NCBI RefSeq assembly: GCF_003002815.1
Contig: NZ_PVTF01000006.1
Span: forward strand, 186,001-250,000
Source: Umezawaea tangerina
GTDB taxonomy: Bacteria > Actinomycetota > Actinomycetes > Mycobacteriales > Pseudonocardiaceae
Length of the DNA stretch: 64,000 nucleotides
Direction of reading: 5' to 3'
Below, piece by piece: positions 1-64,000 of the stretch. Each line of letters begins with the position of its first letter. Within the stretch, counting starts at the first letter, position 1. The notes beneath the pieces were generated by a model. That model did no database searches, was not told the DNA's origin, and saw nothing but the letters and a program-made list of their open reading frames with translations. The position numbers and the translations under genes were made by a program.

Positions 1-616
1 GCACGCGGTCGCGGAGGCCCAGCTTGGCGAGGATGCGGGCGACGTGGGTCTTCACGGTGGCCTCGGACAGGTGCAGCGCGCCCGCGAGCTCGGCGTTGCT
101 CAACCCCTTGGCCAGCAACGTGAGCACCTCCAGCTCGCGCGGGGTGAGGGTGGCGAGGTCGCGGTGCGGAGGGGGCGTCCCGGTGTCGGTGCGGGCGAAG
201 CGCTCGACCAGCCGCCGGGTGATGGTCGGCGCGAGCAGGGCGTCGCCGGAGCGGACCATGCGGACGGCGGCGACCAGGTGCTCGGGTGTGACGTCCTTGA
301 GCAGGAACCCGCTCGCCCCGGCCGACAGGGCCGCGTAGACGTAGCGGTCGAGGTCGAACGTGGTCAGGATGATCACCCGCGGCTCGCCCTCGGCGCCGGT
401 GAGGATGCGCCGGGTGGCCTCCAGGCCGTCCAGCTCGGGCATCCGGACGTCCATCAGCACCACGTCCGGCCGGGTGCGCCGGACCGCGTCCACGGCCTGG
501 GCCCCGTTGGCGGCCTCGGCGACCACGTCGATGCCGTCGGCGGTGAGGATCATCCGGAACCCGGTGCGCACCAGCGCCTGGTCGTCGGCGACCACCACGC
601 GCAACGCCTCGGTCAC
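1..616 (-). CDS. NarL/LuxR-type response regulator, C-terminus cut by window edge
   Basis: Transcriptional response regulator partner of the histidine kinase that follows. The N-terminal receiver domain shows the acidic pair near residue 10 (VVADDQALVR), the phosphoacceptor context VVLMDVRMPE and the conserved lysine in GFLLKDV. The C-terminal LuxR helix-turn-helix (LTPRELEVL, then LSNAELAGAL and EATVKTHVARIL) runs to the left edge, so only a few last residues are missing. I chose the GTG whose first bases overlap the kinase stop (GTGA overlap), which means kinase and regulator are translationally coupled on the minus strand. The likely targets are the divergently transcribed ABC genes at 2.1-5.2 kb, by analogy with antibiotic- or envelope-stress-sensing actinobacterial systems; that link is inference. 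Confidence 0.93.
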   Translation of the reverse strand, partial: MTEALRVVVADDQALVRTGFRMILTADGIDVVAEAANGAQAVDAVRRTRPDVVLMDVRMPELDGLEATRRILTGAEGEPRVIILTTFDLDRYVYAALSAGASGFLLKDVTPEHLVAAVRMVRSGDALLAPTITRRLVERFARTDTGTPPPHRDLATLTPRELEVLTLLAKGLSNAELAGALHLSEATVKTHVARILAKLGLRDRV

Positions 617-1899
617 AACGCCTCCAGGGGGATCGTCGCGGTGACCCGGTAGCTGCCGAGCGGGCGGAGCCCGGCCCGCAGGGTGCCACCGTAGACAGCC
701 AGCCGCTCGCGCAGGCCGATGAGGCCGCGCCCGCTGCCCGCCGTGGCCCCGCCGGGCTGGCCGCCGACGTCGGTGACCTCGACCAGCAGCCGGTCGGCGC
801 CGTAGTCGACGAGCACGTCGGCGGACGCGCCGACCGCGTGCTTCACCGTGTTGGTCAGGGCTTCCTGCACGACCCGGTACGCGGCCAGCCCGACGCCGGA
901 GGGCAGCGGGCGCGGGGTGCCGGACACGGTCAGCCGCACCGGCACCCCGGTGTCGCGGATCCGCGCGACCAGCGCCTCCAGCTGGTCCACGTCCGGCTGC
1001 GGCGCGAGCACCGGCTCGGCGCCCTCGGTGTCCATCGTGAGCAGCCCCATCACGTGGCGCAGCTCGGACATCGCGGCCCGGCCGCCCGCCTCGACCGCGA
1101 GCAGCGCCTCGCGGGCCTGCTCCGGCTCGGCGGCCATGACCTTGCGGGCGGCACCGGCCTGGATGACCATCACGCTCACGTTGTGCGTCACCACGTCGTG
1201 CAGCTCACGGGCGATGCGGGCGCGCTCGTGCTCGACCGCGCGGCGCAGCGCCTCGTCGCGCTCGCGCTCCAAAGTGGACACCTGGGCTAGGCCCTCGTCG
1301 GTGCGCAGCTTCCACGTGCGCAAGCCGTTGGCGGCCACGACCATCGGGACCAGGACCATCAGCGCGATGTACTGGTTCGGCACGACGGGCTGGGTCGTGC
1401 CGGTGAACTCGCTGACCGCCAACGCCATCACCAGCAGCGTCCCCAGCGTCGGCAGCCGGTACTGGCTGTAGGCCGCGGCGCTGTAGGCGGCGACGACGCA
1501 GGCGTAGAAGGTGACCCTCGGGGTGTCCGGCGGGGTGAGCACGGCCAGGCAGGTCACGACGCACAGCACGGTGAACGGGTACCGCCGGCGCACCACCAGC
1601 GCCACCGACGAGAGCACGGCCAGCACGACCAGCACGCCCCAGTCCACCGACCCGACCGACGGCGCGGGGACCCCGATCCAGCCGCTCCCGCCGGGCGCGG
1701 GGACGATGTCGACCCGCGTGGGGACCGCGTTCGCGGGCGCGTCCCCGCGGTCGACGGCGTAGACGACCGTGGCGACCCCGATGAACAGCGCCACCAGCAG
1801 GTCGAACACCTGGCCGCGCCGGGTGAGCAGCGGCGGCGGACCGGTCGGGCGTGCCAGCGGGCCCGCCCACTCCCGCAGGCGCTCCACGACGTTCTTCAC
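613..1899 (-). CDS. DesK/NarX-type sensor histidine kinase
   Basis: Membrane sensor kinase of about 428 residues. The first half has several hydrophobic segments separated by short loops, then a HisKA_3 dimerisation helix with the phosphoacceptor histidine in ARELHDVVTH, and a C-terminal HATPase_c domain ending with the G-box GLIGLRERL. It overlaps the downstream response regulator by 4 bp, so the two form one operon. A GTG at 1938 would add 13 residues; I prefer the GTG at 1899 (protein VKNVVERL...) because homologous kinases begin close to the first membrane segment, but the choice is not secure. The signal is unknown; the short extracytoplasmic loops are typical of kinases that sense membrane-active compounds with an adjacent ABC exporter. 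Confidence 0.9.
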   Translation of the reverse strand: MKNVVERLREWAGPLARPTGPPPLLTRRGQVFDLLVALFIGVATVVYAVDRGDAPANAVPTRVDIVPAPGGSGWIGVPAPSVGSVDWGVLVVLAVLSSVALVVRRRYPFTVLCVVTCLAVLTPPDTPRVTFYACVVAAYSAAAYSQYRLPTLGTLLVMALAVSEFTGTTQPVVPNQYIALMVLVPMVVAANGLRTWKLRTDEGLAQVSTLERERDEALRRAVEHERARIARELHDVVTHNVSVMVIQAGAARKVMAAEPEQAREALLAVEAGGRAAMSELRHVMGLLTMDTEGAEPVLAPQPDVDQLEALVARIRDTGVPVRLTVSGTPRPLPSGVGLAAYRVVQEALTNTVKHAVGASADVLVDYGADRLLVEVTDVGGQPGGATAGSGRGLIGLRERLAVYGGTLRAGLRPLGSYRVTATIPLEAL

Positions 1900-2103
1900 C
1901 GGCCCATTCTCGCCGACTCCCCCGGCGCGGACATCCACCGCGAGACCAACGGCGGCGCCCCGTTTCGACTACATCGCGAGGATGACGCCGAAGACGATCA
2001 TCCCAGCGCGGTACCGGATGTGCCCCGGCCGACCGACGCGCCCGGACCGCCCGCGCTCCTAGCGTCCGGCGGACCAGATCCGCCTAGTCCGGGAGACCCG
2101 ACC

Positions 2104-2796
2104 ATGACCACTCCGGTGATCGAGCTGCGCGACGTGCGCCGCGCCTACGACGACGGGCCGCCCGCCCTGCACGACGCGTCGCTGACCGTCCTGCCGGGCG
2201 AGGCCGTCGCGATCCTCGGACCGTCCGGCAGCGGCAAGTCCACGCTGCTCAACCTGATCGCGGGCCTGGACCGCCCGGACTCCGGCACGGTGACCGTGGC
2301 CGGGGTGCGCGTCGACCGGCTCGGCGAGGCCGCCTCGGCGCGGTACCGGCGGGCGAAGATCGGCATGGTGTTCCAGTTCTTCAACCTGCTCGACGACCTC
2401 ACCGTCGCCGACAACGTCGTGCTGCCCGCGCAGCTGGCGGGCATGGCGCGCGCCGAGGCGCGCAAGCGCGCGGCCGAGCTGCTGGGCGCGCTCGGCGTCG
2501 ACCGGCACGCCGACACCTACCCCGGCAGGCTGTCCGGCGGTGAGCGGCAGCGCGTCGCGGTGGCCAGGGCGCTGGTGAACCGGCCGCCGCTGCTGCTGGC
2601 CGACGAGCCGACCGGCGCGCTGGACAGCGCCTCCGGCGAGGAGGTCAGCGCGCTGCTGGCCGAGCTGAACGCCGACGGCCAGACCATCGTCGTGGTCACG
2701 CACGACCTCGCGCTGGCCAAGTCCTGCACGACCCGCACGATCCGGCTCGTCGACGGCCACGTGGACGACGACCTCACCGCGGGGACCGCCCGATGA
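2104..2796 (+). CDS. ABC transporter ATP-binding protein (MacB/LolD type)
   Basis: ATPase subunit of about 230 residues, the usual length for the family. Visible are Walker A GPSGSGKS, the Q-loop VFQFFNLL, the signature LSGGERQR, Walker B LLLADEPT and the H-loop VVTHD. The FQFFNLL and DEPTGALD contexts are typical of MacB/LolD/FtsE ATPases that power FtsX-like permeases rather than classical importers. The ATG at 2104 begins directly before the conserved IELRDV strand; the longer upstream reading is unsupported. Its stop overlaps the ATG of the permease (ATGA), so the two are co-translated. It lies 200 bp from, and divergent to, the two-component system. Confidence 0.95.
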   Translation: MTTPVIELRDVRRAYDDGPPALHDASLTVLPGEAVAILGPSGSGKSTLLNLIAGLDRPDSGTVTVAGVRVDRLGEAASARYRRAKIGMVFQFFNLLDDLTVADNVVLPAQLAGMARAEARKRAAELLGALGVDRHADTYPGRLSGGERQRVAVARALVNRPPLLLADEPTGALDSASGEEVSALLAELNADGQTIVVVTHDLALAKSCTTRTIRLVDGHVDDDLTAGTAR

Positions 2797-5174
2797 GCGC
2801 GCTCGGCCGGGTGGTGCGCTCGGGTGTGGGACGGCGCCGGGTGCAGACGGCGGTGATCGGGCTCGCCACCGCGATGGCCGTGGCCGCCGCGGTACTCGGG
2901 GGATCGCTGCTGACGGCCTCCGCGGCGCCGTTCGACCACGCCTTCGACGACCAGCACGGCGCGCACCTGTCCGTGCGGGTCGACGGCGAGAAGGCCACGG
3001 CCGCGCAGGTGGAGGCGTCCACGAAGGCCTCGGGCGTCACGGCGGCGGCGGGCCCGTTCGCGACGGTGACCGCCGCGGCCCGCGACAAGGACGGGCACGA
3101 CCTGCCGCCGCTGACCGTCGTCGGCCGGGCCGATCCCGGCGGCGCGGTCGACGCCGTCACGCTGCTCACCGGCGCCTGGGCCACCGGCCCCGACCAGATC
3201 GTGCTGTCCTCCGACGCGCCGGTGGGTGTCGACCCGAGCAGGAGCCCCCTCGGCAGGCAGCTGGCGTTCCCCGACCTGCCGGGCTCCCCGACGCTGACCG
3301 TGGTCGGCCTGGCCAGGTCGGTCAGCCGCACCGCGGGCGCGTGGGTGGCGCCGTCGACGATCGCGCGGCTGACCCGGCCCGGCTCGACGGCGGGGTTCCA
3401 GGTGCTCTACCGGTTCGCCGCGGCGGACACCGCCGAGCAGGTCGAGGCGGGTCGCGCCGCGGTGACGGCGGGGATCCCGGCCGAGGCGGTGAGCGGCACG
3501 CGGTCGTGGCTGACCCTCCGGCAGGAGGCCGCCCGCGAGACCGCGCTGCTCGTGCCGTTCCTGGTCGCGTTCGGCGTGCTGGGGCTGGTGATGTCGGTGC
3601 TGATCGTCGGCAACGTCGTCGCGGGCGCGGTCGGCGCGGGGCTGCGCCGGATCGGCGTGCTCAAGGCGCTCGGGTTCACCCCGGCGCAGGTCGTGCGCGC
3701 CCACGTGGCCCAGGCGCTGGTGCCCGCCGCGATCGGCACGGCGGTCGGCGTCGTCGCGGGCAACCTCGTGGCGCTGCCGGTGCTCGCCGAGACCAGGGAC
3801 CTCTACGGCGCGGCGACCGCGGCGGTGGACCCGCTGGTCAACGTCGTGGTGGTCGCGGCCGCGCTGGTCGTGGTCGCGGTCACCGCGTGGGCGAGCGCGT
3901 GGCGGGCGGGACGGCTGCGCACCGTGGACGCGCTGGCCGTCGGCCGCACCGGGGGGCCCGCCCGCGGTCGCCTGGCCGCCGCCCTGGCCTCGCGGCTCCC
4001 GTTGCCGAGGTCGGTCACGCTCGGCCTGTCCCGCCCGTTCGCCCGGCCCGCCCGCGCGGTCGCGATGCTCGCGGCGATCGTGTTCGGCGCCGCCGCCGTC
4101 ACGTTGGCGGTCGGGCTGGCGGCGTCGCTGACCGAGGTGCAGAGCGCCCTCGACCACGACACCGCCGACGTCACCATCGGCTCCCCCGACCTGCGCCTGC
4201 CACCCGGCGTCCAGGCCGTTCAGGGCCCGGATGGCAGGACCATCAGCCGGGTGCCCGACACTGCCGACCGCGCCGCGATCGACGCGGCGATCGACGCCCA
4301 GCCGGGGACGCTGGCGCACTACAGCAAGGCCACGAGGCCGGTGGTCGTCGCGGGCCTCTCCTCGCCCTGCCCGGTCTCCGGGTTCACCGGCGACGTCTCG
4401 TTCGCGGGCTACCGGATGATCTCGGGGCGCTGGTTCACCGCACCGGGCGAGGTCGTGGTGCCGTCGACGTTCCTGACCGCCACGGGCACCGCGGTCGGCG
4501 ACACCGCGGCGCTCGACGACCAGGGCCGGTCGGTGGTCGTCCGGATCGTCGGCGAGGTGTTCGACACCCGCGACGACGGCATGGGGATCTTCACCGACGC
4601 CGCGACCCTGTCGGACCTGAAGGCCGACTCGTACAGCATCGCGGTGCGGCCGGGGACCGACGTCGCGGGCTACGTCACCGCGTTGGACTCCGCCCTGCGG
4701 CCGCAGTCGACGACCGCGGAGGCGGCCACGTCCCGCGGCACCAGCGACACGCTGCTCCTGATCGCCGGGATCACCGCGACGCTCACCCTGGTGCTCGTCG
4801 CCGTCGCCGGGCTCGGGGTGCTCAACGGGGTCGTGCTCGACACCCGTGAACGCGTCCACGACATCGGCGTCCACAAGGCGCTCGGCATGACCCCGCGGCA
4901 GACCACCGCGACGGTGCTGTCGTCGGTCGTCCTGGTCGGGCTGGTGGGCGGCGCCCTCGGCGTGCCCGCGGGGATGGCGCTGCACGGCGAGGTGATGCCC
5001 GCCATGGCCCGCGCCGCGGGCACCGGCATGCCGAGCACGGTGTTCACCGTCTACCACCCGGCGGAGCTGGTGCTGCTCGGACTGGGCGGCCTGGTGATCG
5101 CCGTGCTCGGCGCGCTGCTGCCCGCGGGGTGGGCGGCCAGGACGAGGACGGCCACCGCGCTGCGCACAGAGTAG
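2793..5174 (+). CDS. FtsX-like ABC transporter permease, duplicated
   Basis: Permease of 793 residues paired with the preceding ATPase. It begins with one membrane helix (about residues 20-45), followed by a large extracytoplasmic MacB-like domain, an FtsX domain with three helices (about 245-370), a fourth helix and second extracytoplasmic domain (about 425-630), and a second FtsX block of three helices up to the C-terminus. Conserved GVLKALGF and GVHKALGM motifs mark the two cytoplasmic coupling loops. This duplicated arrangement is typical of actinobacterial permeases of unknown substrate that act in peptide-antibiotic resistance, lipoprotein release or envelope remodelling. Substrate cannot be told from sequence. 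It ends one base before the convergent DUF1772-like gene. Confidence 0.93.
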   Translation: MSALGRVVRSGVGRRRVQTAVIGLATAMAVAAAVLGGSLLTASAAPFDHAFDDQHGAHLSVRVDGEKATAAQVEASTKASGVTAAAGPFATVTAAARDKDGHDLPPLTVVGRADPGGAVDAVTLLTGAWATGPDQIVLSSDAPVGVDPSRSPLGRQLAFPDLPGSPTLTVVGLARSVSRTAGAWVAPSTIARLTRPGSTAGFQVLYRFAAADTAEQVEAGRAAVTAGIPAEAVSGTRSWLTLRQEAARETALLVPFLVAFGVLGLVMSVLIVGNVVAGAVGAGLRRIGVLKALGFTPAQVVRAHVAQALVPAAIGTAVGVVAGNLVALPVLAETRDLYGAATAAVDPLVNVVVVAAALVVVAVTAWASAWRAGRLRTVDALAVGRTGGPARGRLAAALASRLPLPRSVTLGLSRPFARPARAVAMLAAIVFGAAAVTLAVGLAASLTEVQSALDHDTADVTIGSPDLRLPPGVQAVQGPDGRTISRVPDTADRAAIDAAIDAQPGTLAHYSKATRPVVVAGLSSPCPVSGFTGDVSFAGYRMISGRWFTAPGEVVVPSTFLTATGTAVGDTAALDDQGRSVVVRIVGEVFDTRDDGMGIFTDAATLSDLKADSYSIAVRPGTDVAGYVTALDSALRPQSTTAEAATSRGTSDTLLLIAGITATLTLVLVAVAGLGVLNGVVLDTRERVHDIGVHKALGMTPRQTTATVLSSVVLVGLVGGALGVPAGMALHGEVMPAMARAAGTGMPSTVFTVYHPAELVLLGLGGLVIAVLGALLPAGWAARTRTATALRTE

Positions 5175-5175
5175 G

Positions 5176-5631
5176 TCAGCCGAGCCGGACGACGACCGCC
5201 AGCAGGAAGAGGGCGAAGGCCAGGATCGCCGCGGAGGAGCGGAACACGTCCGTCCGCTCCCACCGGCGGAACACGGCCCTCCAGTCGGCGGGCGGCGCGT
5301 CGGCGTCCCACTCGGCGATGCGCTGGTTGATGGGCACCGTGCCGAGGAACGTGAACAGGACGAAGGCCAGCAGGGCCGCGCCCCCGGCGAGCCGGAAGCC
5401 GAAGCCCGCGCCCGTCCCGCCGAGGACCACCACGGCCGCGGACGACAGCACGGCGGGCACCATGATCGACGGCACCAGCACCTTCAGCCGCGCGATCAGC
5501 CCCTGGCGGGCGAGGACCTGGCCCCGCTCGTCCAGGACGGCCATCGCGCCGTGCACGCCGTAGCGGACCACGAGCTCCTCGCCCGCCAGCAGGCCGAGCA
5601 GGAACAGGCCGACGAGCTCCAGGTAGTGCAT
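5176..5631 (-). CDS. DUF1772-like small integral membrane protein
   Basis: A 151-residue protein with four predicted membrane segments (an N-terminal segment after MHYLELV, two central ones around VPAVLSSAAVV and AALLAFVLFTF, one at the C-terminus). The conserved TFLGTVPINQRI motif between segments 3 and 4 is characteristic of the DUF1772/anthrone-oxygenase-like family. Members are membrane proteins of mostly unknown role; a few act on aromatic polyketides. A 52-residue upstream extension exists but lacks a plausible start and would cross the palindromes at 5674-5716, so I start at MHYLEL. Those palindromes suggest TetR-type control of this gene. Confidence 0.8.
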   Translation of the reverse strand: MHYLELVGLFLLGLLAGEELVVRYGVHGAMAVLDERGQVLARQGLIARLKVLVPSIMVPAVLSSAAVVVLGGTGAGFGFRLAGGAALLAFVLFTFLGTVPINQRIAEWDADAPPADWRAVFRRWERTDVFRSSAAILAFALFLLAVVVRLG

Positions 5632-5673
5632 CTCAGCTCTCCACGTCCGGGTGTCGCGACATCCCGTTCTCCT

Positions 5674-5716
5674 GAACGGGCGTTCGTTCACCGGAACCGT
5701 AGCCGAACGGGCGTTC
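5674..5716. promoter_or_regulatory. Two identical palindromes, probable TetR-type tandem operator
   Basis: GAACGGGCGTTC occurs exactly at 5674-5685 and again at 5705-5716, 31 bp apart start to start (about three helical turns), between two divergent genes. GAACG-N2-CGTTC half-site geometry is common for TetR-family repressors. No TetR gene is present in this window. Confidence 0.6.
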
Positions 5717-5800
5717 GGTCGGCAAGCGACGTCGAAAACCGGGTGAGGACGACCCGACACCGCTGCTACGGTCGCCGGACCCCGCACCTGGAGCGACCCG

Positions 5801-6883
5801 ATGCCGCGGTTCTACGTGACCACCACCGGCCCGTCTGCCGACCTCGTCCGGGCGGACGTGCTGGCCAGGCACCAGCGGCAGCACGGGGACCGGGTCCGGT
5901 TCCTCAGCGCCGTCGACTCACCCGACCGCGACGTGCTGGCTTTGTCCTACAACGACTTCGTCCGCCCCGCGCCCGCACGACCGCGGGAACCGCACCGGCT
6001 CGCCGACCACGCCGCGGCGGTGCGCGACCTGGTCGCCGGCGACCGGCTCCGGATCCGGCCGGCGGGCCCCCGCGCCGACGTGCTCGCCCACCTGGACGCC
6101 GGACTGCCGGAGCGCCCGCTGCCCGACGCCGTCGTGGCCGGGCTGTGCGCCCCGATCACCGCGCTCGGCCACGACACCGGCGGACCGAACTACCGGCGCT
6201 GGTGGCTGGAGGGCGACCGGCGCGTCCACGTGGTGGACGACGGCTCGCTCCTGCTGCACGCCGCGCAGTGGCCCGCGTTCCTGCTGGCCGCCGGGATCCC
6301 GCCGCCGACCGACGTGGTCGTCACCACCGACCTCGGGGTCGACCTCGGCGCGCTGGCCCGCGCGCACGGCACCGACGCCGTCCGCTGGTGGGTGCTGCGC
6401 CACGCGCCGGGAGGCAGCGCGGGCAAGGCGGGCAAGGAACTGCTCAAGCACCTCGGCGGGCTGGTCGACCAGGTCACCTCCATGATCCACCGCTACCGCG
6501 ACGGCAGGCCGCCGACCGCCGCCGCGCCGGGGACCCCGCCGCTGGTCGCGGTGTGCCGGGAGGTTCCCGAGCGGGTGCACGCGGCGCTGGTCGACGCGGA
6601 CTTCCGGCGCGCCACCGACGTGGTGTGGGGTGTCGTCGAGGAGGCGACCCGCCACCTCGCCGACACCCGGCCGTGGGACCTGGTGAGCGCCGAGCGGCAG
6701 GGCGACACCGGGGCGTCCGCACGGCTCGACGCCGTCCTGGCGGTCCTGCTCGCCGCCTGCCGCACCCTGGCCAACGAGCTGACCCCGTTCGTCCCGTCGG
6801 TGGCCACCCGGATCGCCGAGCGGTGCGCCGCCCTGTCCGGGACGCTCACCCCGCCGGTGCCGCTGTTCCCTCAGACCAGGTAG
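5801..6883 (+). CDS. Degenerate methionyl-tRNA-synthetase-like protein
   Basis: A 360-residue protein, much shorter than MetRS (about 500-650). It keeps pieces of the class I fold: NYRRWWLEGD followed by VHVV resembles the MetRS NWW segment before the substrate loop; LGVDLGALARAHGTDAVRWWVL resembles the end of the catalytic domain; and DFRRATDVVWGVVEEATRH plus TRPWDL matches the anticodon-binding helical bundle (residues about 265-350). I see neither the HIGH nor the KMSKS signature, and the N-terminal Rossmann half is largely replaced. Normal aminoacylation is therefore unlikely. Possible roles are amino-acid activation or transfer outside translation, or a tRNA-binding accessory. It stands alone, downstream of palindromic operators, and overlaps the tail of the convergent GH43-like gene by 13 bp. 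Confidence 0.6.
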   Translation: MPRFYVTTTGPSADLVRADVLARHQRQHGDRVRFLSAVDSPDRDVLALSYNDFVRPAPARPREPHRLADHAAAVRDLVAGDRLRIRPAGPRADVLAHLDAGLPERPLPDAVVAGLCAPITALGHDTGGPNYRRWWLEGDRRVHVVDDGSLLLHAAQWPAFLLAAGIPPPTDVVVTTDLGVDLGALARAHGTDAVRWWVLRHAPGGSAGKAGKELLKHLGGLVDQVTSMIHRYRDGRPPTAAAPGTPPLVAVCREVPERVHAALVDADFRRATDVVWGVVEEATRHLADTRPWDLVSAERQGDTGASARLDAVLAVLLAACRTLANELTPFVPSVATRIAERCAALSGTLTPPVPLFPQTR

Positions 6884-9009
6884 CAGCCCTTCACCACACC
6901 GGGGATCGGATCGGTGCCGAAGGCGGCGGAGGTGCAGGGCAGCGGTCCGGTCGCCCACCGCGTGACGAAGGCACCGCGGGCGCCGTAGACGACCGTCCGC
7001 GCGGAACCGGGCGCGCACGTGCCGTTCTCGGACGCGCAGGCCGTGGTGCCCGGCGGACCGCTTCCCGTTGCCGCGTAACAGCCCTTGGCCACGCCGTGCA
7101 CCGGGTCACCGCCGAACGCGACGTTCGTGCACGCCGTGTCCCCCTTGCCCACCAGGCGGTAGGTGAACGCCCCCACCGCGCCGTAGGCCACGACGGCGGG
7201 ACCGTCGACCGAGCAGGTGCCGTTCTCGCCCGCGCACGAGGAGAACCCGCTCGGACCGCCGTCCGGCGCGGTGTAGCAGGCCTTGCGCGTCCCCACGAGC
7301 GGGTCGCCGCCGAACGCCGCGATCGCGCAGTCGACCCCGTCGGCGGTGGTGCGGAAGCGGTAGGACGTGCCCGCGCCGTAGGCGACGACGCGCGTTCCGG
7401 TGAAGGCGCACCGGCCGGACTCGTCGGCGCACCTGGCGAACCCGGCGGGCACGCCGTCCGGCGCGAACACCGGCGTCGCGCTCACGTCGGTGCTGAACTT
7501 GAGGTCCCGCAGCGGTTCCGCGGTGAACGACCGGCTGTTGTCCACGCTGTACGCCTCACCGCCCGCCGGGTACGGGTTGCCGTCGTTGTACTCCCAGCCG
7601 TAGCACCCGCTCGTCGTGGCCGACCGCAGCCGCAGCAGGTAGGGGTGCCCCGCGGTCACGGCGACGTCGGGGTGCGCGGCCAGCGCGGTCGGCGCCCACG
7701 GCACGGCGCCGACCGGGAAGTCCTTGCGGCCCAACACGGTCCCGTCGGCGGCGTCGACGACCTCCAGCGCCAGCGGCGCGTTCGGCGAGCCGTTTTGGAA
7801 CGCGGTGACCGAGGCGGAGCTGAGCGTCCCGGTGCGCGAGGGCGTGAAACCCTGCTGACGCGCGACGTTCCCGGCCACGTCGCAGTGGTGCCGGAAGCCG
7901 TCGAACCCGCTGCGCTGGTCGAGGTCCGGTGAGCTCCGGTACGAGCCCGCGGCACCCGGCAGCGGGAGCGGGAAGCTGTTCACGCACTGGATGTCGCGCA
8001 GCGTCCCGTCGGCGGTGAACGACATGGGCCCGATGAAGAAGTTGGCCAGGGACTCGTTGGGGGCGCGGTTGTTCCACCGGTCGGACACGAAGTAGTAGGT
8101 GGTCGACCCGTCGGCCGCGACGACCGGCAGGCTCGCCAGCGGCTGCCCGCCGCAGTTGTCGGCGTTGACGATCCTGGCCCGCCACCGCGGTTCGGCCCGC
8201 CCGCTCTGGTGCACGCCGTTCGGGTCGTACCAGGACCCGGTCCACGGGCCGAGCATCGACGTGGCGGTCATCTCGCCGGTGCCGCCCGAGCAGTACGCGC
8301 AGGTCGGGTCGGACATCAGGGCGTGGTAGACCCCGTCGCGCTCGAAGACGGCGAACGCCTCGACGTCGCCGAGGCCGAGCCGGGTGTACTGCCCGGTGGT
8401 GGTCAGGTAGTCGGGGGTCAGCCGCTCCACGACCATGTCCGCGGTCAGCCCGGCGGCGACCTGCGTGGTGTTGTGGACGACGTAGCCGGTCCCGTCGGTG
8501 TCGACGAACAGCGACTCGTCCACGGCACCGCCGACGGCGAGCGACGGCGTGGGCGCGGGGGTGAAGATCCCGGTCGGCGTCGGGCTCGTGGCGACCAGGT
8601 AACGACCGCCGCCGTCGGCCCACAGCACGTACCGGCCGGTGGCGGCGTTGTGGATGACGTGCGGTCGGAAGCAGTACTGGCAGGCGCCGGGTGCGGTGAT
8701 GTAGCCGCGGTCGGTCCAGTGCACGAGGTCGGGCGAGCTGTAGGCCTTGAAGCCGCAGAAGTCACTCGTCTGCTGGTACCGGTACCCGCACGCGTAGCTG
8801 GTGCCGTAGAGGTAGAACACGTCCCCGACCTGGAGCAGCGAGCCGTCGTGCGCGTCCAGGGAGTTGCCGTCGACGTCGAACCGGCTCACCTGGGCACCGG
8901 CCGCGTCGGAGTTGACGACGGTCACCGTCGCGGCGGCGCCGGTCGGTGCCCCGGACAGGGCGGCGGTGGCGCCCAGGATGAGGACGAGCACCAGGAACAG
9001 GCGTTTCAT
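6871..9009 (-). CDS. Secreted GH43-like five-bladed-propeller protein with three C-terminal Cys repeats
   Basis: Secreted protein of 712 residues. The start MKRLFLVLVLILG gives a clean Sec signal peptide ending near AAA at about residue 28; a much longer upstream reading would cross the promoter and operator and is rejected. Residues about 45-330 look like a GH43/GH62-type beta-propeller (AHDGSLLQVGDVFYLYGTS, YSSPDLVHWTDRG, GPWTGSW). Then comes a jelly-roll-like region (about 370-510) and three tandem repeats of about 65 residues (about 515-712), each with CA-E-G-C, YGA-G, FG-DP-G and K-CY patterns. The substrate is unknown; arabinan- or galactan-side-chain cleavage fits with the divergent rhamnosidase. 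A LacI-type operator sits just upstream. Confidence 0.75.
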   Translation of the reverse strand: MKRLFLVLVLILGATAALSGAPTGAAATVTVVNSDAAGAQVSRFDVDGNSLDAHDGSLLQVGDVFYLYGTSYACGYRYQQTSDFCGFKAYSSPDLVHWTDRGYITAPGACQYCFRPHVIHNAATGRYVLWADGGGRYLVATSPTPTGIFTPAPTPSLAVGGAVDESLFVDTDGTGYVVHNTTQVAAGLTADMVVERLTPDYLTTTGQYTRLGLGDVEAFAVFERDGVYHALMSDPTCAYCSGGTGEMTATSMLGPWTGSWYDPNGVHQSGRAEPRWRARIVNADNCGGQPLASLPVVAADGSTTYYFVSDRWNNRAPNESLANFFIGPMSFTADGTLRDIQCVNSFPLPLPGAAGSYRSSPDLDQRSGFDGFRHHCDVAGNVARQQGFTPSRTGTLSSASVTAFQNGSPNAPLALEVVDAADGTVLGRKDFPVGAVPWAPTALAAHPDVAVTAGHPYLLRLRSATTSGCYGWEYNDGNPYPAGGEAYSVDNSRSFTAEPLRDLKFSTDVSATPVFAPDGVPAGFARCADESGRCAFTGTRVVAYGAGTSYRFRTTADGVDCAIAAFGGDPLVGTRKACYTAPDGGPSGFSSCAGENGTCSVDGPAVVAYGAVGAFTYRLVGKGDTACTNVAFGGDPVHGVAKGCYAATGSGPPGTTACASENGTCAPGSARTVVYGARGAFVTRWATGPLPCTSAAFGTDPIPGVVKGCYLV

Positions 9010-9031
9010 CCGCGGCCTCCTTGCCAGTGCA

Positions 9032-9074
9032 TGAAACGTTTCAGCAACGTAGGCGCCGTGCCACCGGCAGTCAA
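9032..9074 (-). promoter_or_regulatory. Promoter with LacI-type operator for the GH43-like gene
   Basis: Read on the minus strand: -35 TTGACT (9069-9074), a 17-bp spacer, -10 TACGTT (9046-9051), then after 2 bp the perfect palindrome TGAAACGTTTCA (9032-9043). The palindrome would cover the transcription start, an arrangement for repression. A ribosome-binding site (AAGGAGG) follows before the ATG at 9009. Confidence 0.7.
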
Positions 9075-9153
9075 GACGACCGTTCGGCGTACCGGACCAC
9101 CTGCGGAATGGCGGATTTTCCTGACGTCGATCGGACAGCATCACCACTGCTTC

Positions 9154-9206
9154 TTGTTTCGAGCCGTCGACGGTTGTAAACATGGCGCAACATTTGAAAC
9201 GTTTCA
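9154..9206 (+). promoter_or_regulatory. Promoter with LacI-type operator for the first GH78 gene
   Basis: Candidate -35 TTGTTT (9154-9159), 17-bp spacer and -10 TAAACA (9177-9182), followed 12 bp later by the perfect palindrome TGAAACGTTTCA (9195-9206). It is identical to the operator of the divergent gene 150 bp away. The operator also argues against the upstream ATG at 9182 as start of the rhamnosidase. Confidence 0.68.
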
Positions 9207-9226
9207 CCCATGTGAGGGGAACGCCC

Positions 9227-12200
9227 ATGGACCCGTCGGGAATATCGGAGGGTCGGCGTTCGCGCCGAACCGCGCTGGTCGCCGCAGTGCTCGCCGCCTC
9301 GTCCGCCCTCGTCCCGACGGCGGCCTCCGCCGACCCCCACGGTGGCGCGCTCGCGCCGACCTCCTTGCGCGCCAACGGACAGGCGTCGAACGCCCTCGTC
9401 GGCGGCGCCCCGTTGGCGCTGGCGTGGACGGTGAACGACTCCGGCCGCGCCCAGGCGCAGACCGCGTACGAGATCAGCGTCGACGGCCCGCGCGGCCACT
9501 GGAGCTCCGGCCGCGTGTCCTCGTCGAACTCGGTCGACGTCCGGTACACCGGCCCCGCGCTGGCGAGCGACCGCACCTACCAGTGGACCGTGCGCACCTG
9601 GAACAGCCAGGGCGTGCGCTCCCCGTGGTCGGCGCCCGCGAAGTTCGACACGGGCCTGCTCTCCCCGTCGGACTGGACGGCGTGGTGGGTCCAGGCCGAT
9701 GACGGATCCCTGCTGCGGGACGACTTCGAGCTCACCAAGCCGGTCGCGCGGGCCCGCCTGCACTTCGGCGCGCAGGGCCTCGTCGAGCCGCACCTCAACG
9801 GCGCGCGCGTGGAGCCGAAGCAGGTGCTCGACTCCTCGGTCACCGACTACGCCCAGCGCGTGCTGTACCGCGACCTCGACGTCACGGGCCTGCTCCGGAA
9901 GGGCCGCAACGCCTTGGCGTTCATGGCCGCCAAGGGCCAGTTCGCGGGCAAGCCGACGTTCGTCGCGCAGCTGTCGGTGACCTACCAGGACGGCACGACC
10001 GCGACGTTCGGCACCGACCCGAGCTGGAAGACCCACGCGGGGCCGGTGGTGGGCACCGACTTCTACTACGGCGAGACCTACGACGCCCGCCGGGAGGTCG
10101 CGGGCTGGGACACCGCCGACTTCGACGCGACCGCGTGGTCCGCTGCCCGCAGCGTGGCACCCGCGTCGCACCGGCAGAGCCTGGCGCAGGGCAAGCCGGT
10201 CACCGCGCTCGACACGACCTCCTGCTGCGGCTGGTCCCCCGCCGCCGCGACCGACGGGATCGACGGGTCGACCGACTCCTCGCAGGGCTACCACTCGCTC
10301 ACCGAGCCGACCCCGGACGCCACGAAGTGGGTGCAGGTCGACCTCGGGTCGGCGCAGCGCCTCTCGTCCGTGTCGCTCTTCCCGGCCCGGCCGACCAACG
10401 ACACGGCGGGCGACATCGTCGGCGCCGGGTTCCCGGTGCGCTACCGGGTCCAGGTCGGCGACGACCCGACGTTCGCCACGTCCACCACGGTCGCCGACAA
10501 GACCGGTGCCGACCAGCCCAACCCCGGCACCGCGCCGGTCACCCTGCCCGTCGACGTGACCGGCAGGTACGTCCGGGTCACCGCGACGAAGCTGTTCTGC
10601 ACCGGCACGATCTGCACGTTCCGGCTGGCCGAGCTCGGCGTGCAGGGCGCGAGCCCCGCGGTGGTCTTCAGCGGTCTCACCACCCTGCAGGCCGACTCCA
10701 CCCCGCCGACCCGGATCACCTCCACCACCGCGCCCGTCGCGGAGACCCGGCCCGCGCCGGGGATCCGGGTGTACGACTTCGGCCAGAACCGCGCGGGCCA
10801 GGTCGCGCTGACCGCCGCGCAGCCCGCGGGGACCACCGCGGCGGTGAAGAAGGGCGAGATCCTCGACGCGAACGGCCGCGTCACCACGTCGAACATCAGC
10901 TTCAACTCCGGCGAGCCGCCGAGGCAGAACGACCGCTACACGTTCAGCGGCAACGGGACCGAGACCTACACGCCGCACTTCAACTACGCCGGGTTCCGCT
11001 ACGCCGAGCTGACCGGCGTGCCCGACGACGCCGTCGTGACCGTCGCGGCGCTGGAGCTGCACAACGACGTCCCGACCACCGGGTCGTTCACCACCTCCGA
11101 CGCCGGGATCAACCGGATCCAGGCCGCGGTCGCCCAGACCCAGCTGAACAACCTCGAGTCCATGCCGCTGGACTGCCCCACCAGGGAGAAGCACGGCTGG
11201 CTCGGCGACGCGGGCGACACCGACCAGGAGGCGATGGCCAACTTCGACATGCAGTCCTTCTACGCCAAGTGGTTGGGCGACGTCGTGACGAGCGCGGCAC
11301 CGGACGGCAGCATCCCGTCGGTGGCCCCGGTCAACGGCGACAACGGGTGGCGCCCCGACCCGGCGTGGGGGACGGCGTACCCGCAGATCATCTGGGACTC
11401 CTACGTCCAGTACGGCAACACCGGCGTCATCACCGAGCACTACGACCACGTGAAGGCCTGGGTGGACTACCTCGGCACGATCAGCGACGCCGACCACGTC
11501 GTCGTGAACGCGCCGATGTCCTGGGGCGACGACTGGCTCTCCACGGTGACCACGCCGCACCAGTACTTCCACACCGGCTTCTACTACCTCGACACCCAGC
11601 TGCTCGCGAAGATGGCCGCCGCCACCGGGAAGTCCGCCGACGCCGCCCGCTACTCCGCGCTGGCCAAGCAGATCGCCGAGGGCTTCACCAAGCGGTACTA
11701 CTCCGCCGACACCGGGGTGTTCTCGACCGGGACGCAGCTGGCCTACGCGCTGCCGCTGGTGTTCGACCTGGTCCCGAAGGGACGCGAGCAGGCCACCGTC
11801 GACCGGCTGGTGTCCGACATCGCCGCGCACGGCAACCACGTGACGACCGGGTTCGTCGGCACCACGCTGGTGTTCCAGGCGCTGGGCAGGTACCGGCGCG
11901 ACGACGTCGCGCTCGCCATCGCGCAGCGCAAGGACTACCCGAGCTTCGGCTACATGCTGGACCAGGGGCCGGGCACCATCTGGGAGAAGTGGGACAACTC
12001 CTCCGCGCCGGACGGCACCTCGTCCAAGGACCACATCGGGCTCGGCGGCGCCGTGGGCCAGTGGTTCTACCAGCAGCTGGCCGGGATCCAGCCGGGAACG
12101 CCTGCCTACGGCGAGTTCACCCTCGCGCCGAGCGTGGTCGGCGACCTGACCCACGTGAGCGCGAAGCAGCAGACCGTGCGCGGCACGGTCGTGAGCGAGT

Positions 12201-13165
12201 GGAAGCGCGACGGCAGCACCGTCACCTACCACGCCACGATCCCCGTCGGCGCGAAGGCGACGATCAGGCTGCCCCTGTTGGGAGGCAAGCAGTCCACGGT
12301 CCGCGAGGGCCGGAAGACGATCTTCACCGCGGGCCGTCCCGCCGAACGCGCCACCGGCCTGAGGGTCGGCGCGGCGGACGACCGGACGCTCACCGTGACG
12401 GCGGGCTCGGGCGACTACGCGTTCACGGTCACCGCGCCGCGCAAGCCGTTCACCAGCCTCTCGATCACACCCGGCACCCCGGACGCGATCACCGCGGGCG
12501 GCAGCGGCGCGGTTCCCGTGGTGGTCGAGGGACGGTCCACTTCGGACACCTCGGCCGTGGTGGGCACCAAGCTCCCCGACGGCTGGACCGCCACGTCGAC
12601 CCCGGCGCAGGTCCCGCTCGGTCCGGCCGACACGGCCACGTCGGCGAACGTCCGGGTCACCGTGCCCGCAGGCGCCAAGAGCGGCGTCTACCCCGTGGCG
12701 GTCACCGCGAAGTCGCCCGACGGCACCACGGCGACGACCACCGTGCAGGTGCCCGTGTTCGGCAGCTGGCAGGCGGGCACCACCGCGTCCGGGTCGACCG
12801 AGCACCCGCCGAACACGGTCAACGGCGCGGTCCGCACCTACGTCGCCTCGAACGCCGTCGACCACGACCCGGCGACGTTCTGGAACGACGACACGGACAA
12901 CCAGTACCCGGACGCCCTCACGGTCACCACGCCGTCGACCAGCCTGACCGGGGTCGGCTTCGCCTCGCACCCGGACGGCGTGCCGACCGACTTCACCGTG
13001 CAGACCTGGGACGGGGCGCAGTGGGTGACCCGTGCCCAGGTGGTCGGCAACTCCGCGGTGCGCCGCTGGATCCCGTTCGCCTCACCGGTGACGACGACGC
13101 AGGTGCGCGTCACCGTCACCGGCGCTCAGAACAGCTACACCCGGATCGCCGAGCTCACCCCGTGA
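9227..13165 (+). CDS. Secreted alpha-L-rhamnosidase, GH78, with discoidin-type domains
   Basis: Multidomain exoenzyme of 1312 residues that removes terminal alpha-L-rhamnose from pectic rhamnogalacturonan, glycosides or gums. The start is the ATG at 9227, 6 bp after GAGGGGA. A twin-arginine-like signal (RRSRRTALVAAVLAASS) ends at TAASA, about residue 36. Then come an N-terminal fibronectin-like domain, the Bac_rhamnosid_N sandwich, an inserted F5/8-type-C (discoidin) domain at about 310-470, and the (alpha/alpha)6 catalytic barrel. The GH78 signature LDCPTREKHGWLGD is at 649-661 with the general-acid Glu654; the base is probably Glu920 in WEKW. A beta-sandwich follows, then an NEW3-like domain (about 1080-1170) and a second C-terminal discoidin domain. 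A strong terminator follows the stop. Confidence 0.93.
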   Translation: MDPSGISEGRRSRRTALVAAVLAASSALVPTAASADPHGGALAPTSLRANGQASNALVGGAPLALAWTVNDSGRAQAQTAYEISVDGPRGHWSSGRVSSSNSVDVRYTGPALASDRTYQWTVRTWNSQGVRSPWSAPAKFDTGLLSPSDWTAWWVQADDGSLLRDDFELTKPVARARLHFGAQGLVEPHLNGARVEPKQVLDSSVTDYAQRVLYRDLDVTGLLRKGRNALAFMAAKGQFAGKPTFVAQLSVTYQDGTTATFGTDPSWKTHAGPVVGTDFYYGETYDARREVAGWDTADFDATAWSAARSVAPASHRQSLAQGKPVTALDTTSCCGWSPAAATDGIDGSTDSSQGYHSLTEPTPDATKWVQVDLGSAQRLSSVSLFPARPTNDTAGDIVGAGFPVRYRVQVGDDPTFATSTTVADKTGADQPNPGTAPVTLPVDVTGRYVRVTATKLFCTGTICTFRLAELGVQGASPAVVFSGLTTLQADSTPPTRITSTTAPVAETRPAPGIRVYDFGQNRAGQVALTAAQPAGTTAAVKKGEILDANGRVTTSNISFNSGEPPRQNDRYTFSGNGTETYTPHFNYAGFRYAELTGVPDDAVVTVAALELHNDVPTTGSFTTSDAGINRIQAAVAQTQLNNLESMPLDCPTREKHGWLGDAGDTDQEAMANFDMQSFYAKWLGDVVTSAAPDGSIPSVAPVNGDNGWRPDPAWGTAYPQIIWDSYVQYGNTGVITEHYDHVKAWVDYLGTISDADHVVVNAPMSWGDDWLSTVTTPHQYFHTGFYYLDTQLLAKMAAATGKSADAARYSALAKQIAEGFTKRYYSADTGVFSTGTQLAYALPLVFDLVPKGREQATVDRLVSDIAAHGNHVTTGFVGTTLVFQALGRYRRDDVALAIAQRKDYPSFGYMLDQGPGTIWEKWDNSSAPDGTSSKDHIGLGGAVGQWFYQQLAGIQPGTPAYGEFTLAPSVVGDLTHVSAKQQTVRGTVVSEWKRDGSTVTYHATIPVGAKATIRLPLLGGKQSTVREGRKTIFTAGRPAERATGLRVGAADDRTLTVTAGSGDYAFTVTAPRKPFTSLSITPGTPDAITAGGSGAVPVVVEGRSTSDTSAVVGTKLPDGWTATSTPAQVPLGPADTATSANVRVTVPAGAKSGVYPVAVTAKSPDGTTATTTVQVPVFGSWQAGTTASGSTEHPPNTVNGAVRTYVASNAVDHDPATFWNDDTDNQYPDALTVTTPSTSLTGVGFASHPDGVPTDFTVQTWDGAQWVTRAQVVGNSAVRRWIPFASPVTTTQVRVTVTGAQNSYTRIAELTP

Positions 13166-13168
13166 CCG

Positions 13169-13204
13169 CCGACCGTGACGGGGCACCCGCCCCGTCACGG
13201 TCGG
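13169..13204 (+). terminator. Rho-independent-type hairpin after GH78 gene
   Basis: A perfect 15-bp stem (13169-13183 with 13190-13204) with a 6-nt loop starts 3 bp after the rhamnosidase stop. There is no long T-run, as is usual in GC-rich actinomycetes. Confidence 0.75.
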
Positions 13205-13484
13205 TCGCAGCGGGCCCGCCGGATGCCCCCGGCGCACGTCGGCGGGTGACCGCTCGGCCGGACGCGCGGGACCGAGAGTGCGCCGCCGATCGGTCCGCGC
13301 CGGTCCCCGTCACTCGTCCAGCCGATCCGGTACGCATTCGGCGCAATTCGCGTCATCTGAGGACAATTCACACTTTCCGGTGACTGACCATTGTTTTCCC
13401 GACCCACCGACTACCGTCGGACGTGCCATCCCGAATCTCCACCTTTTCCATTGCGGGAATGACCGAGAGAAAGGCACCGGGTCA

Positions 13485-14018
13485 ATGCGCGCAGAGGCAC
13501 TCGACCGCGTCACCCTCATCTTCTCCCTGTTCGACGTCAACGGCACCGGTCACCTGGAGGCCGACGACTTCGACATCATGGCGGGGAACGTCGTCCGGGC
13601 GGCCCGCGATTCCGACGACAACTCCAAGCACGCGATGGTGACGGCGTTCCGGCGGTACTGGGAGACGCTGGTCGCCGAGCTGGACACCGACCACGACGGC
13701 CGGGTGAGCTTCGACGAGTTCACCGCCTGCGTGCTGTCCCCGGAGCGCTTCGAGGAGACCGTCCGCGACTTCGCCGAGGCGCTCGCGGCCCTGGGCGACC
13801 CGGACGGCGACGGGATGGTCGAACGGCCCCTCTTCCAGGCGTTGATGACGGCGATCGGTTTCGCGCCGGGAAATGTCGACGCCCTTTTCGACGCATTCCG
13901 ACCGTCGCGTTCGGACCGCATCACGGTAACGGCGTGGATCGCGGGCATCAAGGACTACTACCGCCCCGACAAAGCGGGAATCCCCGGTGACCACCTGGTC
14001 GGCAGCACGGCTTCCTGA
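13485..14018 (+). CDS. EF-hand calcium-binding protein (calerythrin/CabB-like)
   Basis: Cytosolic calcium sensor or buffer of 177 residues. The first two loops fit the EF-hand: one starts at Asp17 (DVNGTGHLEADD, ending in Asp28) and one at Asp67 (DTDHDGRVSFDE, canonical with Glu78). A third, DPDGDGMVERPL at 105-116, has the early ligands but lacks the position-12 acid; the fourth (around 139-150, RPSRSDRITVTA) is degenerate. Length and spacing match the four-hand actinobacterial calerythrin family. The upstream 280 bp after the GH78 terminator hold its promoter region; no other gene is there. It lies 29 bp before the dehydrogenase-like gene and may be its leader cistron, but a functional link to that enzyme set is only inferred from position. 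Confidence 0.85.
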   Translation: MRAEALDRVTLIFSLFDVNGTGHLEADDFDIMAGNVVRAARDSDDNSKHAMVTAFRRYWETLVAELDTDHDGRVSFDEFTACVLSPERFEETVRDFAEALAALGDPDGDGMVERPLFQALMTAIGFAPGNVDALFDAFRPSRSDRITVTAWIAGIKDYYRPDKAGIPGDHLVGSTAS

Positions 14019-14047
14019 GCGCGTTCCCCGACCAGGAGAGGAGCAAC

Positions 14048-15121
14048 GTGGAACCGGTCATAGGACTCGCGGTCGGCAGGGGAACCGGCCCGGAGCTGGC
14101 GGCGGTGTTCGAACGCGTCCTGGAAGGCATCGGCCGGTCGTACTCGGTCGGCGTCGAGGTCGTGCGCTCACCCCGGACCTACCACTCCTACCACTCGGCG
14201 AAAGCCGAAGGGGGGACACGGCGGATCCGCGAGCTCAACCGCGACGACGCCGAGCACTACGAGGCGTTCTGCCGGGCGCGCGCCGACCGCGGCACCACCG
14301 CGATCTTCCGCACGGCGATCAACGCCCAGTCTCTGTACCTGGTGCGGCAGCACCTCCAGGCCGTGAAGGTCGACGTCATCGCCACGCCGACGGCGTCGCT
14401 GCTGATGGTCCGCGACGAGGCGCAGGGCTTCTACACCGGCGAGAACAGCCACGCGCCCGGCGTGGTCACCCGCACCGCGGAGTTCAGCAGGGAGATCACC
14501 GACAAGGTCATCTCCTACGCGCTGCGGCGGGCCCGGCGGGAGTGGCCGGACGGCGAGGTCGACCGGATCCTCATGGCCTACAAGTTCCACCTGCTCGACG
14601 GCGCGCTCGACGAGTGGGTCGCCGACGCTTCCGCCCGGCACGGCGTGGAGATCGGGCTGTTCCAGCCGGACACGGTGAACCGCGACCTGGTCGAGCACGG
14701 GCTCGCGCCGCGCACCGTGATCATCGCGGGCAACGAGTGGGCCGACATCATGCACGTGGTGCTGCTCGACCGGTTCTGCTCCGAGCGGCAGGAGAACCGC
14801 TTCACCGAGAACGTCCACCTGCACCCCGACGTGGCCGGGCTGGTCGAGTACCAGACCGTGCACGGCTCCGCGGACGACATCGCGGGCCAGGACGTCGTCA
14901 ACCCGGTCGCGACCGTGCGGGCCGCGGCGACGATCGCCGAGCGGCACGCGGGCTGCGCGGGGGCGATCGGGGCCGTGGAACGGGCCCTGCGGTCCGTCGC
15001 GCGCCGCGGTGTCCTGACCAAGGACCAGGGCGGGCGGTACTCGACCACGGAGGTCGTCTGCGCGCTGCTGGACGTGCTGGAGCCGCACGAGCTCCCGGCG
15101 AGCCTGGTGGCGGGGTCGTGA
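14048..15121 (+). CDS. Isocitrate/isopropylmalate-dehydrogenase-superfamily protein, divergent
   Basis: A 357-residue oxidoreductase-like protein. The N-terminus GLAVGRGTGPEL mirrors the family's GDGIGPE loop. VRDEAQGFYTGE (about 118-129) corresponds to the REN-GG-Y-GE segment. The catalytic-type Lys is at 179 (AYKFHLL), Asp208 (FQPD) lies in the metal-site region, and VHGSADDIAGQDVVNP matches the conserved VHGSAPDIAGKGIANP block. The usual NLFGDILSD is altered to NEWADIMHV (229-237), and the double arginine substrate region is changed, so the substrate is probably not isopropylmalate. It starts with GTG after a GAGAGGAG site and overlaps the next gene by 4 bp (GTGA). Presumably it oxidises a hydroxy-acid in a small pathway with the next two enzymes. 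Confidence 0.75.
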   Translation: MEPVIGLAVGRGTGPELAAVFERVLEGIGRSYSVGVEVVRSPRTYHSYHSAKAEGGTRRIRELNRDDAEHYEAFCRARADRGTTAIFRTAINAQSLYLVRQHLQAVKVDVIATPTASLLMVRDEAQGFYTGENSHAPGVVTRTAEFSREITDKVISYALRRARREWPDGEVDRILMAYKFHLLDGALDEWVADASARHGVEIGLFQPDTVNRDLVEHGLAPRTVIIAGNEWADIMHVVLLDRFCSERQENRFTENVHLHPDVAGLVEYQTVHGSADDIAGQDVVNPVATVRAAATIAERHAGCAGAIGAVERALRSVARRGVLTKDQGGRYSTTEVVCALLDVLEPHELPASLVAGS

Positions 15122-15765
15122 GCGCGCGGGAGGGCACCGCGCTGGTCGTCGTGGACGTGCAGAACGACTTCTGCACCGGCCCGGTCGCCACCTCGCGCTA
15201 CCGCGGCTCCCCGGCGACGCTCGACGCCGTCACGACGAACACCGCCCGCGCGGTCGACGTGGCCAGGAGCCGCGGCACCGAGGTGCTGTTCGTCCGGTAC
15301 CTCGGCGACGTCGAGCACCAGGGCCCGAGCTGGCGGCGCCGCGACCACGTGCTGGGCAAGCGGCCCAAGTGCCGGGAGGGCACGTGGGGTGCGGAGTTCC
15401 ACAAGGTGTCCCCGGCGCCGGACGAGGAGGTGTTCACCAAGCGCGTGTGCTTCGACGCGTTCCTCAGCGAGGGCTTCGAGGAGCACCTCGTCCGCAACGG
15501 CATCGGCCACCTCGTGTTCGCCGGTCTGTACACCGACGTCTGCGTCGACTCGACCGCGCGCACCGCGTTCCAGAAGGGCTTCCACATCACCGTCCTGACC
15601 GACTGCACCACCAGCCTGCACCTGCCGGACGAGGAGATCCTGCGGTTCATGAGCGTCGTCTACGGCGCCCGCACCACCACCCACGACACCCCGGAGACCT
15701 GGTCGCCGGGACGAGGAGAGGAGCCCACGTGGTCAGCACCGGCGTGGAGGACGGCGTCGGCCTGA
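15118..15765 (+). CDS. Isochorismatase-like cysteine hydrolase
   Basis: A 215-residue hydrolase of the isochorismatase/nicotinamidase superfamily. The triad is visible: Asp13 in VVVDVQNDFC, Lys in FTKRVCFDAF and the nucleophile Cys in YTDVCVDSTA. Members hydrolyse N-carbamoyl, amide or vinyl-ether bonds, so a C-N hydrolysis in a small biosynthetic or catabolic path is plausible. The GTG start overlaps the previous stop, and its 3' end overlaps the methyltransferase start by 37 bp. The three enzymes are thus tightly coupled. The last 15 residues, which overlap the next gene, are probably not part of the fold. Confidence 0.88.
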   Translation: MSAREGTALVVVDVQNDFCTGPVATSRYRGSPATLDAVTTNTARAVDVARSRGTEVLFVRYLGDVEHQGPSWRRRDHVLGKRPKCREGTWGAEFHKVSPAPDEEVFTKRVCFDAFLSEGFEEHLVRNGIGHLVFAGLYTDVCVDSTARTAFQKGFHITVLTDCTTSLHLPDEEILRFMSVVYGARTTTHDTPETWSPGRGEEPTWSAPAWRTASA

Positions 15766-16607
15766 CGGCGCTGATGGTCGCCGCCGCCCGAGCCATCGAG
15801 ACCCACCGACCCGACACCCTCGCGACCGACGCGTACGCCGAGCACTTCGTCCGCGCGGCGACGACGTCCGCGGGCTGGCCGCTGCACCCGGACGACGTCC
15901 CCCACGGCGACGCCAACCCCCTCTGGGGCCGCCTCGCCCGCTACTTCGGCCTGCGCACCAGGGTCCTGGACGACCACCTGCTCGACACCACCCGCACCGG
16001 CATCCGCCAGGTCGTCATCCTCGGCGCGGGCCTGGACTCCCGCGCCTACCGCCTCGACTGGCCACCCGGCGTCGCCGTCTACGAGCTCGACCAGCCCGGC
16101 GTCCTCGCGTTCAAGCAGAACGTCCTGGCCGACCTCCAGGCCACCCCGCGCACGACCCGCACCACCATCCCGGTCGACCTCCGCGACAACTGGGCGGCGT
16201 CCCTGCTCGCCACCGACTTCACCCCGGCCCTGCCCACCGCCTGGCTCGCCGAAGGCCTCCTCCTCTACCTCTCCAGCACCGAGGAGACCGACCTCATCAC
16301 CACCGTCGACCACCTCAGCCCACCCGGCAGCACCCTCGCCTACGAGGTCAAACCCGGCCACGAGCTCCCCTCGGTCCGCCTCAACCCCCTCTACGCCTAC
16401 ACCTCGCACCACCTCGGCCTCGACCTGCTCGCCCTCTTCAACCAGGACCACCGCCCCGACTCCACCACCACCCTCACCCAGGCGGGCTGGACCACCACCG
16501 CCCACACCCCCTTCGACTACACCCGCCTCCACGGCCGCGGCCCCACCCCCGAACCCAACGACCCCCTCGCCCGCAACCAGTGGGTGTTCGCGACCAAGGC
16601 GGGGTGA
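15729..16607 (+). CDS. SAM-dependent O-methyltransferase, PPM1/LCM-like family (PF04072)
   Basis: A 292-residue methyltransferase. It has the SAM-binding VVILGAGLDSRAYRL (about 97-111), the acidic YELDQPGV after strand 2, and AEGLLLYLS, all typical of the leucine-carboxyl-methyltransferase-like group often found in secondary metabolism. The GTG at 15729 follows GAGGAG by 5 bp and lies inside the end of the isochorismatase-like gene. Codon use becomes strikingly C-rich (ACC, CCC repeats) compared with the preceding genes, a mild hint of separate origin. It probably O-methylates a carboxyl or hydroxyl group of the product made by the two upstream enzymes. Confidence 0.88.
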   Translation: MVSTGVEDGVGLTALMVAAARAIETHRPDTLATDAYAEHFVRAATTSAGWPLHPDDVPHGDANPLWGRLARYFGLRTRVLDDHLLDTTRTGIRQVVILGAGLDSRAYRLDWPPGVAVYELDQPGVLAFKQNVLADLQATPRTTRTTIPVDLRDNWAASLLATDFTPALPTAWLAEGLLLYLSSTEETDLITTVDHLSPPGSTLAYEVKPGHELPSVRLNPLYAYTSHHLGLDLLALFNQDHRPDSTTTLTQAGWTTTAHTPFDYTRLHGRGPTPEPNDPLARNQWVFATKAG

Positions 16608-16778
16608 GGCCGCACTGGTCCTCGTGGTCGACGCCCTTGCATCGAGCAGATGACCGCTGGGGCAGGCCTGTCCCCAATATCACCGAACGTGTCTTGGGAC
16701 ATAGCCGCTGGTAGTGGCATTTCGGCCTTACGCTGCTGGAGAGGCGACGGGGGCTCGCCGCAGTAGGGGTCGGGTGGT

Positions 16779-17222
16779 ATGAGTTGCACCGAAGAGGATG
16801 ACGACAGGCCGACCGCCCCGGCGGGGACGCGCAACAGCATCGGCGGTGTGGTGAGCGGGAACGTCGTGCAGGCCGCGGTGATCCACGGCGGTGTGCACTT
16901 CGGCGGTCCCGCGCCACCGGTCCGGATCCCCCGGCAGCTGCCGCACGCTCCGGCGCACTTCACCGGGCGGGGCCGCGAGTCCACGGCGTTCGACCGGACC
17001 GTGGCCGAGGCGGTGGGACGGCCCGCGCTGGTGGTCGTGTGCGGGACCGGCGGGGTGGGCACCGGGGACGTCGGCGCCGCGCGTTCGCACCTCCAACGAG
17101 CCGCCGCGCTCTACGCGCGGTCGTCCGGACCGCAGGCCGAGCACGTGCGGGCCCGGCTCGATCGGCTCGACCACAGGTCCGCCAGCTCCCCGAGCGAGCC
17201 CCCGGAGACGACCCAGGAGTAG
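16779..17222 (+). pseudogene. NB-ARC/TPR regulator reduced by an internal in-frame deletion
   Basis: A 147-residue reading frame whose two ends belong to one much larger protein. Residues 17-80 (NSIGGVVSGNVVQAAVIHGGVHF, then PRQLPHAPAHFTGRG) are the usual lead-in to an NB-ARC domain. At VVVCGTGGVG the P-loop begins but the essential GKT is missing. The frame jumps directly to TGDVGAARSHLQRAAALYARSSG, which is the last TPR and C-terminus of such proteins (about 105-140). Most of the NTPase and nearly all TPRs, probably over 1.5 kb, are gone while the frame is kept. It cannot bind nucleotide. Its end overlaps the convergent small gene by 112 bp. Confidence 0.7.
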
Positions 17223-17551
17223 GCCCACACCGACAGCGAGGCCTCCGCCGCGGTGGAGGCGGGCAGGCCGACGACGGCCTCCTCGCCTCCGCGCACCGAG
17301 ACCAGGCACCGGTGGCAGCCCCACGGCGTCACCACGACCGTGGCACCCGGAAACGCCGACAGCACCTCGCGTGCGGCCGTTCGGGCCTGCGCGTGCTCCT
17401 GCCGGTGCGCGCCCCACACGACGTCGGCGAGCTGCACCCACTCCGACCGGGCGAGAGTGGCGTGGGCGAGCACGAGCCGGTCCCGCTCGCCGTCCCACTC
17501 CACCAGCACCACGCCCGGCACCCCGGCGCTCGTCGTCGCGTCGCTCAGCAC
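17111..17551 (-). CDS. Small conserved-looking protein coupled to the GT-B-like gene, unknown function
   Basis: A 146-residue soluble protein. The body reads as a compact alpha/beta unit: VVLVEWDGERDRLVLAHATL, then QLADVVWGAHRQEHAQAR and ATVVVTPWGCHRCLVSV. It contains a CHRC cysteine pair and no recognisable catalytic motif. The GTG start lies just before the stop of the upstream GT-B-like gene, so the two are coupled. The last 37 codons or so run over the 3' end of the NB-ARC remnant on the other strand and look unnatural (LWSSRSSRARTCSACG); the original C-terminus may have been altered when that neighbour was rearranged. I do not recognise a family. Confidence 0.6.
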   Translation of the reverse strand: MLSDATTSAGVPGVVLVEWDGERDRLVLAHATLARSEWVQLADVVWGAHRQEHAQARTAAREVLSAFPGATVVVTPWGCHRCLVSVRGGEEAVVGLPASTAAEASLSVWAYSWVVSGGSLGELADLWSSRSSRARTCSACGPDDRA

Positions 17552-18798
17552 GCCTCGTCCACCCCGTCGTTCCAGCCCGCCATCGGGACGGGGAGGGGCA
17601 CCGGCCCCGAGACCGGCGTCCTCCGCTCGGGTTCTTCCAGGCGCAGCAAGGAGTAGATCCTCCGCCGGACCAGCGCGGCCGCCCGGCCCGGCCGCGAGGT
17701 GACCCGGCCCGCCACCCACGAGTACCGCTCGAGGTCGTGCGCCGCGATCGCCTCGCGCACCTGCAAGTCGACCGGACGCGCGTCGTCCAACCGCGGCGAG
17801 AGCCCGCGCAACCGCGCCGTCAGGCTGCCGGACGCCTCGTCCCGCGCCGACGCCGAGCTCATGACCACCGGCACGCCGAGGGCCGCCGCGTACACCGTGA
17901 CCGACCCGTGGTCACCGATCACCGCGTCGGCCGCGACCACCGCCGCGCGCCAGCCCTCCTCCGGCGGCAGCAGCGCGTGTCCGGCGTCGAGGTAGTCGGC
18001 CAGCCACGAGCGCACCTGCCACGACCCGTGCAGCGACCAGATGTTCGGGTGCAGCGCGGTCACCACCCGGTACCGGTCGGCGGGCAGTTCCGCCGCCACC
18101 CGCGCGAAGAACTCGGGCTCGCCGCCCAGCAGGGAGTGGCGAGACCAGGTCGAGCTCACGACGACGAGCGTCCGCCCTTCGAGCACGCCCAGAGCGTGCC
18201 GGTACCGCGCCCGGAAGGGAAGGCTCGCCACGAGCCGGTCGTAGCACGGGTCGCCCACCACCACGGCGGTCGGCACCGCCTCCGGGCACACCTCCCGCAA
18301 CCGCTCCAGCTCCGCGTCGTGGGTGAGGAGCACACCGGCGGGCACCACCCGACCGTCCCGCACCAGCAGCTCACGCCCGAGCCCCGACACCGCCCGAACC
18401 CCTTCCTGCACCCCGTCCCACGGGCTCAACCGCGACTTCACCATCCCCACCCCGTGCGGCGACACCAGCACCGGCCCCGAAACCCGGTGCACCTCCTGGA
18501 AGCTCGCCGCCAGCACCAGGTCGAACCGCATCCGCACGACCTGCTCCCACGGCAGCACCACCCCACCCCAACCCCGCACGTACTGCTCCACTCCATGCCA
18601 CGCGTCCGCCATCGCGGGCACCGTGAAAACAATTTGCAACCGGTGATCGCCCGAAAGGAGCAACAACAGATCTGCCAGGCGAGTTCCCGCGGTCATGTGC
18701 GGAACGACCACCAATACCGTCCGACAACCCTCCCTGGTCAACCACCGGTCCGCGAACGGATTACCCGGAGTCTTCACCCACCCCTGCGAAACGCACAT
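17545..18798 (-). CDS. GT-B-fold protein resembling CDP-glycerol glycerophosphotransferases
   Basis: A 417-residue protein with two Rossmann-like halves. The N-terminal half has a hydrophobic strand (RTVLVVVPHMT), LPWEQVVRMRFDLVLAAS, then VLVSPHGVG. The C-terminal half has VVGDPCYDRLVAS, LVVVSSTWS, VVTALHPNIW and DAVIGDHGSVTVYAAALGVPVVM. The last block matches the nucleotide-binding D-HG-S/T-Y-E region of CDP-glycerol glycerophosphotransferase-like and related UDP-epimerase-like folds. The ATG at 18798 follows GGGGAG by 7 bp; the reading upstream of it is unsupported. Proteins of this type in actinomycetes are usually hypothetical. It is divergent from the SARP activator and coupled to the small gene downstream. 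Transfer of a polyol-phosphate or sugar is possible but unproven. Confidence 0.65.
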   Translation of the reverse strand: MCVSQGWVKTPGNPFADRWLTREGCRTVLVVVPHMTAGTRLADLLLLLSGDHRLQIVFTVPAMADAWHGVEQYVRGWGGVVLPWEQVVRMRFDLVLAASFQEVHRVSGPVLVSPHGVGMVKSRLSPWDGVQEGVRAVSGLGRELLVRDGRVVPAGVLLTHDAELERLREVCPEAVPTAVVVGDPCYDRLVASLPFRARYRHALGVLEGRTLVVVSSTWSRHSLLGGEPEFFARVAAELPADRYRVVTALHPNIWSLHGSWQVRSWLADYLDAGHALLPPEEGWRAAVVAADAVIGDHGSVTVYAAALGVPVVMSSASARDEASGSLTARLRGLSPRLDDARPVDLQVREAIAAHDLERYSWVAGRVTSRPGRAAALVRRRIYSLLRLEEPERRTPVSGPVPLPVPMAGWNDGVDEAC

Positions 18799-18941
18799 TT
18801 GCGGTCTCCCCACCTCGAATAGCCGTGATGAACAGACCGTCCCGCGCGGAGTTTTCATTCGACCATCAGTGGCGTAATCGCAGCTCAGGACCCCCGTGAA
18901 TCGCGTATGGACAGTGCACGGCAACCCATTCGGACGGTCTC

Positions 18942-18970
18942 GTCAACGGCCTGTCAGCCGGCTGTCAACT
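18942..18970 (+). promoter_or_regulatory. Three GTCA-type heptamer repeats at exact 11-bp period, SARP-site-like
   Basis: GTCAACG, GTCAGCC and GTCAACT begin at 18942, 18953 and 18964, exactly 11 bp apart on one DNA face. SARP activators bind such direct heptamer repeats near the -35 position. They lie between the divergent GT-B-like gene and the SARP gene, so autoregulation is plausible. Confidence 0.55.
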
Positions 18971-19043
18971 CAACCGAATGAGCGCATTGCGCCTGGACAG
19001 GGGCACGAGCACACTTGGATTCCAGGGTGCGGGGGTGGCGCTG

Positions 19044-22001
19044 GTGGACATCGACTTTGCAATCCTGGGCCGGGCTTCGGTGCGAATCGACGGGCGACTC
19101 GACGCGAGTTGGGGGCCGCCCAAGCTGCGCGCGCTGCTGACCGCATTGCTGGTACGTCCGGGAGTCTCGGTCACCCCGGACGAGCTGGCCGACTGGATCT
19201 GGCGGCCGGACGACCTCCCCGGCAACGTGGCACAGGTCCTCGCCCTGTACTCGTCCCGACTCCGCCCAGTCCTGAGGCGGGTGTCGGACGACGCCGGGAT
19301 AGTCGTCCACAACGGGAACTACCGCCTCGAGGTGGACCCCCGGAAGATCGACTACTCCGCCTTCAAGGACCAGGTCCACCACGCCCGCGCCCACGCCCGG
19401 CGTGGCGACCCCCAGCGCGCGCTGGACACCATCCGCCGGGCGTTCGGGCTCTGCGGACCCCAGCCGCTGGCCGACGGCGCGGGCGAGGCCGCGGACGCCT
19501 GGCGCCACCGCCTGCGCGAGAACGTCCTGCTGCCCGCCTACGACACCCTCTTCGCCCAGCAGCTGGAGCTCGGGGAGGCGGACGCTGTGCTCGCGAAGCT
19601 CGACGAGCTGGCCACCGACCACCGGACCCACCTGGCGCTGTTCAAACGAAGACTCGAAGCCCTGCACGCCCTGTCCCGCGCCGACGAGGCGACCCGGCAG
19701 TTCCTGGCGGTGTACAAGGCTTTGCGCGCGGACTTCGACGACGTCGGCGCCACGGACCTGCGCGAGTTCCACGACCGCCTCAAGGCGAAGGCCTCGTCCC
19801 CACCGACCGCGCCGCCGGTCGTCACCGCGACCCGTGCGCCGAACCAGCTCCCCCCGGACGTGCGCGAGTTCTTCGGCCACGAACAGCTCCTGCTCAAGCT
19901 GACCGCCGTCACCACCCGCCCCGGCCTCGTCGTCGTCGACGGCGTGGGAGGCGTCGGCAAGACGACCTTCGTCGTGCGCTGGGCGCACACCAACGCCCAC
20001 CGCTTCCCCGACGGCCTGCTCTACATCGACCTGCACGGCTACTCCAACGGCCCCGCCGTCGAACCCGCCACCGCCGTCGACCGCTTCCTGCAAGCGTTCG
20101 GCGTCACCACCGACCGCATACCGGAACCGGAGCACCGGGCGACCAAGCTGCAGTCCCTGCTGGCCACCAGGAAGATCCTCATCCTCCTGGACAACGCCCG
20201 CGACACCGACCAGGTCAACCCCCTGCTCCCCCTCCTGACCTCCAGCGTCGTCGTGGTCGCCAGCCGCTCCCACCTCTCCGGCCTGGCCGCACGGCAAACC
20301 CCCTACCGCTTCCCCCTCGTCCCCCTCGACACCGAACAGTCCTCCCACCTGCTCGCGGCGCAGATCGGCGTGCCGGTCCAGGCCCACCGGGACGTGCTCA
20401 CCGACCTGGCCAGGCTGTGCGGCGGACTGCCGATCGTGCTCAAGACGCTCGCGCAGTACATCGCCACGCGCGCGTCCGTGCCGCTGACCGTCTTCGTCGA
20501 CCAGCTCAGCCGCGACCTGAGGCTGCTGGACATCGGATCGGTCGGCGACAGCGCCAACCACGGCCCGCGCGCCGTGTTCGAACAATCGCTCCGAGCCCTC
20601 GCCCCCGACGTCCAGCACCTCTTCTGCCTGCTCGGCACCCATCCCGGCCCGGACTTCGGCGTCGGTGTCGCCGCCGCGCTGGGCGGTACCCCGACGCGTC
20701 GAACCAGGCTCGTCCTGGACGCGCTGGTCGAGGCGAACCTGCTCGAGCAGTCGTCGGCGCTGGGGCGGTACAAGTTCCACGACCTGATCCGCGAGTTCGC
20801 CGCCGACCGCGTCGAGAGCGACGAGGAACGACAGGCCGCCGAGCTCCGGGCGCTGGACTTCTACACGAGGACCGCGGAGAATGCCGACAAGACGGTCTTC
20901 CCCACCCAGGTGCGGGTGCGCACCACACCGACCACCGCCGAAAGCGGCGGGATCACGTTCCAGGACGAGGAATCAGCCCGCTTGTGGTGCGTCGCCGAGC
21001 GCCACAACCTCACTTCCGCGATAGCCCACGCGGTTCGCTCCGGCTATCCGCAGGCAGCACAGCTACCCCACCTCGTGGGTCAGATATTGTTGCGCCACGG
21101 ATATTTCGAGGAAGCGCTCACAATCCTGCACACCGGCCTGTCCGCCGCGATGTCGGGATCCGATGTCGAATACCAGGCCGACGCGCTGCACAACATCGCG
21201 ACGATAAAACTGCTGCGCCAGCGGTTCGGCGAAGCGGAGCACCACGTCCAGCTCGCCCACGTCAAGTACGCCGAGATAGGTGACGAGGTCGGCATCGCCG
21301 CCTGCCTGCACACCGGTGCACGGATAATGGTCGAGACCGGCAACGTCGTGATGGGAATCGACTCCCACGAGCGGGCTCTTCGGATGATCCGCCGCACCAG
21401 GGAGGCCGGGCTCGAGGTGACCATGCTCTACCGCGCCGCCGAGGCGTACCAGCGGGCGTACGAATACGAACGCGCGGCGTCCTACTACCGCGAGTCGCTC
21501 CACCTCGCCCGCGACCTTGACGACGTCCTCGCACAGGGGCGCATCCTCACCCTGCTCGGCTCCCTCAGCTTCGCCCGTGAGCAGAACGCGGAAGCCCGCG
21601 ACCACCTCCGCGCCGGCTTGGCACTGCTGGCGCGGGTCTACGACATAGGCGCGGCGGGAACGGCCTGCGGCCTGCTCGCCAGGGTCGAACTCGAATGCGG
21701 CAACCTCTTCGAGGCCAGGGAGTACGGCCGCCAGTCCGTCCGCCTGTGCAAGCGCGTCTTCGACTCCCGCGGCGAAGCGGACGCGCTCCAGAACCTGGCC
21801 GTGGTCTTCCGCAGGACCGCCCGCTACGAGGCCGCCGTCGAGGCGTGGGAACAGGCCAAGACGATCCTCGACGACCTCGACCCGCAGCGGGCGGCCGAGA
21901 TCGCACGTCTGCTCCGCGAAACCCCGGACTCCGCCGCCGGCATCCCCACGGGCAGACGGGAATCACCTTCGGAAAAGCCGCACAGGTCGAATCGGCGTTA
22001 G
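19044..22001 (+). CDS. SARP/AfsR-type regulator: SARP DNA-binding, NB-ARC and TPR domains
   Basis: Large STAND-type activator of about 985 residues. The N-terminal winged helix (WGPPKLRALLTALLVRPG, ELADWIW) and BTAD helices (RRGDPQRALDTIRRAFGL, FLAVYKALRADF) form the SARP module, to about residue 255. An NB-ARC follows with an intact P-loop VGGVGKTTF, Walker B LILLDN, the SRSHLSGL sensor and a GLPIVLK motif. The rest is TPR repeats (about 700-960). The organisation matches AfsR and pathway-specific activators of antibiotic clusters. I use the GTG at 19044, which follows a GGGGGTGG stretch and lies directly before the conserved DIDFAILG; ATG 18978 would start only 8 bp after the repeat array, leaving no leader. 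Its targets may include its own promoter and the neighbouring gene sets. Confidence 0.9.
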   Translation: MDIDFAILGRASVRIDGRLDASWGPPKLRALLTALLVRPGVSVTPDELADWIWRPDDLPGNVAQVLALYSSRLRPVLRRVSDDAGIVVHNGNYRLEVDPRKIDYSAFKDQVHHARAHARRGDPQRALDTIRRAFGLCGPQPLADGAGEAADAWRHRLRENVLLPAYDTLFAQQLELGEADAVLAKLDELATDHRTHLALFKRRLEALHALSRADEATRQFLAVYKALRADFDDVGATDLREFHDRLKAKASSPPTAPPVVTATRAPNQLPPDVREFFGHEQLLLKLTAVTTRPGLVVVDGVGGVGKTTFVVRWAHTNAHRFPDGLLYIDLHGYSNGPAVEPATAVDRFLQAFGVTTDRIPEPEHRATKLQSLLATRKILILLDNARDTDQVNPLLPLLTSSVVVVASRSHLSGLAARQTPYRFPLVPLDTEQSSHLLAAQIGVPVQAHRDVLTDLARLCGGLPIVLKTLAQYIATRASVPLTVFVDQLSRDLRLLDIGSVGDSANHGPRAVFEQSLRALAPDVQHLFCLLGTHPGPDFGVGVAAALGGTPTRRTRLVLDALVEANLLEQSSALGRYKFHDLIREFAADRVESDEERQAAELRALDFYTRTAENADKTVFPTQVRVRTTPTTAESGGITFQDEESARLWCVAERHNLTSAIAHAVRSGYPQAAQLPHLVGQILLRHGYFEEALTILHTGLSAAMSGSDVEYQADALHNIATIKLLRQRFGEAEHHVQLAHVKYAEIGDEVGIAACLHTGARIMVETGNVVMGIDSHERALRMIRRTREAGLEVTMLYRAAEAYQRAYEYERAASYYRESLHLARDLDDVLAQGRILTLLGSLSFAREQNAEARDHLRAGLALLARVYDIGAAGTACGLLARVELECGNLFEAREYGRQSVRLCKRVFDSRGEADALQNLAVVFRRTARYEAAVEAWEQAKTILDDLDPQRAAEIARLLRETPDSAAGIPTGRRESPSEKPHRSNRR

Positions 22002-22353
22002 CAGCTCCATTCGACCAGCGCATTCCCGAAGCGCAATCCGCACATTGTCGATGTGCGCGAATCATACCACGAGCCGTCGCTCGACCAGTCTGCGCACACC
22101 GCACCACTACAGGGGCAGATCGCCGCCCCTGGAGCAGTTCCCGACTTCGCCTGGACCATTCGATCCCTCCGTGGTAAAACGCCGCGCGGGCGCACCGCAT
22201 CACCCTGAGGGATCGGGTGGCACTGCTCACTCGTTCGTGGTACAAATTCGGCCACCTGTCCATGTGGGACAGTCAGCACGAGCATCTCGCAGGAGTGGAA
22301 CTCGACGTCGGGGTGGCGTATTCGCCCCCGTCCCATGCACACAAGGAGCAGTC
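22002..22353. other. 352-bp intergenic region with one small inverted repeat
   Basis: Less GC-rich than its surroundings and without a convincing long gene. It holds the inverted repeat CTGTCC-N5-GGACAG (22256-22272), a possible operator, and a strong ribosome-binding site AAGGAG (22343-22348) just before the small reading frame that follows. Confidence 0.5.
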
Positions 22354-22524
22354 ATCAACACCCGTTCAGCATTTGTCGTGTTCGCCGTGTCGGCTCTTCT
22401 GTCCCTGGGCGGCATCACCATCGCCGTTGTCGCCGGAACGAACGCCGCCACCCCGCAGGCGAGCAAGGTGTGGATCCAGGGCGTCGACGAACCCGCGAGC
22501 GGCGGACCGCGCACGCTCGCCTGA
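22354..22524 (+). CDS. Possible 56-residue exported peptide with ATC start
   Basis: A reading frame following an ideal AAGGAG by 5 bp, but beginning with ATC rather than ATG/GTG. The product would have basic NTR residues, then a hydrophobic stretch (FVVFAVSALLSLGGITIAVVAG), an alanine-rich cleavage-like site and a short polar tail ending SGGPRTLA. It looks like a signal peptide plus a mini-peptide of about 25 residues. An in-frame GTG at 22378 would shorten it but has no ribosome-binding site. Its position right after the SARP gene suggests an accessory peptide. Not recognised; it could be a sequencing or assembly variant of an ATG-started gene. Confidence 0.4.
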   Translation: MNTRSAFVVFAVSALLSLGGITIAVVAGTNAATPQASKVWIQGVDEPASGGPRTLA

Positions 22525-22557
22525 GCCGACCGGGCATCACGCCGCCACCCGTGGACG

Positions 22558-22872
22558 TCAGTGCAGCAGCTTCAGCCCCACGACGCACCCCACGATGCCG
22601 GCCACGAGCAGGATCTTGGCGAGGGATGCGGGTTCGGTGCCGGTCCACATCCCGTAGCCCACGGTGAGGGACGCGCCGATGCCGACCCACACGGCGTAGG
22701 ACGTGCCGACGGGGAGGTCCTTCATGGCGAAGGCGAGGCCGCCCATGCTGAGCAGCAGGGCGGTGCCGAACAGCACCGTGGGCAGGGGGCGGGTCAGGCC
22801 GTCGGACCTGCCGAGGGCGGTGGCCCAGACGGCTTCGAGCAGGCCGGAGATGATGAGGACGAGCCAGGACAT
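22558..22872 (-). CDS. gdx: SMR-family guanidinium exporter (Gdx/SugE type)
   Basis: A 104-residue four-helix small multidrug-resistance protein acting as a dimer in the membrane. The essential glutamate is at residue 13 (SGLLEAVWATAL). The region WATALGRSDGL with the downstream MKDLPVGTSYAVWVGIG and MWTGTE is typical of the SugE/Gdx branch, which exports guanidinium in exchange for protons, rather than the EmrE drug exporters. The upstream leader contains a guanidine-III riboswitch, which independently supports guanidinium as substrate. The start ATG follows GGAGG by 5 bp. It is a single-gene unit. Confidence 0.93.
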   Translation of the reverse strand: MSWLVLIISGLLEAVWATALGRSDGLTRPLPTVLFGTALLLSMGGLAFAMKDLPVGTSYAVWVGIGASLTVGYGMWTGTEPASLAKILLVAGIVGCVVGLKLLH

Positions 22873-22886
22873 GAGGGCCTCCAGGA

Positions 22887-22926
22887 GCGCCGTCTTGTCC
22901 GGCCGGGTACGGCGTCGCTCGTCCGG
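22887..22926 (-). ncRNA. Guanidine-III riboswitch (ykkC-III)
   Basis: Read on the minus strand, the 40-nt leader starts CCGGACGAG, continues GACGCCGTACCCGG and ends with GGACAAGACGGCGC. This matches nearly base for base the compact ykkC-III pseudoknot class as I remember it, including the ACGAG and GGACAAGACGGCGC blocks. It ends 14 nt before the exporter ATG with the Shine-Dalgarno in between, so translational control is likely: guanidinium binding would open the ribosome site. Confidence 0.9.
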
Positions 22927-22983
22927 GGGCCTCGGTGATGAGGCGTCCGGTTCGAGGATGGCACATCAGCCCGTCGGGGTGGA

Positions 22984-23021
22984 GGGCTCGGTGGCGGAGG
23001 TCTCCATCCGCCACCGAGCCC
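22984..23021 (-). terminator. Terminator hairpin after metallopeptidase
   Basis: A perfect 15-bp stem (22984-22998 with 23007-23021) and 8-nt loop lie 5 bp beyond the stop of the M1-type gene. Confidence 0.78.
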
Positions 23022-23025
23022 CCGA

Positions 23026-25110
23026 TCAGCCTTCGACGCGGTGCTGGGCCCAGAAGGACGTCAGGTCGGTCGAACCGGCGGCCGCCTGCGCCGCGGCCTT
23101 GAAGTCGGCCGTGGTGGAGATGCCGTACCAGTGGGACTGCGCGTAGCTCTTCAGCAGGGTGGTCATGGCGGTGTCGCCGATGAGCCTGCGCAGGTCGTGC
23201 AGCGTGCACTTGCCGTAGTTGTAGACGACGCTGGAGTAGCGCGACGAGTGCGCGTCCCAGTAGGCCATCGAGTTGCTGAGCTTCTCCGCGCTCGACTGCC
23301 ACGTGATGCCGCAACCGCTGCCGGAGATGCCCTTGTAGACGTCGGTGGCGTAGTCGGTGAAGCTCTCGTCCAGCCACGGCGAGTTGTACTCGTCGTTGCC
23401 GACGATCCCGTAGAACCACTGGTGCGCCAGCTCGTGCGGGAGCGCGGTGGTCGACACGAGGTCGAGGACGAAGCCGGGGTACTCCATGCCGCCGAACCAG
23501 AAGTTGTTGTCGAGCACGACGTCCATCTCCTGGTACGGGTAGTCGCCGAACCGTCCTGAGTGGACGTCGAGCGCGTCCTTGGCGAGGGTGAGCATGGAGT
23601 TGGCGTCACCGCTGGAGATCCCGCCGACGCCGTACACGTTGACCTTGAAGCCCTTGGCCGACGTGCCGGAGATCTTCGAGAACGGGCCCGCCGCCCAGGC
23701 GAACTCGCGGACCTTGGTCGCGGTCGCGCGGGTCGTCGTGGTGGTGCCGCTGGTCGTCTCGGTGGACGTGCCGGTGGCGGGGGTGAGCAGCGACGTCGGG
23801 TGCACGAGGGTGACGTCGAAGTCGCTGATGAGGGCGTAGAACGACTCGCCGTTGTTGGTGTACGGGTCGAGGTGCCAGCCCGCGCCGTCGCGGACGGCCA
23901 GCACCGGCAGCGCGTTGCCGATCATGTTGTAGGCGCCGTCGTGGCCGAAGCGGTCGGCGCCGCTGGGGACGACGATCCTCAGGTCGAACCCGATGGTCGC
24001 GGACTGGCCCTGGGCGAGCGGGCTCGGCAGGGTGATCTTCAGCGCGGTGCAGTTCACGCTCAGCGCGGCCGGTGTGCCGCCGGTGACGTTGGTGACCGTG
24101 ATCGGCGTCGTCGGGCAGGTGCCGTGGTAGTTGTCCCACAGCCTCAGGTAGACCTCGGGCAACGCGGTCGCGGACCCGTTGGTGAAGCTAACGGTCTGGT
24201 GTCCGGTCCACGTGTCGCCCGCCGTGTTCGACGTCAGGCTCACCGTGTACGCCGGGTTGATCGGCGTGCGCGTGGTGTCCGGCGGCGTCGTGCCGCCGAC
24301 GGTCCAGGTGAACGTCGTGCTGCCGCTGTTGTTCGCCGGGTCCTTCGCCGTCACCGTCACCGTGGACGTGCCCGCGGTCGTCGGCGTCCCGGTGACGCGG
24401 CCCGTGGCCGACGCGATCGCCAGCCCCGCGGGCAGACCGGTGGCGCTGTAGGTCAGCGCGTCGCCCTGCGGGTCGGAGGCCTGGATCTGCAGCGACACCG
24501 CCGAACCGACCTGCGTGGTCTGGTTGCCGGGGTTGGTCACCGACGGGTTCTGCGCGCCGCCGCCGCCGGCCGTCGTCAGGGTGAGGTCGTCGAGCAGGAA
24601 GTTCGTCGCCAGCCCCGAGTCCTCGACGCCGGTCACTTTCAGCGTGACCGTCTGGCCGAGGAACGCCGACACGTCGAACGTCTTCTGCGCGTACCCCGTG
24701 TTCTTGTCCAGGTTCGAGTAGGAGGCCACCGTTGTCGACCCCACCTGCACCGTCAGCTTGTCGTACTGGGTGGAGGTGGTCGTCTCCTTCGTGTCGACGT
24801 GCAGCCAGTACGCCAAAGTCGCGGAAGCACACCCGGCAGGGAGGGTGACCGACTGCGACAACGTGTCCGTGTGGCTGCTTCCGTACCCGTCCAACCACGC
24901 GTCCATGGTCCCGCCGTGCGCGGGCTCCGCCGTCGTCGCGGCCGAGATCACCCCCGACGTCTGGGTCCACGGGGTCGTGCCGCTCTCGAAGCCGCCGTTC
25001 GCGATCACCTGGTCCCCGCACACCGAGGCCTGGGCCTCGGTCGCGGTCATGGTGATGCCGAACGCGCTGACAACGAGCGCGAGCGCGGCAGGGAGCGCTC
25101 TGCGTCTCAT
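23026..25110 (-). CDS. Secreted M1-family zinc metallopeptidase with N-terminal jelly-roll and Ig-like domains
   Basis: An exported gluzincin of 694 residues. It has a signal peptide (MRRRALPAALALVVSAFG, cleavage near AQA-S). An N-terminal beta-sandwich (about 30-185, CGDQVIANGGFESG) precedes a putative Ig/He_PIG domain (about 195-270, ATGLPAGLAI). The catalytic part starts near 280 with an M1-like N-domain. GGMEYPGFVL corresponds to the GxMEN-like substrate motif. Zinc ligands are His559 and His563 of HELAH, with Glu582 eighteen residues later (WLDESFTDY). The usual C-terminal M1 helical domain is short, ending SFWAQHRVEG. It most likely is a broad aminopeptidase or oligopeptidase for peptide scavenging. 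The ATG follows AAAGGA by 8 bp. Confidence 0.88.
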   Translation of the reverse strand: MRRRALPAALALVVSAFGITMTATEAQASVCGDQVIANGGFESGTTPWTQTSGVISAATTAEPAHGGTMDAWLDGYGSSHTDTLSQSVTLPAGCASATLAYWLHVDTKETTTSTQYDKLTVQVGSTTVASYSNLDKNTGYAQKTFDVSAFLGQTVTLKVTGVEDSGLATNFLLDDLTLTTAGGGGAQNPSVTNPGNQTTQVGSAVSLQIQASDPQGDALTYSATGLPAGLAIASATGRVTGTPTTAGTSTVTVTAKDPANNSGSTTFTWTVGGTTPPDTTRTPINPAYTVSLTSNTAGDTWTGHQTVSFTNGSATALPEVYLRLWDNYHGTCPTTPITVTNVTGGTPAALSVNCTALKITLPSPLAQGQSATIGFDLRIVVPSGADRFGHDGAYNMIGNALPVLAVRDGAGWHLDPYTNNGESFYALISDFDVTLVHPTSLLTPATGTSTETTSGTTTTTRATATKVREFAWAAGPFSKISGTSAKGFKVNVYGVGGISSGDANSMLTLAKDALDVHSGRFGDYPYQEMDVVLDNNFWFGGMEYPGFVLDLVSTTALPHELAHQWFYGIVGNDEYNSPWLDESFTDYATDVYKGISGSGCGITWQSSAEKLSNSMAYWDAHSSRYSSVVYNYGKCTLHDLRRLIGDTAMTTLLKSYAQSHWYGISTTADFKAAAQAAAGSTDLTSFWAQHRVEG

Positions 25111-25313
25111 CGGAACATCCTTTCCTGGCCCCCGGAGGCGGGGTAGCCACAGGGTTGCCCGAGGTCAGGACGTGGTTCAATCACGGGTTTTTCACAGGGA
25201 ACGAATTTGCCGCAATTGTCTCGGTAAAGCAGGAATTCCCGCGTCTGATCGGGTGAGGGGCGATGCCGGCGTCCGGGACGAACTAAACTCCACCCCGTCG
25301 GGAAGGAGGGAAC

Positions 25314-25544
25314 GTGACCGACGAGGAACTGATCGTGGAGTTCGCCCTGACCCGACTGGACAACCCCGGTCTGGACCTGGAGGAGATCGCGGCGCTGGTG
25401 GTTCGGCGGATGGGGCCGGAGGGGGAGCTGGAGTTCGCGTCGCGGAACCTGGCGGTCCGGGGTGAGCTCAGGGGTGCGGTGTTCCCCTCGGCGGTGGAGC
25501 AGGTGCTGCGGGTCGTGCTGATGCTGCGCGGTCCGGCGGACTAG
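25314..25544 (+). CDS. Small acidic helical protein, unknown function
   Basis: A 76-residue protein with GTG start 3 bp after GGAAGGAGGG. The sequence is predicted mostly helical with two charged amphipathic segments (TDEELIVEFALTRL, LDLEEIAALVVRRM) and a hydrophobic C-terminal helix. No motif is recognised. It ends 4 bp before the start of the metallo-beta-lactamase-fold gene, so the two are probably co-transcribed. The strong ribosome-binding site and coding-like codon use support it being real. Confidence 0.65.
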   Translation: MTDEELIVEFALTRLDNPGLDLEEIAALVVRRMGPEGELEFASRNLAVRGELRGAVFPSAVEQVLRVVLMLRGPAD

Positions 25545-25548
25545 GACC

Positions 25549-26292
25549 GTGTCCCGGCGGCTCACGGTGCTGGGCGGGTGCGGCGCGTTCCCGGAGCCCG
25601 GTCGGGCGTGCAGTGGTTTCCTCGTGGACTGGGACGGGTTCCGGGTGGTCCTGGACCTCGGGTACGCCACCCTCCCCCGCCTGCTGGCCCACTGCCCCGA
25701 CGGCGCGGTCGACGCCGTGGTGGTCACCCACGAGCACCCCGACCACTGCGTCGACCTCCACGGCCTCTTCCGCGTCCGCTTCTACGGCCCGCCCGGCCCC
25801 AGGATCCCGCTGTACTGCACGCCCGGTGTGCTGACCCGCCTCTCCGCGCTGGAACCCGAGGTCGACCTCCGCACCGCCTTCGACGTCCACGACCTGACCA
25901 GGACGGCAATCCACCACCTGGGGCCATTCACGCTCACCGCGCTCCCCCTCCCCCACCACGTCCCCGCGGTCGGCGTCCGCCTCCAGGCAGGTCCGACCGC
26001 CATCGCCTACACCGGTGACACCGGCCCCGACCCGCTGCTGGCCGAGCTGGGCCGCGACGCCGACCTGTACATCGTCGAGGCCACCGACCGCCCCGGCGAG
26101 GAGTCCCAGCCCACCCGCAACCTCCTCACCTCGACGGAGGCAGGCCACTGGGCGACCCGCGCGAACGCCAGAAAGCTGATGCTCACCCACTTCTGGCCCG
26201 GCAACGACCGGCAGGCGGCGGTAGATGCCGCCAGGTCGGTCTTCCCCGGCGAGGTCCTGACGGCCGAGGAAGACCTGACCCTCGCCTTCTGA
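25549..26292 (+). CDS. Metallo-beta-lactamase-fold hydrolase, RNase Z/cyclic-phosphodiesterase-like
   Basis: A 247-residue dinuclear-zinc hydrolase. The conserved THEHPDHCVDL (about residues 64-74) supplies the HxHxDH ligands, with further ligands His126 region (LPLPHHVPAVGVRL), Asp in YTGDTGPD and the C-terminal His in LMLTHFWPG. The N-terminus LTVLGGCGAFPEPGRACSGFLV and the TGDTG block match the RNase Z-like/ElaC and cyclic-nucleotide phosphodiesterase-type branch. The substrate is unknown. GTG start, 4 bp after the small upstream gene. Confidence 0.87.
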   Translation: MSRRLTVLGGCGAFPEPGRACSGFLVDWDGFRVVLDLGYATLPRLLAHCPDGAVDAVVVTHEHPDHCVDLHGLFRVRFYGPPGPRIPLYCTPGVLTRLSALEPEVDLRTAFDVHDLTRTAIHHLGPFTLTALPLPHHVPAVGVRLQAGPTAIAYTGDTGPDPLLAELGRDADLYIVEATDRPGEESQPTRNLLTSTEAGHWATRANARKLMLTHFWPGNDRQAAVDAARSVFPGEVLTAEEDLTLAF

Positions 26293-26327
26293 GGCAACCA
26301 CCGCGTCGGCCCGATCGTCCTCATCAC

Positions 26328-27059
26328 GTGGACACCACCCGGCGCACGCCGATCCTCACCGCCATCGCCTGCGCCGTCGCGTCGGCCGCGGCGGTCGCGC
26401 AGTACGCGGTCCCCGGCATGATCCCGGCGTTGGAGCGCGGTCCTGACTGGTGGCGGCTGGTCACCCCGCTGCTCGTGCAGACCCTCGGCTGGTACCAGGT
26501 GGTCACGAACCTGGTCACCCTCGCGCTGGTCGGCGCCGCCGCCGAACGCGCGACGGGCCGGTGGCGCTGGGTGGTCCTGTTCGCCGCGGGCACCGCGGGA
26601 GGCCAGATCGCCGCCTACTCCTGGCACGAACCGGGTGGCGGCGACTCGATCGCCATCTGCGGCCTGGCGGGCGGTCTGGTGGTCTGGCTCCTCGCCGGTA
26701 CCGCCACGCCCTGGGCCAGCTGGGTCGTCGTGGGCTACGTCGCGATGCTGACGGGCTGGGGGCTCAGCGGGATCAGGGCCGCCGCCGCAGCCGCCCTGGT
26801 CGCCGTCGTCGTGCTGGTCGTGGTGCGCGACAAGCGCTTCGTCCTCGCGGGTGCCGTCGTCTGCGCGCTGGTCCTGGCGGCCGCCTCCGACCTGCACGGC
26901 GTCAGCCTCGTCGCCGGGATGCTCGCCGGCGCCGGACTGGTGCTGACCCGGCCCCGGCGTCACCGCGGCGCGCAGGTCACCCCGGTCACGGGTCTGTCCA
27001 CTCCGGACACCACCGCACCCCAGCTCGTCGACGCGCCGGGCATCAAGGACCCGTTGTAA
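26328..27059 (+). CDS. Rhomboid-fold membrane protein, probably non-proteolytic
   Basis: A 243-residue membrane protein with six or seven helices. The WWRLVTPLLVQTLGWYQVVTN segment, the ER-x-G-R pair (ERATGRWRWV) and the glycine-rich helix are those of the rhomboid superfamily. Where an active rhomboid has GxS with the nucleophile, this protein reads GDSIAICGLAGG, so a catalytic serine in the GxSG position is not evident; many actinobacterial relatives share this. The C-terminal 35 residues are polar and overlap the 3' end of the convergent expansin gene by 100 bp. Role unknown, perhaps protein binding in the membrane. Confidence 0.72.
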   Translation: MDTTRRTPILTAIACAVASAAAVAQYAVPGMIPALERGPDWWRLVTPLLVQTLGWYQVVTNLVTLALVGAAAERATGRWRWVVLFAAGTAGGQIAAYSWHEPGGGDSIAICGLAGGLVVWLLAGTATPWASWVVVGYVAMLTGWGLSGIRAAAAAALVAVVVLVVVRDKRFVLAGAVVCALVLAAASDLHGVSLVAGMLAGAGLVLTRPRRHRGAQVTPVTGLSTPDTTAPQLVDAPGIKDPL

Positions 27060-28369
27060 CCCTGGTTCACCGCCACGACCTGGCTGCCGGACTGGGTGAC
27101 CACGGCGTTCCACGGGTTGCCGAACCACTGCGAACCGCTGGCCGTGAACGTGGTCTTCCAGCCGGACAGCGGTTTCGCGCCGGTGTTGCGGACGATCACC
27201 TCGACCTGCCGCGCCCCCTGCCACGAGTTGACCACCCGGTACGTCGCGGCGCAGGCCGCCTGGACGGGTTGGACCGTGGTCCGCGGGATCGTGCTCCTGG
27301 TGGCCGCGATGGCCGTCGTGGTCGTCGGCGCGGTGGTGGTCGTGGTCGACACCGTCGTCGTCGGCACGTCGGCGGACCCGAACGTCTCGGTCGTCGGCGA
27401 CTCCGTCGTGTAGTCCGCCTCCGTGTACGTGCCCGTGCATCCCCGCGCGCACGCGGCGGGCAGCGAGAACCGGTACACGCGGCCGTTGTTCACCAACGAG
27501 TCCGACGCGTCGCGCACCCGGACGCGGTAGTCCGTGCCGCCGTCCTGGGTCGGCCTCAGGATGAACGACTGCCCCATGTCGCCGTTGGGCCGCGCCTGCT
27601 CCCACCCGCCCTCCGGGCCCTGGTACTCGACGCCGTGGATGCCGTTGGGCAGGTGGGACACGGCGATGACCGGGTTGGTGCCCGTGGCGTCGCGCAGGAA
27701 CCCCACCCGCAGGTCGCCGTGGTAGTCGGGGGTGGGCACGTAGGACCACGACACGCGCCGGTTGTTCCAGTGGTCGGGGTCGATGGGACCGACCCGCGCG
27801 CCGTCCTTGAGGAAGCGCGTCAACGACGTCGTCGACAGCCCAAGGTGGTCGGGGTCGTCGCGGCACCACGCGGTCGCGTCGGCGCAGCCGTCGGCGACGA
27901 CCATCGTCAGCGAGGCGCCGTTGAACTCGTCGGAGACCCAGGAACCCTCGCGGCAGAACGGTTGCCCGGTGGCGCCGTCGTTGGTCCCGGTGCAGCGGTT
28001 GCCGATCGTCACCTGGACGAACCTGCCGCAGTTGCGGCCGTTCTCGAACCGGCCGAGGTGCCCGGACTCGAGCGGTGACAACGGGCGGGCGCGTGGCGAG
28101 TAGTCGCCAGGTGTGTCGAACACGTTGAGGGACACGAAGTCCGGCGAGTCCAGCACGTGCTGGGGGAGGCCGCAGCCGCCGTAGGACGACGCGAAACCGG
28201 AGAAGTGGGTGGCGTTGCCCTTCACCGGCGGGGCGCTGCCCGCGGCCTGCCGTCCCGGCACCACGAACAGCAGGAGAGCGCCTACCAGTGCCGCTACGAC
28301 GGCCAACGCCGCCGCCGCGAACACCGCCGCGCGGGTGGTGCGCCTGTCCGACCGGGCCTCGGTGATCAC
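26960..28369 (-). CDS. Secreted expansin-like protein with C-terminal CBM2
   Basis: A wall-loosening type protein of about 469 residues. After one N-terminal membrane anchor or signal segment (AAVFAAAALAVVAALVGALLLF) comes a double-psi beta-barrel: THFSGFASSYGGCGLPQ, GRFVQVTIGNRC and the aspartate in MVVADGCADATAW correspond to the expansin D1 core. An expansin C-like beta-sandwich follows (about 195-310). A Thr-rich linker (about 325-365) precedes a CBM2 cellulose-binding domain (CAATYRVVNSWQGARQ to the C-terminal GVTCAPR) with conserved tryptophans. Expansins disrupt polysaccharide packing without hydrolysis. The GTG at 28369 follows GGAGGG; the GTG at 28381 lacks a site. It fits the plant-polymer theme of the window. 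Confidence 0.85.
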   Translation of the reverse strand: MITEARSDRRTTRAAVFAAAALAVVAALVGALLLFVVPGRQAAGSAPPVKGNATHFSGFASSYGGCGLPQHVLDSPDFVSLNVFDTPGDYSPRARPLSPLESGHLGRFENGRNCGRFVQVTIGNRCTGTNDGATGQPFCREGSWVSDEFNGASLTMVVADGCADATAWCRDDPDHLGLSTTSLTRFLKDGARVGPIDPDHWNNRRVSWSYVPTPDYHGDLRVGFLRDATGTNPVIAVSHLPNGIHGVEYQGPEGGWEQARPNGDMGQSFILRPTQDGGTDYRVRVRDASDSLVNNGRVYRFSLPAACARGCTGTYTEADYTTESPTTETFGSADVPTTTVSTTTTTAPTTTTAIAATRSTIPRTTVQPVQAACAATYRVVNSWQGARQVEVIVRNTGAKPLSGWKTTFTASGSQWFGNPWNAVVTQSGSQVVAVNQGYNGSLMPGASTSWGAVVSGVDRPVTGVTCAPR

Positions 28370-28483
28370 TTCGCCCTCCACGAGCCGGGCGCGCGGGGCG
28401 GGCCCGACCCAGCTGATGATCGACTGGGAGCCGGCCCAGGATTCTCACCGGAGTGCGCCGTGTCAAGGAGTTGACCGGTTCTG

Positions 28484-31207
28484 TTAGAACCGCCGGTCGA
28501 GCTCGGGGACGGCCGAGGGCCTGCCCAGGTGGTAGCCCTGCGCCTGGTCGCAACCGAGTCTTCGCAGGATGTCCAGTTGCAGCACGTGCTCGACGCCCTC
28601 CGCGACGACGGTGAGGTCGACGGCGTGCGCCATCGCGATGACGCTCGTGACGATGGCCTCCGCGTCGTCGGACTTGCCGAGCCCCGCGGTGAACGACTGG
28701 TCGATCTTCAGGATGTCCAGCGGCAGCGTCAGCAGCTGGGCCAGCGAGGAGTAGCCGGTGCCGAAGTCGTCGATGGCGAGCCGGACGCCGAGGTCGCGCA
28801 ACGCGGCGAGGGTGCGGGCCGCGGCGGTGGGGTCGCGCATCAGGGCGCTCTCGGTGATCTCCAGGCACAGCGCGCCCGGCGGCAGCGCGGTCGTGCGCAT
28901 CGCGTCCCGCACCGAGGCCACCAGGTGCGGGTCGTCGAGCTGGCGCGCGGACAGGTTCACGGTGAGCAGCAGCTCGGGGTTGTGGGCCGCGCGCAGGTCC
29001 ACGATCCCCCTGGTCGCGAGGCGGAGCATGTGCGCGCCGACGATGTTGATCAGGTCGCTCTCCTCCGCGAGCCCGATGAACTCCCCAGGGGGGATCAGGC
29101 CGTAGCGGGGGTGCGACCAGCGCAGCAGGCCCTCGACCATGGTGGTGCGGCCCGTGCGGAGGTCGACGATCGGCTGGTAGGCCACCCACAGCTGGTCGTT
29201 GCGGGGCGCCTCGCGCAGGTCCTGCTCCAGCCGCAGCCGCCGCTGGGTGCGCTCGCGCAGGTCGACGTCGAAGAACGCCAGCCGCCCGCGCCCCCGCGTC
29301 TTCGCCTCGTACATCGCCAGGTCCGCGTCGCGGAGCAGGTCCGCGCCGTCGCGGGGGTCGTCGGGGTCCGCGATCACGATGCCGACGCTCGCGTCGATGT
29401 GCAGGTTGCGGCCGTCCACGGAGATCGGCCGGTTCAGCTCGCCGCGGATGTGCTCGACGAGCGCGGTCGCCTCCTCCGGGCTGGTGGTGCCGTAGGCGAT
29501 GACCGCGAACTCGTCGCCGCCGAGCCTGCCGACGACGTCGCCGCGCCGCACGCTCTGGCTCAGCCGCAGGCCGAGGACCTGGAGGACCTTGTCGCCCGCG
29601 CTGTGGCCCAGCGAGTCGTTGATGATCTTGAACTTGTCCAGGTCGATGAACAGCACGGCGGTCCGGCCGGAGCGGTGCTGCCGCGCGGTCCGGCTGAGCC
29701 GTTCGATGATCACGGTCCGGTTGAGCAGTCCGGTGAGGGCGTCGTGGGTCGCCTCGTGCTCCAGCATCCCGTCGATCATCCGGCGCTCGGTGATGTCGGT
29801 GAACGACACGACCGCGGCCGACGGCCCGTCGCCGACCGAGTCGAGCGCGTGGCAGCTCAGCGACAGCCAGATGCGCGCGCCGTCCGGCCTGGTCAGCGAG
29901 AGGATCCGGCCGTTCTGCGCCTCGCCGGTGAGCCGGGTGCGGGCCGACAGGTAGTTCGACGCGGGCAGCCGCGCGCCGGTCTCGTCGTAGAGCTCGGCCA
30001 GGGTGGTCGGCAGGCCGACGACCTGCTCCTCGGTGATCCCCAGGATCCGCTCGGCCGCGGGGTTGGCCGACTCGACCAGCCCGGTGGGGCCGACCACGAT
30101 GACGCCCTCCTCCAGCGCGGCCACCACGGTGGTGAAGTGCTGCTCGGCGCGCCTGCGCGCGGTCTCGTCCGCGCAGACCAGCACGTACCCGTCGCCCATC
30201 CGCGCCACCGAGACGCGGACCGCGAGCGCACCGCCGTCGGCGCCGCGGTGCACGGCCTGCACGACGCCGCCCGCCTCCAGGATCGCCACGGGGTCGAGGG
30301 GCGCGTCGACCACGACGTGGATGGGCTGCCCGATCGCCTCGGCCGCCGACCGCCCGTACACGGTCTCGGCGGTCGGGTTCCAGCTGGTCACCAGCCCGTC
30401 GGCGGTGGTCGCGACCAGCGCGTCGCTCACGTGGGCGACCAGCGCGGCCTGGTAGTGCAGCGCGGCGGCGGCCGCCTTGCGGGCGGTCACGTCCCGCATG
30501 ATCACCTGGAACGCCGGGCGCCCCTCCCACGTCGTGCGCACGGACACCGACTCGATGTCGAGGGTGCCGCCGTCGAACCGCAGCAGGACGGCCTCGGCCG
30601 GGTCGCTCGTGGCACCCGGCACGCCTAACTCGGAGATGCGGTGCAGCATCGGCGACACCGAGTCCGGGTGGACGAAGTCGGTGATCGGCCGGTCCAGGAT
30701 GTCGGCGGGCGACTCGGCCCGCACGAACCGCACCGCCGCCGGGTTCGCGTAGACGACCTGGCCGGCCTCGTGCACGACGATCGCCTCCGGCGACAGCTCG
30801 ACCAGCAGCCGGTACCGGTCGGCCAGGTCGGTGAGCGCCTGCTGCTGGTGGTGCCTGCCGGTCACGTCGGTCGCGATGCCGACGAGCCGCTTGCTGTCCG
30901 GGTGCTCGGAGAGCCGGGCCCGGAACTGCACCCAGCGCGTCTGCCCGTCGGGGGTCTCGCACGGCTGTTCGAGCTCGAAGTCCTGCCACACCGGGGCGGC
31001 CTTCGCGGCGACGGTCAACGGGGCCACCAGCTCGGCCAGCCGGGCCTCCACCACGTCGTCGGCCGCGCCGGGCACGCCCACCATCTCGTCGAGCCCCGTC
31101 ATCCAGGTGATGGTGTCGGTGGCCAGGTCGAACCACCACGCCACGGCCTGCCCCGCCGACAGCGCCAAGCCGACGACCAGCTCACGGTCGGATCCGACGT
31201 CGCCCAT
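28484..31207 (-). CDS. Multi-PAS GGDEF-EAL protein (cyclic-di-GMP turnover)
   Basis: A 907-residue soluble signalling protein. Four or five PAS-type domains fill the N-terminal half (about 15-470; e.g. LVELSPEAIVVHEAGQVVYANPA). The GGDEF domain (about 475-640) has an intact RLGGDEFAV active site. The EAL domain (about 650-900) keeps the metal and catalytic residues: EGLLRW (the alanine of EAL is glycine), NLSARQL, EITESAL, IDDFGTGYSSL, LKIDQSF and AEGVEH. Both synthesis and hydrolysis of c-di-GMP are therefore possible. In this type of organism c-di-GMP controls development. The ATG at 31207 is preceded by AAGGA; a start 21 codons upstream is less likely. No partner is coupled to it. Confidence 0.93.
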   Translation of the reverse strand: MGDVGSDRELVVGLALSAGQAVAWWFDLATDTITWMTGLDEMVGVPGAADDVVEARLAELVAPLTVAAKAAPVWQDFELEQPCETPDGQTRWVQFRARLSEHPDSKRLVGIATDVTGRHHQQQALTDLADRYRLLVELSPEAIVVHEAGQVVYANPAAVRFVRAESPADILDRPITDFVHPDSVSPMLHRISELGVPGATSDPAEAVLLRFDGGTLDIESVSVRTTWEGRPAFQVIMRDVTARKAAAAALHYQAALVAHVSDALVATTADGLVTSWNPTAETVYGRSAAEAIGQPIHVVVDAPLDPVAILEAGGVVQAVHRGADGGALAVRVSVARMGDGYVLVCADETARRRAEQHFTTVVAALEEGVIVVGPTGLVESANPAAERILGITEEQVVGLPTTLAELYDETGARLPASNYLSARTRLTGEAQNGRILSLTRPDGARIWLSLSCHALDSVGDGPSAAVVSFTDITERRMIDGMLEHEATHDALTGLLNRTVIIERLSRTARQHRSGRTAVLFIDLDKFKIINDSLGHSAGDKVLQVLGLRLSQSVRRGDVVGRLGGDEFAVIAYGTTSPEEATALVEHIRGELNRPISVDGRNLHIDASVGIVIADPDDPRDGADLLRDADLAMYEAKTRGRGRLAFFDVDLRERTQRRLRLEQDLREAPRNDQLWVAYQPIVDLRTGRTTMVEGLLRWSHPRYGLIPPGEFIGLAEESDLINIVGAHMLRLATRGIVDLRAAHNPELLLTVNLSARQLDDPHLVASVRDAMRTTALPPGALCLEITESALMRDPTAAARTLAALRDLGVRLAIDDFGTGYSSLAQLLTLPLDILKIDQSFTAGLGKSDDAEAIVTSVIAMAHAVDLTVVAEGVEHVLQLDILRRLGCDQAQGYHLGRPSAVPELDRRF

Positions 31208-31659
31208 GAGTTCCTTCACGTCCTGGCTCCCGGGCCCGTTGTTCCGTCCGATTCGCCGTGGTGTTGGCATCGTGGAGTACTACTACATCGTCCGCGCAAA
31301 GCCCACCCATCCGAAGCACACGGTGTGTCGTTATAGCCGGTCCCCGCGACGCACGCCGTCCAGGGTGGCCATCCGGGTGATCCACGCAGGTCAGTCCACT
31401 GTGGAGCGGTGTGCCCGATGGCCGTCGGACCGTGCCCGAACGTGCCCGGAATGCGTCCTGCGCGGTGTCTGGGACCGTTACCATCGGTGGTGTTGGCGGT
31501 GGAAACGGTGCGTTCCGGCGCATCCGGGTGGTGTCCTGCGGTGCCACTGGCGAGCCTCCGGCCAACACGAGTCCACACGGCTGACCGCGCTCCCATCGGC
31601 GGCGCGCCCGTCATGGTCGCGGTGCAGCGGTGTCGGCCCTCGAGTCGGGAGGGAGCGGA
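31208..31659. other. 452-bp divergent intergenic region
   Basis: It separates the c-di-GMP gene from the ketosynthase. I see no credible gene. It must carry both promoters, but I cannot point to -35/-10 boxes with confidence. The last bases hold GGGAGGGAGCGGA directly before the ketosynthase ATG. Confidence 0.5.
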
Positions 31660-32820
31660 ATGGTTGCGCGAGGTGTGGGGATCTGCGGGATCGGCGTCGT
31701 CAGCGGCTACGGGTGGGGTCGCGAGCCGATGTGGGACGGGCTGCTGGGCGGCAAGCCCGCGGCCGCGGTGGTGCCGGGGCTCGGGATGAACGCCGACGAG
31801 ACCGTCTGGGCGGCACGCGTGCCCGACGGCGGTGACCCGGTGGACGGTCCCGGCCGGTTCGCACGGGCGATGCGCGCGGCGGCGCGGGAGGCCATCCGGG
31901 ACGCGGGCGACCGCGGTTGGCGCCCCGGCAGACGGGTCGGCCTGCTGCACGCGGTCGTGCTGGGCGAAGTGGACCTGTGGCGCGACTTCTACACCACCCG
32001 CGGCGGCACGGTGCCGGTCCGCGAGTACCTGGCCCTGATGCCGTCCACACCGATGTCCATGTTCATGCGCGAGTTCGGGTTCCACGGTCCCGCGATGAAC
32101 GTCTCCGCCATGTGCGCCTCCGGCAACGCCGGGCTGATCACCGCGAAGTCCTGGCTGGACGCGGGCATCGTGGACGACGTGGTGTTCGTGGCCACCGACC
32201 TGTCGCTCACCCCGGAGAACGTGTCCCACTTCGTCCGGCTCGGCGTCGCCATCGCGGACTCCGAGCCGCTGGACGCGTGCAGGCCGTTCCAGCAGGGCAG
32301 CAGGGGTTTCGTCATGGGCGAGGCGTCGGTGTCCTTCGTGCTCTCCCGCCGGTCCACCCGGCCCTACGCCTACGCGCTCGGCGGCGCCATGTCGCACGAC
32401 GCCTACCACGCCACCTCGATCGACCCGGCCCTCACGCACGTCACCGCCACGTTCGAGGACGCGCTGGCCAACGCGGGCGTGCCCGCCTCGGCCGTGCGCT
32501 ACCTCAACGCCCACGGGCCCGGCACCGCGCAGTGCGACCTCGCCGAGGCGGCGGTGCTGGACCGGCTGTTCCCGGAGGACACCGAGGTGTACTCGGTCAA
32601 GCCGCTCACCGGGCACTGCCAGGGCGCGGCGTCCGCCGTGGAGGTCGCGGTCGCGGCACTCGGGTACGACCGGGGAACGGTCCCCGCGCCGCCGACCGTC
32701 GCTCCCGGACACCCGCGGTTGCTCAACGGGCCCTCGCCCGTCGAAGACGGGCTCACCGTCAAGTCCTCGCTCGGCATGGGTGGTCACAACTCGGTAATCG
32801 TCCTGGCGCCGCCGGCGTGA
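31660..32820 (+). CDS. Stand-alone beta-ketoacyl synthase (FabF-like fold)
   Basis: A 386-residue condensing enzyme with the thiolase fold. The catalytic set is complete: Cys152 (SAMCASGNAG), His285 (LNAHGPGTA) and His319 (LTGHCQGAAS). The GFVMGEASVSFVLS and SSLGMGGHNSVIV blocks are typical. The N-terminal half is unusual: it is short and the region RDFYTTRGGTVPVREYLALMPSTPMSMFM replaces the normal gate loops. It is therefore unlikely to be a housekeeping FabF and could be a specialised synthase using an unusual acyl chain. The ATG at 31660 follows GGGAGGGAGCGGA. No carrier protein is adjacent; the nearest ACP is at 40.0 kb. Confidence 0.85.
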   Translation: MVARGVGICGIGVVSGYGWGREPMWDGLLGGKPAAAVVPGLGMNADETVWAARVPDGGDPVDGPGRFARAMRAAAREAIRDAGDRGWRPGRRVGLLHAVVLGEVDLWRDFYTTRGGTVPVREYLALMPSTPMSMFMREFGFHGPAMNVSAMCASGNAGLITAKSWLDAGIVDDVVFVATDLSLTPENVSHFVRLGVAIADSEPLDACRPFQQGSRGFVMGEASVSFVLSRRSTRPYAYALGGAMSHDAYHATSIDPALTHVTATFEDALANAGVPASAVRYLNAHGPGTAQCDLAEAAVLDRLFPEDTEVYSVKPLTGHCQGAASAVEVAVAALGYDRGTVPAPPTVAPGHPRLLNGPSPVEDGLTVKSSLGMGGHNSVIVLAPPA

Positions 32821-32838
32821 CACCACCCCCACGACCGC

Positions 32839-32863
32839 GGCCCGCCGGCTGAGCCGACGGGCC
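32839..32863. terminator. Convergent hairpin terminator
   Basis: GGCCCG at 32839 pairs with CGGGCC at 32858 through a stem with one mismatch and a short loop. It lies in the 61-bp gap between two converging genes. Confidence 0.55.
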
Positions 32864-32881
32864 ACCTCCACCGCACCGGGG

Positions 32882-33865
32882 TCAGGCGCGCAGCCCGGCC
32901 AGCAGCTCCGGCGTGCACGGCTCGGCGGTGCCGGTGGACTTCGCGACCTGGACCAGCTCCCGGTCGGCGAGCAGCGAGAGGTGCTCGGACGGCTCGGTGC
33001 CGAAGCTGGTGTGCGCCACGCCCATCGGGATCCGGACCAGGTCACCCGGCCCCAGCTCGGCCACCCCGCGCTGGGACACCAGCGTGCGCCGCCCGCTGAC
33101 CTGGTACTGGACCTCGTCGGCGTCCAGCGTGCGCCGGTACTCGCGGCCGTCCGACGACGGCAGCAGCACGCTGCCCAGCCGGAACGAGGCGGTGGCGTAC
33201 ACCCACGTCACGCCGGGGGTCGCGGCCTTCGTGAACACCCGCATCCGCTCGGTCTCGACGTGCACCCGGTCCAGCAGCCGCTGCTCGTCCACGGGGAACA
33301 CCACGACGTCGAGGCCGGTGCCCTCCATGAACCGGGTCACCGCCTCGTTGGCGGGTTTCGCCACCCAGCCGGGGAACGGCGGGGACACCGCCTCCGACGT
33401 GCGCGCGGCCTCGGCCACCTCGGCGACCGGGGCGGGCGTGTAGAACAGCAGGTGGCTCTCCCGCCTGCCGTAGTTGTCGTGCCCGATGCCGCGCGGGATG
33501 CGCGAGAACTCCCCCGGCCGGTGCTCGACCACGCCGAGCTCGGTCATCAGGGTCCGCTCCCCCGCGATCTGGTAGCCGATCTCGTCCACGTCGCAGTTGC
33601 GGTGGTAGAACGGCTGCCGCCCCTCCATCTTCTGCCACTCCACGCGCAGCCCGGCGTTCTCGTAGACGCTCCGCGGCGCCGCGAACGCCTCTTCGACGTA
33701 CTCCTGCGGGTAGTGCACGACCTGGAGCGGTTCGTGGTCGCTCCAGAGCTTCACCGGGAGGTGGCCGGCGTGCGGTGGGGCGAGCAGCAGCTCCTCGTCC
33801 CGCTCCACCACGCCCAGCGGCTCGTCCGAGCCGATCAGCGCGAGCACCTCCGTGACGGTTCCCAT
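32882..33865 (-). CDS. Bicupin protein, homogentisate-dioxygenase-like fold
   Basis: A 327-residue protein made of two cupin barrels (about 75-165 and 215-315). The first contains FYHRNCDVDEIGYQIAGE and PGEFSRIPRGIGHDN, reminiscent of homogentisate 1,2-dioxygenase blocks, with histidine and glutamate residues placed to bind iron. The second contains EVQYQVSGRRTL and GPGDLVRIPMGVAHTSFG and keeps fewer ligands. Length is shorter than true homogentisate dioxygenase (about 440). It could be a ring-cleaving or other metal dioxygenase acting on an aromatic substrate. ATG preceded by AGGAGAAGG. It is divergent from an Lrp-type regulator across 120 bp, which points to control by an amino acid or a derivative. 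Confidence 0.75.
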   Translation of the reverse strand: MGTVTEVLALIGSDEPLGVVERDEELLLAPPHAGHLPVKLWSDHEPLQVVHYPQEYVEEAFAAPRSVYENAGLRVEWQKMEGRQPFYHRNCDVDEIGYQIAGERTLMTELGVVEHRPGEFSRIPRGIGHDNYGRRESHLLFYTPAPVAEVAEAARTSEAVSPPFPGWVAKPANEAVTRFMEGTGLDVVVFPVDEQRLLDRVHVETERMRVFTKAATPGVTWVYATASFRLGSVLLPSSDGREYRRTLDADEVQYQVSGRRTLVSQRGVAELGPGDLVRIPMGVAHTSFGTEPSEHLSLLADRELVQVAKSTGTAEPCTPELLAGLRA

Positions 33866-33933
33866 GGTCCTTCTCCTCTGGTCGGGGGTCGCCTGCCCGG
33901 CGGCCCTGCGACGAGAATCGGCCGGAAGTCGCC

Positions 33934-33955
33934 GATCCGGGTGCACACCGGGATC
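33934..33955. promoter_or_regulatory. 22-bp near-palindrome in bicupin/Lrp intergenic region
   Basis: Arms GATCCGGGTG (33934-33943) and CACCGGGATC (33946-33955) differ from perfect symmetry at one pair, around a 2-bp centre. It sits 31 bp before the regulator start and is a candidate autoregulatory Lrp/AsnC operator. Confidence 0.5.
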
Positions 33956-33985
33956 CTTCCGCCGGAACCCGACACAATGTTGACC

Positions 33986-34951
33986 ATGAAGAGGGAATCC
34001 GTCGTCCTCGACGACGTGGACCGGGGCCTGCTGCACGCGCTGGACGTCGACGGCCGGGCGTCGTTCGCGCGCATCGGCGAGGTCCTCGGCGTCTCGGACC
34101 GCACGGTGGCCCGCCGCTACGCCCGGATGCGCGAGACCGGGCTGGTCCGCCTCGTCGGGGATGTCAACGCCGTCCGGTTCGGCGGCTCCGAGTGGGTCAT
34201 CCGGGTGCAGTGCAAGCCGGGGTCGGCCGTGGAGGTCGCGACCGCGCTGGCCCGCCGCGAGGACACCCGGTGGGTGCACCTGCTCTCCGGCGGCACGGAG
34301 ATCTGCGCGAGCCTGCGCTCGTGGACGCTCGAGGAGCGCGACGAGCTGATCCTGCAGCGGTTGCAGCGCACCGCCCCCGTCGTGTCGGTGACCGCGCACA
34401 GCGTGCTGCACGTCTTCGGCCAGGACCGCCCCGACCTCGACGGCCGGGGCACCCTGGACGACGAGCAGGTCGCGGCCCTGCGGCCCGCGCGCGGGAACGC
34501 CGACCACGTCACCCTCACCGACGACGACCGCCCGCTGGTCAAGGCGCTGGCCGCGGACGGCCGCGCCACCTACCAGGTGCTGGCCGCCGCGACCGGCTGG
34601 TCGGAGTCCACCGTCGCCCGCCGCGTCGACGCCCTGCGCGCCGCCGGGCTGCTCTACATCGACGTGGACGTCGACCTCGCCCTCATCGGCTACCGCACGG
34701 ACGCCCGCCTGTGGGTGTCCGTGCCTCCCGCCCACCTCGCCGAGACCGGTGCCGCGCTCACCGCGCACCCCGAGGTCGCCTTCTGCGCCGCGACGACCGG
34801 TCCGACGAACCTGCTGGTCTCCGCCGTGTGCCGGGACGGCAAGGACCTCTACCGCTACCTCACCCAACGGCTCGGCTCGCTGCCGCACGTGCGCGGCGTC
34901 GAGACCGCGCCGGTCATCCGGACGATCAAGCGCGCGGGCCCGTACACCTGA
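33986..34951 (+). CDS. Lrp/AsnC-family regulator with two tandem modules
   Basis: A 321-residue regulator, about twice the normal Lrp length. Module one has a helix-turn-helix (FARIGEVLGVSDRTVARRYARM) at about 25-46 and a RAM-type ligand domain up to about 140. Module two repeats it, with YQVLAAATGWSESTVARRV followed by a second RAM fold (about 230-315). Tandem AsnC proteins of this kind are common in actinomycetes near amino-acid-related genes. ATG at 33977 is an alternative start; neither has a strong ribosome-binding site, so a leaderless or near-leaderless transcript is possible. Most likely it controls the divergent bicupin and itself. Confidence 0.9.
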   Translation: MKRESVVLDDVDRGLLHALDVDGRASFARIGEVLGVSDRTVARRYARMRETGLVRLVGDVNAVRFGGSEWVIRVQCKPGSAVEVATALARREDTRWVHLLSGGTEICASLRSWTLEERDELILQRLQRTAPVVSVTAHSVLHVFGQDRPDLDGRGTLDDEQVAALRPARGNADHVTLTDDDRPLVKALAADGRATYQVLAAATGWSESTVARRVDALRAAGLLYIDVDVDLALIGYRTDARLWVSVPPAHLAETGAALTAHPEVAFCAATTGPTNLLVSAVCRDGKDLYRYLTQRLGSLPHVRGVETAPVIRTIKRAGPYT

Positions 34952-34972
34952 CCGTCCACTCCGGACCGGAGG

Positions 34973-35878
34973 TCAGGGCACCGTGACGACGATCCGGCCG
35001 CGGACGTGACCGGTCGCGCTGGCCGCCTGCGCTGCTCCCGCCTCGGCGAGCGGGAAGGTCCGCGTGACCGGGAGGGTCATCCGGCCCGCCTCCGCGAGCC
35101 GGGCGCCCTCGCGCAGCGCGGGGACCTTCTCCCGGTGGAAGCCCATGGAGAACCGGACGCCCAGGTCGGCCGCGCCGACGTCGGCGATGGACACCACCCG
35201 CTCCGCGCCGCCGGTCAGCTCGACGAGCTCGGGGAGGACACCGGAGCCCGCGAGGTCGAACGCGAAGTCCACACCGCCCGGAGCCAGGTCCCGCACCCGC
35301 TCGACGAGTCCGGGGCCGTAGGTGACCGGGACGGCCCCGAGCGAGGCGACGTAGTCCTGGTTGGCCGGACCGGCGACCCCGATGACGGTGGCGCCGCGGT
35401 CGACCGCGAACTGGACGGCGACCGTGCCGACACCACCCGCCGCGCCGTTGAGCAGGATGGTGTGACCGCCGCCGACCCCCTCGTCGTCGAGCAGGCGCAG
35501 TGCCGTCTCGAACGGGGTCGGGCAGCCCGCCGCCTCCTCGAACGACACCTTGTCCGGCTTGGCCGTCCACGACGTGAGGACCGCGTGCTCCGCGTAGGTC
35601 TCCTCACCGGACCCGAACACGGCGTCGCCGATCCGCACGTCGACCACGCCCTCGCCGACCTCGTCCACGATCCCCGCGGCGTCGCCGCCGATCCCCGCGG
35701 GCAGCGCCAACGGCCGCAGGTGCTGCATGTGACCCGCCCGGATCCGCCACTCCAGGGCGTTGACGCCCGCGGCGCGCACGGCGACGCGGACCTGCCCCGG
35801 ACCGGCGTGCGGCGCCTCGACGTCGACGAGGTCGAGGACCTCCGGGCCGCCGTACCGGGTGAACCGCACTGCCTTCAT
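34973..35878 (-). CDS. NADP-dependent quinone-oxidoreductase-type medium-chain reductase
   Basis: A 301-residue MDR-superfamily protein without zinc ligands. The GroES-like N-domain has VRFTRYGGPEVL and GVNALEWRIRAGH. The Rossmann domain has the nucleotide motif NGAAGGVGTVAVQFA (about 148-162). It lacks the cysteines of zinc alcohol dehydrogenases and resembles quinone oxidoreductase/crotonyl-type enoyl reductases. It may reduce an alpha,beta-unsaturated carbonyl or quinone. The start is MKAVRFTRY; a long upstream reading is rejected. Convergent with the Lrp gene, with only a 21-bp gap. It might supply reduction to the neighbouring acyl pathway, but there is no direct link. Confidence 0.88.
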   Translation of the reverse strand: MKAVRFTRYGGPEVLDLVDVEAPHAGPGQVRVAVRAAGVNALEWRIRAGHMQHLRPLALPAGIGGDAAGIVDEVGEGVVDVRIGDAVFGSGEETYAEHAVLTSWTAKPDKVSFEEAAGCPTPFETALRLLDDEGVGGGHTILLNGAAGGVGTVAVQFAVDRGATVIGVAGPANQDYVASLGAVPVTYGPGLVERVRDLAPGGVDFAFDLAGSGVLPELVELTGGAERVVSIADVGAADLGVRFSMGFHREKVPALREGARLAEAGRMTLPVTRTFPLAEAGAAQAASATGHVRGRIVVTVP

Positions 35879-36011
35879 GATCTCCCCTTGCGTCGTGTCG
35901 GTGTTCGACCCAAGGTTGGCCGTTCTTCGCCGTTCCGCGAACCTGTCGCCGGCCCCACGCGGGAATCCGACATCCAAGGGGACCCGATGAGGGAAACCGT
36001 CAAAGCGGAGA

Positions 36012-36035
36012 GCCCGCGGCACGGGTGCCGCGGGC
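36012..36035 (-). terminator. Hairpin after P450 operon
   Basis: A perfect 10-bp stem (36012-36021 with 36026-36035) and 4-nt loop lie 7 bp beyond the P450 stop, the end of the minus-strand operon. Confidence 0.75.
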
Positions 36036-36042
36036 CCTGCGC

Positions 36043-37236
36043 TCACCAGGTGACGGGCAGCGCCCGCAGGCCGTAGACGATCTTCTCCGCCGTGTAGGCC
36101 AGCTCCGCCGCGGGCACCGCGGACCGCAGCCCCGGCAGCCGCCGGAACAACGTCTCCAGCGCGATCCGCAGCTCGACCCGCGCCAGCGCCTGGCCGAGGC
36201 ACAGGTGCGTGCCGTGGCCGAACGCCACGTGCCGCTTGGCGTCGCGCGACACGTCCAGGTCGCGGGCGTCCAGGCCGAACAGCTCGGGCTCGCGGTTGGC
36301 CGTGGACAGCATGCAGATCAGGCCTTCACCCGCCCGCACCGGGGTTCCGCCCACCTCGACGTCCTCCGTGGCGACCCTGGCCAGTCCCAGGTGGACCAGC
36401 GTCAGGTAGCGCAGCAGCTCCTCGACCGCCTGCCGCGTGGCGGCCGGGCTCGCCAGCATCCGGGCGACCTGGTCGGGTCGTTCCAGCAGGGTCCGCACGG
36501 CCATCGCGGTCTGGTTGGCCGTCGTCTCGTGCCCGGTGACCAGGAGCATGAACCCCATCGACGCCGTCTCGGCCGGGGTCAGGTCCTCCCGCGCCACCAG
36601 CCTGCTCAGGATGTCGTCACCCGGCTCGGCGCGCTTGCGCTCGGCGAGCCCGGCCAGGTAGGTCATCAGCTCCCGGTGCGCCGCCGACGCCTGCTCCGCC
36701 GTGATCGTGTTGTCCAGCAGGGTGGCGCTCAACGACTGGAAGAGGTCGTGGTCGTCGAACGGCACCCCGAGCAGCAGGCAGATGACCAGCGACGGGATCG
36801 GCTGGGCGAAGTCGGCGACCAGGTCCGCGGGCGCGCCGCGCTCCACCATCCGGTCGATGGTCCGGTCGACGACCCGCTGGATGTCCGGCCCCAGCTCCTC
36901 GACCCGCTTCACCAGGAAGTCCCGGCTGACCATCCGCCGGAGCCGGGCGTGCTCGGGGTCGTCCATCCGGATGAAGCTCGGGTTCGCCGTCGCCAGCTCG
37001 CGCTGCGTCGGCGACAGGAACGGGAACCCCGGCCGCCGGGCGTCCGCGCTGAACCGCTGGTCGGCGAGCACGGCGCGGACCTCGTGGTACCCGGTGACCA
37101 GCCAGCACGACGACCCGTCGGGCAGCACCGCCCTGCCGACCACCCCGCTCTCGGCGGCCCGCTGGTAGGCGGGCGGCGGGTCGAACGGGCACGTGCCGTA
37201 CGCGGCGGGCAGTGCCGTGACCCCTTCGGTGATCAC
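36043..37236 (-). CDS. Cytochrome P450 (CYP105/107-like bacterial type)
   Basis: A 397-residue soluble monooxygenase. The heme-binding segment FGHGTHLCLGQ has Cys346 as axial ligand. The I-helix has LLVTGHETTANQ with the acid-alcohol pair replaced by ET/T, and the K-helix EXXR is visible as EELLR. The length is normal. The GTG start overlaps the stop of the upstream CMD-like gene (GTGA) after GGAGG, so it is the last gene of the acyl operon. A probable role is oxidation of the acyl or polyketide product while bound to the ACP or after release. No ferredoxin or ferredoxin reductase is encoded nearby, so redox partners come from elsewhere. Confidence 0.95.
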   Translation of the reverse strand: MITEGVTALPAAYGTCPFDPPPAYQRAAESGVVGRAVLPDGSSCWLVTGYHEVRAVLADQRFSADARRPGFPFLSPTQRELATANPSFIRMDDPEHARLRRMVSRDFLVKRVEELGPDIQRVVDRTIDRMVERGAPADLVADFAQPIPSLVICLLLGVPFDDHDLFQSLSATLLDNTITAEQASAAHRELMTYLAGLAERKRAEPGDDILSRLVAREDLTPAETASMGFMLLVTGHETTANQTAMAVRTLLERPDQVARMLASPAATRQAVEELLRYLTLVHLGLARVATEDVEVGGTPVRAGEGLICMLSTANREPELFGLDARDLDVSRDAKRHVAFGHGTHLCLGQALARVELRIALETLFRRLPGLRSAVPAAELAYTAEKIVYGLRALPVTW

Positions 37237-37766
37237 GTCGTTCCTCCCACGGGCGTGCGCAGGGCGCGCAACGCCATGCCCGCGGTCGCGCACTGGCCGA
37301 CGACCATCAGCAGCTCGACGACCCGCGGCTCGTCGAGCACGGCGGACAGCCGGTCCCAGACGTCGTCGGACAGGTCGGCGTCCGCGACCAGCTCGTCCAC
37401 CGCCTCCAGCACCGCGCGGTCGGCGGCCGACCACAGGTGGTCGGCGACGGGGCCACCCACCGCGGCGGTCTCGGCGCCGGTCAGCCCGGTCAGCGGGGCG
37501 GCGTGCTCGGCGTGCCGGGCCCACACGTAGGCGGACCCGAGCCGGTGCGAGGTGCGCAGCACCGCCAGCTCCCGCGTCCGCGCGGGCAGCAGCCCGTCGT
37601 GGGTGAGCAGCCGGACCAGCCCGAGCCACGCGTAGGCCAGCGGCGGGTGGTGCGCAAGCGTGCCGAACAGGTTCTCCCGGCCCTCCCCGTCGGCCCGCGA
37701 GCCCTCCAGCACGTCCTGGAGCGGTCGCGGCCACAGGGTTCGCGGCACGGGGGCGAGCCGGGTCAC
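37233..37766 (-). CDS. Carboxymuconolactone decarboxylase/AhpD-like protein
   Basis: A 177-residue all-helical protein. The central ARTRELAVLRTSHRLGSAYVWARHAEHA is the typical PF02627 core. The CxxC of peroxidase-active AhpD is absent, so peroxidase activity is unlikely and a decarboxylase, lyase or tautomerase-like role is possible. The GTG start is embedded in the last codons of the KASIII-like gene (GTGA overlap), and its stop overlaps the P450 start. Its fixed position between a condensing enzyme and a P450 suggests it acts on the intermediate released or carried by the ACP. Confidence 0.85.
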   Translation of the reverse strand: MTRLAPVPRTLWPRPLQDVLEGSRADGEGRENLFGTLAHHPPLAYAWLGLVRLLTHDGLLPARTRELAVLRTSHRLGSAYVWARHAEHAAPLTGLTGAETAAVGGPVADHLWSAADRAVLEAVDELVADADLSDDVWDRLSAVLDEPRVVELLMVVGQCATAGMALRALRTPVGGTT

Positions 37767-38758
37767 CACTCGCACACCACCACTCCGACGCTGGCCCCGC
37801 TGGCGTAGCCGAACAGCCCCACCAGGTCGCCCTTGCGCAGCCTGCCGCTCTCCAGCGCGAGGGCGAGCTGGAGCGGGATGGTGTTCGTGGCGACGTTGCC
37901 GTGGTCGGCGAACGTGGGCAGCACCTGCTCCGCCGTCACGCCCGCCCACTCGCAGGCGAGCCGGGTGAACGCCACCGACGGCTGGTGCACGCAGGCGAGG
38001 TCGAGGTCACCGGGCTTGACGCCGATCTCGACCATGGCGCCCCGGATCCGCTCCGCCATGCCGTCGAACGACGCCACGAGCTTGGCGGAGTCGATCCGCA
38101 GGTGCCCCAGGGTGCGGTGGTTCGCGTACGGGTTGGGCAGCGTCGCGGCCTCCCAGCCCCACGAGTTCGCGAAGAACCGCGACCCCAGGATCCCCGGCCG
38201 GTCGCGGGCCTCCACCAGGACGGCGGAGCCCATGTCGCCGGTGCTCAGGCTCGGCAACGCGGTCAGGACGTCCTTCGGGTCCTCCAGCGCGCGGCGGGTC
38301 TCCCGCGTGCTGACCTCGGCCGACACGACGAGCACCCGGCGGTACCGACCGGCCCGGATGAAGGCGTCGGCGACCTCGATCCCGTTGAGCACGCCGTTGC
38401 AGGCGTTCTTCAGGTCGAACACCGGCGCGCGGACGCCGAGCTTGTCGGCGACGACGTGCGCGGTGGCGGGCTCCTCCATGTCGGCGAGGATCCCGCTGTA
38501 GATCAGCAGGTCCACGTCCAGCGGGTCGGTCCCGTGCTGGTCGAGCAGCGTCCGCGCCGCGCGGGCGGCGAGGTCCGACGGCTGGTCCTCCGCCGCGGCC
38601 ACGGTGCGTTCGAGGAGGCCGTACATGTGGTGCAGGACGCCGCGGGACAGGGCGACGTCGGGGTTGTCCGCGCGGAACCGGTCCTCGGCCTCGGCGACGG
38701 ACTGGCGTCCGGCGGGAACGTGGACGGCGGCGTGCGCGATGGCGCTGTGCACGGTCAC
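37763..38758 (-). CDS. KASIII-like condensing or acyl-transfer enzyme
   Basis: A 331-residue thiolase-fold protein. Cys120 (DLKNACNGVL), His258 (CVHQPSVAF) and Asn288 (DHGNVATNT) occupy the FabH triad positions. The Asn-containing motif is complete, but the usual HQAN is HQPS and the cap region is divergent. This is typical of KASIII homologues in secondary metabolism that condense or transfer unusual acyl groups. The GTG start overlaps the stop of the ketosynthase and the end overlaps the next gene, so it is co-translated with its neighbours. The donor may be the ACP encoded two genes upstream. Confidence 0.88.
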   Translation of the reverse strand: MTVHSAIAHAAVHVPAGRQSVAEAEDRFRADNPDVALSRGVLHHMYGLLERTVAAAEDQPSDLAARAARTLLDQHGTDPLDVDLLIYSGILADMEEPATAHVVADKLGVRAPVFDLKNACNGVLNGIEVADAFIRAGRYRRVLVVSAEVSTRETRRALEDPKDVLTALPSLSTGDMGSAVLVEARDRPGILGSRFFANSWGWEAATLPNPYANHRTLGHLRIDSAKLVASFDGMAERIRGAMVEIGVKPGDLDLACVHQPSVAFTRLACEWAGVTAEQVLPTFADHGNVATNTIPLQLALALESGRLRKGDLVGLFGYASGASVGVVVCEW

Positions 38759-39987
38759 GAAGCCCTCCCGGCGGTGAAGACCAGCACGACGTTGTGCCCG
38801 CCGAAGCCGAACGAGTGGCTCGCGGCGACCCGGACCGCCTGGCGGCGTTCCGCTCCGATGACGCAGTCGAGCGGGAAGGCCGTCGACGCCAGGTTCGCGA
38901 TCGGCGGCACGACGCCGTGCCGCAGGGTCAGGGCCGTGAGGGCGGCCTCGATCGCGCCCGCCGCGCCGAGGGTGTGGCCGAGCACGCCCTTCGCGGACGT
39001 CACGCTCGGGCCGTGCGGCAGCACGCGGGCGATGACAGCCGCCTCGACCTCGTCGTTCTTCGGCGTCGAGGTGCCGTGCGCGTTGACGTGGTCGACGTCC
39101 GAGGGGGCGAGGCCCGCGTCGGCCAGCGCCGTGCGCAGCGCCGCCTCCGCTCCCCGGCCGTCGGGGGCGGGCGCGGTCGGGTGGTGGGCGTCCGACGTCT
39201 GGCCCACGCCCACGAGGTCCGCGTACGAGCGCCGCCCGCGCGCCTCGGCGTCCTCGGCTCGCTCCAGGACGAGCACCCCCGACCCCTCGGCGATGACGAA
39301 CCCGTCGCGGTCGGCGGCGAACGGGCGGGACGCGGACGCCGGGTCGTCGCGCCTGCCGGACAGGGCGCCCAGCTGGTGGAACCCGGTGGTGACCACCGGT
39401 GTGACGGCGGCGTCGGTGCCGCCCGCGACGGCGATGTCGCAGGTGCCCGCGAGCAGCAGGTCCCTGGCCACGGCGACGGCGGTCGCGCCGGACGCGCAGG
39501 CCGTCTCGGTGGCCATCGACGGACCGCGCGCGCCGAGGTCCAGCGACACCTCGCCCGCGGCCGTGTTGGAGATCAGCTGCGGCACCAGCAGTGCCGACAC
39601 CCGTTCGGGGCCGGACTGGTGCAGGCGCAGGGTCTGCTCCTCGAGGTGCGCGACCCCGGCGAGCCCGGACCCGATGACCACCGCGACCCGCGTCCCGTCC
39701 CACGTGGCCGGGTCGAGCCCGGCGTCGGCGACGGCTTCGCGGGCGGCCGCGACGGCCAGTCGCGCGAACCGCGGCATCCGCCAGGACTTGCGCCCGATCC
39801 GCGCGGCCGGGTCGGCGGACTCGGGGACGCGGCAGGAGAAGTCGACCGGCATCCCCTTCAGCTGGGTGTCGCGGTGGGCGGTGGCGAGACCGCGCCGGAC
39901 GCCCTCCCAGGTCGTGGCGCCGTCGCCGCCGGCCGGGGTGATCATCCCCAGGCCGGTGACGGCGATCGCGCGCGAGGTCGCCGTCAC
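38755..39987 (-). CDS. Beta-ketoacyl-ACP synthase (FabF/KAS II type)
   Basis: A 410-residue elongating condensing enzyme of standard length. The triad is intact: Cys164 (ETACASGATA), His304 (VNAHGTSTPKND) and His338 (LGHTLGAAGA). The Lys of SAKGVLGH and the C-terminal SHSFGFGGHNVVLVF are also normal. It follows the ACP gene with a GTGA overlap. It elongates malonyl-type units on the ACP; there is no separate chain-length factor next to it, so it is not a classical type II aromatic PKS pair. Confidence 0.94.
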   Translation of the reverse strand: MTATSRAIAVTGLGMITPAGGDGATTWEGVRRGLATAHRDTQLKGMPVDFSCRVPESADPAARIGRKSWRMPRFARLAVAAAREAVADAGLDPATWDGTRVAVVIGSGLAGVAHLEEQTLRLHQSGPERVSALLVPQLISNTAAGEVSLDLGARGPSMATETACASGATAVAVARDLLLAGTCDIAVAGGTDAAVTPVVTTGFHQLGALSGRRDDPASASRPFAADRDGFVIAEGSGVLVLERAEDAEARGRRSYADLVGVGQTSDAHHPTAPAPDGRGAEAALRTALADAGLAPSDVDHVNAHGTSTPKNDEVEAAVIARVLPHGPSVTSAKGVLGHTLGAAGAIEAALTALTLRHGVVPPIANLASTAFPLDCVIGAERRQAVRVAASHSFGFGGHNVVLVFTAGRAS

Positions 39988-40232
39988 TGGACCGGGGCTG
40001 TGGCGCGCTTGGCGGCGAGGGTCGCGGTGAGCTGCGCGACCGTCGTGTCCTTGGTCGCCTCGTGGTCCTCGATCCTCGCCCCGACGTCCTCCTGGAGCGC
40101 GAGGGCGAGCTCGGCCAGTGCCAGGGAGTCGATGTCCAGCTCGTCCATCGTGGACTCGGGGGTGATCTCCCGCTCCGGGACGTTGAACCTGGTGGTCAGC
40201 AGGTCGAGCAGGACGGCATCGGTCGAGGACAT
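39984..40232 (-). CDS. Acyl carrier protein
   Basis: An 82-residue carrier. The phosphopantetheine attachment serine is Ser36 in ELDIDSLALAELA; the helix 2 continuation is normal. The ATG follows AGGAGAAG by 3 to 4 bp, and the stop overlaps the KS start. It is the first gene of the five-gene coupled operon and probably the platform for all its steps. The extended alanine-rich C-terminus (LAAKRATAPVQ) is a small oddity. It is preceded by a long inverted repeat. Confidence 0.93.
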   Translation of the reverse strand: MSSTDAVLLDLLTTRFNVPEREITPESTMDELDIDSLALAELALALQEDVGARIEDHEATKDTTVAQLTATLAAKRATAPVQ

Positions 40233-40265
40233 GGTCTTCTCCTGCGGTTCGGCGGCGTGGCGGAT

Positions 40266-40320
40266 CACCGGCACGCACCGTGACGATCTGGTAGATCAAC
40301 AGTCACGGTGTGTGCCGGTG
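40266..40320. promoter_or_regulatory. Long inverted repeat upstream of the ACP operon
   Basis: Two 19-nt arms (40266-40284 and 40302-40320) pair with a single mismatch around a 17-nt spacer, which itself contains GATCT-GGT-AGATC. It ends 34 bp before the ACP start and precedes the 190-bp gene-free stretch up to FabH. It could be an extended operator or an RNA hairpin in the leader. Confidence 0.65.
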
Positions 40321-40509
40321 GTGCGGGAGATTACCTGTTTGATCTTCGTTCCCCGACCGATGGGCGACCCGCCTCGACCGCACTTCTGCGGACGTTTGCG
40401 CAGTTCACCGGCCATTCCGGCCGAAGTGGGGCAACCGACTACGCACTATCCGCCGGCAACGCGGTCACCATCGGGCGAAATCAGTACCCGGCCAGGTGAC
40501 CCCTCGTCG

Positions 40510-41535
40510 TCAGGCGGACGGCAGGTCGGGCCACACCATGGCGACCGACCCCCAGGTGAACCCGCCGCCGAACGCGGTCAGCAGCACCCGTTCCCCGGCG
40601 TGCACCTCGCCCCGCTCGACGGCGTGGGCGAGCGCGAGCGGGATGGACGCGGCGCCGGTGTTCCCGACCCGTTCGATGTTGCTCACGATCCGGTCGTCCG
40701 GGATGGACAGCCTGGTCCCGACGGCGCTGAGGATGCGGGCGTTGGCCTGGTGGGCGACGACGCGCTGGACGTCCTCGACGGCCCACCCCGCGGTCTTGAG
40801 CACCGCGAGCGACGACTCGGTCATCCGGGTCACGGCGTGCTGGAACACCTCGCGCCCGCTCATCCGGAAGTACCGGTCGACGGGCTCGTACCGACCGGGT
40901 TCGGCCCGGTCGCGCGCCCCGCCCGCGGGCACGGTGATCAGGTCGTGGCCCTCGCCGTCGCTGCCGAGGTCGAACGCCAGCAGGCTGCCGGGCTCACCGG
41001 GCTCGCCCGCGCGCAGCACCACCGCTCCCGCCCCGTCGGCGAACACGACACCCGCGCCGCGGTCGTCCGGGGAGACAAGCGTCGAGTAGACGTCGGCGGC
41101 GACCAGCAGCACCCGCTCGGCCAGCCCTCCCGCGATCATCCCGGCGGCCGTGGCCAGGCCGTAGACGAACCCGCTGCACACCGCGGACACGTCGAACGCC
41201 GCCACCGACCCCAGGCCCAGCCTGGAGGCGAGGACCGGTGCCATCGCGGGCATCGGGTGGTCCGGCGTGGAGGTCGCGACGAGCACCGTGTCCACGAGCG
41301 GCGAGCCCGCCATGGCCAGCGCTCCCCGAGCGGCCTCCAGGGCGAGGTCACCGGTCGACGTGCCCTCGTCGACCCAGTGCCGGGTGCCGATCCCGGTGCG
41401 CCTGCGGACCCACGTGTCGTCGGTCTGCCAGTGCGCGGGCAGCTCGTCGTTGGCGACGACCCTCGGCGGCACCCAGCCCGCGACTCCTTCGAGCACGGGC
41501 ACCCGACGGACCCCGGACAAGCGGCGTTCGATCAA
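40510..41535 (-). CDS. Beta-ketoacyl-ACP synthase III (FabH type)
   Basis: A 341-residue priming enzyme. It carries Cys120 (VSAVCSGFVYG), His262 (VVAHQANARIL) and Asn292 (ERVGNTGAAS), the complete FabH triad with the classical HQAN. It should start chains from an acyl-CoA and malonyl-ACP. The TTG at 41535 follows AGAGG; a slightly later start is possible. It lies 278 bp before the ACP on the same strand, probably with a separate promoter for the ACP operon in the gap. FabH, KS and ACP together supply priming, elongation and carrier functions, while AT, KR, DH and ER are absent. Confidence 0.92.
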   Translation of the reverse strand: MIERRLSGVRRVPVLEGVAGWVPPRVVANDELPAHWQTDDTWVRRRTGIGTRHWVDEGTSTGDLALEAARGALAMAGSPLVDTVLVATSTPDHPMPAMAPVLASRLGLGSVAAFDVSAVCSGFVYGLATAAGMIAGGLAERVLLVAADVYSTLVSPDDRGAGVVFADGAGAVVLRAGEPGEPGSLLAFDLGSDGEGHDLITVPAGGARDRAEPGRYEPVDRYFRMSGREVFQHAVTRMTESSLAVLKTAGWAVEDVQRVVAHQANARILSAVGTRLSIPDDRIVSNIERVGNTGAASIPLALAHAVERGEVHAGERVLLTAFGGGFTWGSVAMVWPDLPSA

Positions 41536-41705
41536 CGCACGGCCTCTTTCTCAAGCCTCCCACCGGAGACGTGGGTAACGGAGAGTACACGAACGGTCAC
41601 CCGACCCCAAGCCCGCCTCCCGGTGGGGCGGCGGTGGAGCGGCCGTCCGGTGAGCACCGGCGGCGCCACGCACCTCGCCCGGATCCGGTAGGACCAGCCG
41701 AGGGG

Positions 41706-42527
41706 TCAGCTCCGCCCCACCAGCCAGTCGAAGACCCGACCGACGCGGTCCAGGACCGACACGTGCCCGTCCTGCGGGCTCAACCACAGCTCACCGTGCG
41801 GGCGGACCGCGTCCGCCATCCACTCGCCGTGCTCGCTGGGCACCATCCGGTCGCGGACGCCGTGCACCAGCAGCGTCGGCACGGCGATCCGCGCGGGGTC
41901 GAAACCCCAGGGCGCCACCAGCGCCAGGTCGTCGTCGACCAGTCCGCCCAGCCCCGCCTCCATCGCGGCTTCGGCGTTCGCACCCAACGAGGCCCACGGG
42001 CCTTCCAGCGCGGCGAAGTCGGCGGGCGTGAACACCTCCGGGTCGAACTCCGCCGACGCCAGGTGCTCCTCCAGCACCGCCCGCCCCGCCATCGCCGCCC
42101 GCAGCTCCGCCTCCCCGCCGGGCGCCATGTGCGCGAACCAGTCGAGCCCGTCGGCCGACACCGGCGCGGGCCCGGACAGGCTCGCCACCGCGGACACCCG
42201 TCCCGGCAGCAGGACCCCGCACGCCAAGGCGTGCGGCCCACCACCGGAGTGCCCGGCCACCGCGAACCGCTCCAGCCCGAGCGCGTCCGCGATCGCCCCC
42301 ACGTCCGCCGCGGCCGCCCCGATGTCCCGCCCCACCAGGGCGGTCGACCCGCCGTACCCCGGCCGGTCGTAGCCCACCAACCGGATCCCCCGCCGGAAAG
42401 CCGCCTCCAGCAACGGATCCAGCAGATCACCGGTCTGCGGCGACCCGTGGAGCCAGAACACCGGCACCCCACCGCCCCCGCCGTCATGCACCCGCACCAC
42501 ACGCCCATCGGGCAGCTCGAGATCCAC
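41706..42527 (-). CDS. Alpha/beta hydrolase
   Basis: A 273-residue hydrolase of the alpha/beta fold. The oxyanion region is VFWLHGSPQTG, the nucleophile elbow is AVAGHSGGGPHAL (Ser about 94), and the acid is in VHGVRDRMVP and the histidine in LSPQDGHVSVL. The substrate is not predictable; the sequence is closest in layout to epoxide-hydrolase/haloperoxidase-like esterases. GTG start at 42527 is the first in frame with an acceptable context. It stands between the acyl operon and the second rhamnosidase, with no overlaps, so no pathway is implied. Confidence 0.87.
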   Translation of the reverse strand: MDLELPDGRVVRVHDGGGGGVPVFWLHGSPQTGDLLDPLLEAAFRRGIRLVGYDRPGYGGSTALVGRDIGAAAADVGAIADALGLERFAVAGHSGGGPHALACGVLLPGRVSAVASLSGPAPVSADGLDWFAHMAPGGEAELRAAMAGRAVLEEHLASAEFDPEVFTPADFAALEGPWASLGANAEAAMEAGLGGLVDDDLALVAPWGFDPARIAVPTLLVHGVRDRMVPSEHGEWMADAVRPHGELWLSPQDGHVSVLDRVGRVFDWLVGRS

Positions 42528-42663
42528 CCGCCGACCCTACGACCAAACCCGCTCCACAGGGCGGCGAGACGACCCCGCCCGACACCCCGACGACGGGCAC
42601 CTGCCCTCCCCGGCTCACCTGGCGCACTCCTGCCACGGGGAGATCCACACCCGACTATGACCC

Positions 42664-42722
42664 TTGTCACAACCCTCGGAGCGCTATACGGTGACCCCGT
42701 CCCGTTCGACTGAAACGTTTCA
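42664..42722 (+). promoter_or_regulatory. Promoter with LacI-type operator for the second GH78 gene
   Basis: Candidate -35 TTGTCA (42664-42669), 17-bp spacer, -10 TACGGT (42687-42692), then the perfect palindrome TGAAACGTTTCA (42711-42722), 18 bp after the -10. It is the same operator as at 9.03 and 9.20 kb. Confidence 0.68.
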
Positions 42723-42796
42723 AAAACACCCTGCTCCACCCGGTCACGTCCCTGCGCGGCCGGTCGGGAACGGTTCCCACGACGGAGGAAACCGCG

Positions 42797-45700
42797 ATGA
42801 GATCGCTTCTGGTGGGGGCTTGCGCCGCACTGGCCGTCCTGCTGGCCGTGCCGCTGCTGGACCCGACCCCGGTGCTGGCGGACCGAGGCGCCGACCGGAG
42901 CGCCGGCGGGCGCGGCTCCAGGGCGTTGGACGTCGGCGGGCTGACGGTCGAGCACCAGGTGGACCCGCTCGGGGTCGACGCGGCCAGCCCGCGGTTCGGG
43001 TGGGAGCTCGGGTCGGACGTGGCGGGGGCGCGGCAGTCGGCCTACCAGGTGCAGGTGTCGTCGGCGCCGGACCGGGCCGGTGACGTGTGGGACAGCGGGC
43101 GGGTGGTGTCGGGGAAGTCGTTCGACGTCCCGTACGCCGGGCCCGGTCTGCGGTCGCGCGCCCGGTACTACTGGCGCGCGCGGGTCTGGGACGCGAGCCA
43201 GCGGGCGTCGCAGTGGAGCACCGGGGCGTGGTTCGAGACCGCGTTCCTGAACGGGGACTTCCGCGGTGACTGGATCGGCGCGCGGGCGGAGCGCGCCACG
43301 ACGGTGCTGCAGGGCGCGAGCTGGATCTGGTACCCGCAGGGCAACCCGGCGGACTCCGCGCCGGTCGGCACCCGGTACTTCCGGCGGGCGTTCGACCTGC
43401 CGTCGGGCGCGCGGGTCACGTCGGCGCGGTTCCAGCTCACCGCCGACGACAGCTTCACCCTGCACGTCAACGGCCGGAACGCCGCGAGCTCGCCGCAGGT
43501 GGCCGACTCGTGGCGGTCGGCGGTGGACGTCGACCTCACGGCCGACCTGCGGGCGGGCCGCAACGTCCTCGCGGTCCAGGCCGCCAACGCGCAGCCAGGG
43601 CCGTCGGGTCTGGTCGGCAGGCTCCACGTCGAGCTCGCCGGGGCGTCCCCGGTCGACGTCGTCACCGACGCCACCTGGAAGTCCTCCGACGTGGAGGCGG
43701 CGGGCTGGCAGCAGCCGGGCTTCGACGACTCGGCGTGGCCCGCGGCGCTGGTGGCCGCCGCCTACGGCTCCGGCCCGTGGGGCAGCTCGGTCTCGACCGC
43801 GACGCCGGCGGAACCGCTGCTGCGCAAGGACTTCACCGCGACCAAGCGGGTGGGCTCGGCTCGGGCCTACGTCATCGGCCTCGGCTACTACAAGCTCTAC
43901 CTCAACGGAAAGCGGGTCGGCGACCACGAGCTCGACCCGGCGTTCACCGTCTACGACAAGACGGACCTCTACGCGACCTACGACGTGACCAAGGAGCTGC
44001 GGTCCGGGGCGAACGCGCTCGGCGTGAGCCTGGGGCGCGGCTACTACGCCATGACGAACCCGGACGAGTGGGTGAGCTCGCCGTGGCACGGCGAGCCGAA
44101 GCTCAAGCTGGAGCTGGACATCACCTACACCGACGGCACGACCGCGCAGGTCCTCAGCGACCCGAGCTGGAAGATCGCCGACGGGCCCACCACGTCGGAG
44201 TCGTTGTGGTTCGGCGAGACCTACGACGCCCGGCGCGAGCAGCCCGGCTGGAACCGGACCGGGTTCGACGACTCCGGATGGCGACCCGCGCTCGTCGTCC
44301 CCGCACCCGCCGGGAAGCTGACCGCGCAGTCCTTCCCGCCGATCAAGGTGACCGACTCCTTGACCGCCAAGAAGGTCACCACCCCCACCACCGGGACGAC
44401 GGTCCACGACTACGGCAGCCCGACCGCGGGCTGGGCCGGTGTCGCGCTGCGCGGACCCGCGGGCGCGCAGGTGACGATCACCTACGGCGAGAAGCTGAAC
44501 GACGACGGCACCGTAAACAACGTCGGCGGTTTCGGCATGCAGCTGCAGAAGTACACCTACGTCCTGAAGGGCGGCGGGACCGAGTCGTTCACGCCGAGCT
44601 ACTCCTACGCCGGGTTCCAGTACGTCCAGGTGACCGCGTCCGCCGGCGTCACGATCAGCTCGGTCACCGCGCAGCGCGTGCACACCGCGGTCGCCAAGAC
44701 CGGCGACTTCACCAGCTCGGACGACCTGCTCAACCGCTACCACGCCGCGCAGGCGAACACGATCCTGAACAACCTGCACTCGGTGCCCACCGACACCCCG
44801 ATGTACGAGAAGCGGCCCTACACCGCCGACGGCTTCCTGGCCGCCGACTCCGCCATCGCCGGCTTCGACATGCGCGACTTCTACGAGAACTGGATGCGCG
44901 CGCACCGCGACGACCAGGCGCCGTCGGGCAACATCGGCCAGACCGTGCCCGGCACCGTGGGCGCCAAGGAGGTCGTCGACCCGATCTGGTCGGCCAGCCT
45001 CGTCCTCGTCACCTGGGACCTGTACTGGTACTACGGCGACATCCGGCCGCTGGAGGAGAACTACGCGGCGATGAAGTCGTGGCTGGGGTTCTTCGAGGCC
45101 AACATCGCGAAGACCGGCTACACCTACGCGGGCGGCAGCTACGCCGACTGGCTCTCCCCCGGCTACGCGATGCCCCCGGAGGGACCGCGGCTCGCGGGCA
45201 CCGCCTACATCCACAAGACCACCACGACGATGGCGGCGATCGCCCGCGCCCTCGGGCGGACCGACGACGCCGCGCGCTACGACCAGCTCGCCACCACGAT
45301 CGCCACCGCCTTCAACGCCAAGTTCTACGACGCGGCGAAGGGCGCGTACTTCGACGACCCGGCGGCGGGCTACCGGCAGACGTCCAACCTGCTGCCGCTG
45401 AGCCTCGGCCTCGTGCGGGAGGCCGACCGGGCCACCGTGGTGGCGAACCTCGTGAAGGACGTCGACGCCCGCGGCGCGCACCTGAACACCGGCGCGCTCG
45501 GCACGAAGCTCATCCTCCCGGTGCTCACCGACACCGGGAACTCCGACCTGGCCTACCGGCTCGCGACGAACCCGACGTACCCCGGCTGGGGCTACTGGTT
45601 CCAGTCGCTGGGCGCCACGACCATGTGGGAGGAGTGGCCCGCCGGGTCGCGGTCGCGGCAGCACGCCTTCATGGGCACCGTCGACGACTGGCTCTTCCAG

Positions 45701-46015
45701 GACGTCGCGGGCATCCGGCCCGCGGCACCTGGCTACACCAAGGTCCGGATCCAGCCCTCCCCCGTCGGCGACCTGAAGCGCGCGTCGGCCGAGGTGACGT
45801 CCCCGCTCGGCAAGGTGCGCTCGTCGTGGACCCGCGACCGGACCCGCCTCACCCTGAAGGTCACCATCCCGGTCGGTGCGAGCGGAGAAGTCCTCGTGCC
45901 GGTGGGCAAGGGGGCCAAGGTGGACGCTCCGGCGGGCGCGAAGCTCCAGACCACAAAGGACGGTTACGCCAGCTACCAGGTCGGTTCGGGCACCTACGAG
46001 TTCCGCGCGGGCTAG
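42797..46015 (+). CDS. Secreted alpha-L-rhamnosidase, GH78
   Basis: A 1072-residue exoenzyme. It has a Sec-type signal peptide (SLLVGACAALAVLLAVPLL, cleavage near VLA), a fibronectin-like domain (about 50-150), an inserted carbohydrate-binding-like sandwich (about 180-300), the Bac_rhamnosid_N domain, and the catalytic six-hairpin barrel (about 620-980). The signature is a variant: DTPMYEKRPYTADG at 666-679 instead of DCPTREK-GWTGD, but the acids Asp666, Glu671 and the later Asp are kept, and the base Glu945 in WEEW is present. It likely cleaves a different rhamnoside linkage from the first GH78, which has discoidin domains this one lacks. ATG follows GGAGGAAA. A perfect terminator follows. 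Confidence 0.92.
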   Translation: MRSLLVGACAALAVLLAVPLLDPTPVLADRGADRSAGGRGSRALDVGGLTVEHQVDPLGVDAASPRFGWELGSDVAGARQSAYQVQVSSAPDRAGDVWDSGRVVSGKSFDVPYAGPGLRSRARYYWRARVWDASQRASQWSTGAWFETAFLNGDFRGDWIGARAERATTVLQGASWIWYPQGNPADSAPVGTRYFRRAFDLPSGARVTSARFQLTADDSFTLHVNGRNAASSPQVADSWRSAVDVDLTADLRAGRNVLAVQAANAQPGPSGLVGRLHVELAGASPVDVVTDATWKSSDVEAAGWQQPGFDDSAWPAALVAAAYGSGPWGSSVSTATPAEPLLRKDFTATKRVGSARAYVIGLGYYKLYLNGKRVGDHELDPAFTVYDKTDLYATYDVTKELRSGANALGVSLGRGYYAMTNPDEWVSSPWHGEPKLKLELDITYTDGTTAQVLSDPSWKIADGPTTSESLWFGETYDARREQPGWNRTGFDDSGWRPALVVPAPAGKLTAQSFPPIKVTDSLTAKKVTTPTTGTTVHDYGSPTAGWAGVALRGPAGAQVTITYGEKLNDDGTVNNVGGFGMQLQKYTYVLKGGGTESFTPSYSYAGFQYVQVTASAGVTISSVTAQRVHTAVAKTGDFTSSDDLLNRYHAAQANTILNNLHSVPTDTPMYEKRPYTADGFLAADSAIAGFDMRDFYENWMRAHRDDQAPSGNIGQTVPGTVGAKEVVDPIWSASLVLVTWDLYWYYGDIRPLEENYAAMKSWLGFFEANIAKTGYTYAGGSYADWLSPGYAMPPEGPRLAGTAYIHKTTTTMAAIARALGRTDDAARYDQLATTIATAFNAKFYDAAKGAYFDDPAAGYRQTSNLLPLSLGLVREADRATVVANLVKDVDARGAHLNTGALGTKLILPVLTDTGNSDLAYRLATNPTYPGWGYWFQSLGATTMWEEWPAGSRSRQHAFMGTVDDWLFQDVAGIRPAAPGYTKVRIQPSPVGDLKRASAEVTSPLGKVRSSWTRDRTRLTLKVTIPVGASGEVLVPVGKGAKVDAPAGAKLQTTKDGYASYQVGSGTYEFRAG

Positions 46016-46021
46016 GACGAC

Positions 46022-46052
46022 CGGCCCCTTGTCCACTGTGGACAAGGGGCCG
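46022..46052. terminator. Bidirectional terminator
   Basis: A perfect 15-bp inverted repeat (46022-46036 with 46038-46052) in the gap between the converging rhamnosidase and MarR genes; the loop would open by a few base pairs. Confidence 0.78.
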
Positions 46053-46062
46053 ACCCGTGCCC

Positions 46063-46518
46063 TCAGTCGCCTTCGATGACGCGGGTGACCCGCCTGCTGA
46101 TCTCCTTCAGCTCCCGCTGCTGCGCCTTGGGCAGGACGTCGAACACCAGCCGCTGCACCTCGTCGACGTGCCCCGGCGCCGTGGCGACGACCTTCTCCCA
46201 CCCCGTGTCGGTCAACGCCGCCAACGTGTACCGGCCGTCGGCCGGGTCTGGCGCGCGGCGCACCCAGTCCTGCTTCTCCAGCTTGGCGACGACCTGGGAC
46301 AGCCGCGGCAGCGACGCCTCCGCCTCCGCGGCCAGCTCGCTCATCCGCATCGTCCGCTCCGGCGCCGTCGACAGCGTCGACAGCACCAGGTAGTCGAAGT
46401 GGCTGATCCCGGCGTCGCGGCGCATCTGGGTGTCGAGCGCGCTGGGCAGCCGGAGGATCAGCCCGACGAGCGCGCGCCAGGTGTCCTGCTGCTCGTCGGT
46501 CAGCCAACGCGGTTCCAC
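46063..46518 (-). CDS. MarR-family repressor of the azoreductase gene
   Basis: A 151-residue winged-helix regulator. RMSELAAEAEASLPRLSQVVAKLE forms the recognition helix-turn-helix (about 58-81), followed by the DPADGRYTLAALTDTG beta-wing, and dimerisation helices at both ends. It is divergent from the azoreductase across 101 bp containing two matching palindromic sites, the standard MarR arrangement. Members respond to phenolic or quinone compounds or to oxidation, which fits an FMN-dependent quinone/azo reductase as target. It starts with GTG. Confidence 0.92.
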   Translation of the reverse strand: MEPRWLTDEQQDTWRALVGLILRLPSALDTQMRRDAGISHFDYLVLSTLSTAPERTMRMSELAAEAEASLPRLSQVVAKLEKQDWVRRAPDPADGRYTLAALTDTGWEKVVATAPGHVDEVQRLVFDVLPKAQQRELKEISRRVTRVIEGD

Positions 46519-46562
46519 CGCCCGAGCCTAGCCCGACCCCGGCGTGACGCGGCTCCCAGTTC

Positions 46563-46605
46563 AGTTAAACCTTCAAGCGTGTTAGCTTCAGTTAAAGGTT
46601 TAACT
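46563..46605. promoter_or_regulatory. Paired MarR-type operators
   Basis: AGTTAAAGGTTTAACT (46590-46605) is a perfect inverted repeat apart from its 2-bp centre. A degenerate copy, AGTTAAACCTTCAA, begins at 46563, 27 bp upstream. Both lie between the divergent MarR and azoreductase genes, and the first ends 14 bp before the azoreductase ATG. Confidence 0.68.
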
Positions 46606-46619
46606 CAGAGAGGACCGCC

Positions 46620-47255
46620 ATGACCCTGTTCCGCCTGGACGCCAGCATCCGCCCGGAAGGCTCGGCCACCCGCGAGATCGGTGACGTCGTCGAGCAGGAG
46701 TGGCTCGCGGCCCACCCCGGCGACCCGGTCGAGCGGCGCCACATCGGTGTCGACGTCCTGCCCGCCGACGCGTGGGCCGCGGCGGTCGACGCGAGCTTCA
46801 CGCCCGAGGCCGAGCACACGCCCGCGCACCGGCGGGCCGCGGCGCTGGCCGCCGCGCTGGTGGACGAGCTGCTGGCCGCGGACGTGCTGCTGTTCGCCGT
46901 GCCGCTGTACAACTACGGCGTCTCCCAGCACTTCAAGACCTACAGCGACCTGGTCTGGACCGACCCCCGCGCGCACGGGAGGCAGTTCCTCGAAGGCAGG
47001 AAGACCGTGCTGGTCACGGCTCGCGGCGGCGCGTACGGCGAAGGCACGCCGCGGGCGGGCTGGGACCACGCGACACCGTTCATGCGCCGCACCCTCGCCG
47101 ACGTGTGGGGCGCGGACCTGACCGTGATCGAACGCGAGTTCACGCTGGTGGGCGTGAAGCCGGCGTTCGCCGACTTCGCCGACCTGGCCGCGGCGATGCA
47201 CGCCGAGGCGCTCTCGACAGCGCGGGAGGTGGGCAAGGCGCTCGGCGCGCTGTAG
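46620..47255 (+). CDS. azoR: FMN-dependent NADH-azoreductase/quinone reductase
   Basis: A 211-residue flavodoxin-like enzyme reducing azo bonds and quinones with NADH. The N-terminal LDASIRPEGSATREIG is the phosphate-binding loop for FMN. AVPLYNYGVSQHFKTYSDLV is the diagnostic AzoR block that contacts FMN, and VTARGGAYGEG is the second FMN loop. The ATG at 46620 follows AGAGAGG closely. It is controlled by the divergent MarR regulator. Only 6 bp separate it from the PucR-type gene, so read-through into the catabolic region is possible. Confidence 0.92.
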   Translation: MTLFRLDASIRPEGSATREIGDVVEQEWLAAHPGDPVERRHIGVDVLPADAWAAAVDASFTPEAEHTPAHRRAAALAAALVDELLAADVLLFAVPLYNYGVSQHFKTYSDLVWTDPRAHGRQFLEGRKTVLVTARGGAYGEGTPRAGWDHATPFMRRTLADVWGADLTVIEREFTLVGVKPAFADFADLAAAMHAEALSTAREVGKALGAL

Positions 47256-47261
47256 GTCGCG

Positions 47262-48572
47262 GTGACCACGACACGGCGGGCCTGGGTCGGCCGGCTGCGA
47301 CCGCGGGGTGAGGTCGACGTCGACCGGGCGGCGTGTCCCCGCGAGATCGTCGAGGACGCCGTCGCCCGCGTCGGCACCGACCCCGTGCGCTGGGCGATCG
47401 AGCTGAGCGCCGCCGTCGTGCGGCGGATCGTCGACGAGGTGCCCGCGCTCGGCGGCAGCCCGGCCGCGGTCGCGATGCTCGGCCGGGGCAACGAGGCGAC
47501 CACCCTGCGGGCGTTGTCCGCACTGGTCGAAGGCCCGGTCCCACCGCCGGGCGAGGCGACGTTGGAGAGCATCCGCGAGCTCGTGCACCGGGCCGTGCCG
47601 CTGGAGCAGGTGCTGCGGGGTGTCCGGGTAGGACACGCGGCGACGACCGAGGAGTTCCTGCTGGCCTGCGCCGAACTGGTCGAGCCGGAGGGGGCGGTCG
47701 ACGAGGTCACGGCCGTCTCCCGCGAGCTGTTCTCCTACGTCAACGACCTCTCCGACACCATGGTCCGCACCTACCTGGTGGAGCACGAGGTGTGGAGCAC
47801 CAGCGCCGCCGCGGCGCGCGCCGACACCGTGCGCTCCCTGCTGGGCGGTGCCGCGGCGGACGTCGGCGAGGCGTCCCGCGTCCTCGGTTACGACCTGCGG
47901 CGGACTCACCAGGCGGTGGTGGTGTGGTCGGAGTCGCCGGACAGCGGGTCGGCGGTGCAGGCCGCGGCGCTCCGGGCGCGCGGGGCCACCACGACGCTGG
48001 TCGTCCCCGTGGCCTCGGGACGGTCGTGGGCGTGGGGCACCGTACCGCCGGACGACGCCGGGGCCGGGGAGGGCGTCGGGTCGTGGGAGGGCGTCGCGGA
48101 AGTGCTGTCGCGGCACCACGTCCAGGCGGCCTTCGGGACTCCGGTGGCCGAGGTCACGGGATTCCGCCAGTCTCACCGCGAGGCCGAACGCGCGGAACGG
48201 GTCGAGCGGCTGCGGCGCGAGGCGGGACGGGTGCCGCGGCCCGCGACCGCCTACGCCGACGTCGCGACCATCGCCTTGCTGGCCGACGACCTCGACGCGG
48301 CGGGCGAGTTCGTGCGGCGAGAGCTCGGCGGGCTCGCCGCCCGCGGCGCGGCGATGGAGGCGTTGCGCACCACGCTGCACCACTACATCGGCGCCGAGCG
48401 CAGCCTCGTGGAAGTCGCCCGCCGCCTGCACGTGGCCAGGGGAACCGTGACCTACCGGGTGAACCGGGCCCAGGAGGTGCTGGGCCACGGCATCGACGAC
48501 CGCCGCTTCGCCCTGCACGCCGCGCTGGCGCTCGCCGAGGAATTGGGCGACGCGGTCATCCTGCCGCGGTGA
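47262..48572 (+). CDS. PucR/CdaR-family transcriptional regulator
   Basis: A 436-residue regulator. The first 180 residues form a helical sensory region; the middle, about 205-330, is a GGDEF-like degenerate domain common in this family; the C-terminus (LVEVARRLHVARGTVTYRVNRAQEVLG, about 385-412) is the PucR-type helix-turn-helix. The start is GTG at 47262. These proteins activate small catabolic pathways in response to their substrates. It lies at the head of the flavin-dependent operon and is its probable activator. The gap to the flavin reductase is 119 bp and holds the operon promoter. Confidence 0.88.
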   Translation: MTTTRRAWVGRLRPRGEVDVDRAACPREIVEDAVARVGTDPVRWAIELSAAVVRRIVDEVPALGGSPAAVAMLGRGNEATTLRALSALVEGPVPPPGEATLESIRELVHRAVPLEQVLRGVRVGHAATTEEFLLACAELVEPEGAVDEVTAVSRELFSYVNDLSDTMVRTYLVEHEVWSTSAAAARADTVRSLLGGAAADVGEASRVLGYDLRRTHQAVVVWSESPDSGSAVQAAALRARGATTTLVVPVASGRSWAWGTVPPDDAGAGEGVGSWEGVAEVLSRHHVQAAFGTPVAEVTGFRQSHREAERAERVERLRREAGRVPRPATAYADVATIALLADDLDAAGEFVRRELGGLAARGAAMEALRTTLHHYIGAERSLVEVARRLHVARGTVTYRVNRAQEVLGHGIDDRRFALHAALALAEELGDAVILPR

Positions 48573-48691
48573 ACGCGAACCGGGGTGGCAGCTCAACGGA
48601 GGGCCGGAATCCTGGTCCCGCGGACCAAGCGGCCTCGTGGGGAACGGGAGTTGACTCCGGTCGTCGGACCCGGAACACCAGGAGGCGCACG

Positions 48692-49186
48692 ATGATCGAC
48701 CGCGAGACCTTCGTCGAGCTGATGAGCGGGGTGTGCGCGCCGGTCACCGTGGTGACGGCCACGACCGCCGACGGCCGACCGCACGGCAGCACCGTGTCGA
48801 GCTTCGCCTCGCTCTCCCTCGACCCCCCGCTGGTGAGCTTCGCCCTGGACCGCGCTTCGGGTCTGCTGGCGCACCTCCAGCCCGGTGACCGCGTGGGGGT
48901 CAACATCCTCGGCGCGCACCAGCAGGAGCTCGCCTCGACGTTCGCCCGCCGCCACCGGGGACCGGGCCTGAAGTTCGACGGCGTCACCTGGACCGTGCGC
49001 GCCGGACTGCCGCACCTGCCCGAGTCCGCGGGCTGGACGGCGGGACGCGTCGAGCGCCACGTGGACGCCGGTGACCACGTCTTGCTCGTCGTGCAGGTCG
49101 AGGAGGCCGAGCCGACCTCGACTCCCCCGCTGGTCTACGCCCGCCGGGTCTTCGGCACGCACGCTCCCCTCGCCGTCGCGAGCTGA
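48692..49186 (+). CDS. Flavin reductase of a two-component monooxygenase (HpaC-like)
   Basis: A 164-residue flavin:NAD(P)H reductase. The MSGVCAPVTVVTAT start with PHGSTVSSFASLSLDPPLVSFAL is the conserved FMN/FAD-binding region of the HpaC/HsaB family; VNILGAHQQELASTFA is also typical. It supplies reduced flavin to a partner oxygenase, presumably the product of the next gene. ATG follows AGGAGG; reading frames extending much further upstream are not supported. Confidence 0.92.
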   Translation: MIDRETFVELMSGVCAPVTVVTATTADGRPHGSTVSSFASLSLDPPLVSFALDRASGLLAHLQPGDRVGVNILGAHQQELASTFARRHRGPGLKFDGVTWTVRAGLPHLPESAGWTAGRVERHVDAGDHVLLVVQVEEAEPTSTPPLVYARRVFGTHAPLAVAS

Positions 49187-49220
49187 CCTTTCCCCCGCAC
49201 GCCACCACATCGGAGTGACG

Positions 49221-50435
49221 ATGAGCATCATCATGGACGCCCCCAGCACCACCGCCGCCGCGCGCACGCTGCGGGCCGACCTCGTCGAGCGCGCCGCCAA
49301 GCTCCGCCCGTTGCTGGCGGACAACGCCGACGCGACCGACCGCGACCGCGCCGTGCCCGCGGAGAACATCGACGCCCTGGCCGGAGCGGGCCTGCTCTCG
49401 TTGACGCGGCCCGCCCGCCACGGCGGCCTGCAGACCGATTTCCGCACCCTGCTGGAGGTCAGCCGCGAGATCGCCCGCGCCTGCGGCTCCACCTCGTGGG
49501 TGGCCACGCTGCTCAACGCCAGCGCGTGGTTCGTCGGCCTGTTCCCCGCTTTGGCCCAGGACGACGTCTGGGCCGGGACCCCCGACGCCCGGATCGCCGG
49601 TGTCGTAACGCCTTCCGGTACCACACGCCTGGTCGAGGGCGGTTACCGGGTGAGCGGGCGCTGGGCCCCGGCCTCCGGCTGCGCGCACGCCGACTGGGCG
49701 GTGCTCGGGGTCGTCCGGCCGGACGCGGAGGGCACGGCGGACGCCGTCGGCATCGTGCTCGCGCCGATGGCGGAGCTGGTCGTCGAGGACACCTGGTTCG
49801 TGACGGGCATGCGCGGGACCGCGTCGAACACGCTCGTCGGCGAGGACGTCTTCGTTCCGGCGCACCGGTTCCTGTCCGTCCCCGACGCCGTGGAGGGCCG
49901 CTGCCGCACGCCGTTCACCGACGAGGCCCTCTACCGGGCACCGTTCGTGCCCGTCGCCGCGATCACGCTGACCGGCCCTCAGCTCGGGCTGGCCGCGGCC
50001 GCTGTCGACGTCCTGGCGGAGAAGGCGCCGCGACGGGCGTTGACCATGACCCACTACGCCACCCAAGCCGAAGCTCCCACCATCCAGATCGCCGCCGCGA
50101 ACGCCGCGTCGCTGGCGGACTCCGCGCAGCTGCACGCCTACCGCGCGGCCGCCGACATCGACGAGGCCGCGCTGGTCGGGGTGTTCCCCGACTACGACGC
50201 CAGGGCGCGGATGCGGATGGACGCCGGGATGGCGGTGGTCCACGCGCGCGAGGCGGTGCGGATCGTGTGCTCGGCGCAAGGTGCCTCGACCTTCGGCGAG
50301 GCCAACCCGTTGCAGCGCGTCTGGCGCGACATCGAGACCGGCAGCAGGCACGCGGTGCTCAACCCCGAGGTGGCCGCCGAGATCTACGGGAAGTCGCTGT
50401 TCGGCATCCGCGGCACGGTGTCCGCGCTGGTCTAG
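49221..50435 (+). CDS. Flavin-dependent monooxygenase, acyl-CoA-dehydrogenase fold (HsaA/HpaB-like group D)
   Basis: A 404-residue protein with the acyl-CoA dehydrogenase fold. The N-terminal helices (LRPLLADNADATDRD, ALAGAGLLSLTRPARHGG) and the ACGSTSWVATLL segment resemble HsaA and other two-component hydroxylases. The dehydrogenase catalytic glutamate position is not evident, so oxygenation is more likely than desaturation. Together with the upstream flavin reductase it should hydroxylate an aromatic or heteroaromatic substrate. The gap to the reductase is 34 bp. The exact substrate is unknown, but the later aldolase suggests ring fission products. Confidence 0.85.
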   Translation: MSIIMDAPSTTAAARTLRADLVERAAKLRPLLADNADATDRDRAVPAENIDALAGAGLLSLTRPARHGGLQTDFRTLLEVSREIARACGSTSWVATLLNASAWFVGLFPALAQDDVWAGTPDARIAGVVTPSGTTRLVEGGYRVSGRWAPASGCAHADWAVLGVVRPDAEGTADAVGIVLAPMAELVVEDTWFVTGMRGTASNTLVGEDVFVPAHRFLSVPDAVEGRCRTPFTDEALYRAPFVPVAAITLTGPQLGLAAAAVDVLAEKAPRRALTMTHYATQAEAPTIQIAAANAASLADSAQLHAYRAAADIDEAALVGVFPDYDARARMRMDAGMAVVHAREAVRIVCSAQGASTFGEANPLQRVWRDIETGSRHAVLNPEVAAEIYGKSLFGIRGTVSALV

Positions 50436-50479
50436 CGCGCTGCCCGGTCAGGTTTTCCCTCTCACGAAAGGGGTCGACG

Positions 50480-51310
50480 ATGACCATCGCGGGGTCACCC
50501 GTCTTCGACGTCGTCGCGCAGCGCGAGCCGGACCAGGTCTCCGCCGGTGGCAGCCGGACGTGGTCGTTGCGCGGCAGGAACTTCGTGGTCGCGGTCACCG
50601 AGCTCGAAGCGGGTGACCGCCTCACCGAGCACGACCTGCCCGACGAGCACGTGCTGCTCGTCCAGGACGACGTCGGGGTGGACGTGGACCACGGCGGTGT
50701 CGTCCACGTGTCCGAGCCCGCGCTCGTCGTCGTGCCCGCGGGCACCAGCGCCGTGCAGGCGGCGGCGCCGACCACGGTGGTACGGGTGTTCACCTCCCGC
50801 TGCGCCGAGCAGGTGCGGCGGGCGGTCAACCACGCCGCCGGGATCGACCCGCGGGCCGCGCCGCTCCCGGATCCCGTCCAGGCGGTCGACGGGATCCGGG
50901 TGCACCGGCTGAGCGACGTCCCCGACGAGGAAGGGCGACTCGGCCGGATCTTCCGGACGGCGTCGCTGATGGTGAACTGGTTCCCGGTGCACGACGGGCC
51001 GCGCGACACCGAACGGCTCTCGCCGCACGCCCACGGGGACTTCGAGCAGATGTCGGTGACCCTAGTCGGGACCTACGCCCACCACCTCCGGGTCCCGTGG
51101 ACACCGCGGATGAGCGAGTGGCGCGACGACCGGCACGTCGAGGTCGGCAGTCCCTCGATGACGCTGATCCCGCCGACCGTCGTGCACACGACCCGTGCCG
51201 TGGGCGCGGGCCCGCACACGCTCGTCGACGTCTTCGCCCCACCCCGCCAGGACTTCCTCGCCAACGGCTGGGTCCTCAACGCCGCCGACTACCGGGAGAC
51301 CCCGCTGTGA
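50480..51310 (+). CDS. Double-cupin-like protein of a catabolic operon, unknown activity
   Basis: A 276-residue protein resembling two cupin-like beta-barrels. The first half has TELEAGDRLTEHDLPDEHVLLVQDD and PALVVVPAGTSAV, with few histidines. The second half has ERLSPHAHGDFEQMSVTLVGTYAHHL and PPTVVHTTRAVGAG, with several histidines and a glutamate placed like a metal site. This could be a dioxygenase, isomerase or a structural binding protein. It ends with the GTGA overlap with the aldolase, so they are coupled. I do not recognise a characterised family. Confidence 0.65.
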   Translation: MTIAGSPVFDVVAQREPDQVSAGGSRTWSLRGRNFVVAVTELEAGDRLTEHDLPDEHVLLVQDDVGVDVDHGGVVHVSEPALVVVPAGTSAVQAAAPTTVVRVFTSRCAEQVRRAVNHAAGIDPRAAPLPDPVQAVDGIRVHRLSDVPDEEGRLGRIFRTASLMVNWFPVHDGPRDTERLSPHAHGDFEQMSVTLVGTYAHHLRVPWTPRMSEWRDDRHVEVGSPSMTLIPPTVVHTTRAVGAGPHTLVDVFAPPRQDFLANGWVLNAADYRETPL

Positions 51311-52038
51311 CAACGCGTCCCTTCCCCCGGCTCGGGGCCTGGGTCAAGCTCCCCGCGCCGGAGAGCGTCGAACTGCTGGCACTGGCCGGGTTCGACTTCG
51401 TCGTGGTCGACCTCGAGCACGGCGCGATCGACACCCGCACCACGTCGACCATGATCGCGCTGGCCCGCGGCTGCGGGCTCACCCCGTTCGTCCGGGTCGC
51501 CGGGACGACCGCCCGTGACGTCCAGGTCCCGCTCGACGCGGGCGCGGCGGGCCTGTTCGTCCCGCAGGTGGACAACGCCGCCGCGGCACGGGAAGCCGTG
51601 CGGGTGACGCGCTTCCCACCGCTCGGACGACGTGGGGCCAGCACGTCCGGACGGGCGGGTCGGTGGGGGCTCGCCGAGCTCGCCGACCACGTGCGGTCCG
51701 GCAACGACGAGGTCCGCCTGGTGGTCCAGGTCGAGAGCGCCGGTGCCCTGTCCTCGATGGCCGAGATCGGCGAGGTCCCCGGCGTGGACGCGGTCTTCAT
51801 CGACCCGACCGATCTCGCGGTCTCCGGCGGGCTGCCCGAGAACGGCCTGGCGGAGCTGGTCGCGGCGGCCGAACGGCGTTGCGCCGACCACCACATCACT
51901 TTGGGGACAACAGCATCCGGCGACGCACCGGACCTGCTCGGCCGCGGGTACGACTTCCTCGTCCTGGGCGCCGACACCACGATGCTGCGCCAAGGCGCCC
52001 GTGCACTGGTCGACGGTGCGACGGCGGTGGGGCGATGA
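51307..52038 (+). CDS. HpcH/HpaI-family class II aldolase
   Basis: A 243-residue metal-dependent aldolase-type enzyme. VVVDLEHGAID (about 30-40) carries the base region and metal-loop; VQVESAGALSSMAEI contains the metal-binding glutamate; and FIDPTDLAVSGG provides the metal-binding aspartate. Such enzymes cleave 4-hydroxy-2-oxoacids to pyruvate and an aldehyde at the end of aromatic meta-cleavage pathways. It overlaps the previous and next genes by 4 bp. It places the operon in breakdown of a ring-derived oxo-acid, though the ring-cleaving enzyme itself is not certain. Confidence 0.9.
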   Translation: MTTRPFPRLGAWVKLPAPESVELLALAGFDFVVVDLEHGAIDTRTTSTMIALARGCGLTPFVRVAGTTARDVQVPLDAGAAGLFVPQVDNAAAAREAVRVTRFPPLGRRGASTSGRAGRWGLAELADHVRSGNDEVRLVVQVESAGALSSMAEIGEVPGVDAVFIDPTDLAVSGGLPENGLAELVAAAERRCADHHITLGTTASGDAPDLLGRGYDFLVLGADTTMLRQGARALVDGATAVGR

Positions 52039-52478
52039 CCACCCACCTCTCGGCGCTGGTGACCGCGCTGTGGTTCGAGATCGACCACCGCGGTGGCGCC
52101 GCGGCCTCCGGCTTCTTCACCGCCGACGCCGAGCTGACGTTCTCGCGCCGGACCTTCCGCGGCACCGCGGAGATCGACGGCGTCTACCGCGACCGGGCCG
52201 CACGGGGGCCGCGGGTCTCGCGCCACCTGATGTCGAACTTCCACGTCCTGCGCCGGGAACCGGACCTCGTGGAGGCCGTGTCCGCCCTCGTGCTCTACGC
52301 GCGGGACGGCGAACCTCCCGTCCCCACAACGGTTCCCGTTCTGGTCGCCGACGTGTTCGACCGCTTCGTCCTGGTCGACAGCCCCAACGGGGAGGAACCC
52401 CGGTGGCTCATCGCCTCCCGGCGGATCGAGAACCGCTTCCTCCTGCCCGGCGACGTCCTGGCCGTTCCCACCGAGTGA
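52035..52478 (+). CDS. SnoaL/NTF2-like protein
   Basis: A 147-residue cone-shaped alpha+beta-barrel protein. LSALVTALWFEIDHRGG, FFTADAELTFSRRTFRGTAEI and the strand pattern up to WLIASRRIENRF fit the NTF2-like superfamily, close in layout to SnoaL_4 and the small subunits of ring-hydroxylating dioxygenases. It might be an isomerase or cyclase, or a small subunit-like partner. The ATGA overlap with the aldolase indicates co-translation. Catalytic residues cannot be assigned. Confidence 0.75.
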   Translation: MTTHLSALVTALWFEIDHRGGAAASGFFTADAELTFSRRTFRGTAEIDGVYRDRAARGPRVSRHLMSNFHVLRREPDLVEAVSALVLYARDGEPPVPTTVPVLVADVFDRFVLVDSPNGEEPRWLIASRRIENRFLLPGDVLAVPTE

Positions 52479-52486
52479 GGAAACCC

Positions 52487-53713
52487 ATGTCCCAGCAGCG
52501 AAACGCGGAAGACCTCCCCCTGCCGACCACGCGCGGCTCCCTGCCGATCGTCGACTCCCACCTGTACGACGACCTGCTCCCGCCCGAAGCCGCGTTCGAG
52601 CTGACCGCGGGCCTGCGCCGCCATCGGGACCCCTACGTGGGCATCACCGAGGACGGCACCCCGCGCCGAGGTCTCTACCGCCTCGACGGTCCGGGAACCT
52701 CCCCGAGGTCCGCCGTCCCGAAGGCCACGGCCTACCTCGACGCGCTGGCGCCGCACCGGAAGGTGGTCGGTGCCCTGCCGATGGACGCGCCGGAGTGGCG
52801 GCTGTGGACCAACGCGATCCCGACGTGGCACCCGAAGGGCCTGCGCCTGGACCGGCTCGCCCAGGCCGACCGCGACCGCGCACTGGCCGTCGTCGAGGCG
52901 AGCCTCAGCCCGGCGGGCTACGCCCAGGTGCGAGCGGCGATGGCGCTCAACGCGAACCTGGGGGAGCTGATCGACGACTACCGGGACACCCTCACGGAGT
53001 TCGCCTACTGGTTCACCGTCTTCGGGACCCCGTCGGCGGACTCGCCGTGGGGCTGGCAGCTGATGGGCCACCACGTGGACCTGCACTGCGTCTTCGTCGG
53101 CGGGCAGGTCGTGCTCGCCCCGGTGTTCCTCGGCGCCGAGCCGACGACCGGGACCGGCCGCTACGCGGGTGTCGAGGCGTTCGGCGACGAGACCGAGGTC
53201 GCCTTGGCGCTGCGCCGCACCTTGTCCGCCGACCGCGAGGACGAGTTCCTGCTGGGGTCGTCGTTGCGGGCGGAGGACCTCCCGCCCGAGCTCGCGGGCC
53301 CGTGGAACGGTCGGCACCTCGCGGGCGCGGGCGCCGACAACCTCGTCCTGCCGCCGGAGGGGATCGTCGCGGCGAGCCTGCCGCCCGACCAGCGCGACGG
53401 GCTGGTGGAGCTGATCCGGGTCTACCTCGACCGCATGCCGGCACCGCAGGCCGACCGCACGTTGGCGCTGGTCCGCGAGCACTTCGCCGAGACGCGCTTC
53501 GCCTGGCGCGGCGGGCACGACGACGAGTGCGCCTTCTACTACCGGATCCACTCCCCCGTGCTGCTGGTCGAGTACGACAACCACCCCGGCGTCTTCCTCA
53601 CCAACCCCGAGCCCGCCCGCTTCCACGTGCACACCATCGTTCGGGCGCCCAACGGCAACGACTACGGCCGTGACCTGCTCGCCCAGCACTACCGGGCCCA
53701 CCACGGAGGATGA
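52487..53713 (+). CDS. DUF3500-family protein
   Basis: A 408-residue protein of the DUF3500 family. TWHPKGLRLDRLA, GWQLMGHHVDLHCVFVGGQVVLAPVFLG, and the C-terminal VLLVEYDNHPGVFLTNPEPARFHVHTIVRAPNGNDYG block are the landmarks. Several conserved histidine and aspartate residues (MGHHVDLH, FHVHTIVR) suggest a metal-dependent hydrolase or binding role, but the function of the family is not known to me. It is the last gene before a 243-bp gap and is probably part of the operon. Its association here with oxidative and aldolase genes gives a context clue for this family. Confidence 0.8.
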   Translation: MSQQRNAEDLPLPTTRGSLPIVDSHLYDDLLPPEAAFELTAGLRRHRDPYVGITEDGTPRRGLYRLDGPGTSPRSAVPKATAYLDALAPHRKVVGALPMDAPEWRLWTNAIPTWHPKGLRLDRLAQADRDRALAVVEASLSPAGYAQVRAAMALNANLGELIDDYRDTLTEFAYWFTVFGTPSADSPWGWQLMGHHVDLHCVFVGGQVVLAPVFLGAEPTTGTGRYAGVEAFGDETEVALALRRTLSADREDEFLLGSSLRAEDLPPELAGPWNGRHLAGAGADNLVLPPEGIVAASLPPDQRDGLVELIRVYLDRMPAPQADRTLALVREHFAETRFAWRGGHDDECAFYYRIHSPVLLVEYDNHPGVFLTNPEPARFHVHTIVRAPNGNDYGRDLLAQHYRAHHGG

Positions 53714-53956
53714 GCCGCTGCCTGCCCGACCCGTCGCGGAGGGCCGCGCACTCCACCTAGATCACGCCGGGGGTCTTGTGGTCGATGTCGTGCGGACCGG
53801 GCCATCACGACGTCCGACCTCGCCCACAGGGCGGCGCACTCCTCGCCGCGCGGGAGCCGACCCCGGTGCTGCCGACCCAGGGGTCGACAGCATCTGGCTC
53901 GCCGTCGCCGACAGGACGATCTTCTCTCCATGAGCTCGTTCTCCCCTGGAGGTCGG

Positions 53957-54940
53957 ATGACGGACAACGCGGCACCGGCGGACCGGTCCCGACGCACCTT
54001 GCTGAAGACGGCCGCGCTGGGCGGCACCGCGGCCGCCGCGGGCCTGGCACTGCCTGCCACGGCAAGGGCTTCCGCCCCGACGACCGCCGTCGACACGTCG
54101 CACGCCTCCCCGGAGGTCGTGCGGGTGCTCTCCGCCTACTTCCGGGACAAGAGCGCCGCCGACGTCGAGGCCACGATGGCGCACTTCGCCAAGCGGCCGG
54201 TCACCTACGTCGACGCGGTCGTGGGGTGGCCGTTCTCCACCTGGCAGGAACTGCACGACCTGTTCGCGCGGTACATGCCGACCTGGCCCGCGGGCGCTAG
54301 GTCCTACCCCACCCGGATCGTCGGGGACGCGACCGGCGCGATCGTGCACTTCACCGACGACGCCGGGCTGTTCGGCCCGTCCGAGATCCGGGCGGTCGGC
54401 GTGGTGGACCTCACCCGCGGCAGGATCACCCGCTGGGTCGACTACTGGGACGGCAGGCACTTCGGCATTTCCGACCGCGACGCGCTGAAGGTCCCCGACG
54501 ACCGGTTCCCGACCGACTTCAAGGAGTCCACGGTCGGCGAGAACGCGGCCGCCCGGACCAGGCGGGTGGCGGCGGAGCTGAACCGGGCCTTCGCCGCCGA
54601 CGACTCCGCGGCGGCCTCGGCGCTGTTCACGCCGGACGCCTCGTTCACCGACCTGGTGTCGCACGTCCACGTCGTCGGCCGGCGCCACATCGGGTCGTTC
54701 CTGGCCGGGGCCCGCGGCCTGCTGCCCTACACCGGCTCCGGCGCACGGGTGCGGCACGTCGTGGGCTCGAACACCGGCGGCGGGTACGAGTGGACCGCGT
54801 CCGGCGCGGTGCCCCGTGGCGTCAACACCCTGGAGCTCGACGACGCCGGCCGGATCACCTCCTTCACGGCGATGTGGGACGGCGCCGAGGTCGAGGACGA
54901 CCGGCTCCTGCGGCTCGCGGCCGCCGCGGTCGAGCGGTGA
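53957..54940 (+). CDS. Tat-exported protein with two SnoaL-like domains
   Basis: A 327-residue protein. RSRRTLLKTAALGG at its N-terminus is a twin-arginine motif and the region ends at ARASA, so folded export via Tat is likely. Two NTF2/SnoaL-like domains follow (about 60-175 and 205-320), the first with FAKRPVTYVDAVVGWPF and WVDYWDGRHFG, the second with FTPDASFTDLVSHVH. The ATG at 53957 follows CTGGAGG. It may be the exported member of the preceding catabolic set, acting on a substrate or product outside the cell. The 243 bp upstream contain no other gene. Confidence 0.8.
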   Translation: MTDNAAPADRSRRTLLKTAALGGTAAAAGLALPATARASAPTTAVDTSHASPEVVRVLSAYFRDKSAADVEATMAHFAKRPVTYVDAVVGWPFSTWQELHDLFARYMPTWPAGARSYPTRIVGDATGAIVHFTDDAGLFGPSEIRAVGVVDLTRGRITRWVDYWDGRHFGISDRDALKVPDDRFPTDFKESTVGENAAARTRRVAAELNRAFAADDSAAASALFTPDASFTDLVSHVHVVGRRHIGSFLAGARGLLPYTGSGARVRHVVGSNTGGGYEWTASGAVPRGVNTLELDDAGRITSFTAMWDGAEVEDDRLLRLAAAAVER

Positions 54941-54967
54941 CGGGGTGGCCGCGGTCCGCCACGACCA

Positions 54968-56413
54968 TCAGGGCCGGACGACCGTCAGCTCCAGGCCGAG
55001 CAGGTCCGCGACCGCGGCCAGTTCCGCGACCCGGTGCCCCGTCCCCAACGCCCAGTGGTGGCCGACCCCGGAGGCCGACCAGGCGTCGGTCCACTCACCG
55101 GGGTCGCGGCCGAAGTCCACCCTCGACGTCGTGTTGCCGATCCGCAGCAGCGGACCGGGGACGACGGTGCCCTCCGACGCGACCATCGTGAACGTGCCGT
55201 CGCGGTCCTGGCCGAGCCCGAACGCCGTGACCGGGCCGTGGGTGACGTCGAACTCGACCGACACGCCCCAGCCCCGCTTGCCGTGCAGGACGTCCAGCCC
55301 GCGCAGCAACGGCTTCCCGGCGCTGATGGCCAGGTGCGCGGGCCCGTCGTGGCCCATCTCCACGACGCCGTCCCGGAAGTTCAGCGCCTGGAACTCGGTG
55401 AACGAGCCGCCCGCGCCGAGCCGGTCCATCACCAGCATCGCCAACGAGGTGCGCAGCTCGTACTCGCCGCAGGCCGGGACACCGCGCGCGGTCAGCAGCG
55501 AGGAACCCAGGATCAGGCCCGCGCCGACGCGCTCGTGCACCTCCCCGTCGAGGCCGCGGTGGTAGTAGGCGAGGGAGTCCAGCGAGAAGTCCTCGACCAG
55601 CCGGTCGAGCGCGACCGACACCCTGGCCGCCCAGTCCAGGTCCTCGGCCACCACCGAGGAGTCCAGGGTGAACACCTCGCGGGCCAGCGCGGCGCGGGCC
55701 CCGGCCTCGGCGTCGGTGACCCGCTCGACCCTGACCCGCACGTCGTCGACCTCCAGGACCTCGACGTGCCCGCCGAGCTGGGCGCTCACCAGGGTCGAGT
55801 CGGTGGCGACGTCCATCATGCCGGGGTAGAGGTGGCCGAGCAGCCCGTGCCTGCCGTGGCGCAGCGCGGCCCGCACCCCGGCGGCCTTGACCCACCGCCC
55901 GATCCGCGTCCACGCCCGTTCGTCGGCCAGGTAGCCAGACACCGAGCGGAACTCGACGCCGCAGCGCCGGAACGCGTTGGCCATCTCGGGCAGCGGGCAC
56001 GCGCCGCAGTAGGCGAGCCAGGCGCCGGTGTCGAAGGTGGCGTGGTCCATCACCTCACTGGGCTGCAGGTTGACCAGCAGCACCGGGGAACCGGAGCGCT
56101 GGGCGACCGGCACCAGCATCGACGCGGTCAGGTACGTGGTGAGGAAGCCGACGATCAGGTCGCAGTCGGCGACGCGCAGGCGTTCGGCGGCCGCGGCACC
56201 GTCGCGTTCGTCGGAGATGAAGCCGACGTCGACGACCTCGCAGTCCAGCCCGCCGAGCCGGGCGGACACCTCGTCCGCCGAACGGCGCAGCTGGGGCAGC
56301 AGCTCGGGGAACTGCGGCCAGTAGGCGCCGAGCCCACCGGAGACCAGCCCGACGCGGGTCCTGCGGGTGGTGACCCGGTCGAGCCCTGCTGGAACCTGGA
56401 GCGTGCCGGTCAC
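54968..56413 (-). CDS. L-fucose/L-arabinose-isomerase-family sugar isomerase
   Basis: A 481-residue sugar isomerase. RVGLVSGGLGAYWPQFPEL, CDLIVGFLTTYLTASMLVP and LLVNLQPSEVMDH match the AraA/FucI N-terminal Rossmann regions. The C-terminal portion has the acidic and histidine residues that would bind the metal and substrate (SLAMLVMDR, VEMGHDGPAHLAIS, GVGHHWALGTGH). It is not RhaA-like. In the operon of a secreted rhamnosidase, rhamnose-binding protein and rhamnose mutarotase, it most likely isomerises rhamnose or a closely related sugar. I start at the GTG at 56413, 6 bp after AAAGGA; the GTG at 56428 has no site. The stop is close to that of the convergent Tat-exported gene. Confidence 0.8.
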   Translation of the reverse strand: MTGTLQVPAGLDRVTTRRTRVGLVSGGLGAYWPQFPELLPQLRRSADEVSARLGGLDCEVVDVGFISDERDGAAAAERLRVADCDLIVGFLTTYLTASMLVPVAQRSGSPVLLVNLQPSEVMDHATFDTGAWLAYCGACPLPEMANAFRRCGVEFRSVSGYLADERAWTRIGRWVKAAGVRAALRHGRHGLLGHLYPGMMDVATDSTLVSAQLGGHVEVLEVDDVRVRVERVTDAEAGARAALAREVFTLDSSVVAEDLDWAARVSVALDRLVEDFSLDSLAYYHRGLDGEVHERVGAGLILGSSLLTARGVPACGEYELRTSLAMLVMDRLGAGGSFTEFQALNFRDGVVEMGHDGPAHLAISAGKPLLRGLDVLHGKRGWGVSVEFDVTHGPVTAFGLGQDRDGTFTMVASEGTVVPGPLLRIGNTTSRVDFGRDPGEWTDAWSASGVGHHWALGTGHRVAELAAVADLLGLELTVVRP

Positions 56414-56438
56414 GACAAGTCCTTTCACCGTGGGGAGT

Positions 56439-56801
56439 TCAGTGGTCGCGGTCGGGTGCCGCGGCGCGCCGTCCCAGCTGCTCGTCCAGGTTGAACACCT
56501 CGGCGAGCAGCCGGAACCCCTCGTCCGGCGGCGCGCCTTCCAGGTCGACGAAGTACTGCCCCATCTCGGCCTGCCACCGGCGGTTCACGTCGGTGGCCGC
56601 CATCGCCGCTTGGGCGTCGGCCAGCGAGTCGGCCTCGACGTAGCCGACCAGCAGGCCGTCCTCGTCCAGGAAGAGGGAGTAGTTGCGCCACCCGGTGTCG
56701 CGCAGGGCATCGAGCATGTCCGGCCACACCTCCCGGTGCCGTCGCCGGTACTCGGCCAGGCGGTCCGGCCGGACCTGCAACCGGAAGCAGTAACGAGGCA
56801 T
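56439..56801 (-). CDS. rhaM: L-rhamnose mutarotase
   Basis: A 120-residue dimeric ferredoxin-like protein interconverting alpha and beta L-rhamnopyranose. PRYCFRLQVRPDRLAEYRRRH matches the RhaM N-terminus, GWRNYSLFLDEDGLLVGYVEAD and MGQYFVDLEGAPPDE complete the family pattern, with the catalytic His in RRHREVWPDML. The ATG at 56801 follows AGGAG by 5 bp; the GTG at 56807 is less likely. It lies between the isomerase (26 bp) and binding protein (37 bp) on the same strand, and its identity is the best evidence that the operon handles rhamnose. Confidence 0.93.
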   Translation of the reverse strand: MPRYCFRLQVRPDRLAEYRRRHREVWPDMLDALRDTGWRNYSLFLDEDGLLVGYVEADSLADAQAAMAATDVNRRWQAEMGQYFVDLEGAPPDEGFRLLAEVFNLDEQLGRRAAAPDRDH

Positions 56802-56838
56802 CGGCACTCCTAGCGCGTCGGCCGCCCCCGCGGCGGGG

Positions 56839-57912
56839 TCAGAAGTCGAACCGGTCGATGTTGGCGCTGTCGAAGACGGTCGGCGGGCCGAGGACGATCT
56901 CGCCGCGCTCCCCGACGGTGTACTCGCCGAGCTTGCCCGCCGTGAACCTCTCGCCCTTGGCGCCGGTGATCCGCCCGGACTCCAGCGCCACGCCCGCCTG
57001 CGCGGCGAGGTAGCCGATGTCGGCCGGGTTCCACAGCGCGAACCGGGCCACCGTGCCGTTCTTGACGAACTCGCGCATCTGGTTCGGCGTGCCGAGCCCG
57101 GTCAGCGCGACCTTGCCCTTGAAGCTCGACGAGCCGATGTAGCGCGCCGCCGCCGAGATGCCGACCGTCGTCGGCGACACGATCACCTTGAGGTTCGGGT
57201 ACGACAGCAGGAGCCCCTGGGTCTCCTGGAACGACTTGAGGTCGTCGTCGTTGCCGTAGGCGATCTTCACCAGCTCCAGCCCGGCGTTCTCCGGCTTGGC
57301 CAGGTCGGCCTTCACCACGTCGATCCACGCGTTCTGGTTGGTGGCGTTGGGCGTCGCGGACAGGATCGCGATCTCCCCCGACCCGCCCGCGAGCTCCGAG
57401 GCCATCTCCACGAGCTTGTCGCCGACGCCCTGGGTGGTGGCCTGGTTGATGAACACGTCACGGCACTCCGCCGCCGCGTCGGAGTCGAACCCGACGACCT
57501 TGACGCCCTCGGAGCGCGCCCGCTGGAGCGACGGGCACACGGCGTTCGGGTCGTTCGCGGCGATGGCGATGACGTCCTGCCGCTGCTGGACCAGCGTGTT
57601 GATGTAGCTCACCTGGGAGGAGGCGCTGGCGTCGTTGGGGCCGACGAGCTTGTACTCGCCCTTGAGCTCCTCCAGCGCCGCCTGCCCGCCCGCGGTCTCG
57701 ATGTCGGAGTACGGGTTGTTCAGCTGCTTGGGCAGGAAGGCCATCTTGACGCCCTCCTTGAGCGGTGCGTCCGGCCGTGCCGACCCGGACGCGGCGCCCG
57801 TCGACGTGGTGCCGCCGCTGTTCTTCGACGTGCCGCCGCACGCGGTCAGCCCGACGGCCAGCACGGCGGTGACGGCCGCGACGAGGACTCGGCTGGTGGA
57901 GGTTCGGGACAT
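56839..57912 (-). CDS. Rhamnose ABC transporter substrate-binding lipoprotein (RhaS type)
   Basis: A 357-residue periplasmic-binding-type lipoprotein. The lipobox is LTAC (Cys25). A Ser/Thr/Gly linker leads to a two-domain type I binding protein: KMAFLPKQLNNPYSDI, DVIAIAANDPNAVCPSL and ARFALWNPADIGYLAAQAGVALE match the RhaS group of rhamnose-binding proteins. It should deliver rhamnose released by the secreted rhamnosidases. Unusually, the matching ATPase and permease genes are absent; they must be elsewhere. It follows the GH106 gene by 33 bp. Confidence 0.9.
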   Translation of the reverse strand: MSRTSTSRVLVAAVTAVLAVGLTACGGTSKNSGGTTSTGAASGSARPDAPLKEGVKMAFLPKQLNNPYSDIETAGGQAALEELKGEYKLVGPNDASASSQVSYINTLVQQRQDVIAIAANDPNAVCPSLQRARSEGVKVVGFDSDAAAECRDVFINQATTQGVGDKLVEMASELAGGSGEIAILSATPNATNQNAWIDVVKADLAKPENAGLELVKIAYGNDDDLKSFQETQGLLLSYPNLKVIVSPTTVGISAAARYIGSSSFKGKVALTGLGTPNQMREFVKNGTVARFALWNPADIGYLAAQAGVALESGRITGAKGERFTAGKLGEYTVGERGEIVLGPPTVFDSANIDRFDF

Positions 57913-57945
57913 CGTTGTCGCCTCTCTCGGTGTCCGGTTGCCGGG

Positions 57946-60900
57946 TCAGCCGCGGGTCAGCGCGACGTCGACAAGCCGTTCGGGGCGCAGGAACACCGGG
58001 CCGACGAGCCCGGACGGGATCACCTGACCCCGCGCGTTCGCACCGGTGTTGGTGACGCGGACGCGCACGAGGTTGGTGCCCGGCCGCAGCACCGCCGTGA
58101 CGTCGGCCCGGTAGGGCCTCCAGAGCCTCGTCCCGAGCGCCGCACCGTTGACCTCGACCTGCGCCACGTCGAGGACCGCACCGAGGTCGAGTGTCCACTT
58201 GCGACCCGACAGCACATCGGCGTCGAGCGCGATCTCCTTCTCGTACCAGGCGGAACCGGAGTAGGCGCTGTCCAAGTCGGTCCAGGAACCCAACGGCCGC
58301 GGGGTTTCCGGCGCGCCCGGTCGGTCGAAGCGGAACCTCCAGTCGCCGTCCAGCGCGACGGCGGCCAGCGCGTCCGCTACGGTCGTCGTTCCCCGGTAAC
58401 GACGTCCGCCCGCGGTCGCGACGACCTCGACGGGACCGGGCCCGGTCACCCGCACCGTGGCCACGGCGTCGCGGGAATCGACCCGCACGCGCTCCACGGG
58501 TGCCGTCGAGGACACGGCGTGCGCCGGTTCCCGCGTCGCGCGGAACACCACCAGCACAGTCGCCTTCGACTCCAGCCGGAGCTCGACCGCCGTGCCGCCG
58601 TCGCGCTCCCCGGTGAACGGCGCGGACCGCCACACCCCGGCCGTCGTCGCGGTCCCGGTGTCCGGGTCCCAGACCTCCGGGACCCCCGTCGCGGGGAACG
58701 CGGCCGTGACGTCGACGACGGCGTCGCGTTCGTTCATGAGCACGAAGGCGCGTTCCCGGCCGCGTTCCAGCCGGAGCACCCGGACGTCCGCCGTCGCCGG
58801 GGTCAACGCGACCGCCGCCGCACCCGCCGCGACCGCCGCCGCGGCGGCGGCCGTCGGATCGGCGGCGCGGATCGCCCGGCGCGACCCGGTGAACAGCCCG
58901 TCGAGCGCACGGCGCAGGCCCGCGTGGTCTCCCCCGGCTTCCTCGGTGGGCAGGTCGCCGACGACGACCAGGGTCCCGCCCCCGCGGACGAACCGGGTCA
59001 GCACGGCCACCGTGCCCAGGGCCAGCACGGGTGTCCGCGGCACCACCACGGCCCGGTACCGCTGCCGCCCCACGACGAGCAGCGGCCCGCGCGTCCTGGC
59101 GTGCGCGATGAGCGCGGGGTCCGCGTCGAGCGCCCCCTCGTCGACGAGGTCGAAGTCGACCTGGACGTCCTCCAACGCGTGCGCCGCCCCCATGAACGCG
59201 GCGTCGATCCCCGTGATCGCCGCGGTGTCCTGGTAGGTCTCGACCGCGCGCTGCGGTTGCAGCAGGGCGGTGTGCGCCAGTGCCGGTGCCCGGCAGGCCT
59301 CCATCAGCCTGCCGATCCACTCGTTCAGCGGCGTGGACAGCTCCCACCACGGGTTGACCGGCTGGAACGGCGGCGGGTAGAAGATCACGTCGGAGTCGGT
59401 GAACCTGGCGTGCAGCAGCGTGTGGTTCACCCCGCGCACGGCGAACGCCCCGACCACCTCGCGGGTCAGCGCGGGGGTCACCTGCCAGCCGGTCGCGCCC
59501 ATCGCCTCCAGGTAGACCCGTTCCAGGCCGAGCTGGTGCGCGGCGCTCGCGGGCCACCGGGACAGCGTGCGGTGGAAACCGCGCTGGTAGTGGTCGAAGA
59601 TCAGGTCGGTGCCCGGCACCTGGGCCCACTGGTGGGTGGTGTTCATGTTGCCGGAGCTGCGGAGCTGCTCGCCCGGCCCGTACTCGTCCCACAGCGGGTT
59701 GGAGATGAACCGCAGCCCGTGGGCGGCCATCCACTCGCCCTGGCGGCGGTAGTAGGCCGAGGCGAAGCGGTCGGACACGGCGCGCCAGAACACCCCTCGC
59801 AGCCTCAGGCCGTCCTGCCCCAGCTCGTCGTGCACGGCGGCCAGCGCGATCCCCGGCTCAACCCCGAGGCGGGACAGCTCGGCGTCCAGCGCCGGGGACC
59901 AGGGCACGGTGTTGAACGGCCCGTCGGCCGAGGCGAGGAACGGCTCGTCGTCGGCGAAGCCGCGCAGGACCGTGCCCGCGGCCCAGGGGAACCTGCGCAG
60001 GTACTCGCCGGGCACCACGTCGAGGAACAGGTCCACGGCCTCGTCGTCGAGCAGGTCGAGGTAGGTGTGGGCCGCGTCCTGGACCAGTTCCCGCACCGTG
60101 AACAGGTCGACCCGCCACCGGCCGGCCGGGGCGTCCCACACGCCGCCCGCGCGGGCCAGGTCGGTCAGGTCGACGACCCTGGCGAGGTCCGCGGACCCCT
60201 CCGGCCGGGCGGTCGCGGTGATCAGCGGGGTGGTGGCGGCCGGGAGGTCGAAGGCGTCCAGGGAGGACGCCGAGTCGAACCCGTCGGCGAACAGCGTCCG
60301 CCCGTCGGGGTCGAGGACCGTCAGGCTGTCCCAGGACGACCGCTGGTCCACGACCGACCGCACGCCGACCCGTCCGGTGGCGTAGGTGCCGTCCACGACG
60401 GCGGGCTGCGCGACGCCGTCCACCGACGGGACGAACCGGTCCCCGCGGACCTCGACCTCCAGCACGTGGTCGACGGCGGGGTCGAACCCCTGGACCGGCG
60501 GCGCTCCCCGCACGAGGGTGAAGGAACCGCCGTCCTGCCGCCAGATGTCCACTCCGCCGTCGCGGCGCAGGTCCGCGAGGACGCCGTTCGCCTCGCCCCT
60601 GCCGCGCAACACCAGACCCGCTGTGTTGCGGTCCACCCGGACCTTCGCGACCACGTCGTAGTCCTGCCAGTCCGCACCCGCGCGCAGCAACGTGATCCCG
60701 TCCCGCGCGGAGGCGTCCACCAGCAGCCGTCCGTCCGAAACGGACAGTCCGCGGCCGACCAGCGGCACCGCCGTCCCACCCGCCGCGATGACGGTCTGGT
60801 GGCCCACGCCCTTGATGCGCAGGTCCGGGCGCGGCTGGTAGATGCGGTCGCCGACCTTGCCGCCGTTGACCACGAACCCGCCGCCGCGGCCGCTGGGGAA

Positions 60901-61329
60901 GAAGTCGTCGTTGAACAGCCACACGTGCATGCCGTGCCGCTGCGCCTCGCGGAGGGTGAGCTCGATGAGCGCGAACCAGTCCTCGGTGAAGAACCGGGGT
61001 CGCAGCGCCGCGGTGTCGAAGGGGAACACCAGCACCTCGAACACGCCCTGCCCGCGCATGTCGGCGAGCTGGTCGGTCACGAGATCGGGGGTGACGGCGC
61101 CGTTCCAGAACCACAGGACCGTCGGCCTGCTGTCGGCGCGCGGATCGGCGAACCGGGCGACCTGGAAGCCCTCGTCGGTGCCCGGTGCGGCGTTCGCGGT
61201 CGGCCGCCCTCCCACGACCGACACCCCGGCGACCAGCGCGGCCGCCGCGCTCAGGGCGAGCACGCGACGCCGGGGGAGCAGCAGGTCACCGGAGGTCGTC
61301 ACGACGTGGACACGGCTCGGATCGCGCAT
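57946..61329 (-). CDS. Secreted GH106-type alpha-L-rhamnosidase
   Basis: An exported glycosidase of 1127 residues. After a Tat-like signal (RRRVLALSAAAALVAG) comes ARFADPRADSRPTVLWFWNGAVTPD, the typical GH106 opening. The TIM-barrel core contains VFPFDTAALRPRFFTEDWF and HGMHVWLFNDDFFPSGRGGGFV, and a domain with a long beta-rich insertion (about 180-375). The C-terminal jelly-roll (WRFRFDRPG through WYEKEIAL, VEVNGAALGTRLWRPY) is a beta-galactosidase-like sugar-binding domain. It probably cleaves rhamnose from pectic RG-I or RG-II or bacterial glycans, complementing the two GH78 enzymes. It heads the rhamnose operon, under a LacI-type operator. Confidence 0.88.
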   Translation of the reverse strand: MRDPSRVHVVTTSGDLLLPRRRVLALSAAAALVAGVSVVGGRPTANAAPGTDEGFQVARFADPRADSRPTVLWFWNGAVTPDLVTDQLADMRGQGVFEVLVFPFDTAALRPRFFTEDWFALIELTLREAQRHGMHVWLFNDDFFPSGRGGGFVVNGGKVGDRIYQPRPDLRIKGVGHQTVIAAGGTAVPLVGRGLSVSDGRLLVDASARDGITLLRAGADWQDYDVVAKVRVDRNTAGLVLRGRGEANGVLADLRRDGGVDIWRQDGGSFTLVRGAPPVQGFDPAVDHVLEVEVRGDRFVPSVDGVAQPAVVDGTYATGRVGVRSVVDQRSSWDSLTVLDPDGRTLFADGFDSASSLDAFDLPAATTPLITATARPEGSADLARVVDLTDLARAGGVWDAPAGRWRVDLFTVRELVQDAAHTYLDLLDDEAVDLFLDVVPGEYLRRFPWAAGTVLRGFADDEPFLASADGPFNTVPWSPALDAELSRLGVEPGIALAAVHDELGQDGLRLRGVFWRAVSDRFASAYYRRQGEWMAAHGLRFISNPLWDEYGPGEQLRSSGNMNTTHQWAQVPGTDLIFDHYQRGFHRTLSRWPASAAHQLGLERVYLEAMGATGWQVTPALTREVVGAFAVRGVNHTLLHARFTDSDVIFYPPPFQPVNPWWELSTPLNEWIGRLMEACRAPALAHTALLQPQRAVETYQDTAAITGIDAAFMGAAHALEDVQVDFDLVDEGALDADPALIAHARTRGPLLVVGRQRYRAVVVPRTPVLALGTVAVLTRFVRGGGTLVVVGDLPTEEAGGDHAGLRRALDGLFTGSRRAIRAADPTAAAAAAVAAGAAAVALTPATADVRVLRLERGRERAFVLMNERDAVVDVTAAFPATGVPEVWDPDTGTATTAGVWRSAPFTGERDGGTAVELRLESKATVLVVFRATREPAHAVSSTAPVERVRVDSRDAVATVRVTGPGPVEVVATAGGRRYRGTTTVADALAAVALDGDWRFRFDRPGAPETPRPLGSWTDLDSAYSGSAWYEKEIALDADVLSGRKWTLDLGAVLDVAQVEVNGAALGTRLWRPYRADVTAVLRPGTNLVRVRVTNTGANARGQVIPSGLVGPVFLRPERLVDVALTRG

Positions 61330-61377
61330 CGACCCTCGACTCCTTTGTGGACGGACGATGTCGAGGTGAACGAGAGT

Positions 61378-61434
61378 TGAAACGATTCATTCACCGCCCG
61401 AGCCACGGTATATGACCTACGTCACTATGGTCAA
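61378..61434 (-). promoter_or_regulatory. Promoter with LacI-type operator for the GH106 operon
   Basis: On the minus strand: -35 TTGACC (61429-61434), 18-bp spacer, -10 TACCGT (61405-61410), then after 15 bp the near-palindrome TGAATCGTTTCA (61378-61389), one base from the operator seen at the other three genes. A 10-bp-spaced AAAGGAG ribosome site precedes the ATG at 61329. Confidence 0.66.
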
Positions 61435-61519
61435 GATTGACGACAGGACATGTTCGGGGACAACAGTTGACGAACCCGCATGGCGCCATCCGCCGAGGTC
61501 ACGCGCGTAGCAGATCGGC

Positions 61520-61531
61520 TAAAACGTTTCA
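61520..61531. promoter_or_regulatory. Second LacI-type site upstream of the GH106 operon
   Basis: TAAAACGTTTCA differs by one base from TGAAACGTTTCA. It lies 142 bp from the operator at 61378 and upstream of the promoter, so it may be an auxiliary site for looping. The remaining intergenic DNA (61330-61570) shows no gene. Confidence 0.5.
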
Positions 61532-61570
61532 ACCATGCCGTCGGACGACCTGCCGAGTGGGCCGAAGGCA

Positions 61571-62482
61571 TCACGACACGTCGAGGACGACCTTGCCGCG
61601 GACCTCGCGGGCGAACAGCGCGCGGACGGCGTCGTCGACGTCCTTCCAGTCACCGCGCAACCCGACCTGCGCCGACAACCGCCCGGTGGCCAGCAGCCCC
61701 AGCAGGTCCGTCAGCTCCCCCGTGACCGGAGACGTCGCGTCCCCGTAGGTGTTGATGGTCCTCGGCGCGCCGAACCCGAACAGCGCCCCTGCCGGGAACG
61801 TCGTGCCCTGCCCCGAGGCGAAACCGACGAGGTGGACCGCCCCGCCGTCGGCCAGCAGGTCCCACATCCGCGCCAGGTCCGGTCCTCCGACCGCGTCGAG
61901 CACGAGGTCGAACCGGTCGTCCACAGTGGACAGGTCGGTCACCACGTCCCGCGCGCCGAGCTCGCGCAGCCCTGCCGCCCGATCGGGACCACCGACCTGC
62001 GCCGTCACCTCCGCACCGGCGAGCGCGGCCAGCTGGACCGCGAAGCGCCCCACTCCCCCGCTCGCACCGGTGACCAACACCTTGCGCGCCAACAACGACC
62101 GCGTCCGCAGGACGCGCAGCGCCGTGACCCCGGCGACGCCCAGCGCGGCCGCGTCGGTCAGCTCCACCCCGTCGGGGACCACGCCGAGCCACGCGGCGCG
62201 GACCGCCACCCGCTCGGCCCACGCGTACGGCGCCATGCCCAGCGCGACGCGCGCGCCCTCGGCGGGCCCCGAACCGTCGGCCGCGGCCCGCACCACCACA
62301 CCGGCCGCGTCGTGCCCGTGGATGACGCCCGCGGGCCACTCCTCGGCGTACCGCAGCTCGCCGAGGTTCAGGCCGATGTGCCGGATCTCCACCAGCGCCT
62401 CGTCCGCGGCGGGCAGGGGCTCTTCGACATCGGCGAACCGGACCGGTCCGCCGTCGCCGTGTTCGACGACCAAAGCACGCAT
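61571..62482 (-). CDS. Zinc-independent MDR-family NADP-dependent oxidoreductase
   Basis: A 303-residue medium-chain reductase. The GroES-like half has RFADVEEPLPAADEALVEI and GHDAAGVVVRA; the Rossmann half has VLVTGASGGVGRFAVQLAALAG (about 135-156) and VHLVGFASG. Zinc ligands of classical alcohol dehydrogenases are missing. It starts at the ATG at 62482, 7 bp after GGAG; the 12-residue extension upstream is unsupported. It is downstream of, and on the same strand as, an AraC gene with a 100-bp gap that contains a separate promoter region. The substrate is unknown. Confidence 0.88.
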   Translation of the reverse strand: MRALVVEHGDGGPVRFADVEEPLPAADEALVEIRHIGLNLGELRYAEEWPAGVIHGHDAAGVVVRAAADGSGPAEGARVALGMAPYAWAERVAVRAAWLGVVPDGVELTDAAALGVAGVTALRVLRTRSLLARKVLVTGASGGVGRFAVQLAALAGAEVTAQVGGPDRAAGLRELGARDVVTDLSTVDDRFDLVLDAVGGPDLARMWDLLADGGAVHLVGFASGQGTTFPAGALFGFGAPRTINTYGDATSPVTGELTDLLGLLATGRLSAQVGLRGDWKDVDDAVRALFAREVRGKVVLDVS

Positions 62483-62582
62483 GATGATCTCCTGGTCAGC
62501 GGGGGGAACTCGCACCACCGAGCCTTCGCCACGGCGTCCCCTCCGACCAGGTCCGGCAGGATCAGAAGTGTGGCCATCTGCC

Positions 62583-63515
62583 TCACCGCCCGCCGGTGCG
62601 CTCCCGGACCGCGCGGCGGAACTCGCCGGGTGTCGTACCGCGCGCCCGCCGGAACGCCCTGCTGAACGCCTGCGGCGTCGCGTACCCGACCGCGCCCGCC
62701 ATCGCGTCGATCGGCTCGTCGGTGTCCCGCAACCGGAGCGCGGCGAGGTCCATCCGCCACCGGGTCAGGTACGCGCCGGGCGTCTGCCCCACAGCGGCCG
62801 GGAACCGCCGCGACAACGTCGCCCTCGACACCCGGATCGCCGCCGCCAGCGTCGCCGTGGTCCACGGCCGCTCCGGCTCCTCGTGGATGCGCGCCAACGC
62901 GTCCCGCACCACGGGGTCGAGCAACGCCCCCAGCCACGACCCCGTCCGCCGCACCGGATGCCGTTCCAGCCAGGCCCGCACGAACTGCACCAGCAGGAGG
63001 TCGATCATGCTGTTGACCGCCGCGGTGGTCCCGATCCGCGGCCGCGCCAGCTCACCCTCCAGCAACCGGATCACCCCGTCCAGCGACGGGTTCTCCCGAG
63101 CGGCCAGGTGCATCGGTGCTGTGAGCGCGCCCAGCACCGCGGTGCTCACCTCGGGATCCTGCTCGTAGTGCAGGGTCAGCAACCGGGTCTCCACCGGCGG
63201 GCCGCCCAACCGCACCACCCCGCCCACCGCCTGCGCCCGCGCCGCCGCCAACGGGTCGCACGCCTCCATCCGCGCCCCGGCCTGGTTCGACAACCCGTGC
63301 ACCGTCCCCGGCGGCAGCAGGACGACGTCCCCCGCCACCAACCGAAACGGCCGCTCGCCCGGCACGTTGAGCCACATCACCCCGTCGGACACCGCGTGCA
63401 ACGCCGCACCCGGAAACGCGTCCAACCACAGCCCCCAGCTCCCACCGGCCTCGAGCCGCACCCCCACCGACCCCCGCGCCCCCGAGACCCGCAGCGCGTC
63501 CGCCAGAAGATCCAT
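62583..63515 (-). CDS. AraC-family regulator with N-terminal cupin
   Basis: A 310-residue regulator. The N-terminal cupin-like ligand domain (about 20-110; RLVAGDVVLLPPGTVHG) is followed by a C-terminal pair of helix-turn-helices: ATLAAAIRVSRATLSRRF and IDAMAGAVGYATPQAFSRAFRRARG, with the canonical FSRAF/GTTPGEFR block. The family of such cupin-AraC proteins often controls a neighbouring oxidoreductase, here the MDR gene downstream or the SDR upstream, 32 bp away on the same strand. ATG follows GGAGG. Confidence 0.92.
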   Translation of the reverse strand: MDLLADALRVSGARGSVGVRLEAGGSWGLWLDAFPGAALHAVSDGVMWLNVPGERPFRLVAGDVVLLPPGTVHGLSNQAGARMEACDPLAAARAQAVGGVVRLGGPPVETRLLTLHYEQDPEVSTAVLGALTAPMHLAARENPSLDGVIRLLEGELARPRIGTTAAVNSMIDLLLVQFVRAWLERHPVRRTGSWLGALLDPVVRDALARIHEEPERPWTTATLAAAIRVSRATLSRRFPAAVGQTPGAYLTRWRMDLAALRLRDTDEPIDAMAGAVGYATPQAFSRAFRRARGTTPGEFRRAVRERTGGR

Positions 63516-63547
63516 CCCTCCATCGTCGCACGGCCAGAAGTCACCGG

Positions 63548-64000
63548 TCAGCGGTCGAAAGCCACCTCGCCCGCCTGCTCCTTGCGGCTCTCCAACGCGG
63601 CCAGCCGTCCGGTCAGCGCGGCGTGCACGGCGTCGTAGGTGTCGGCGCCGAGCGGCAGGCGCAGTGGTGGGTTGGGGTCGCGGGTGGTGGCGTAGACGGC
63701 CGCGGCGACCTTGGCCGGGTCGCCGGTGAGGGCGTCGTCGTCGAGGGCTTCCAGCGAACGGCGCGTGCGGCCGACGGCGTTGTCGCGGTAGGGGGCCGTC
63801 TCGTCGGTGAAGCGCATAGCCGAGGCGAACCCGGTCCGGGTGCCGCCGGGCTCGACCAGGGTGAGGTGGATGCCGAAGTCGGCGACCTCGCGGCTGACGC
63901 TCTCGGTGAAGCCCTCCAGCCCCCACTTGCCCGCGTGGTAGGCGCTGTGCGTCGGGACGCCGACCTGCCCGCCCATGCTGGAGACCTGGATGATCCGGCC
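63548..64000 (-). CDS. Short-chain dehydrogenase/reductase, N-terminus beyond window
   Basis: The C-terminal 150 residues of an SDR. QVSSMGG carries the catalytic Ser region, and YHAGKWGLEG carries the YxxxK pair, followed by REVADFGIHLTLVEPGGTRTGF. The NAD(P)-binding glycine motif lies upstream of the window edge. It is probably the first gene of a three-gene minus-strand set with the AraC regulator and MDR reductase. The substrate is not predictable. Confidence 0.9.
   Translation of the reverse strand, partial: GRIIQVSSMGGQVGVPTHSAYHAGKWGLEGFTESVSREVADFGIHLTLVEPGGTRTGFASAMRFTDETAPYRDNAVGRTRRSLEALDDDALTGDPAKVAAAVYATTRDPNPPLRLPLGADTYDAVHAALTGRLAALESRKEQAGEVAFDR

Follow-up and report, generated by a model that had tools for sequence, protein, structure and literature searches.

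A 64,000-nt stretch of the genome of Umezawaea tangerina (Pseudonocardiaceae; GCF_003002815.1, NZ_PVTF01000006.1, forward strand 186,001–250,000, or C6:186001-250000 in our contig numbering; hereafter, the window) carries several copies of the palindrome TGAAACGTTTCA near glycosidase genes, which raises the question of whether these are operators of a common regulator and, if so, of which one. We predict, with a probability of about 0.9, that TGAAACGTTTCA serves LacI-family RhaR repressors as operator, through which they control L-rhamnose release, uptake, and breakdown across the genome.

A scan of the window recovered all five matches that an earlier note had reported, namely, three exact copies and two with one mismatch (TGAAACGATTCA and TAAAACGTTTCA; Table 1), and no others with up to two mismatches. 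Shuffled windows contained 0.41 such matches on average and two at most, and five were reached in none of 100. In the whole 10.68-Mb genome, the exact palindrome occurs at six places, three of them in the window, and its reversed control at none; 16 places match with at most one mismatch. At up to two mismatches, there are 38 places vs. 21 for the control, and thus two-mismatch matches are largely noise. The 22 two-mismatch places were treated as such, the control count covering all matches with up to two mismatches without a breakdown. Four of these 22 places (L016–L019) were fetched, and the one neighboring gene run through Pfam is a LacI gene.

Table 1. Predicted operators, CRP-like boxes, and genes of the window, and the two candidate regulator genes located on other contigs.
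Feature	Position	Strand	Assignment	Support or conservation
GH43-like glycosidase gene	6871..9009	-		Pfam PF04616, 51.7 bits vs. cut-off 32.2 (longer frame 6871-9576 searched)
Exact TGAAACGTTTCA	9032..9043		Predicted operator of GH43-like gene (minus strand)	12/12 in both congeners; flank identity 0.86 and 0.62
Exact TGAAACGTTTCA	9195..9206		Predicted operator of GH78a (plus strand)	12/12 in both congeners; flank identity 0.83 and 0.53
GH78 alpha-L-rhamnosidase gene a	9227..13165	+		Pfam PF17389 and companions (frame 9182-13165 searched)
CRP-like box, 9/10	42656..42671		Upstream of GH78b operator	9/10 in both congeners
Exact TGAAACGTTTCA	42711..42722		Predicted operator of GH78b	12/12 in both congeners; flank identity 0.54 and 0.51
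GH78 alpha-L-rhamnosidase gene b	42797..46015	+		Pfam PF17389 and companions
Distant isomerase-like protein	54968..56428	-	End of GH106 gene run	Weak NCBIfam matches only, 35 and 32 bits vs. cut-offs 700 and 622
L-rhamnose mutarotase RhaM	56439..56807	-		Pfam PF05336, 103.5 bits vs. 23.4
Second RhaS	56839..57912	-	Rhamnose ABC transporter substrate-binding protein, downstream of GH106	NCBIfam TIGR02637, 376.7 bits vs. cut-off 342.25
GH106 alpha-L-rhamnosidase gene	57946..61329	-		Pfam PF17132, 61.5 bits vs. cut-off 29
One-mismatch TGAAACGATTCA	61378..61389		Predicted operator of GH106 operon (minus strand)	12/12 in G060; flank identity 0.57
CRP-like box, 8/10	61411..61426		Upstream of GH106 operator	8/10 in G060; shuffle p 0.075-0.087
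One-mismatch TAAAACGTTTCA	61520..61531		Candidate auxiliary operator, 142 bp upstream of GH106 operator	
rhaR1	C5:644209-645210		Beside GH78c and RhaS-RhaI operon	Adjoins further site
rhaR2	C13:254932-255912		Divergent from RhaEW-RhaB	Adjoins further site

The glycosidase families ascribed to the genes next to the window sites (GH43, GH78, GH78, and GH106) were borne out by Pfam, all above the curated cut-offs; that the enzymes are secreted is a judgment by eye of their N-termini. The sites lie 22 (GH43), 20 (GH78a), 74 (GH78b), and 48 (GH106) bases from the start codons. The NCBIfam profile search gave no match for the GH43-like gene, and RhaM scores 63.4 bits against TIGR02625, under the cut-off of 99.6. 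The isomerase-like protein, with no match in the Pfam profile search, has a 91% identical counterpart at the same place in the congener G060. Each site had also been described as accompanied by a plausible −35/−10 promoter. Promoter scoring agrees with this for GH43 (TTGACT-17-TACGTT, 8/12), GH78b (TTGTCA-17-TACGGT, 8/12), and GH106 (TTGACC-16-TATACC, 9/12, or, alternatively, 18-TACCGT, 8/12), and disagrees for GH78a, whose core promoter is ordinary, its best score of 7/12 being equaled or exceeded by 43 of 400 random stretches. Among these 81-base background stretches of the window, five reach 8 and none reaches 9. A stricter consensus promoter scan found nothing in any of the three regions scanned.

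The palindrome is indeed shared, and the scale of four promoters originally proposed proved an understatement: of the 16 genomic sites that differ from the palindrome in one position at most, 13 have rhamnose or rhamnogalacturonan genes beside them; these 13 are spread over six contigs and belong to about a dozen transcription units. Their glycosidase neighbors are GH43, five GH78, one GH78-like gene, and GH106 (two sites); the other neighbors are rhaR1, an uptake operon whose last genes are RhaS-RhaI, RhaEW-RhaB together with rhaR2, and RGL11 with a gene for a binding protein. The isomerase of these rhamnose genes is RhaI (NCBIfam), and the genome search gave no match for a RhaA-type isomerase; RhaB scores 445, below the NCBIfam cut-off of 528. 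Two of the seven strong GH78 genes in the genome have no site. The three remaining sites, on contigs C7, C11, and C17, have no rhamnose gene beside them; those on C7 and C11 are conserved in G022, and the C17 site, with CRISPR and Rce1-like neighbors, was set aside as a chance match, its neighbor having no relative in the congener loci.

Of the 16 sites, 14 have a counterpart at the orthologous position in one or both of two congeners, and 21 of 26 congener sites lie at corresponding genes; G060 has lost the GH78c site. In G060, the counterpart of TAAAACGTTTCA is an exact palindrome whose distance of 142 bp from the GH106 operator is unchanged, with a flank identity of 0.42. It is extremely improbable that the matches are chance or coding by-products devoid of regulatory meaning. 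Matches with two mismatches do stand at the control level, and the C19 site overlaps the start of a reading frame, so that coding constraint may explain its conservation, but the window shuffles, the genome control of zero, and the proximity of the palindrome to rhaR genes throughout the family contradict chance, as does the 12/12 conservation inside flanks that are 51–57% identical at GH78a, GH78b, and GH106.

Across the family, 59 of 150 genomes carry the exact palindrome (107 copies vs. 12 for the reversed control). A strong RhaR homologue is present in 96 of the 150 and absent from 54; 58 of the 59 palindrome-bearing genomes belong to the former and one to the latter. All 12 control matches likewise fall in RhaR-bearing genomes, and hence genome size explains part of this association. 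Palindromes also lie close to the genes: for 22 of the 75 listed, a RhaR gene starts no more than 300 bp downstream, and 26 of 30 palindrome loci in other genera adjoin a homologue (at least 55% identity) of a regulon protein. What the sequences show directly is where the sites lie, which genes adjoin them, how far they are conserved, and that the motif and RhaR genes occur together and close to each other.

The earlier note had seen no LacI gene in the window and proposed a genome scan for one beside further matches. None of the 41 LacI HTH matches of the genome falls in the window, and the scan yielded rhaR1 and rhaR2, each adjoining another site; these neighborhoods favor the predicted distant LacI-family regulator of rhamnoside degradation. 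RhaR1 matches PF00356 (64.2 bits) and PF13377 (117.5 bits), both above cut-off, and RhaR2 has a LacI HTH (64.3 bits) and is 55% identical to RhaR1 along 330 residues; the architecture is that of the LacI family, with an N-terminal LacI HTH and a periplasmic-binding-type sensor domain. The DNA-reading residues V/I-G..N are common to both proteins, and the V/I-G-TVS-N helix occurs in these two only among the 41 LacI HTHs.

The best solved relative of RhaR1 is E. coli RbsR, the ribose operon repressor (9ny7; nearly the whole length aligned, E = 6.9e-53), which differs in regulating ribose genes and in its aligned reading residues, T-S..H vs. V-G..N in RhaR1. We take E. coli Cra (FruR) to recognize the same palindrome, and a different LacI-family protein, e.g., a Cra-like global regulator, might be its main reader here. 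The exact 12-mer does appear in published work on E. coli Cra, and the 41 LacI HTH matches offer other candidates, but the palindrome adjoins RhaR genes across the family, and rhamnose genes rather than those of central metabolism, which Cra is described as regulating globally, with other targets. Moreover, RhaR1 matches Cra chains at 2e-20, far worse than the ribose repressor (7e-53) and also below purine repressors, showing no close relation to Cra. We therefore consider such a reader very unlikely. Judged by title, none of the seven papers found to contain the exact 12-mer concerns rhamnose.

A more serious alternative, though one to which we give clearly less than even chances, is that one paralogue alone represses the rhamnose regulon, the other answering a different ligand or controlling a subset. 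The two proteins share just 55% identity and fall into separate tree clades, many family genomes have a single RhaR match, and the rhaR2 site is exact and retained at 12/12 in both congeners, whereas the rhaR1 site is found at 8/12 and 10/12 only. On the other hand, the reading helix is common to both, and genes of either kind are preceded by exact palindromes in other genera, within 300 bp at 13 of 19 rhaR1-type loci. Most likely, about a dozen units are run by two RhaR proteins encoded outside the window.

Less certain are the action of two paralogous regulators on one operator, the CRP-like boxes at five promoters, and the paired GH106 operators. Operator spacings cluster at a 10.4–10.5 bp period (p ~0.005–0.007), the 15 entries being hand-picked after the fact and related; spacings of 157 and 161 both occur within one genus. 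DNA looping by paired operators is a lead only. The GH106 pair is conserved, and RhaR1 ends with its sensor domain (Pfam 172–334 of 334), which argues against a C-terminal tetramerization segment of a LacI-type looping tetramer. Where two operators precede rhaR, the explanation may just be a pair of divergent promoters, each with its own site. A broader proposal is tentative and rather doubtful: two anciently separate paralogues with the same DNA-reading code would jointly hold a single operator set of about a dozen dispersed promoters, five with a CRP-like box, reading both rhamnose and a global cyclic-nucleotide signal, and actinomycete orders would differ in one reading residue (V/I/L to P), a change accompanied by altered outer operator bases.

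A LacI-type RhaR regulon has been predicted in Actinomycetales, where most such regulons are local, comprising one to several operons (Rodionova et al., 2013; PMC3870299). The present system resembles it in having LacI-family regulators (both rhaR1 and rhaR2) beside rha genes, a palindromic operator, an ABC rhamnose transporter, and predicted co-regulation of uptake, catabolism (RhaI, RhaB, RhaEW), and alpha-L-rhamnosidases, the palindrome lying upstream of all three kinds of genes (13 of 16 sites); the likeness is one of gene content, regulator family, and operator form. It differs in its dozen or so dispersed units, two RhaR paralogues, and CRP-like boxes at five promoters. Judging by titles and opening parts of abstracts, no other LacI-type rhamnose regulon in actinomycetes is among the matches listed. 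Thus, the idea is not new for this order, and ours is a broad example of an already predicted kind, overturning nothing previously established.

Binding of RhaR to the palindrome, repression, the identity of the inducer, and service of the same sites by both paralogues are what we infer. In the proposed mechanism, a RhaR dimer would block transcription when inducer is absent by occupying the palindrome, which lies at the −10 element or immediately past it; L-rhamnose or a product of it would free RhaR, and the GH43, GH78, and GH106 enzymes, the uptake operon, RhaI, RhaEW, RhaB, and RhaM would be switched on together.

Five motif matches noticed by eye thereby become a testable genome-wide regulon for digesting rhamnose-bearing plant material. 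Roles are suggested for poorly assigned genes, i.e., the GH43-like enzyme, the distant isomerase, and an acyl-CoA-ligase/hydrolase pair. How specificity changes in the LacI family could be studied with the regulator pair and the natural variants of the operator, and rhamnose use in Pseudonocardiaceae gains a candidate operator and two candidate regulators.

A LacI-type regulator, RhaR, has been predicted for Actinomycetales, with the uptake and catabolism of rhamnose under joint control with rhamnosidases (Rodionova et al., 2013, PMC3870299). The regulon considered here is best classed with this kind, so far as the available text of that paper describes it, the assignment being made independently of the operator letters.

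The five window matches to the 12-mer palindrome TGAAACGTTTCA lie where the earlier note had placed them, with no further match in the window at up to two mismatches; shuffled windows yielded 0.41 matches on average, and five were reached in none of 100 shuffles. In the entire genome (10.68 Mb, 34 contigs; the window is C6:186001-250000), the exact 12-mer has six copies, three of them in the window, and its reversed control none. At most one mismatch is found at 16 places (see the table), 13 of which adjoin rhamnose or rhamnogalacturonan genes.

Sites matching the palindrome with at most one mismatch, and CRP-like boxes (C, genome contig; L, locus)
Feature	Position	Neighborhood
Sites	window 9032, 9195	between divergent GH43-like gene and GH78 gene (GH78a)
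Site	window 42711	second GH78 (GH78b)
Sites	window 61378, 61520	GH106
Site	C5:645241	upstream of LacI gene rhaR1 (protein P0001)
Site	C5:648495	upstream of GH78c
Site	C5:654604	head of ABC transporter genes running into RhaS and RhaI
Site	C13:254867	between RhaEW-RhaB and second LacI gene rhaR2
Site	C13:71163	upstream of GH78
Site	C21:69744	upstream of GH78
Site	C12:55695	upstream of GH78-like gene
Site	C19:151008	between binding protein and rhamnogalacturonan lyase RGL11
Site	C11 (L010 5031)	different LacI gene among xylanase (GH10), GH43, alpha-galactosidase genes
Site	C7 (L009 5018)	between divergent AMP-binding enzyme and alpha/beta-hydrolase
Site	C17	CRISPR neighborhood
CRP-like box	window 42656-42671	GH78b
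CRP-like box	window 61411-61426	GH106
CRP-like box	L007, upstream of 16105	
CRP-like box	L012, upstream of 4964	
CRP-like box	L011, upstream of 4996	

Sites precede five out of seven strong GH78 genes of the genome (>200 bits), the upstream stretches read for the other two having no match even at three mismatches, and one GH78-like gene (58.8 bits); two further weak GH78-like matches have no site. GH106 is followed on the same strand by a second RhaS, the mutarotase RhaM, and a protein distantly resembling isomerases. The latter, ending the gene run (54968-56428, 486 aa, only weak sugar-isomerase matches), is 91% identical to its counterpart in the congener G060.

The window indeed has no LacI gene, and a distant regulator had been proposed; the genome contains 41 LacI HTH matches, and LacI genes, rhaR1 and rhaR2, adjoin further sites. 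Of all 41 HTHs read, only these two have the V/I-G-TVS-N helix, and they alone match rhaR1 at E ≤ 1e-50 among the 14 scored of 83 candidates. The nearest named relative of the RhaR regulator is from Umezawaea endophytica (88% identical), the genome being close to Umezawaea. In the FastTree phylogeny of 64 proteins picked from sampled loci, rhaR1 shares a clade (support 1.0) with the RhaR proteins of Streptosporangiales and relatives, separate from the clade of rhaR2.

Across the family, the exact palindrome has 107 copies in 59 out of 150 genomes (reversed control, 12). A strong RhaR homologue is present in 96 genomes, including 58 of the 59 with the palindrome, and one of the 54 genomes lacking such a homologue has the palindrome; all 12 control matches are also in RhaR-bearing genomes, and thus genome size explains part of this association. 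At least 22 of the 107 palindromes (22 of the 75 listed) lie within 300 bp upstream of an RhaR gene. Among 30 RhaR loci, 13 have the exact palindrome at this distance, and six more its single-mismatch version. In other genera, a homologue of a regulon protein (≥55% identity) lies beside the palindrome at 26 of the 30 loci compared; three loci have only a weak one (33–36%), and one has none.

In Streptosporangiales and relatives, 55 out of 60 RhaR loci have the helix P-G-TVS-N, none of these 55 with exact TGAAACGTTTCA. Upstream of the P-G-TVS-N RhaR genes we observed AAAAACGTTTTA at 17 loci and TAAAACGTTTCA at four; at the others, the scan gave no clear palindrome or a different one. Judging by the sequences, the P-G-TVS-N helix and the AAAAACGTTTTA operator possibly represent residue–operator covariation.

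In two congeners (G022, G060), the palindrome with no more than one mismatch is found at 26 places, of which 21 correspond to sites of this genome; conversely, one or both congeners share 14 out of the 16 sites found here. The exceptions are C17, left unaligned with no counterpart of the neighboring gene in the congener loci, and the rhaR1 site (8/12 and 10/12), which counts against conservation, as does the loss of the GH78c site in G060; one GH78 gene that is site-less here has a site in G060. At GH78b, the palindrome is retained at 12/12 in flanks 51–54% identical, as it is in G060 at GH78a (flanks 53% identical) and GH106 (57%), and site 61520 is an exact palindrome in G060 (flank identity 42%). 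Flanks of many other sites are conserved at 0.7–0.94, making site conservation less informative. At C19, selection on coding may also play a part, as the site overlaps the frame start of the binding protein.

The C7 site, TGAAACGTTACA, is an exact palindrome in G022 (flanks 54% identical); the adjacent gene pair is not known to be linked to rhamnose. Upstream of the C11 LacI gene, whose helix reads P-T..L, lies TGAAACGTTTTA, retained at 12/12 in G022. The GH106 operator pair (61378-61531) is spaced by 142 bp, identically in G060, and the GH43/GH78a pair (9032-9206) by 163 bp, with 163 in G022 and 152 in G060; helical phasing is possible.

A plausible -35/-10 had been suggested upstream of four of the window sites. 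Core promoters (8–9 of 12 positions matched) do precede the putative operators of GH43, GH78b, and GH106, and GH78a has no convincing one; a consensus promoter tool gave no hit in the three regions scanned. The -10 ends 2 bp before the palindrome at GH43 and 15–18 bp before it at GH78b and GH106, hence the operator would there sit just downstream of the transcription start. Both placements are ordinary for a repressor. By analogy with the regulator family, a repressor would occupy the palindrome and be freed by rhamnose.

Five promoters of this genome carry CRP-like boxes (TGTGAN6TCACA, scored over 10 positions; a pattern noticed after the fact), located 26–47 bp upstream of their operators. 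The boxes score 9/10 at GH78b, the C5 uptake operon, and the C13 GH78 (shuffle p ≤ 0.01), and 8/10 at GH106 and C12 (p = 0.03–0.09). They overlap the putative core promoter and are retained in the congeners compared. The GH78c box scores 9/10 in G022 and 7/10 here, and other promoters tested score 5–7. Scores of at least 8 were found in six of 60 flanks of the 30 palindrome loci from other genera, three of the six from one genus, compared to none among 180 control windows drawn partly from coding sequence. The genome has eight exact boxes, compared to one for the control, and 22 CRP-type HTH matches.

Relative to the RhaR regulon as presented in the available text of PMC3870299, the additions seen here, of varying strength, are the breadth of the present regulon, the doubled regulator, the CRP-like boxes, and the paired operators at GH106.
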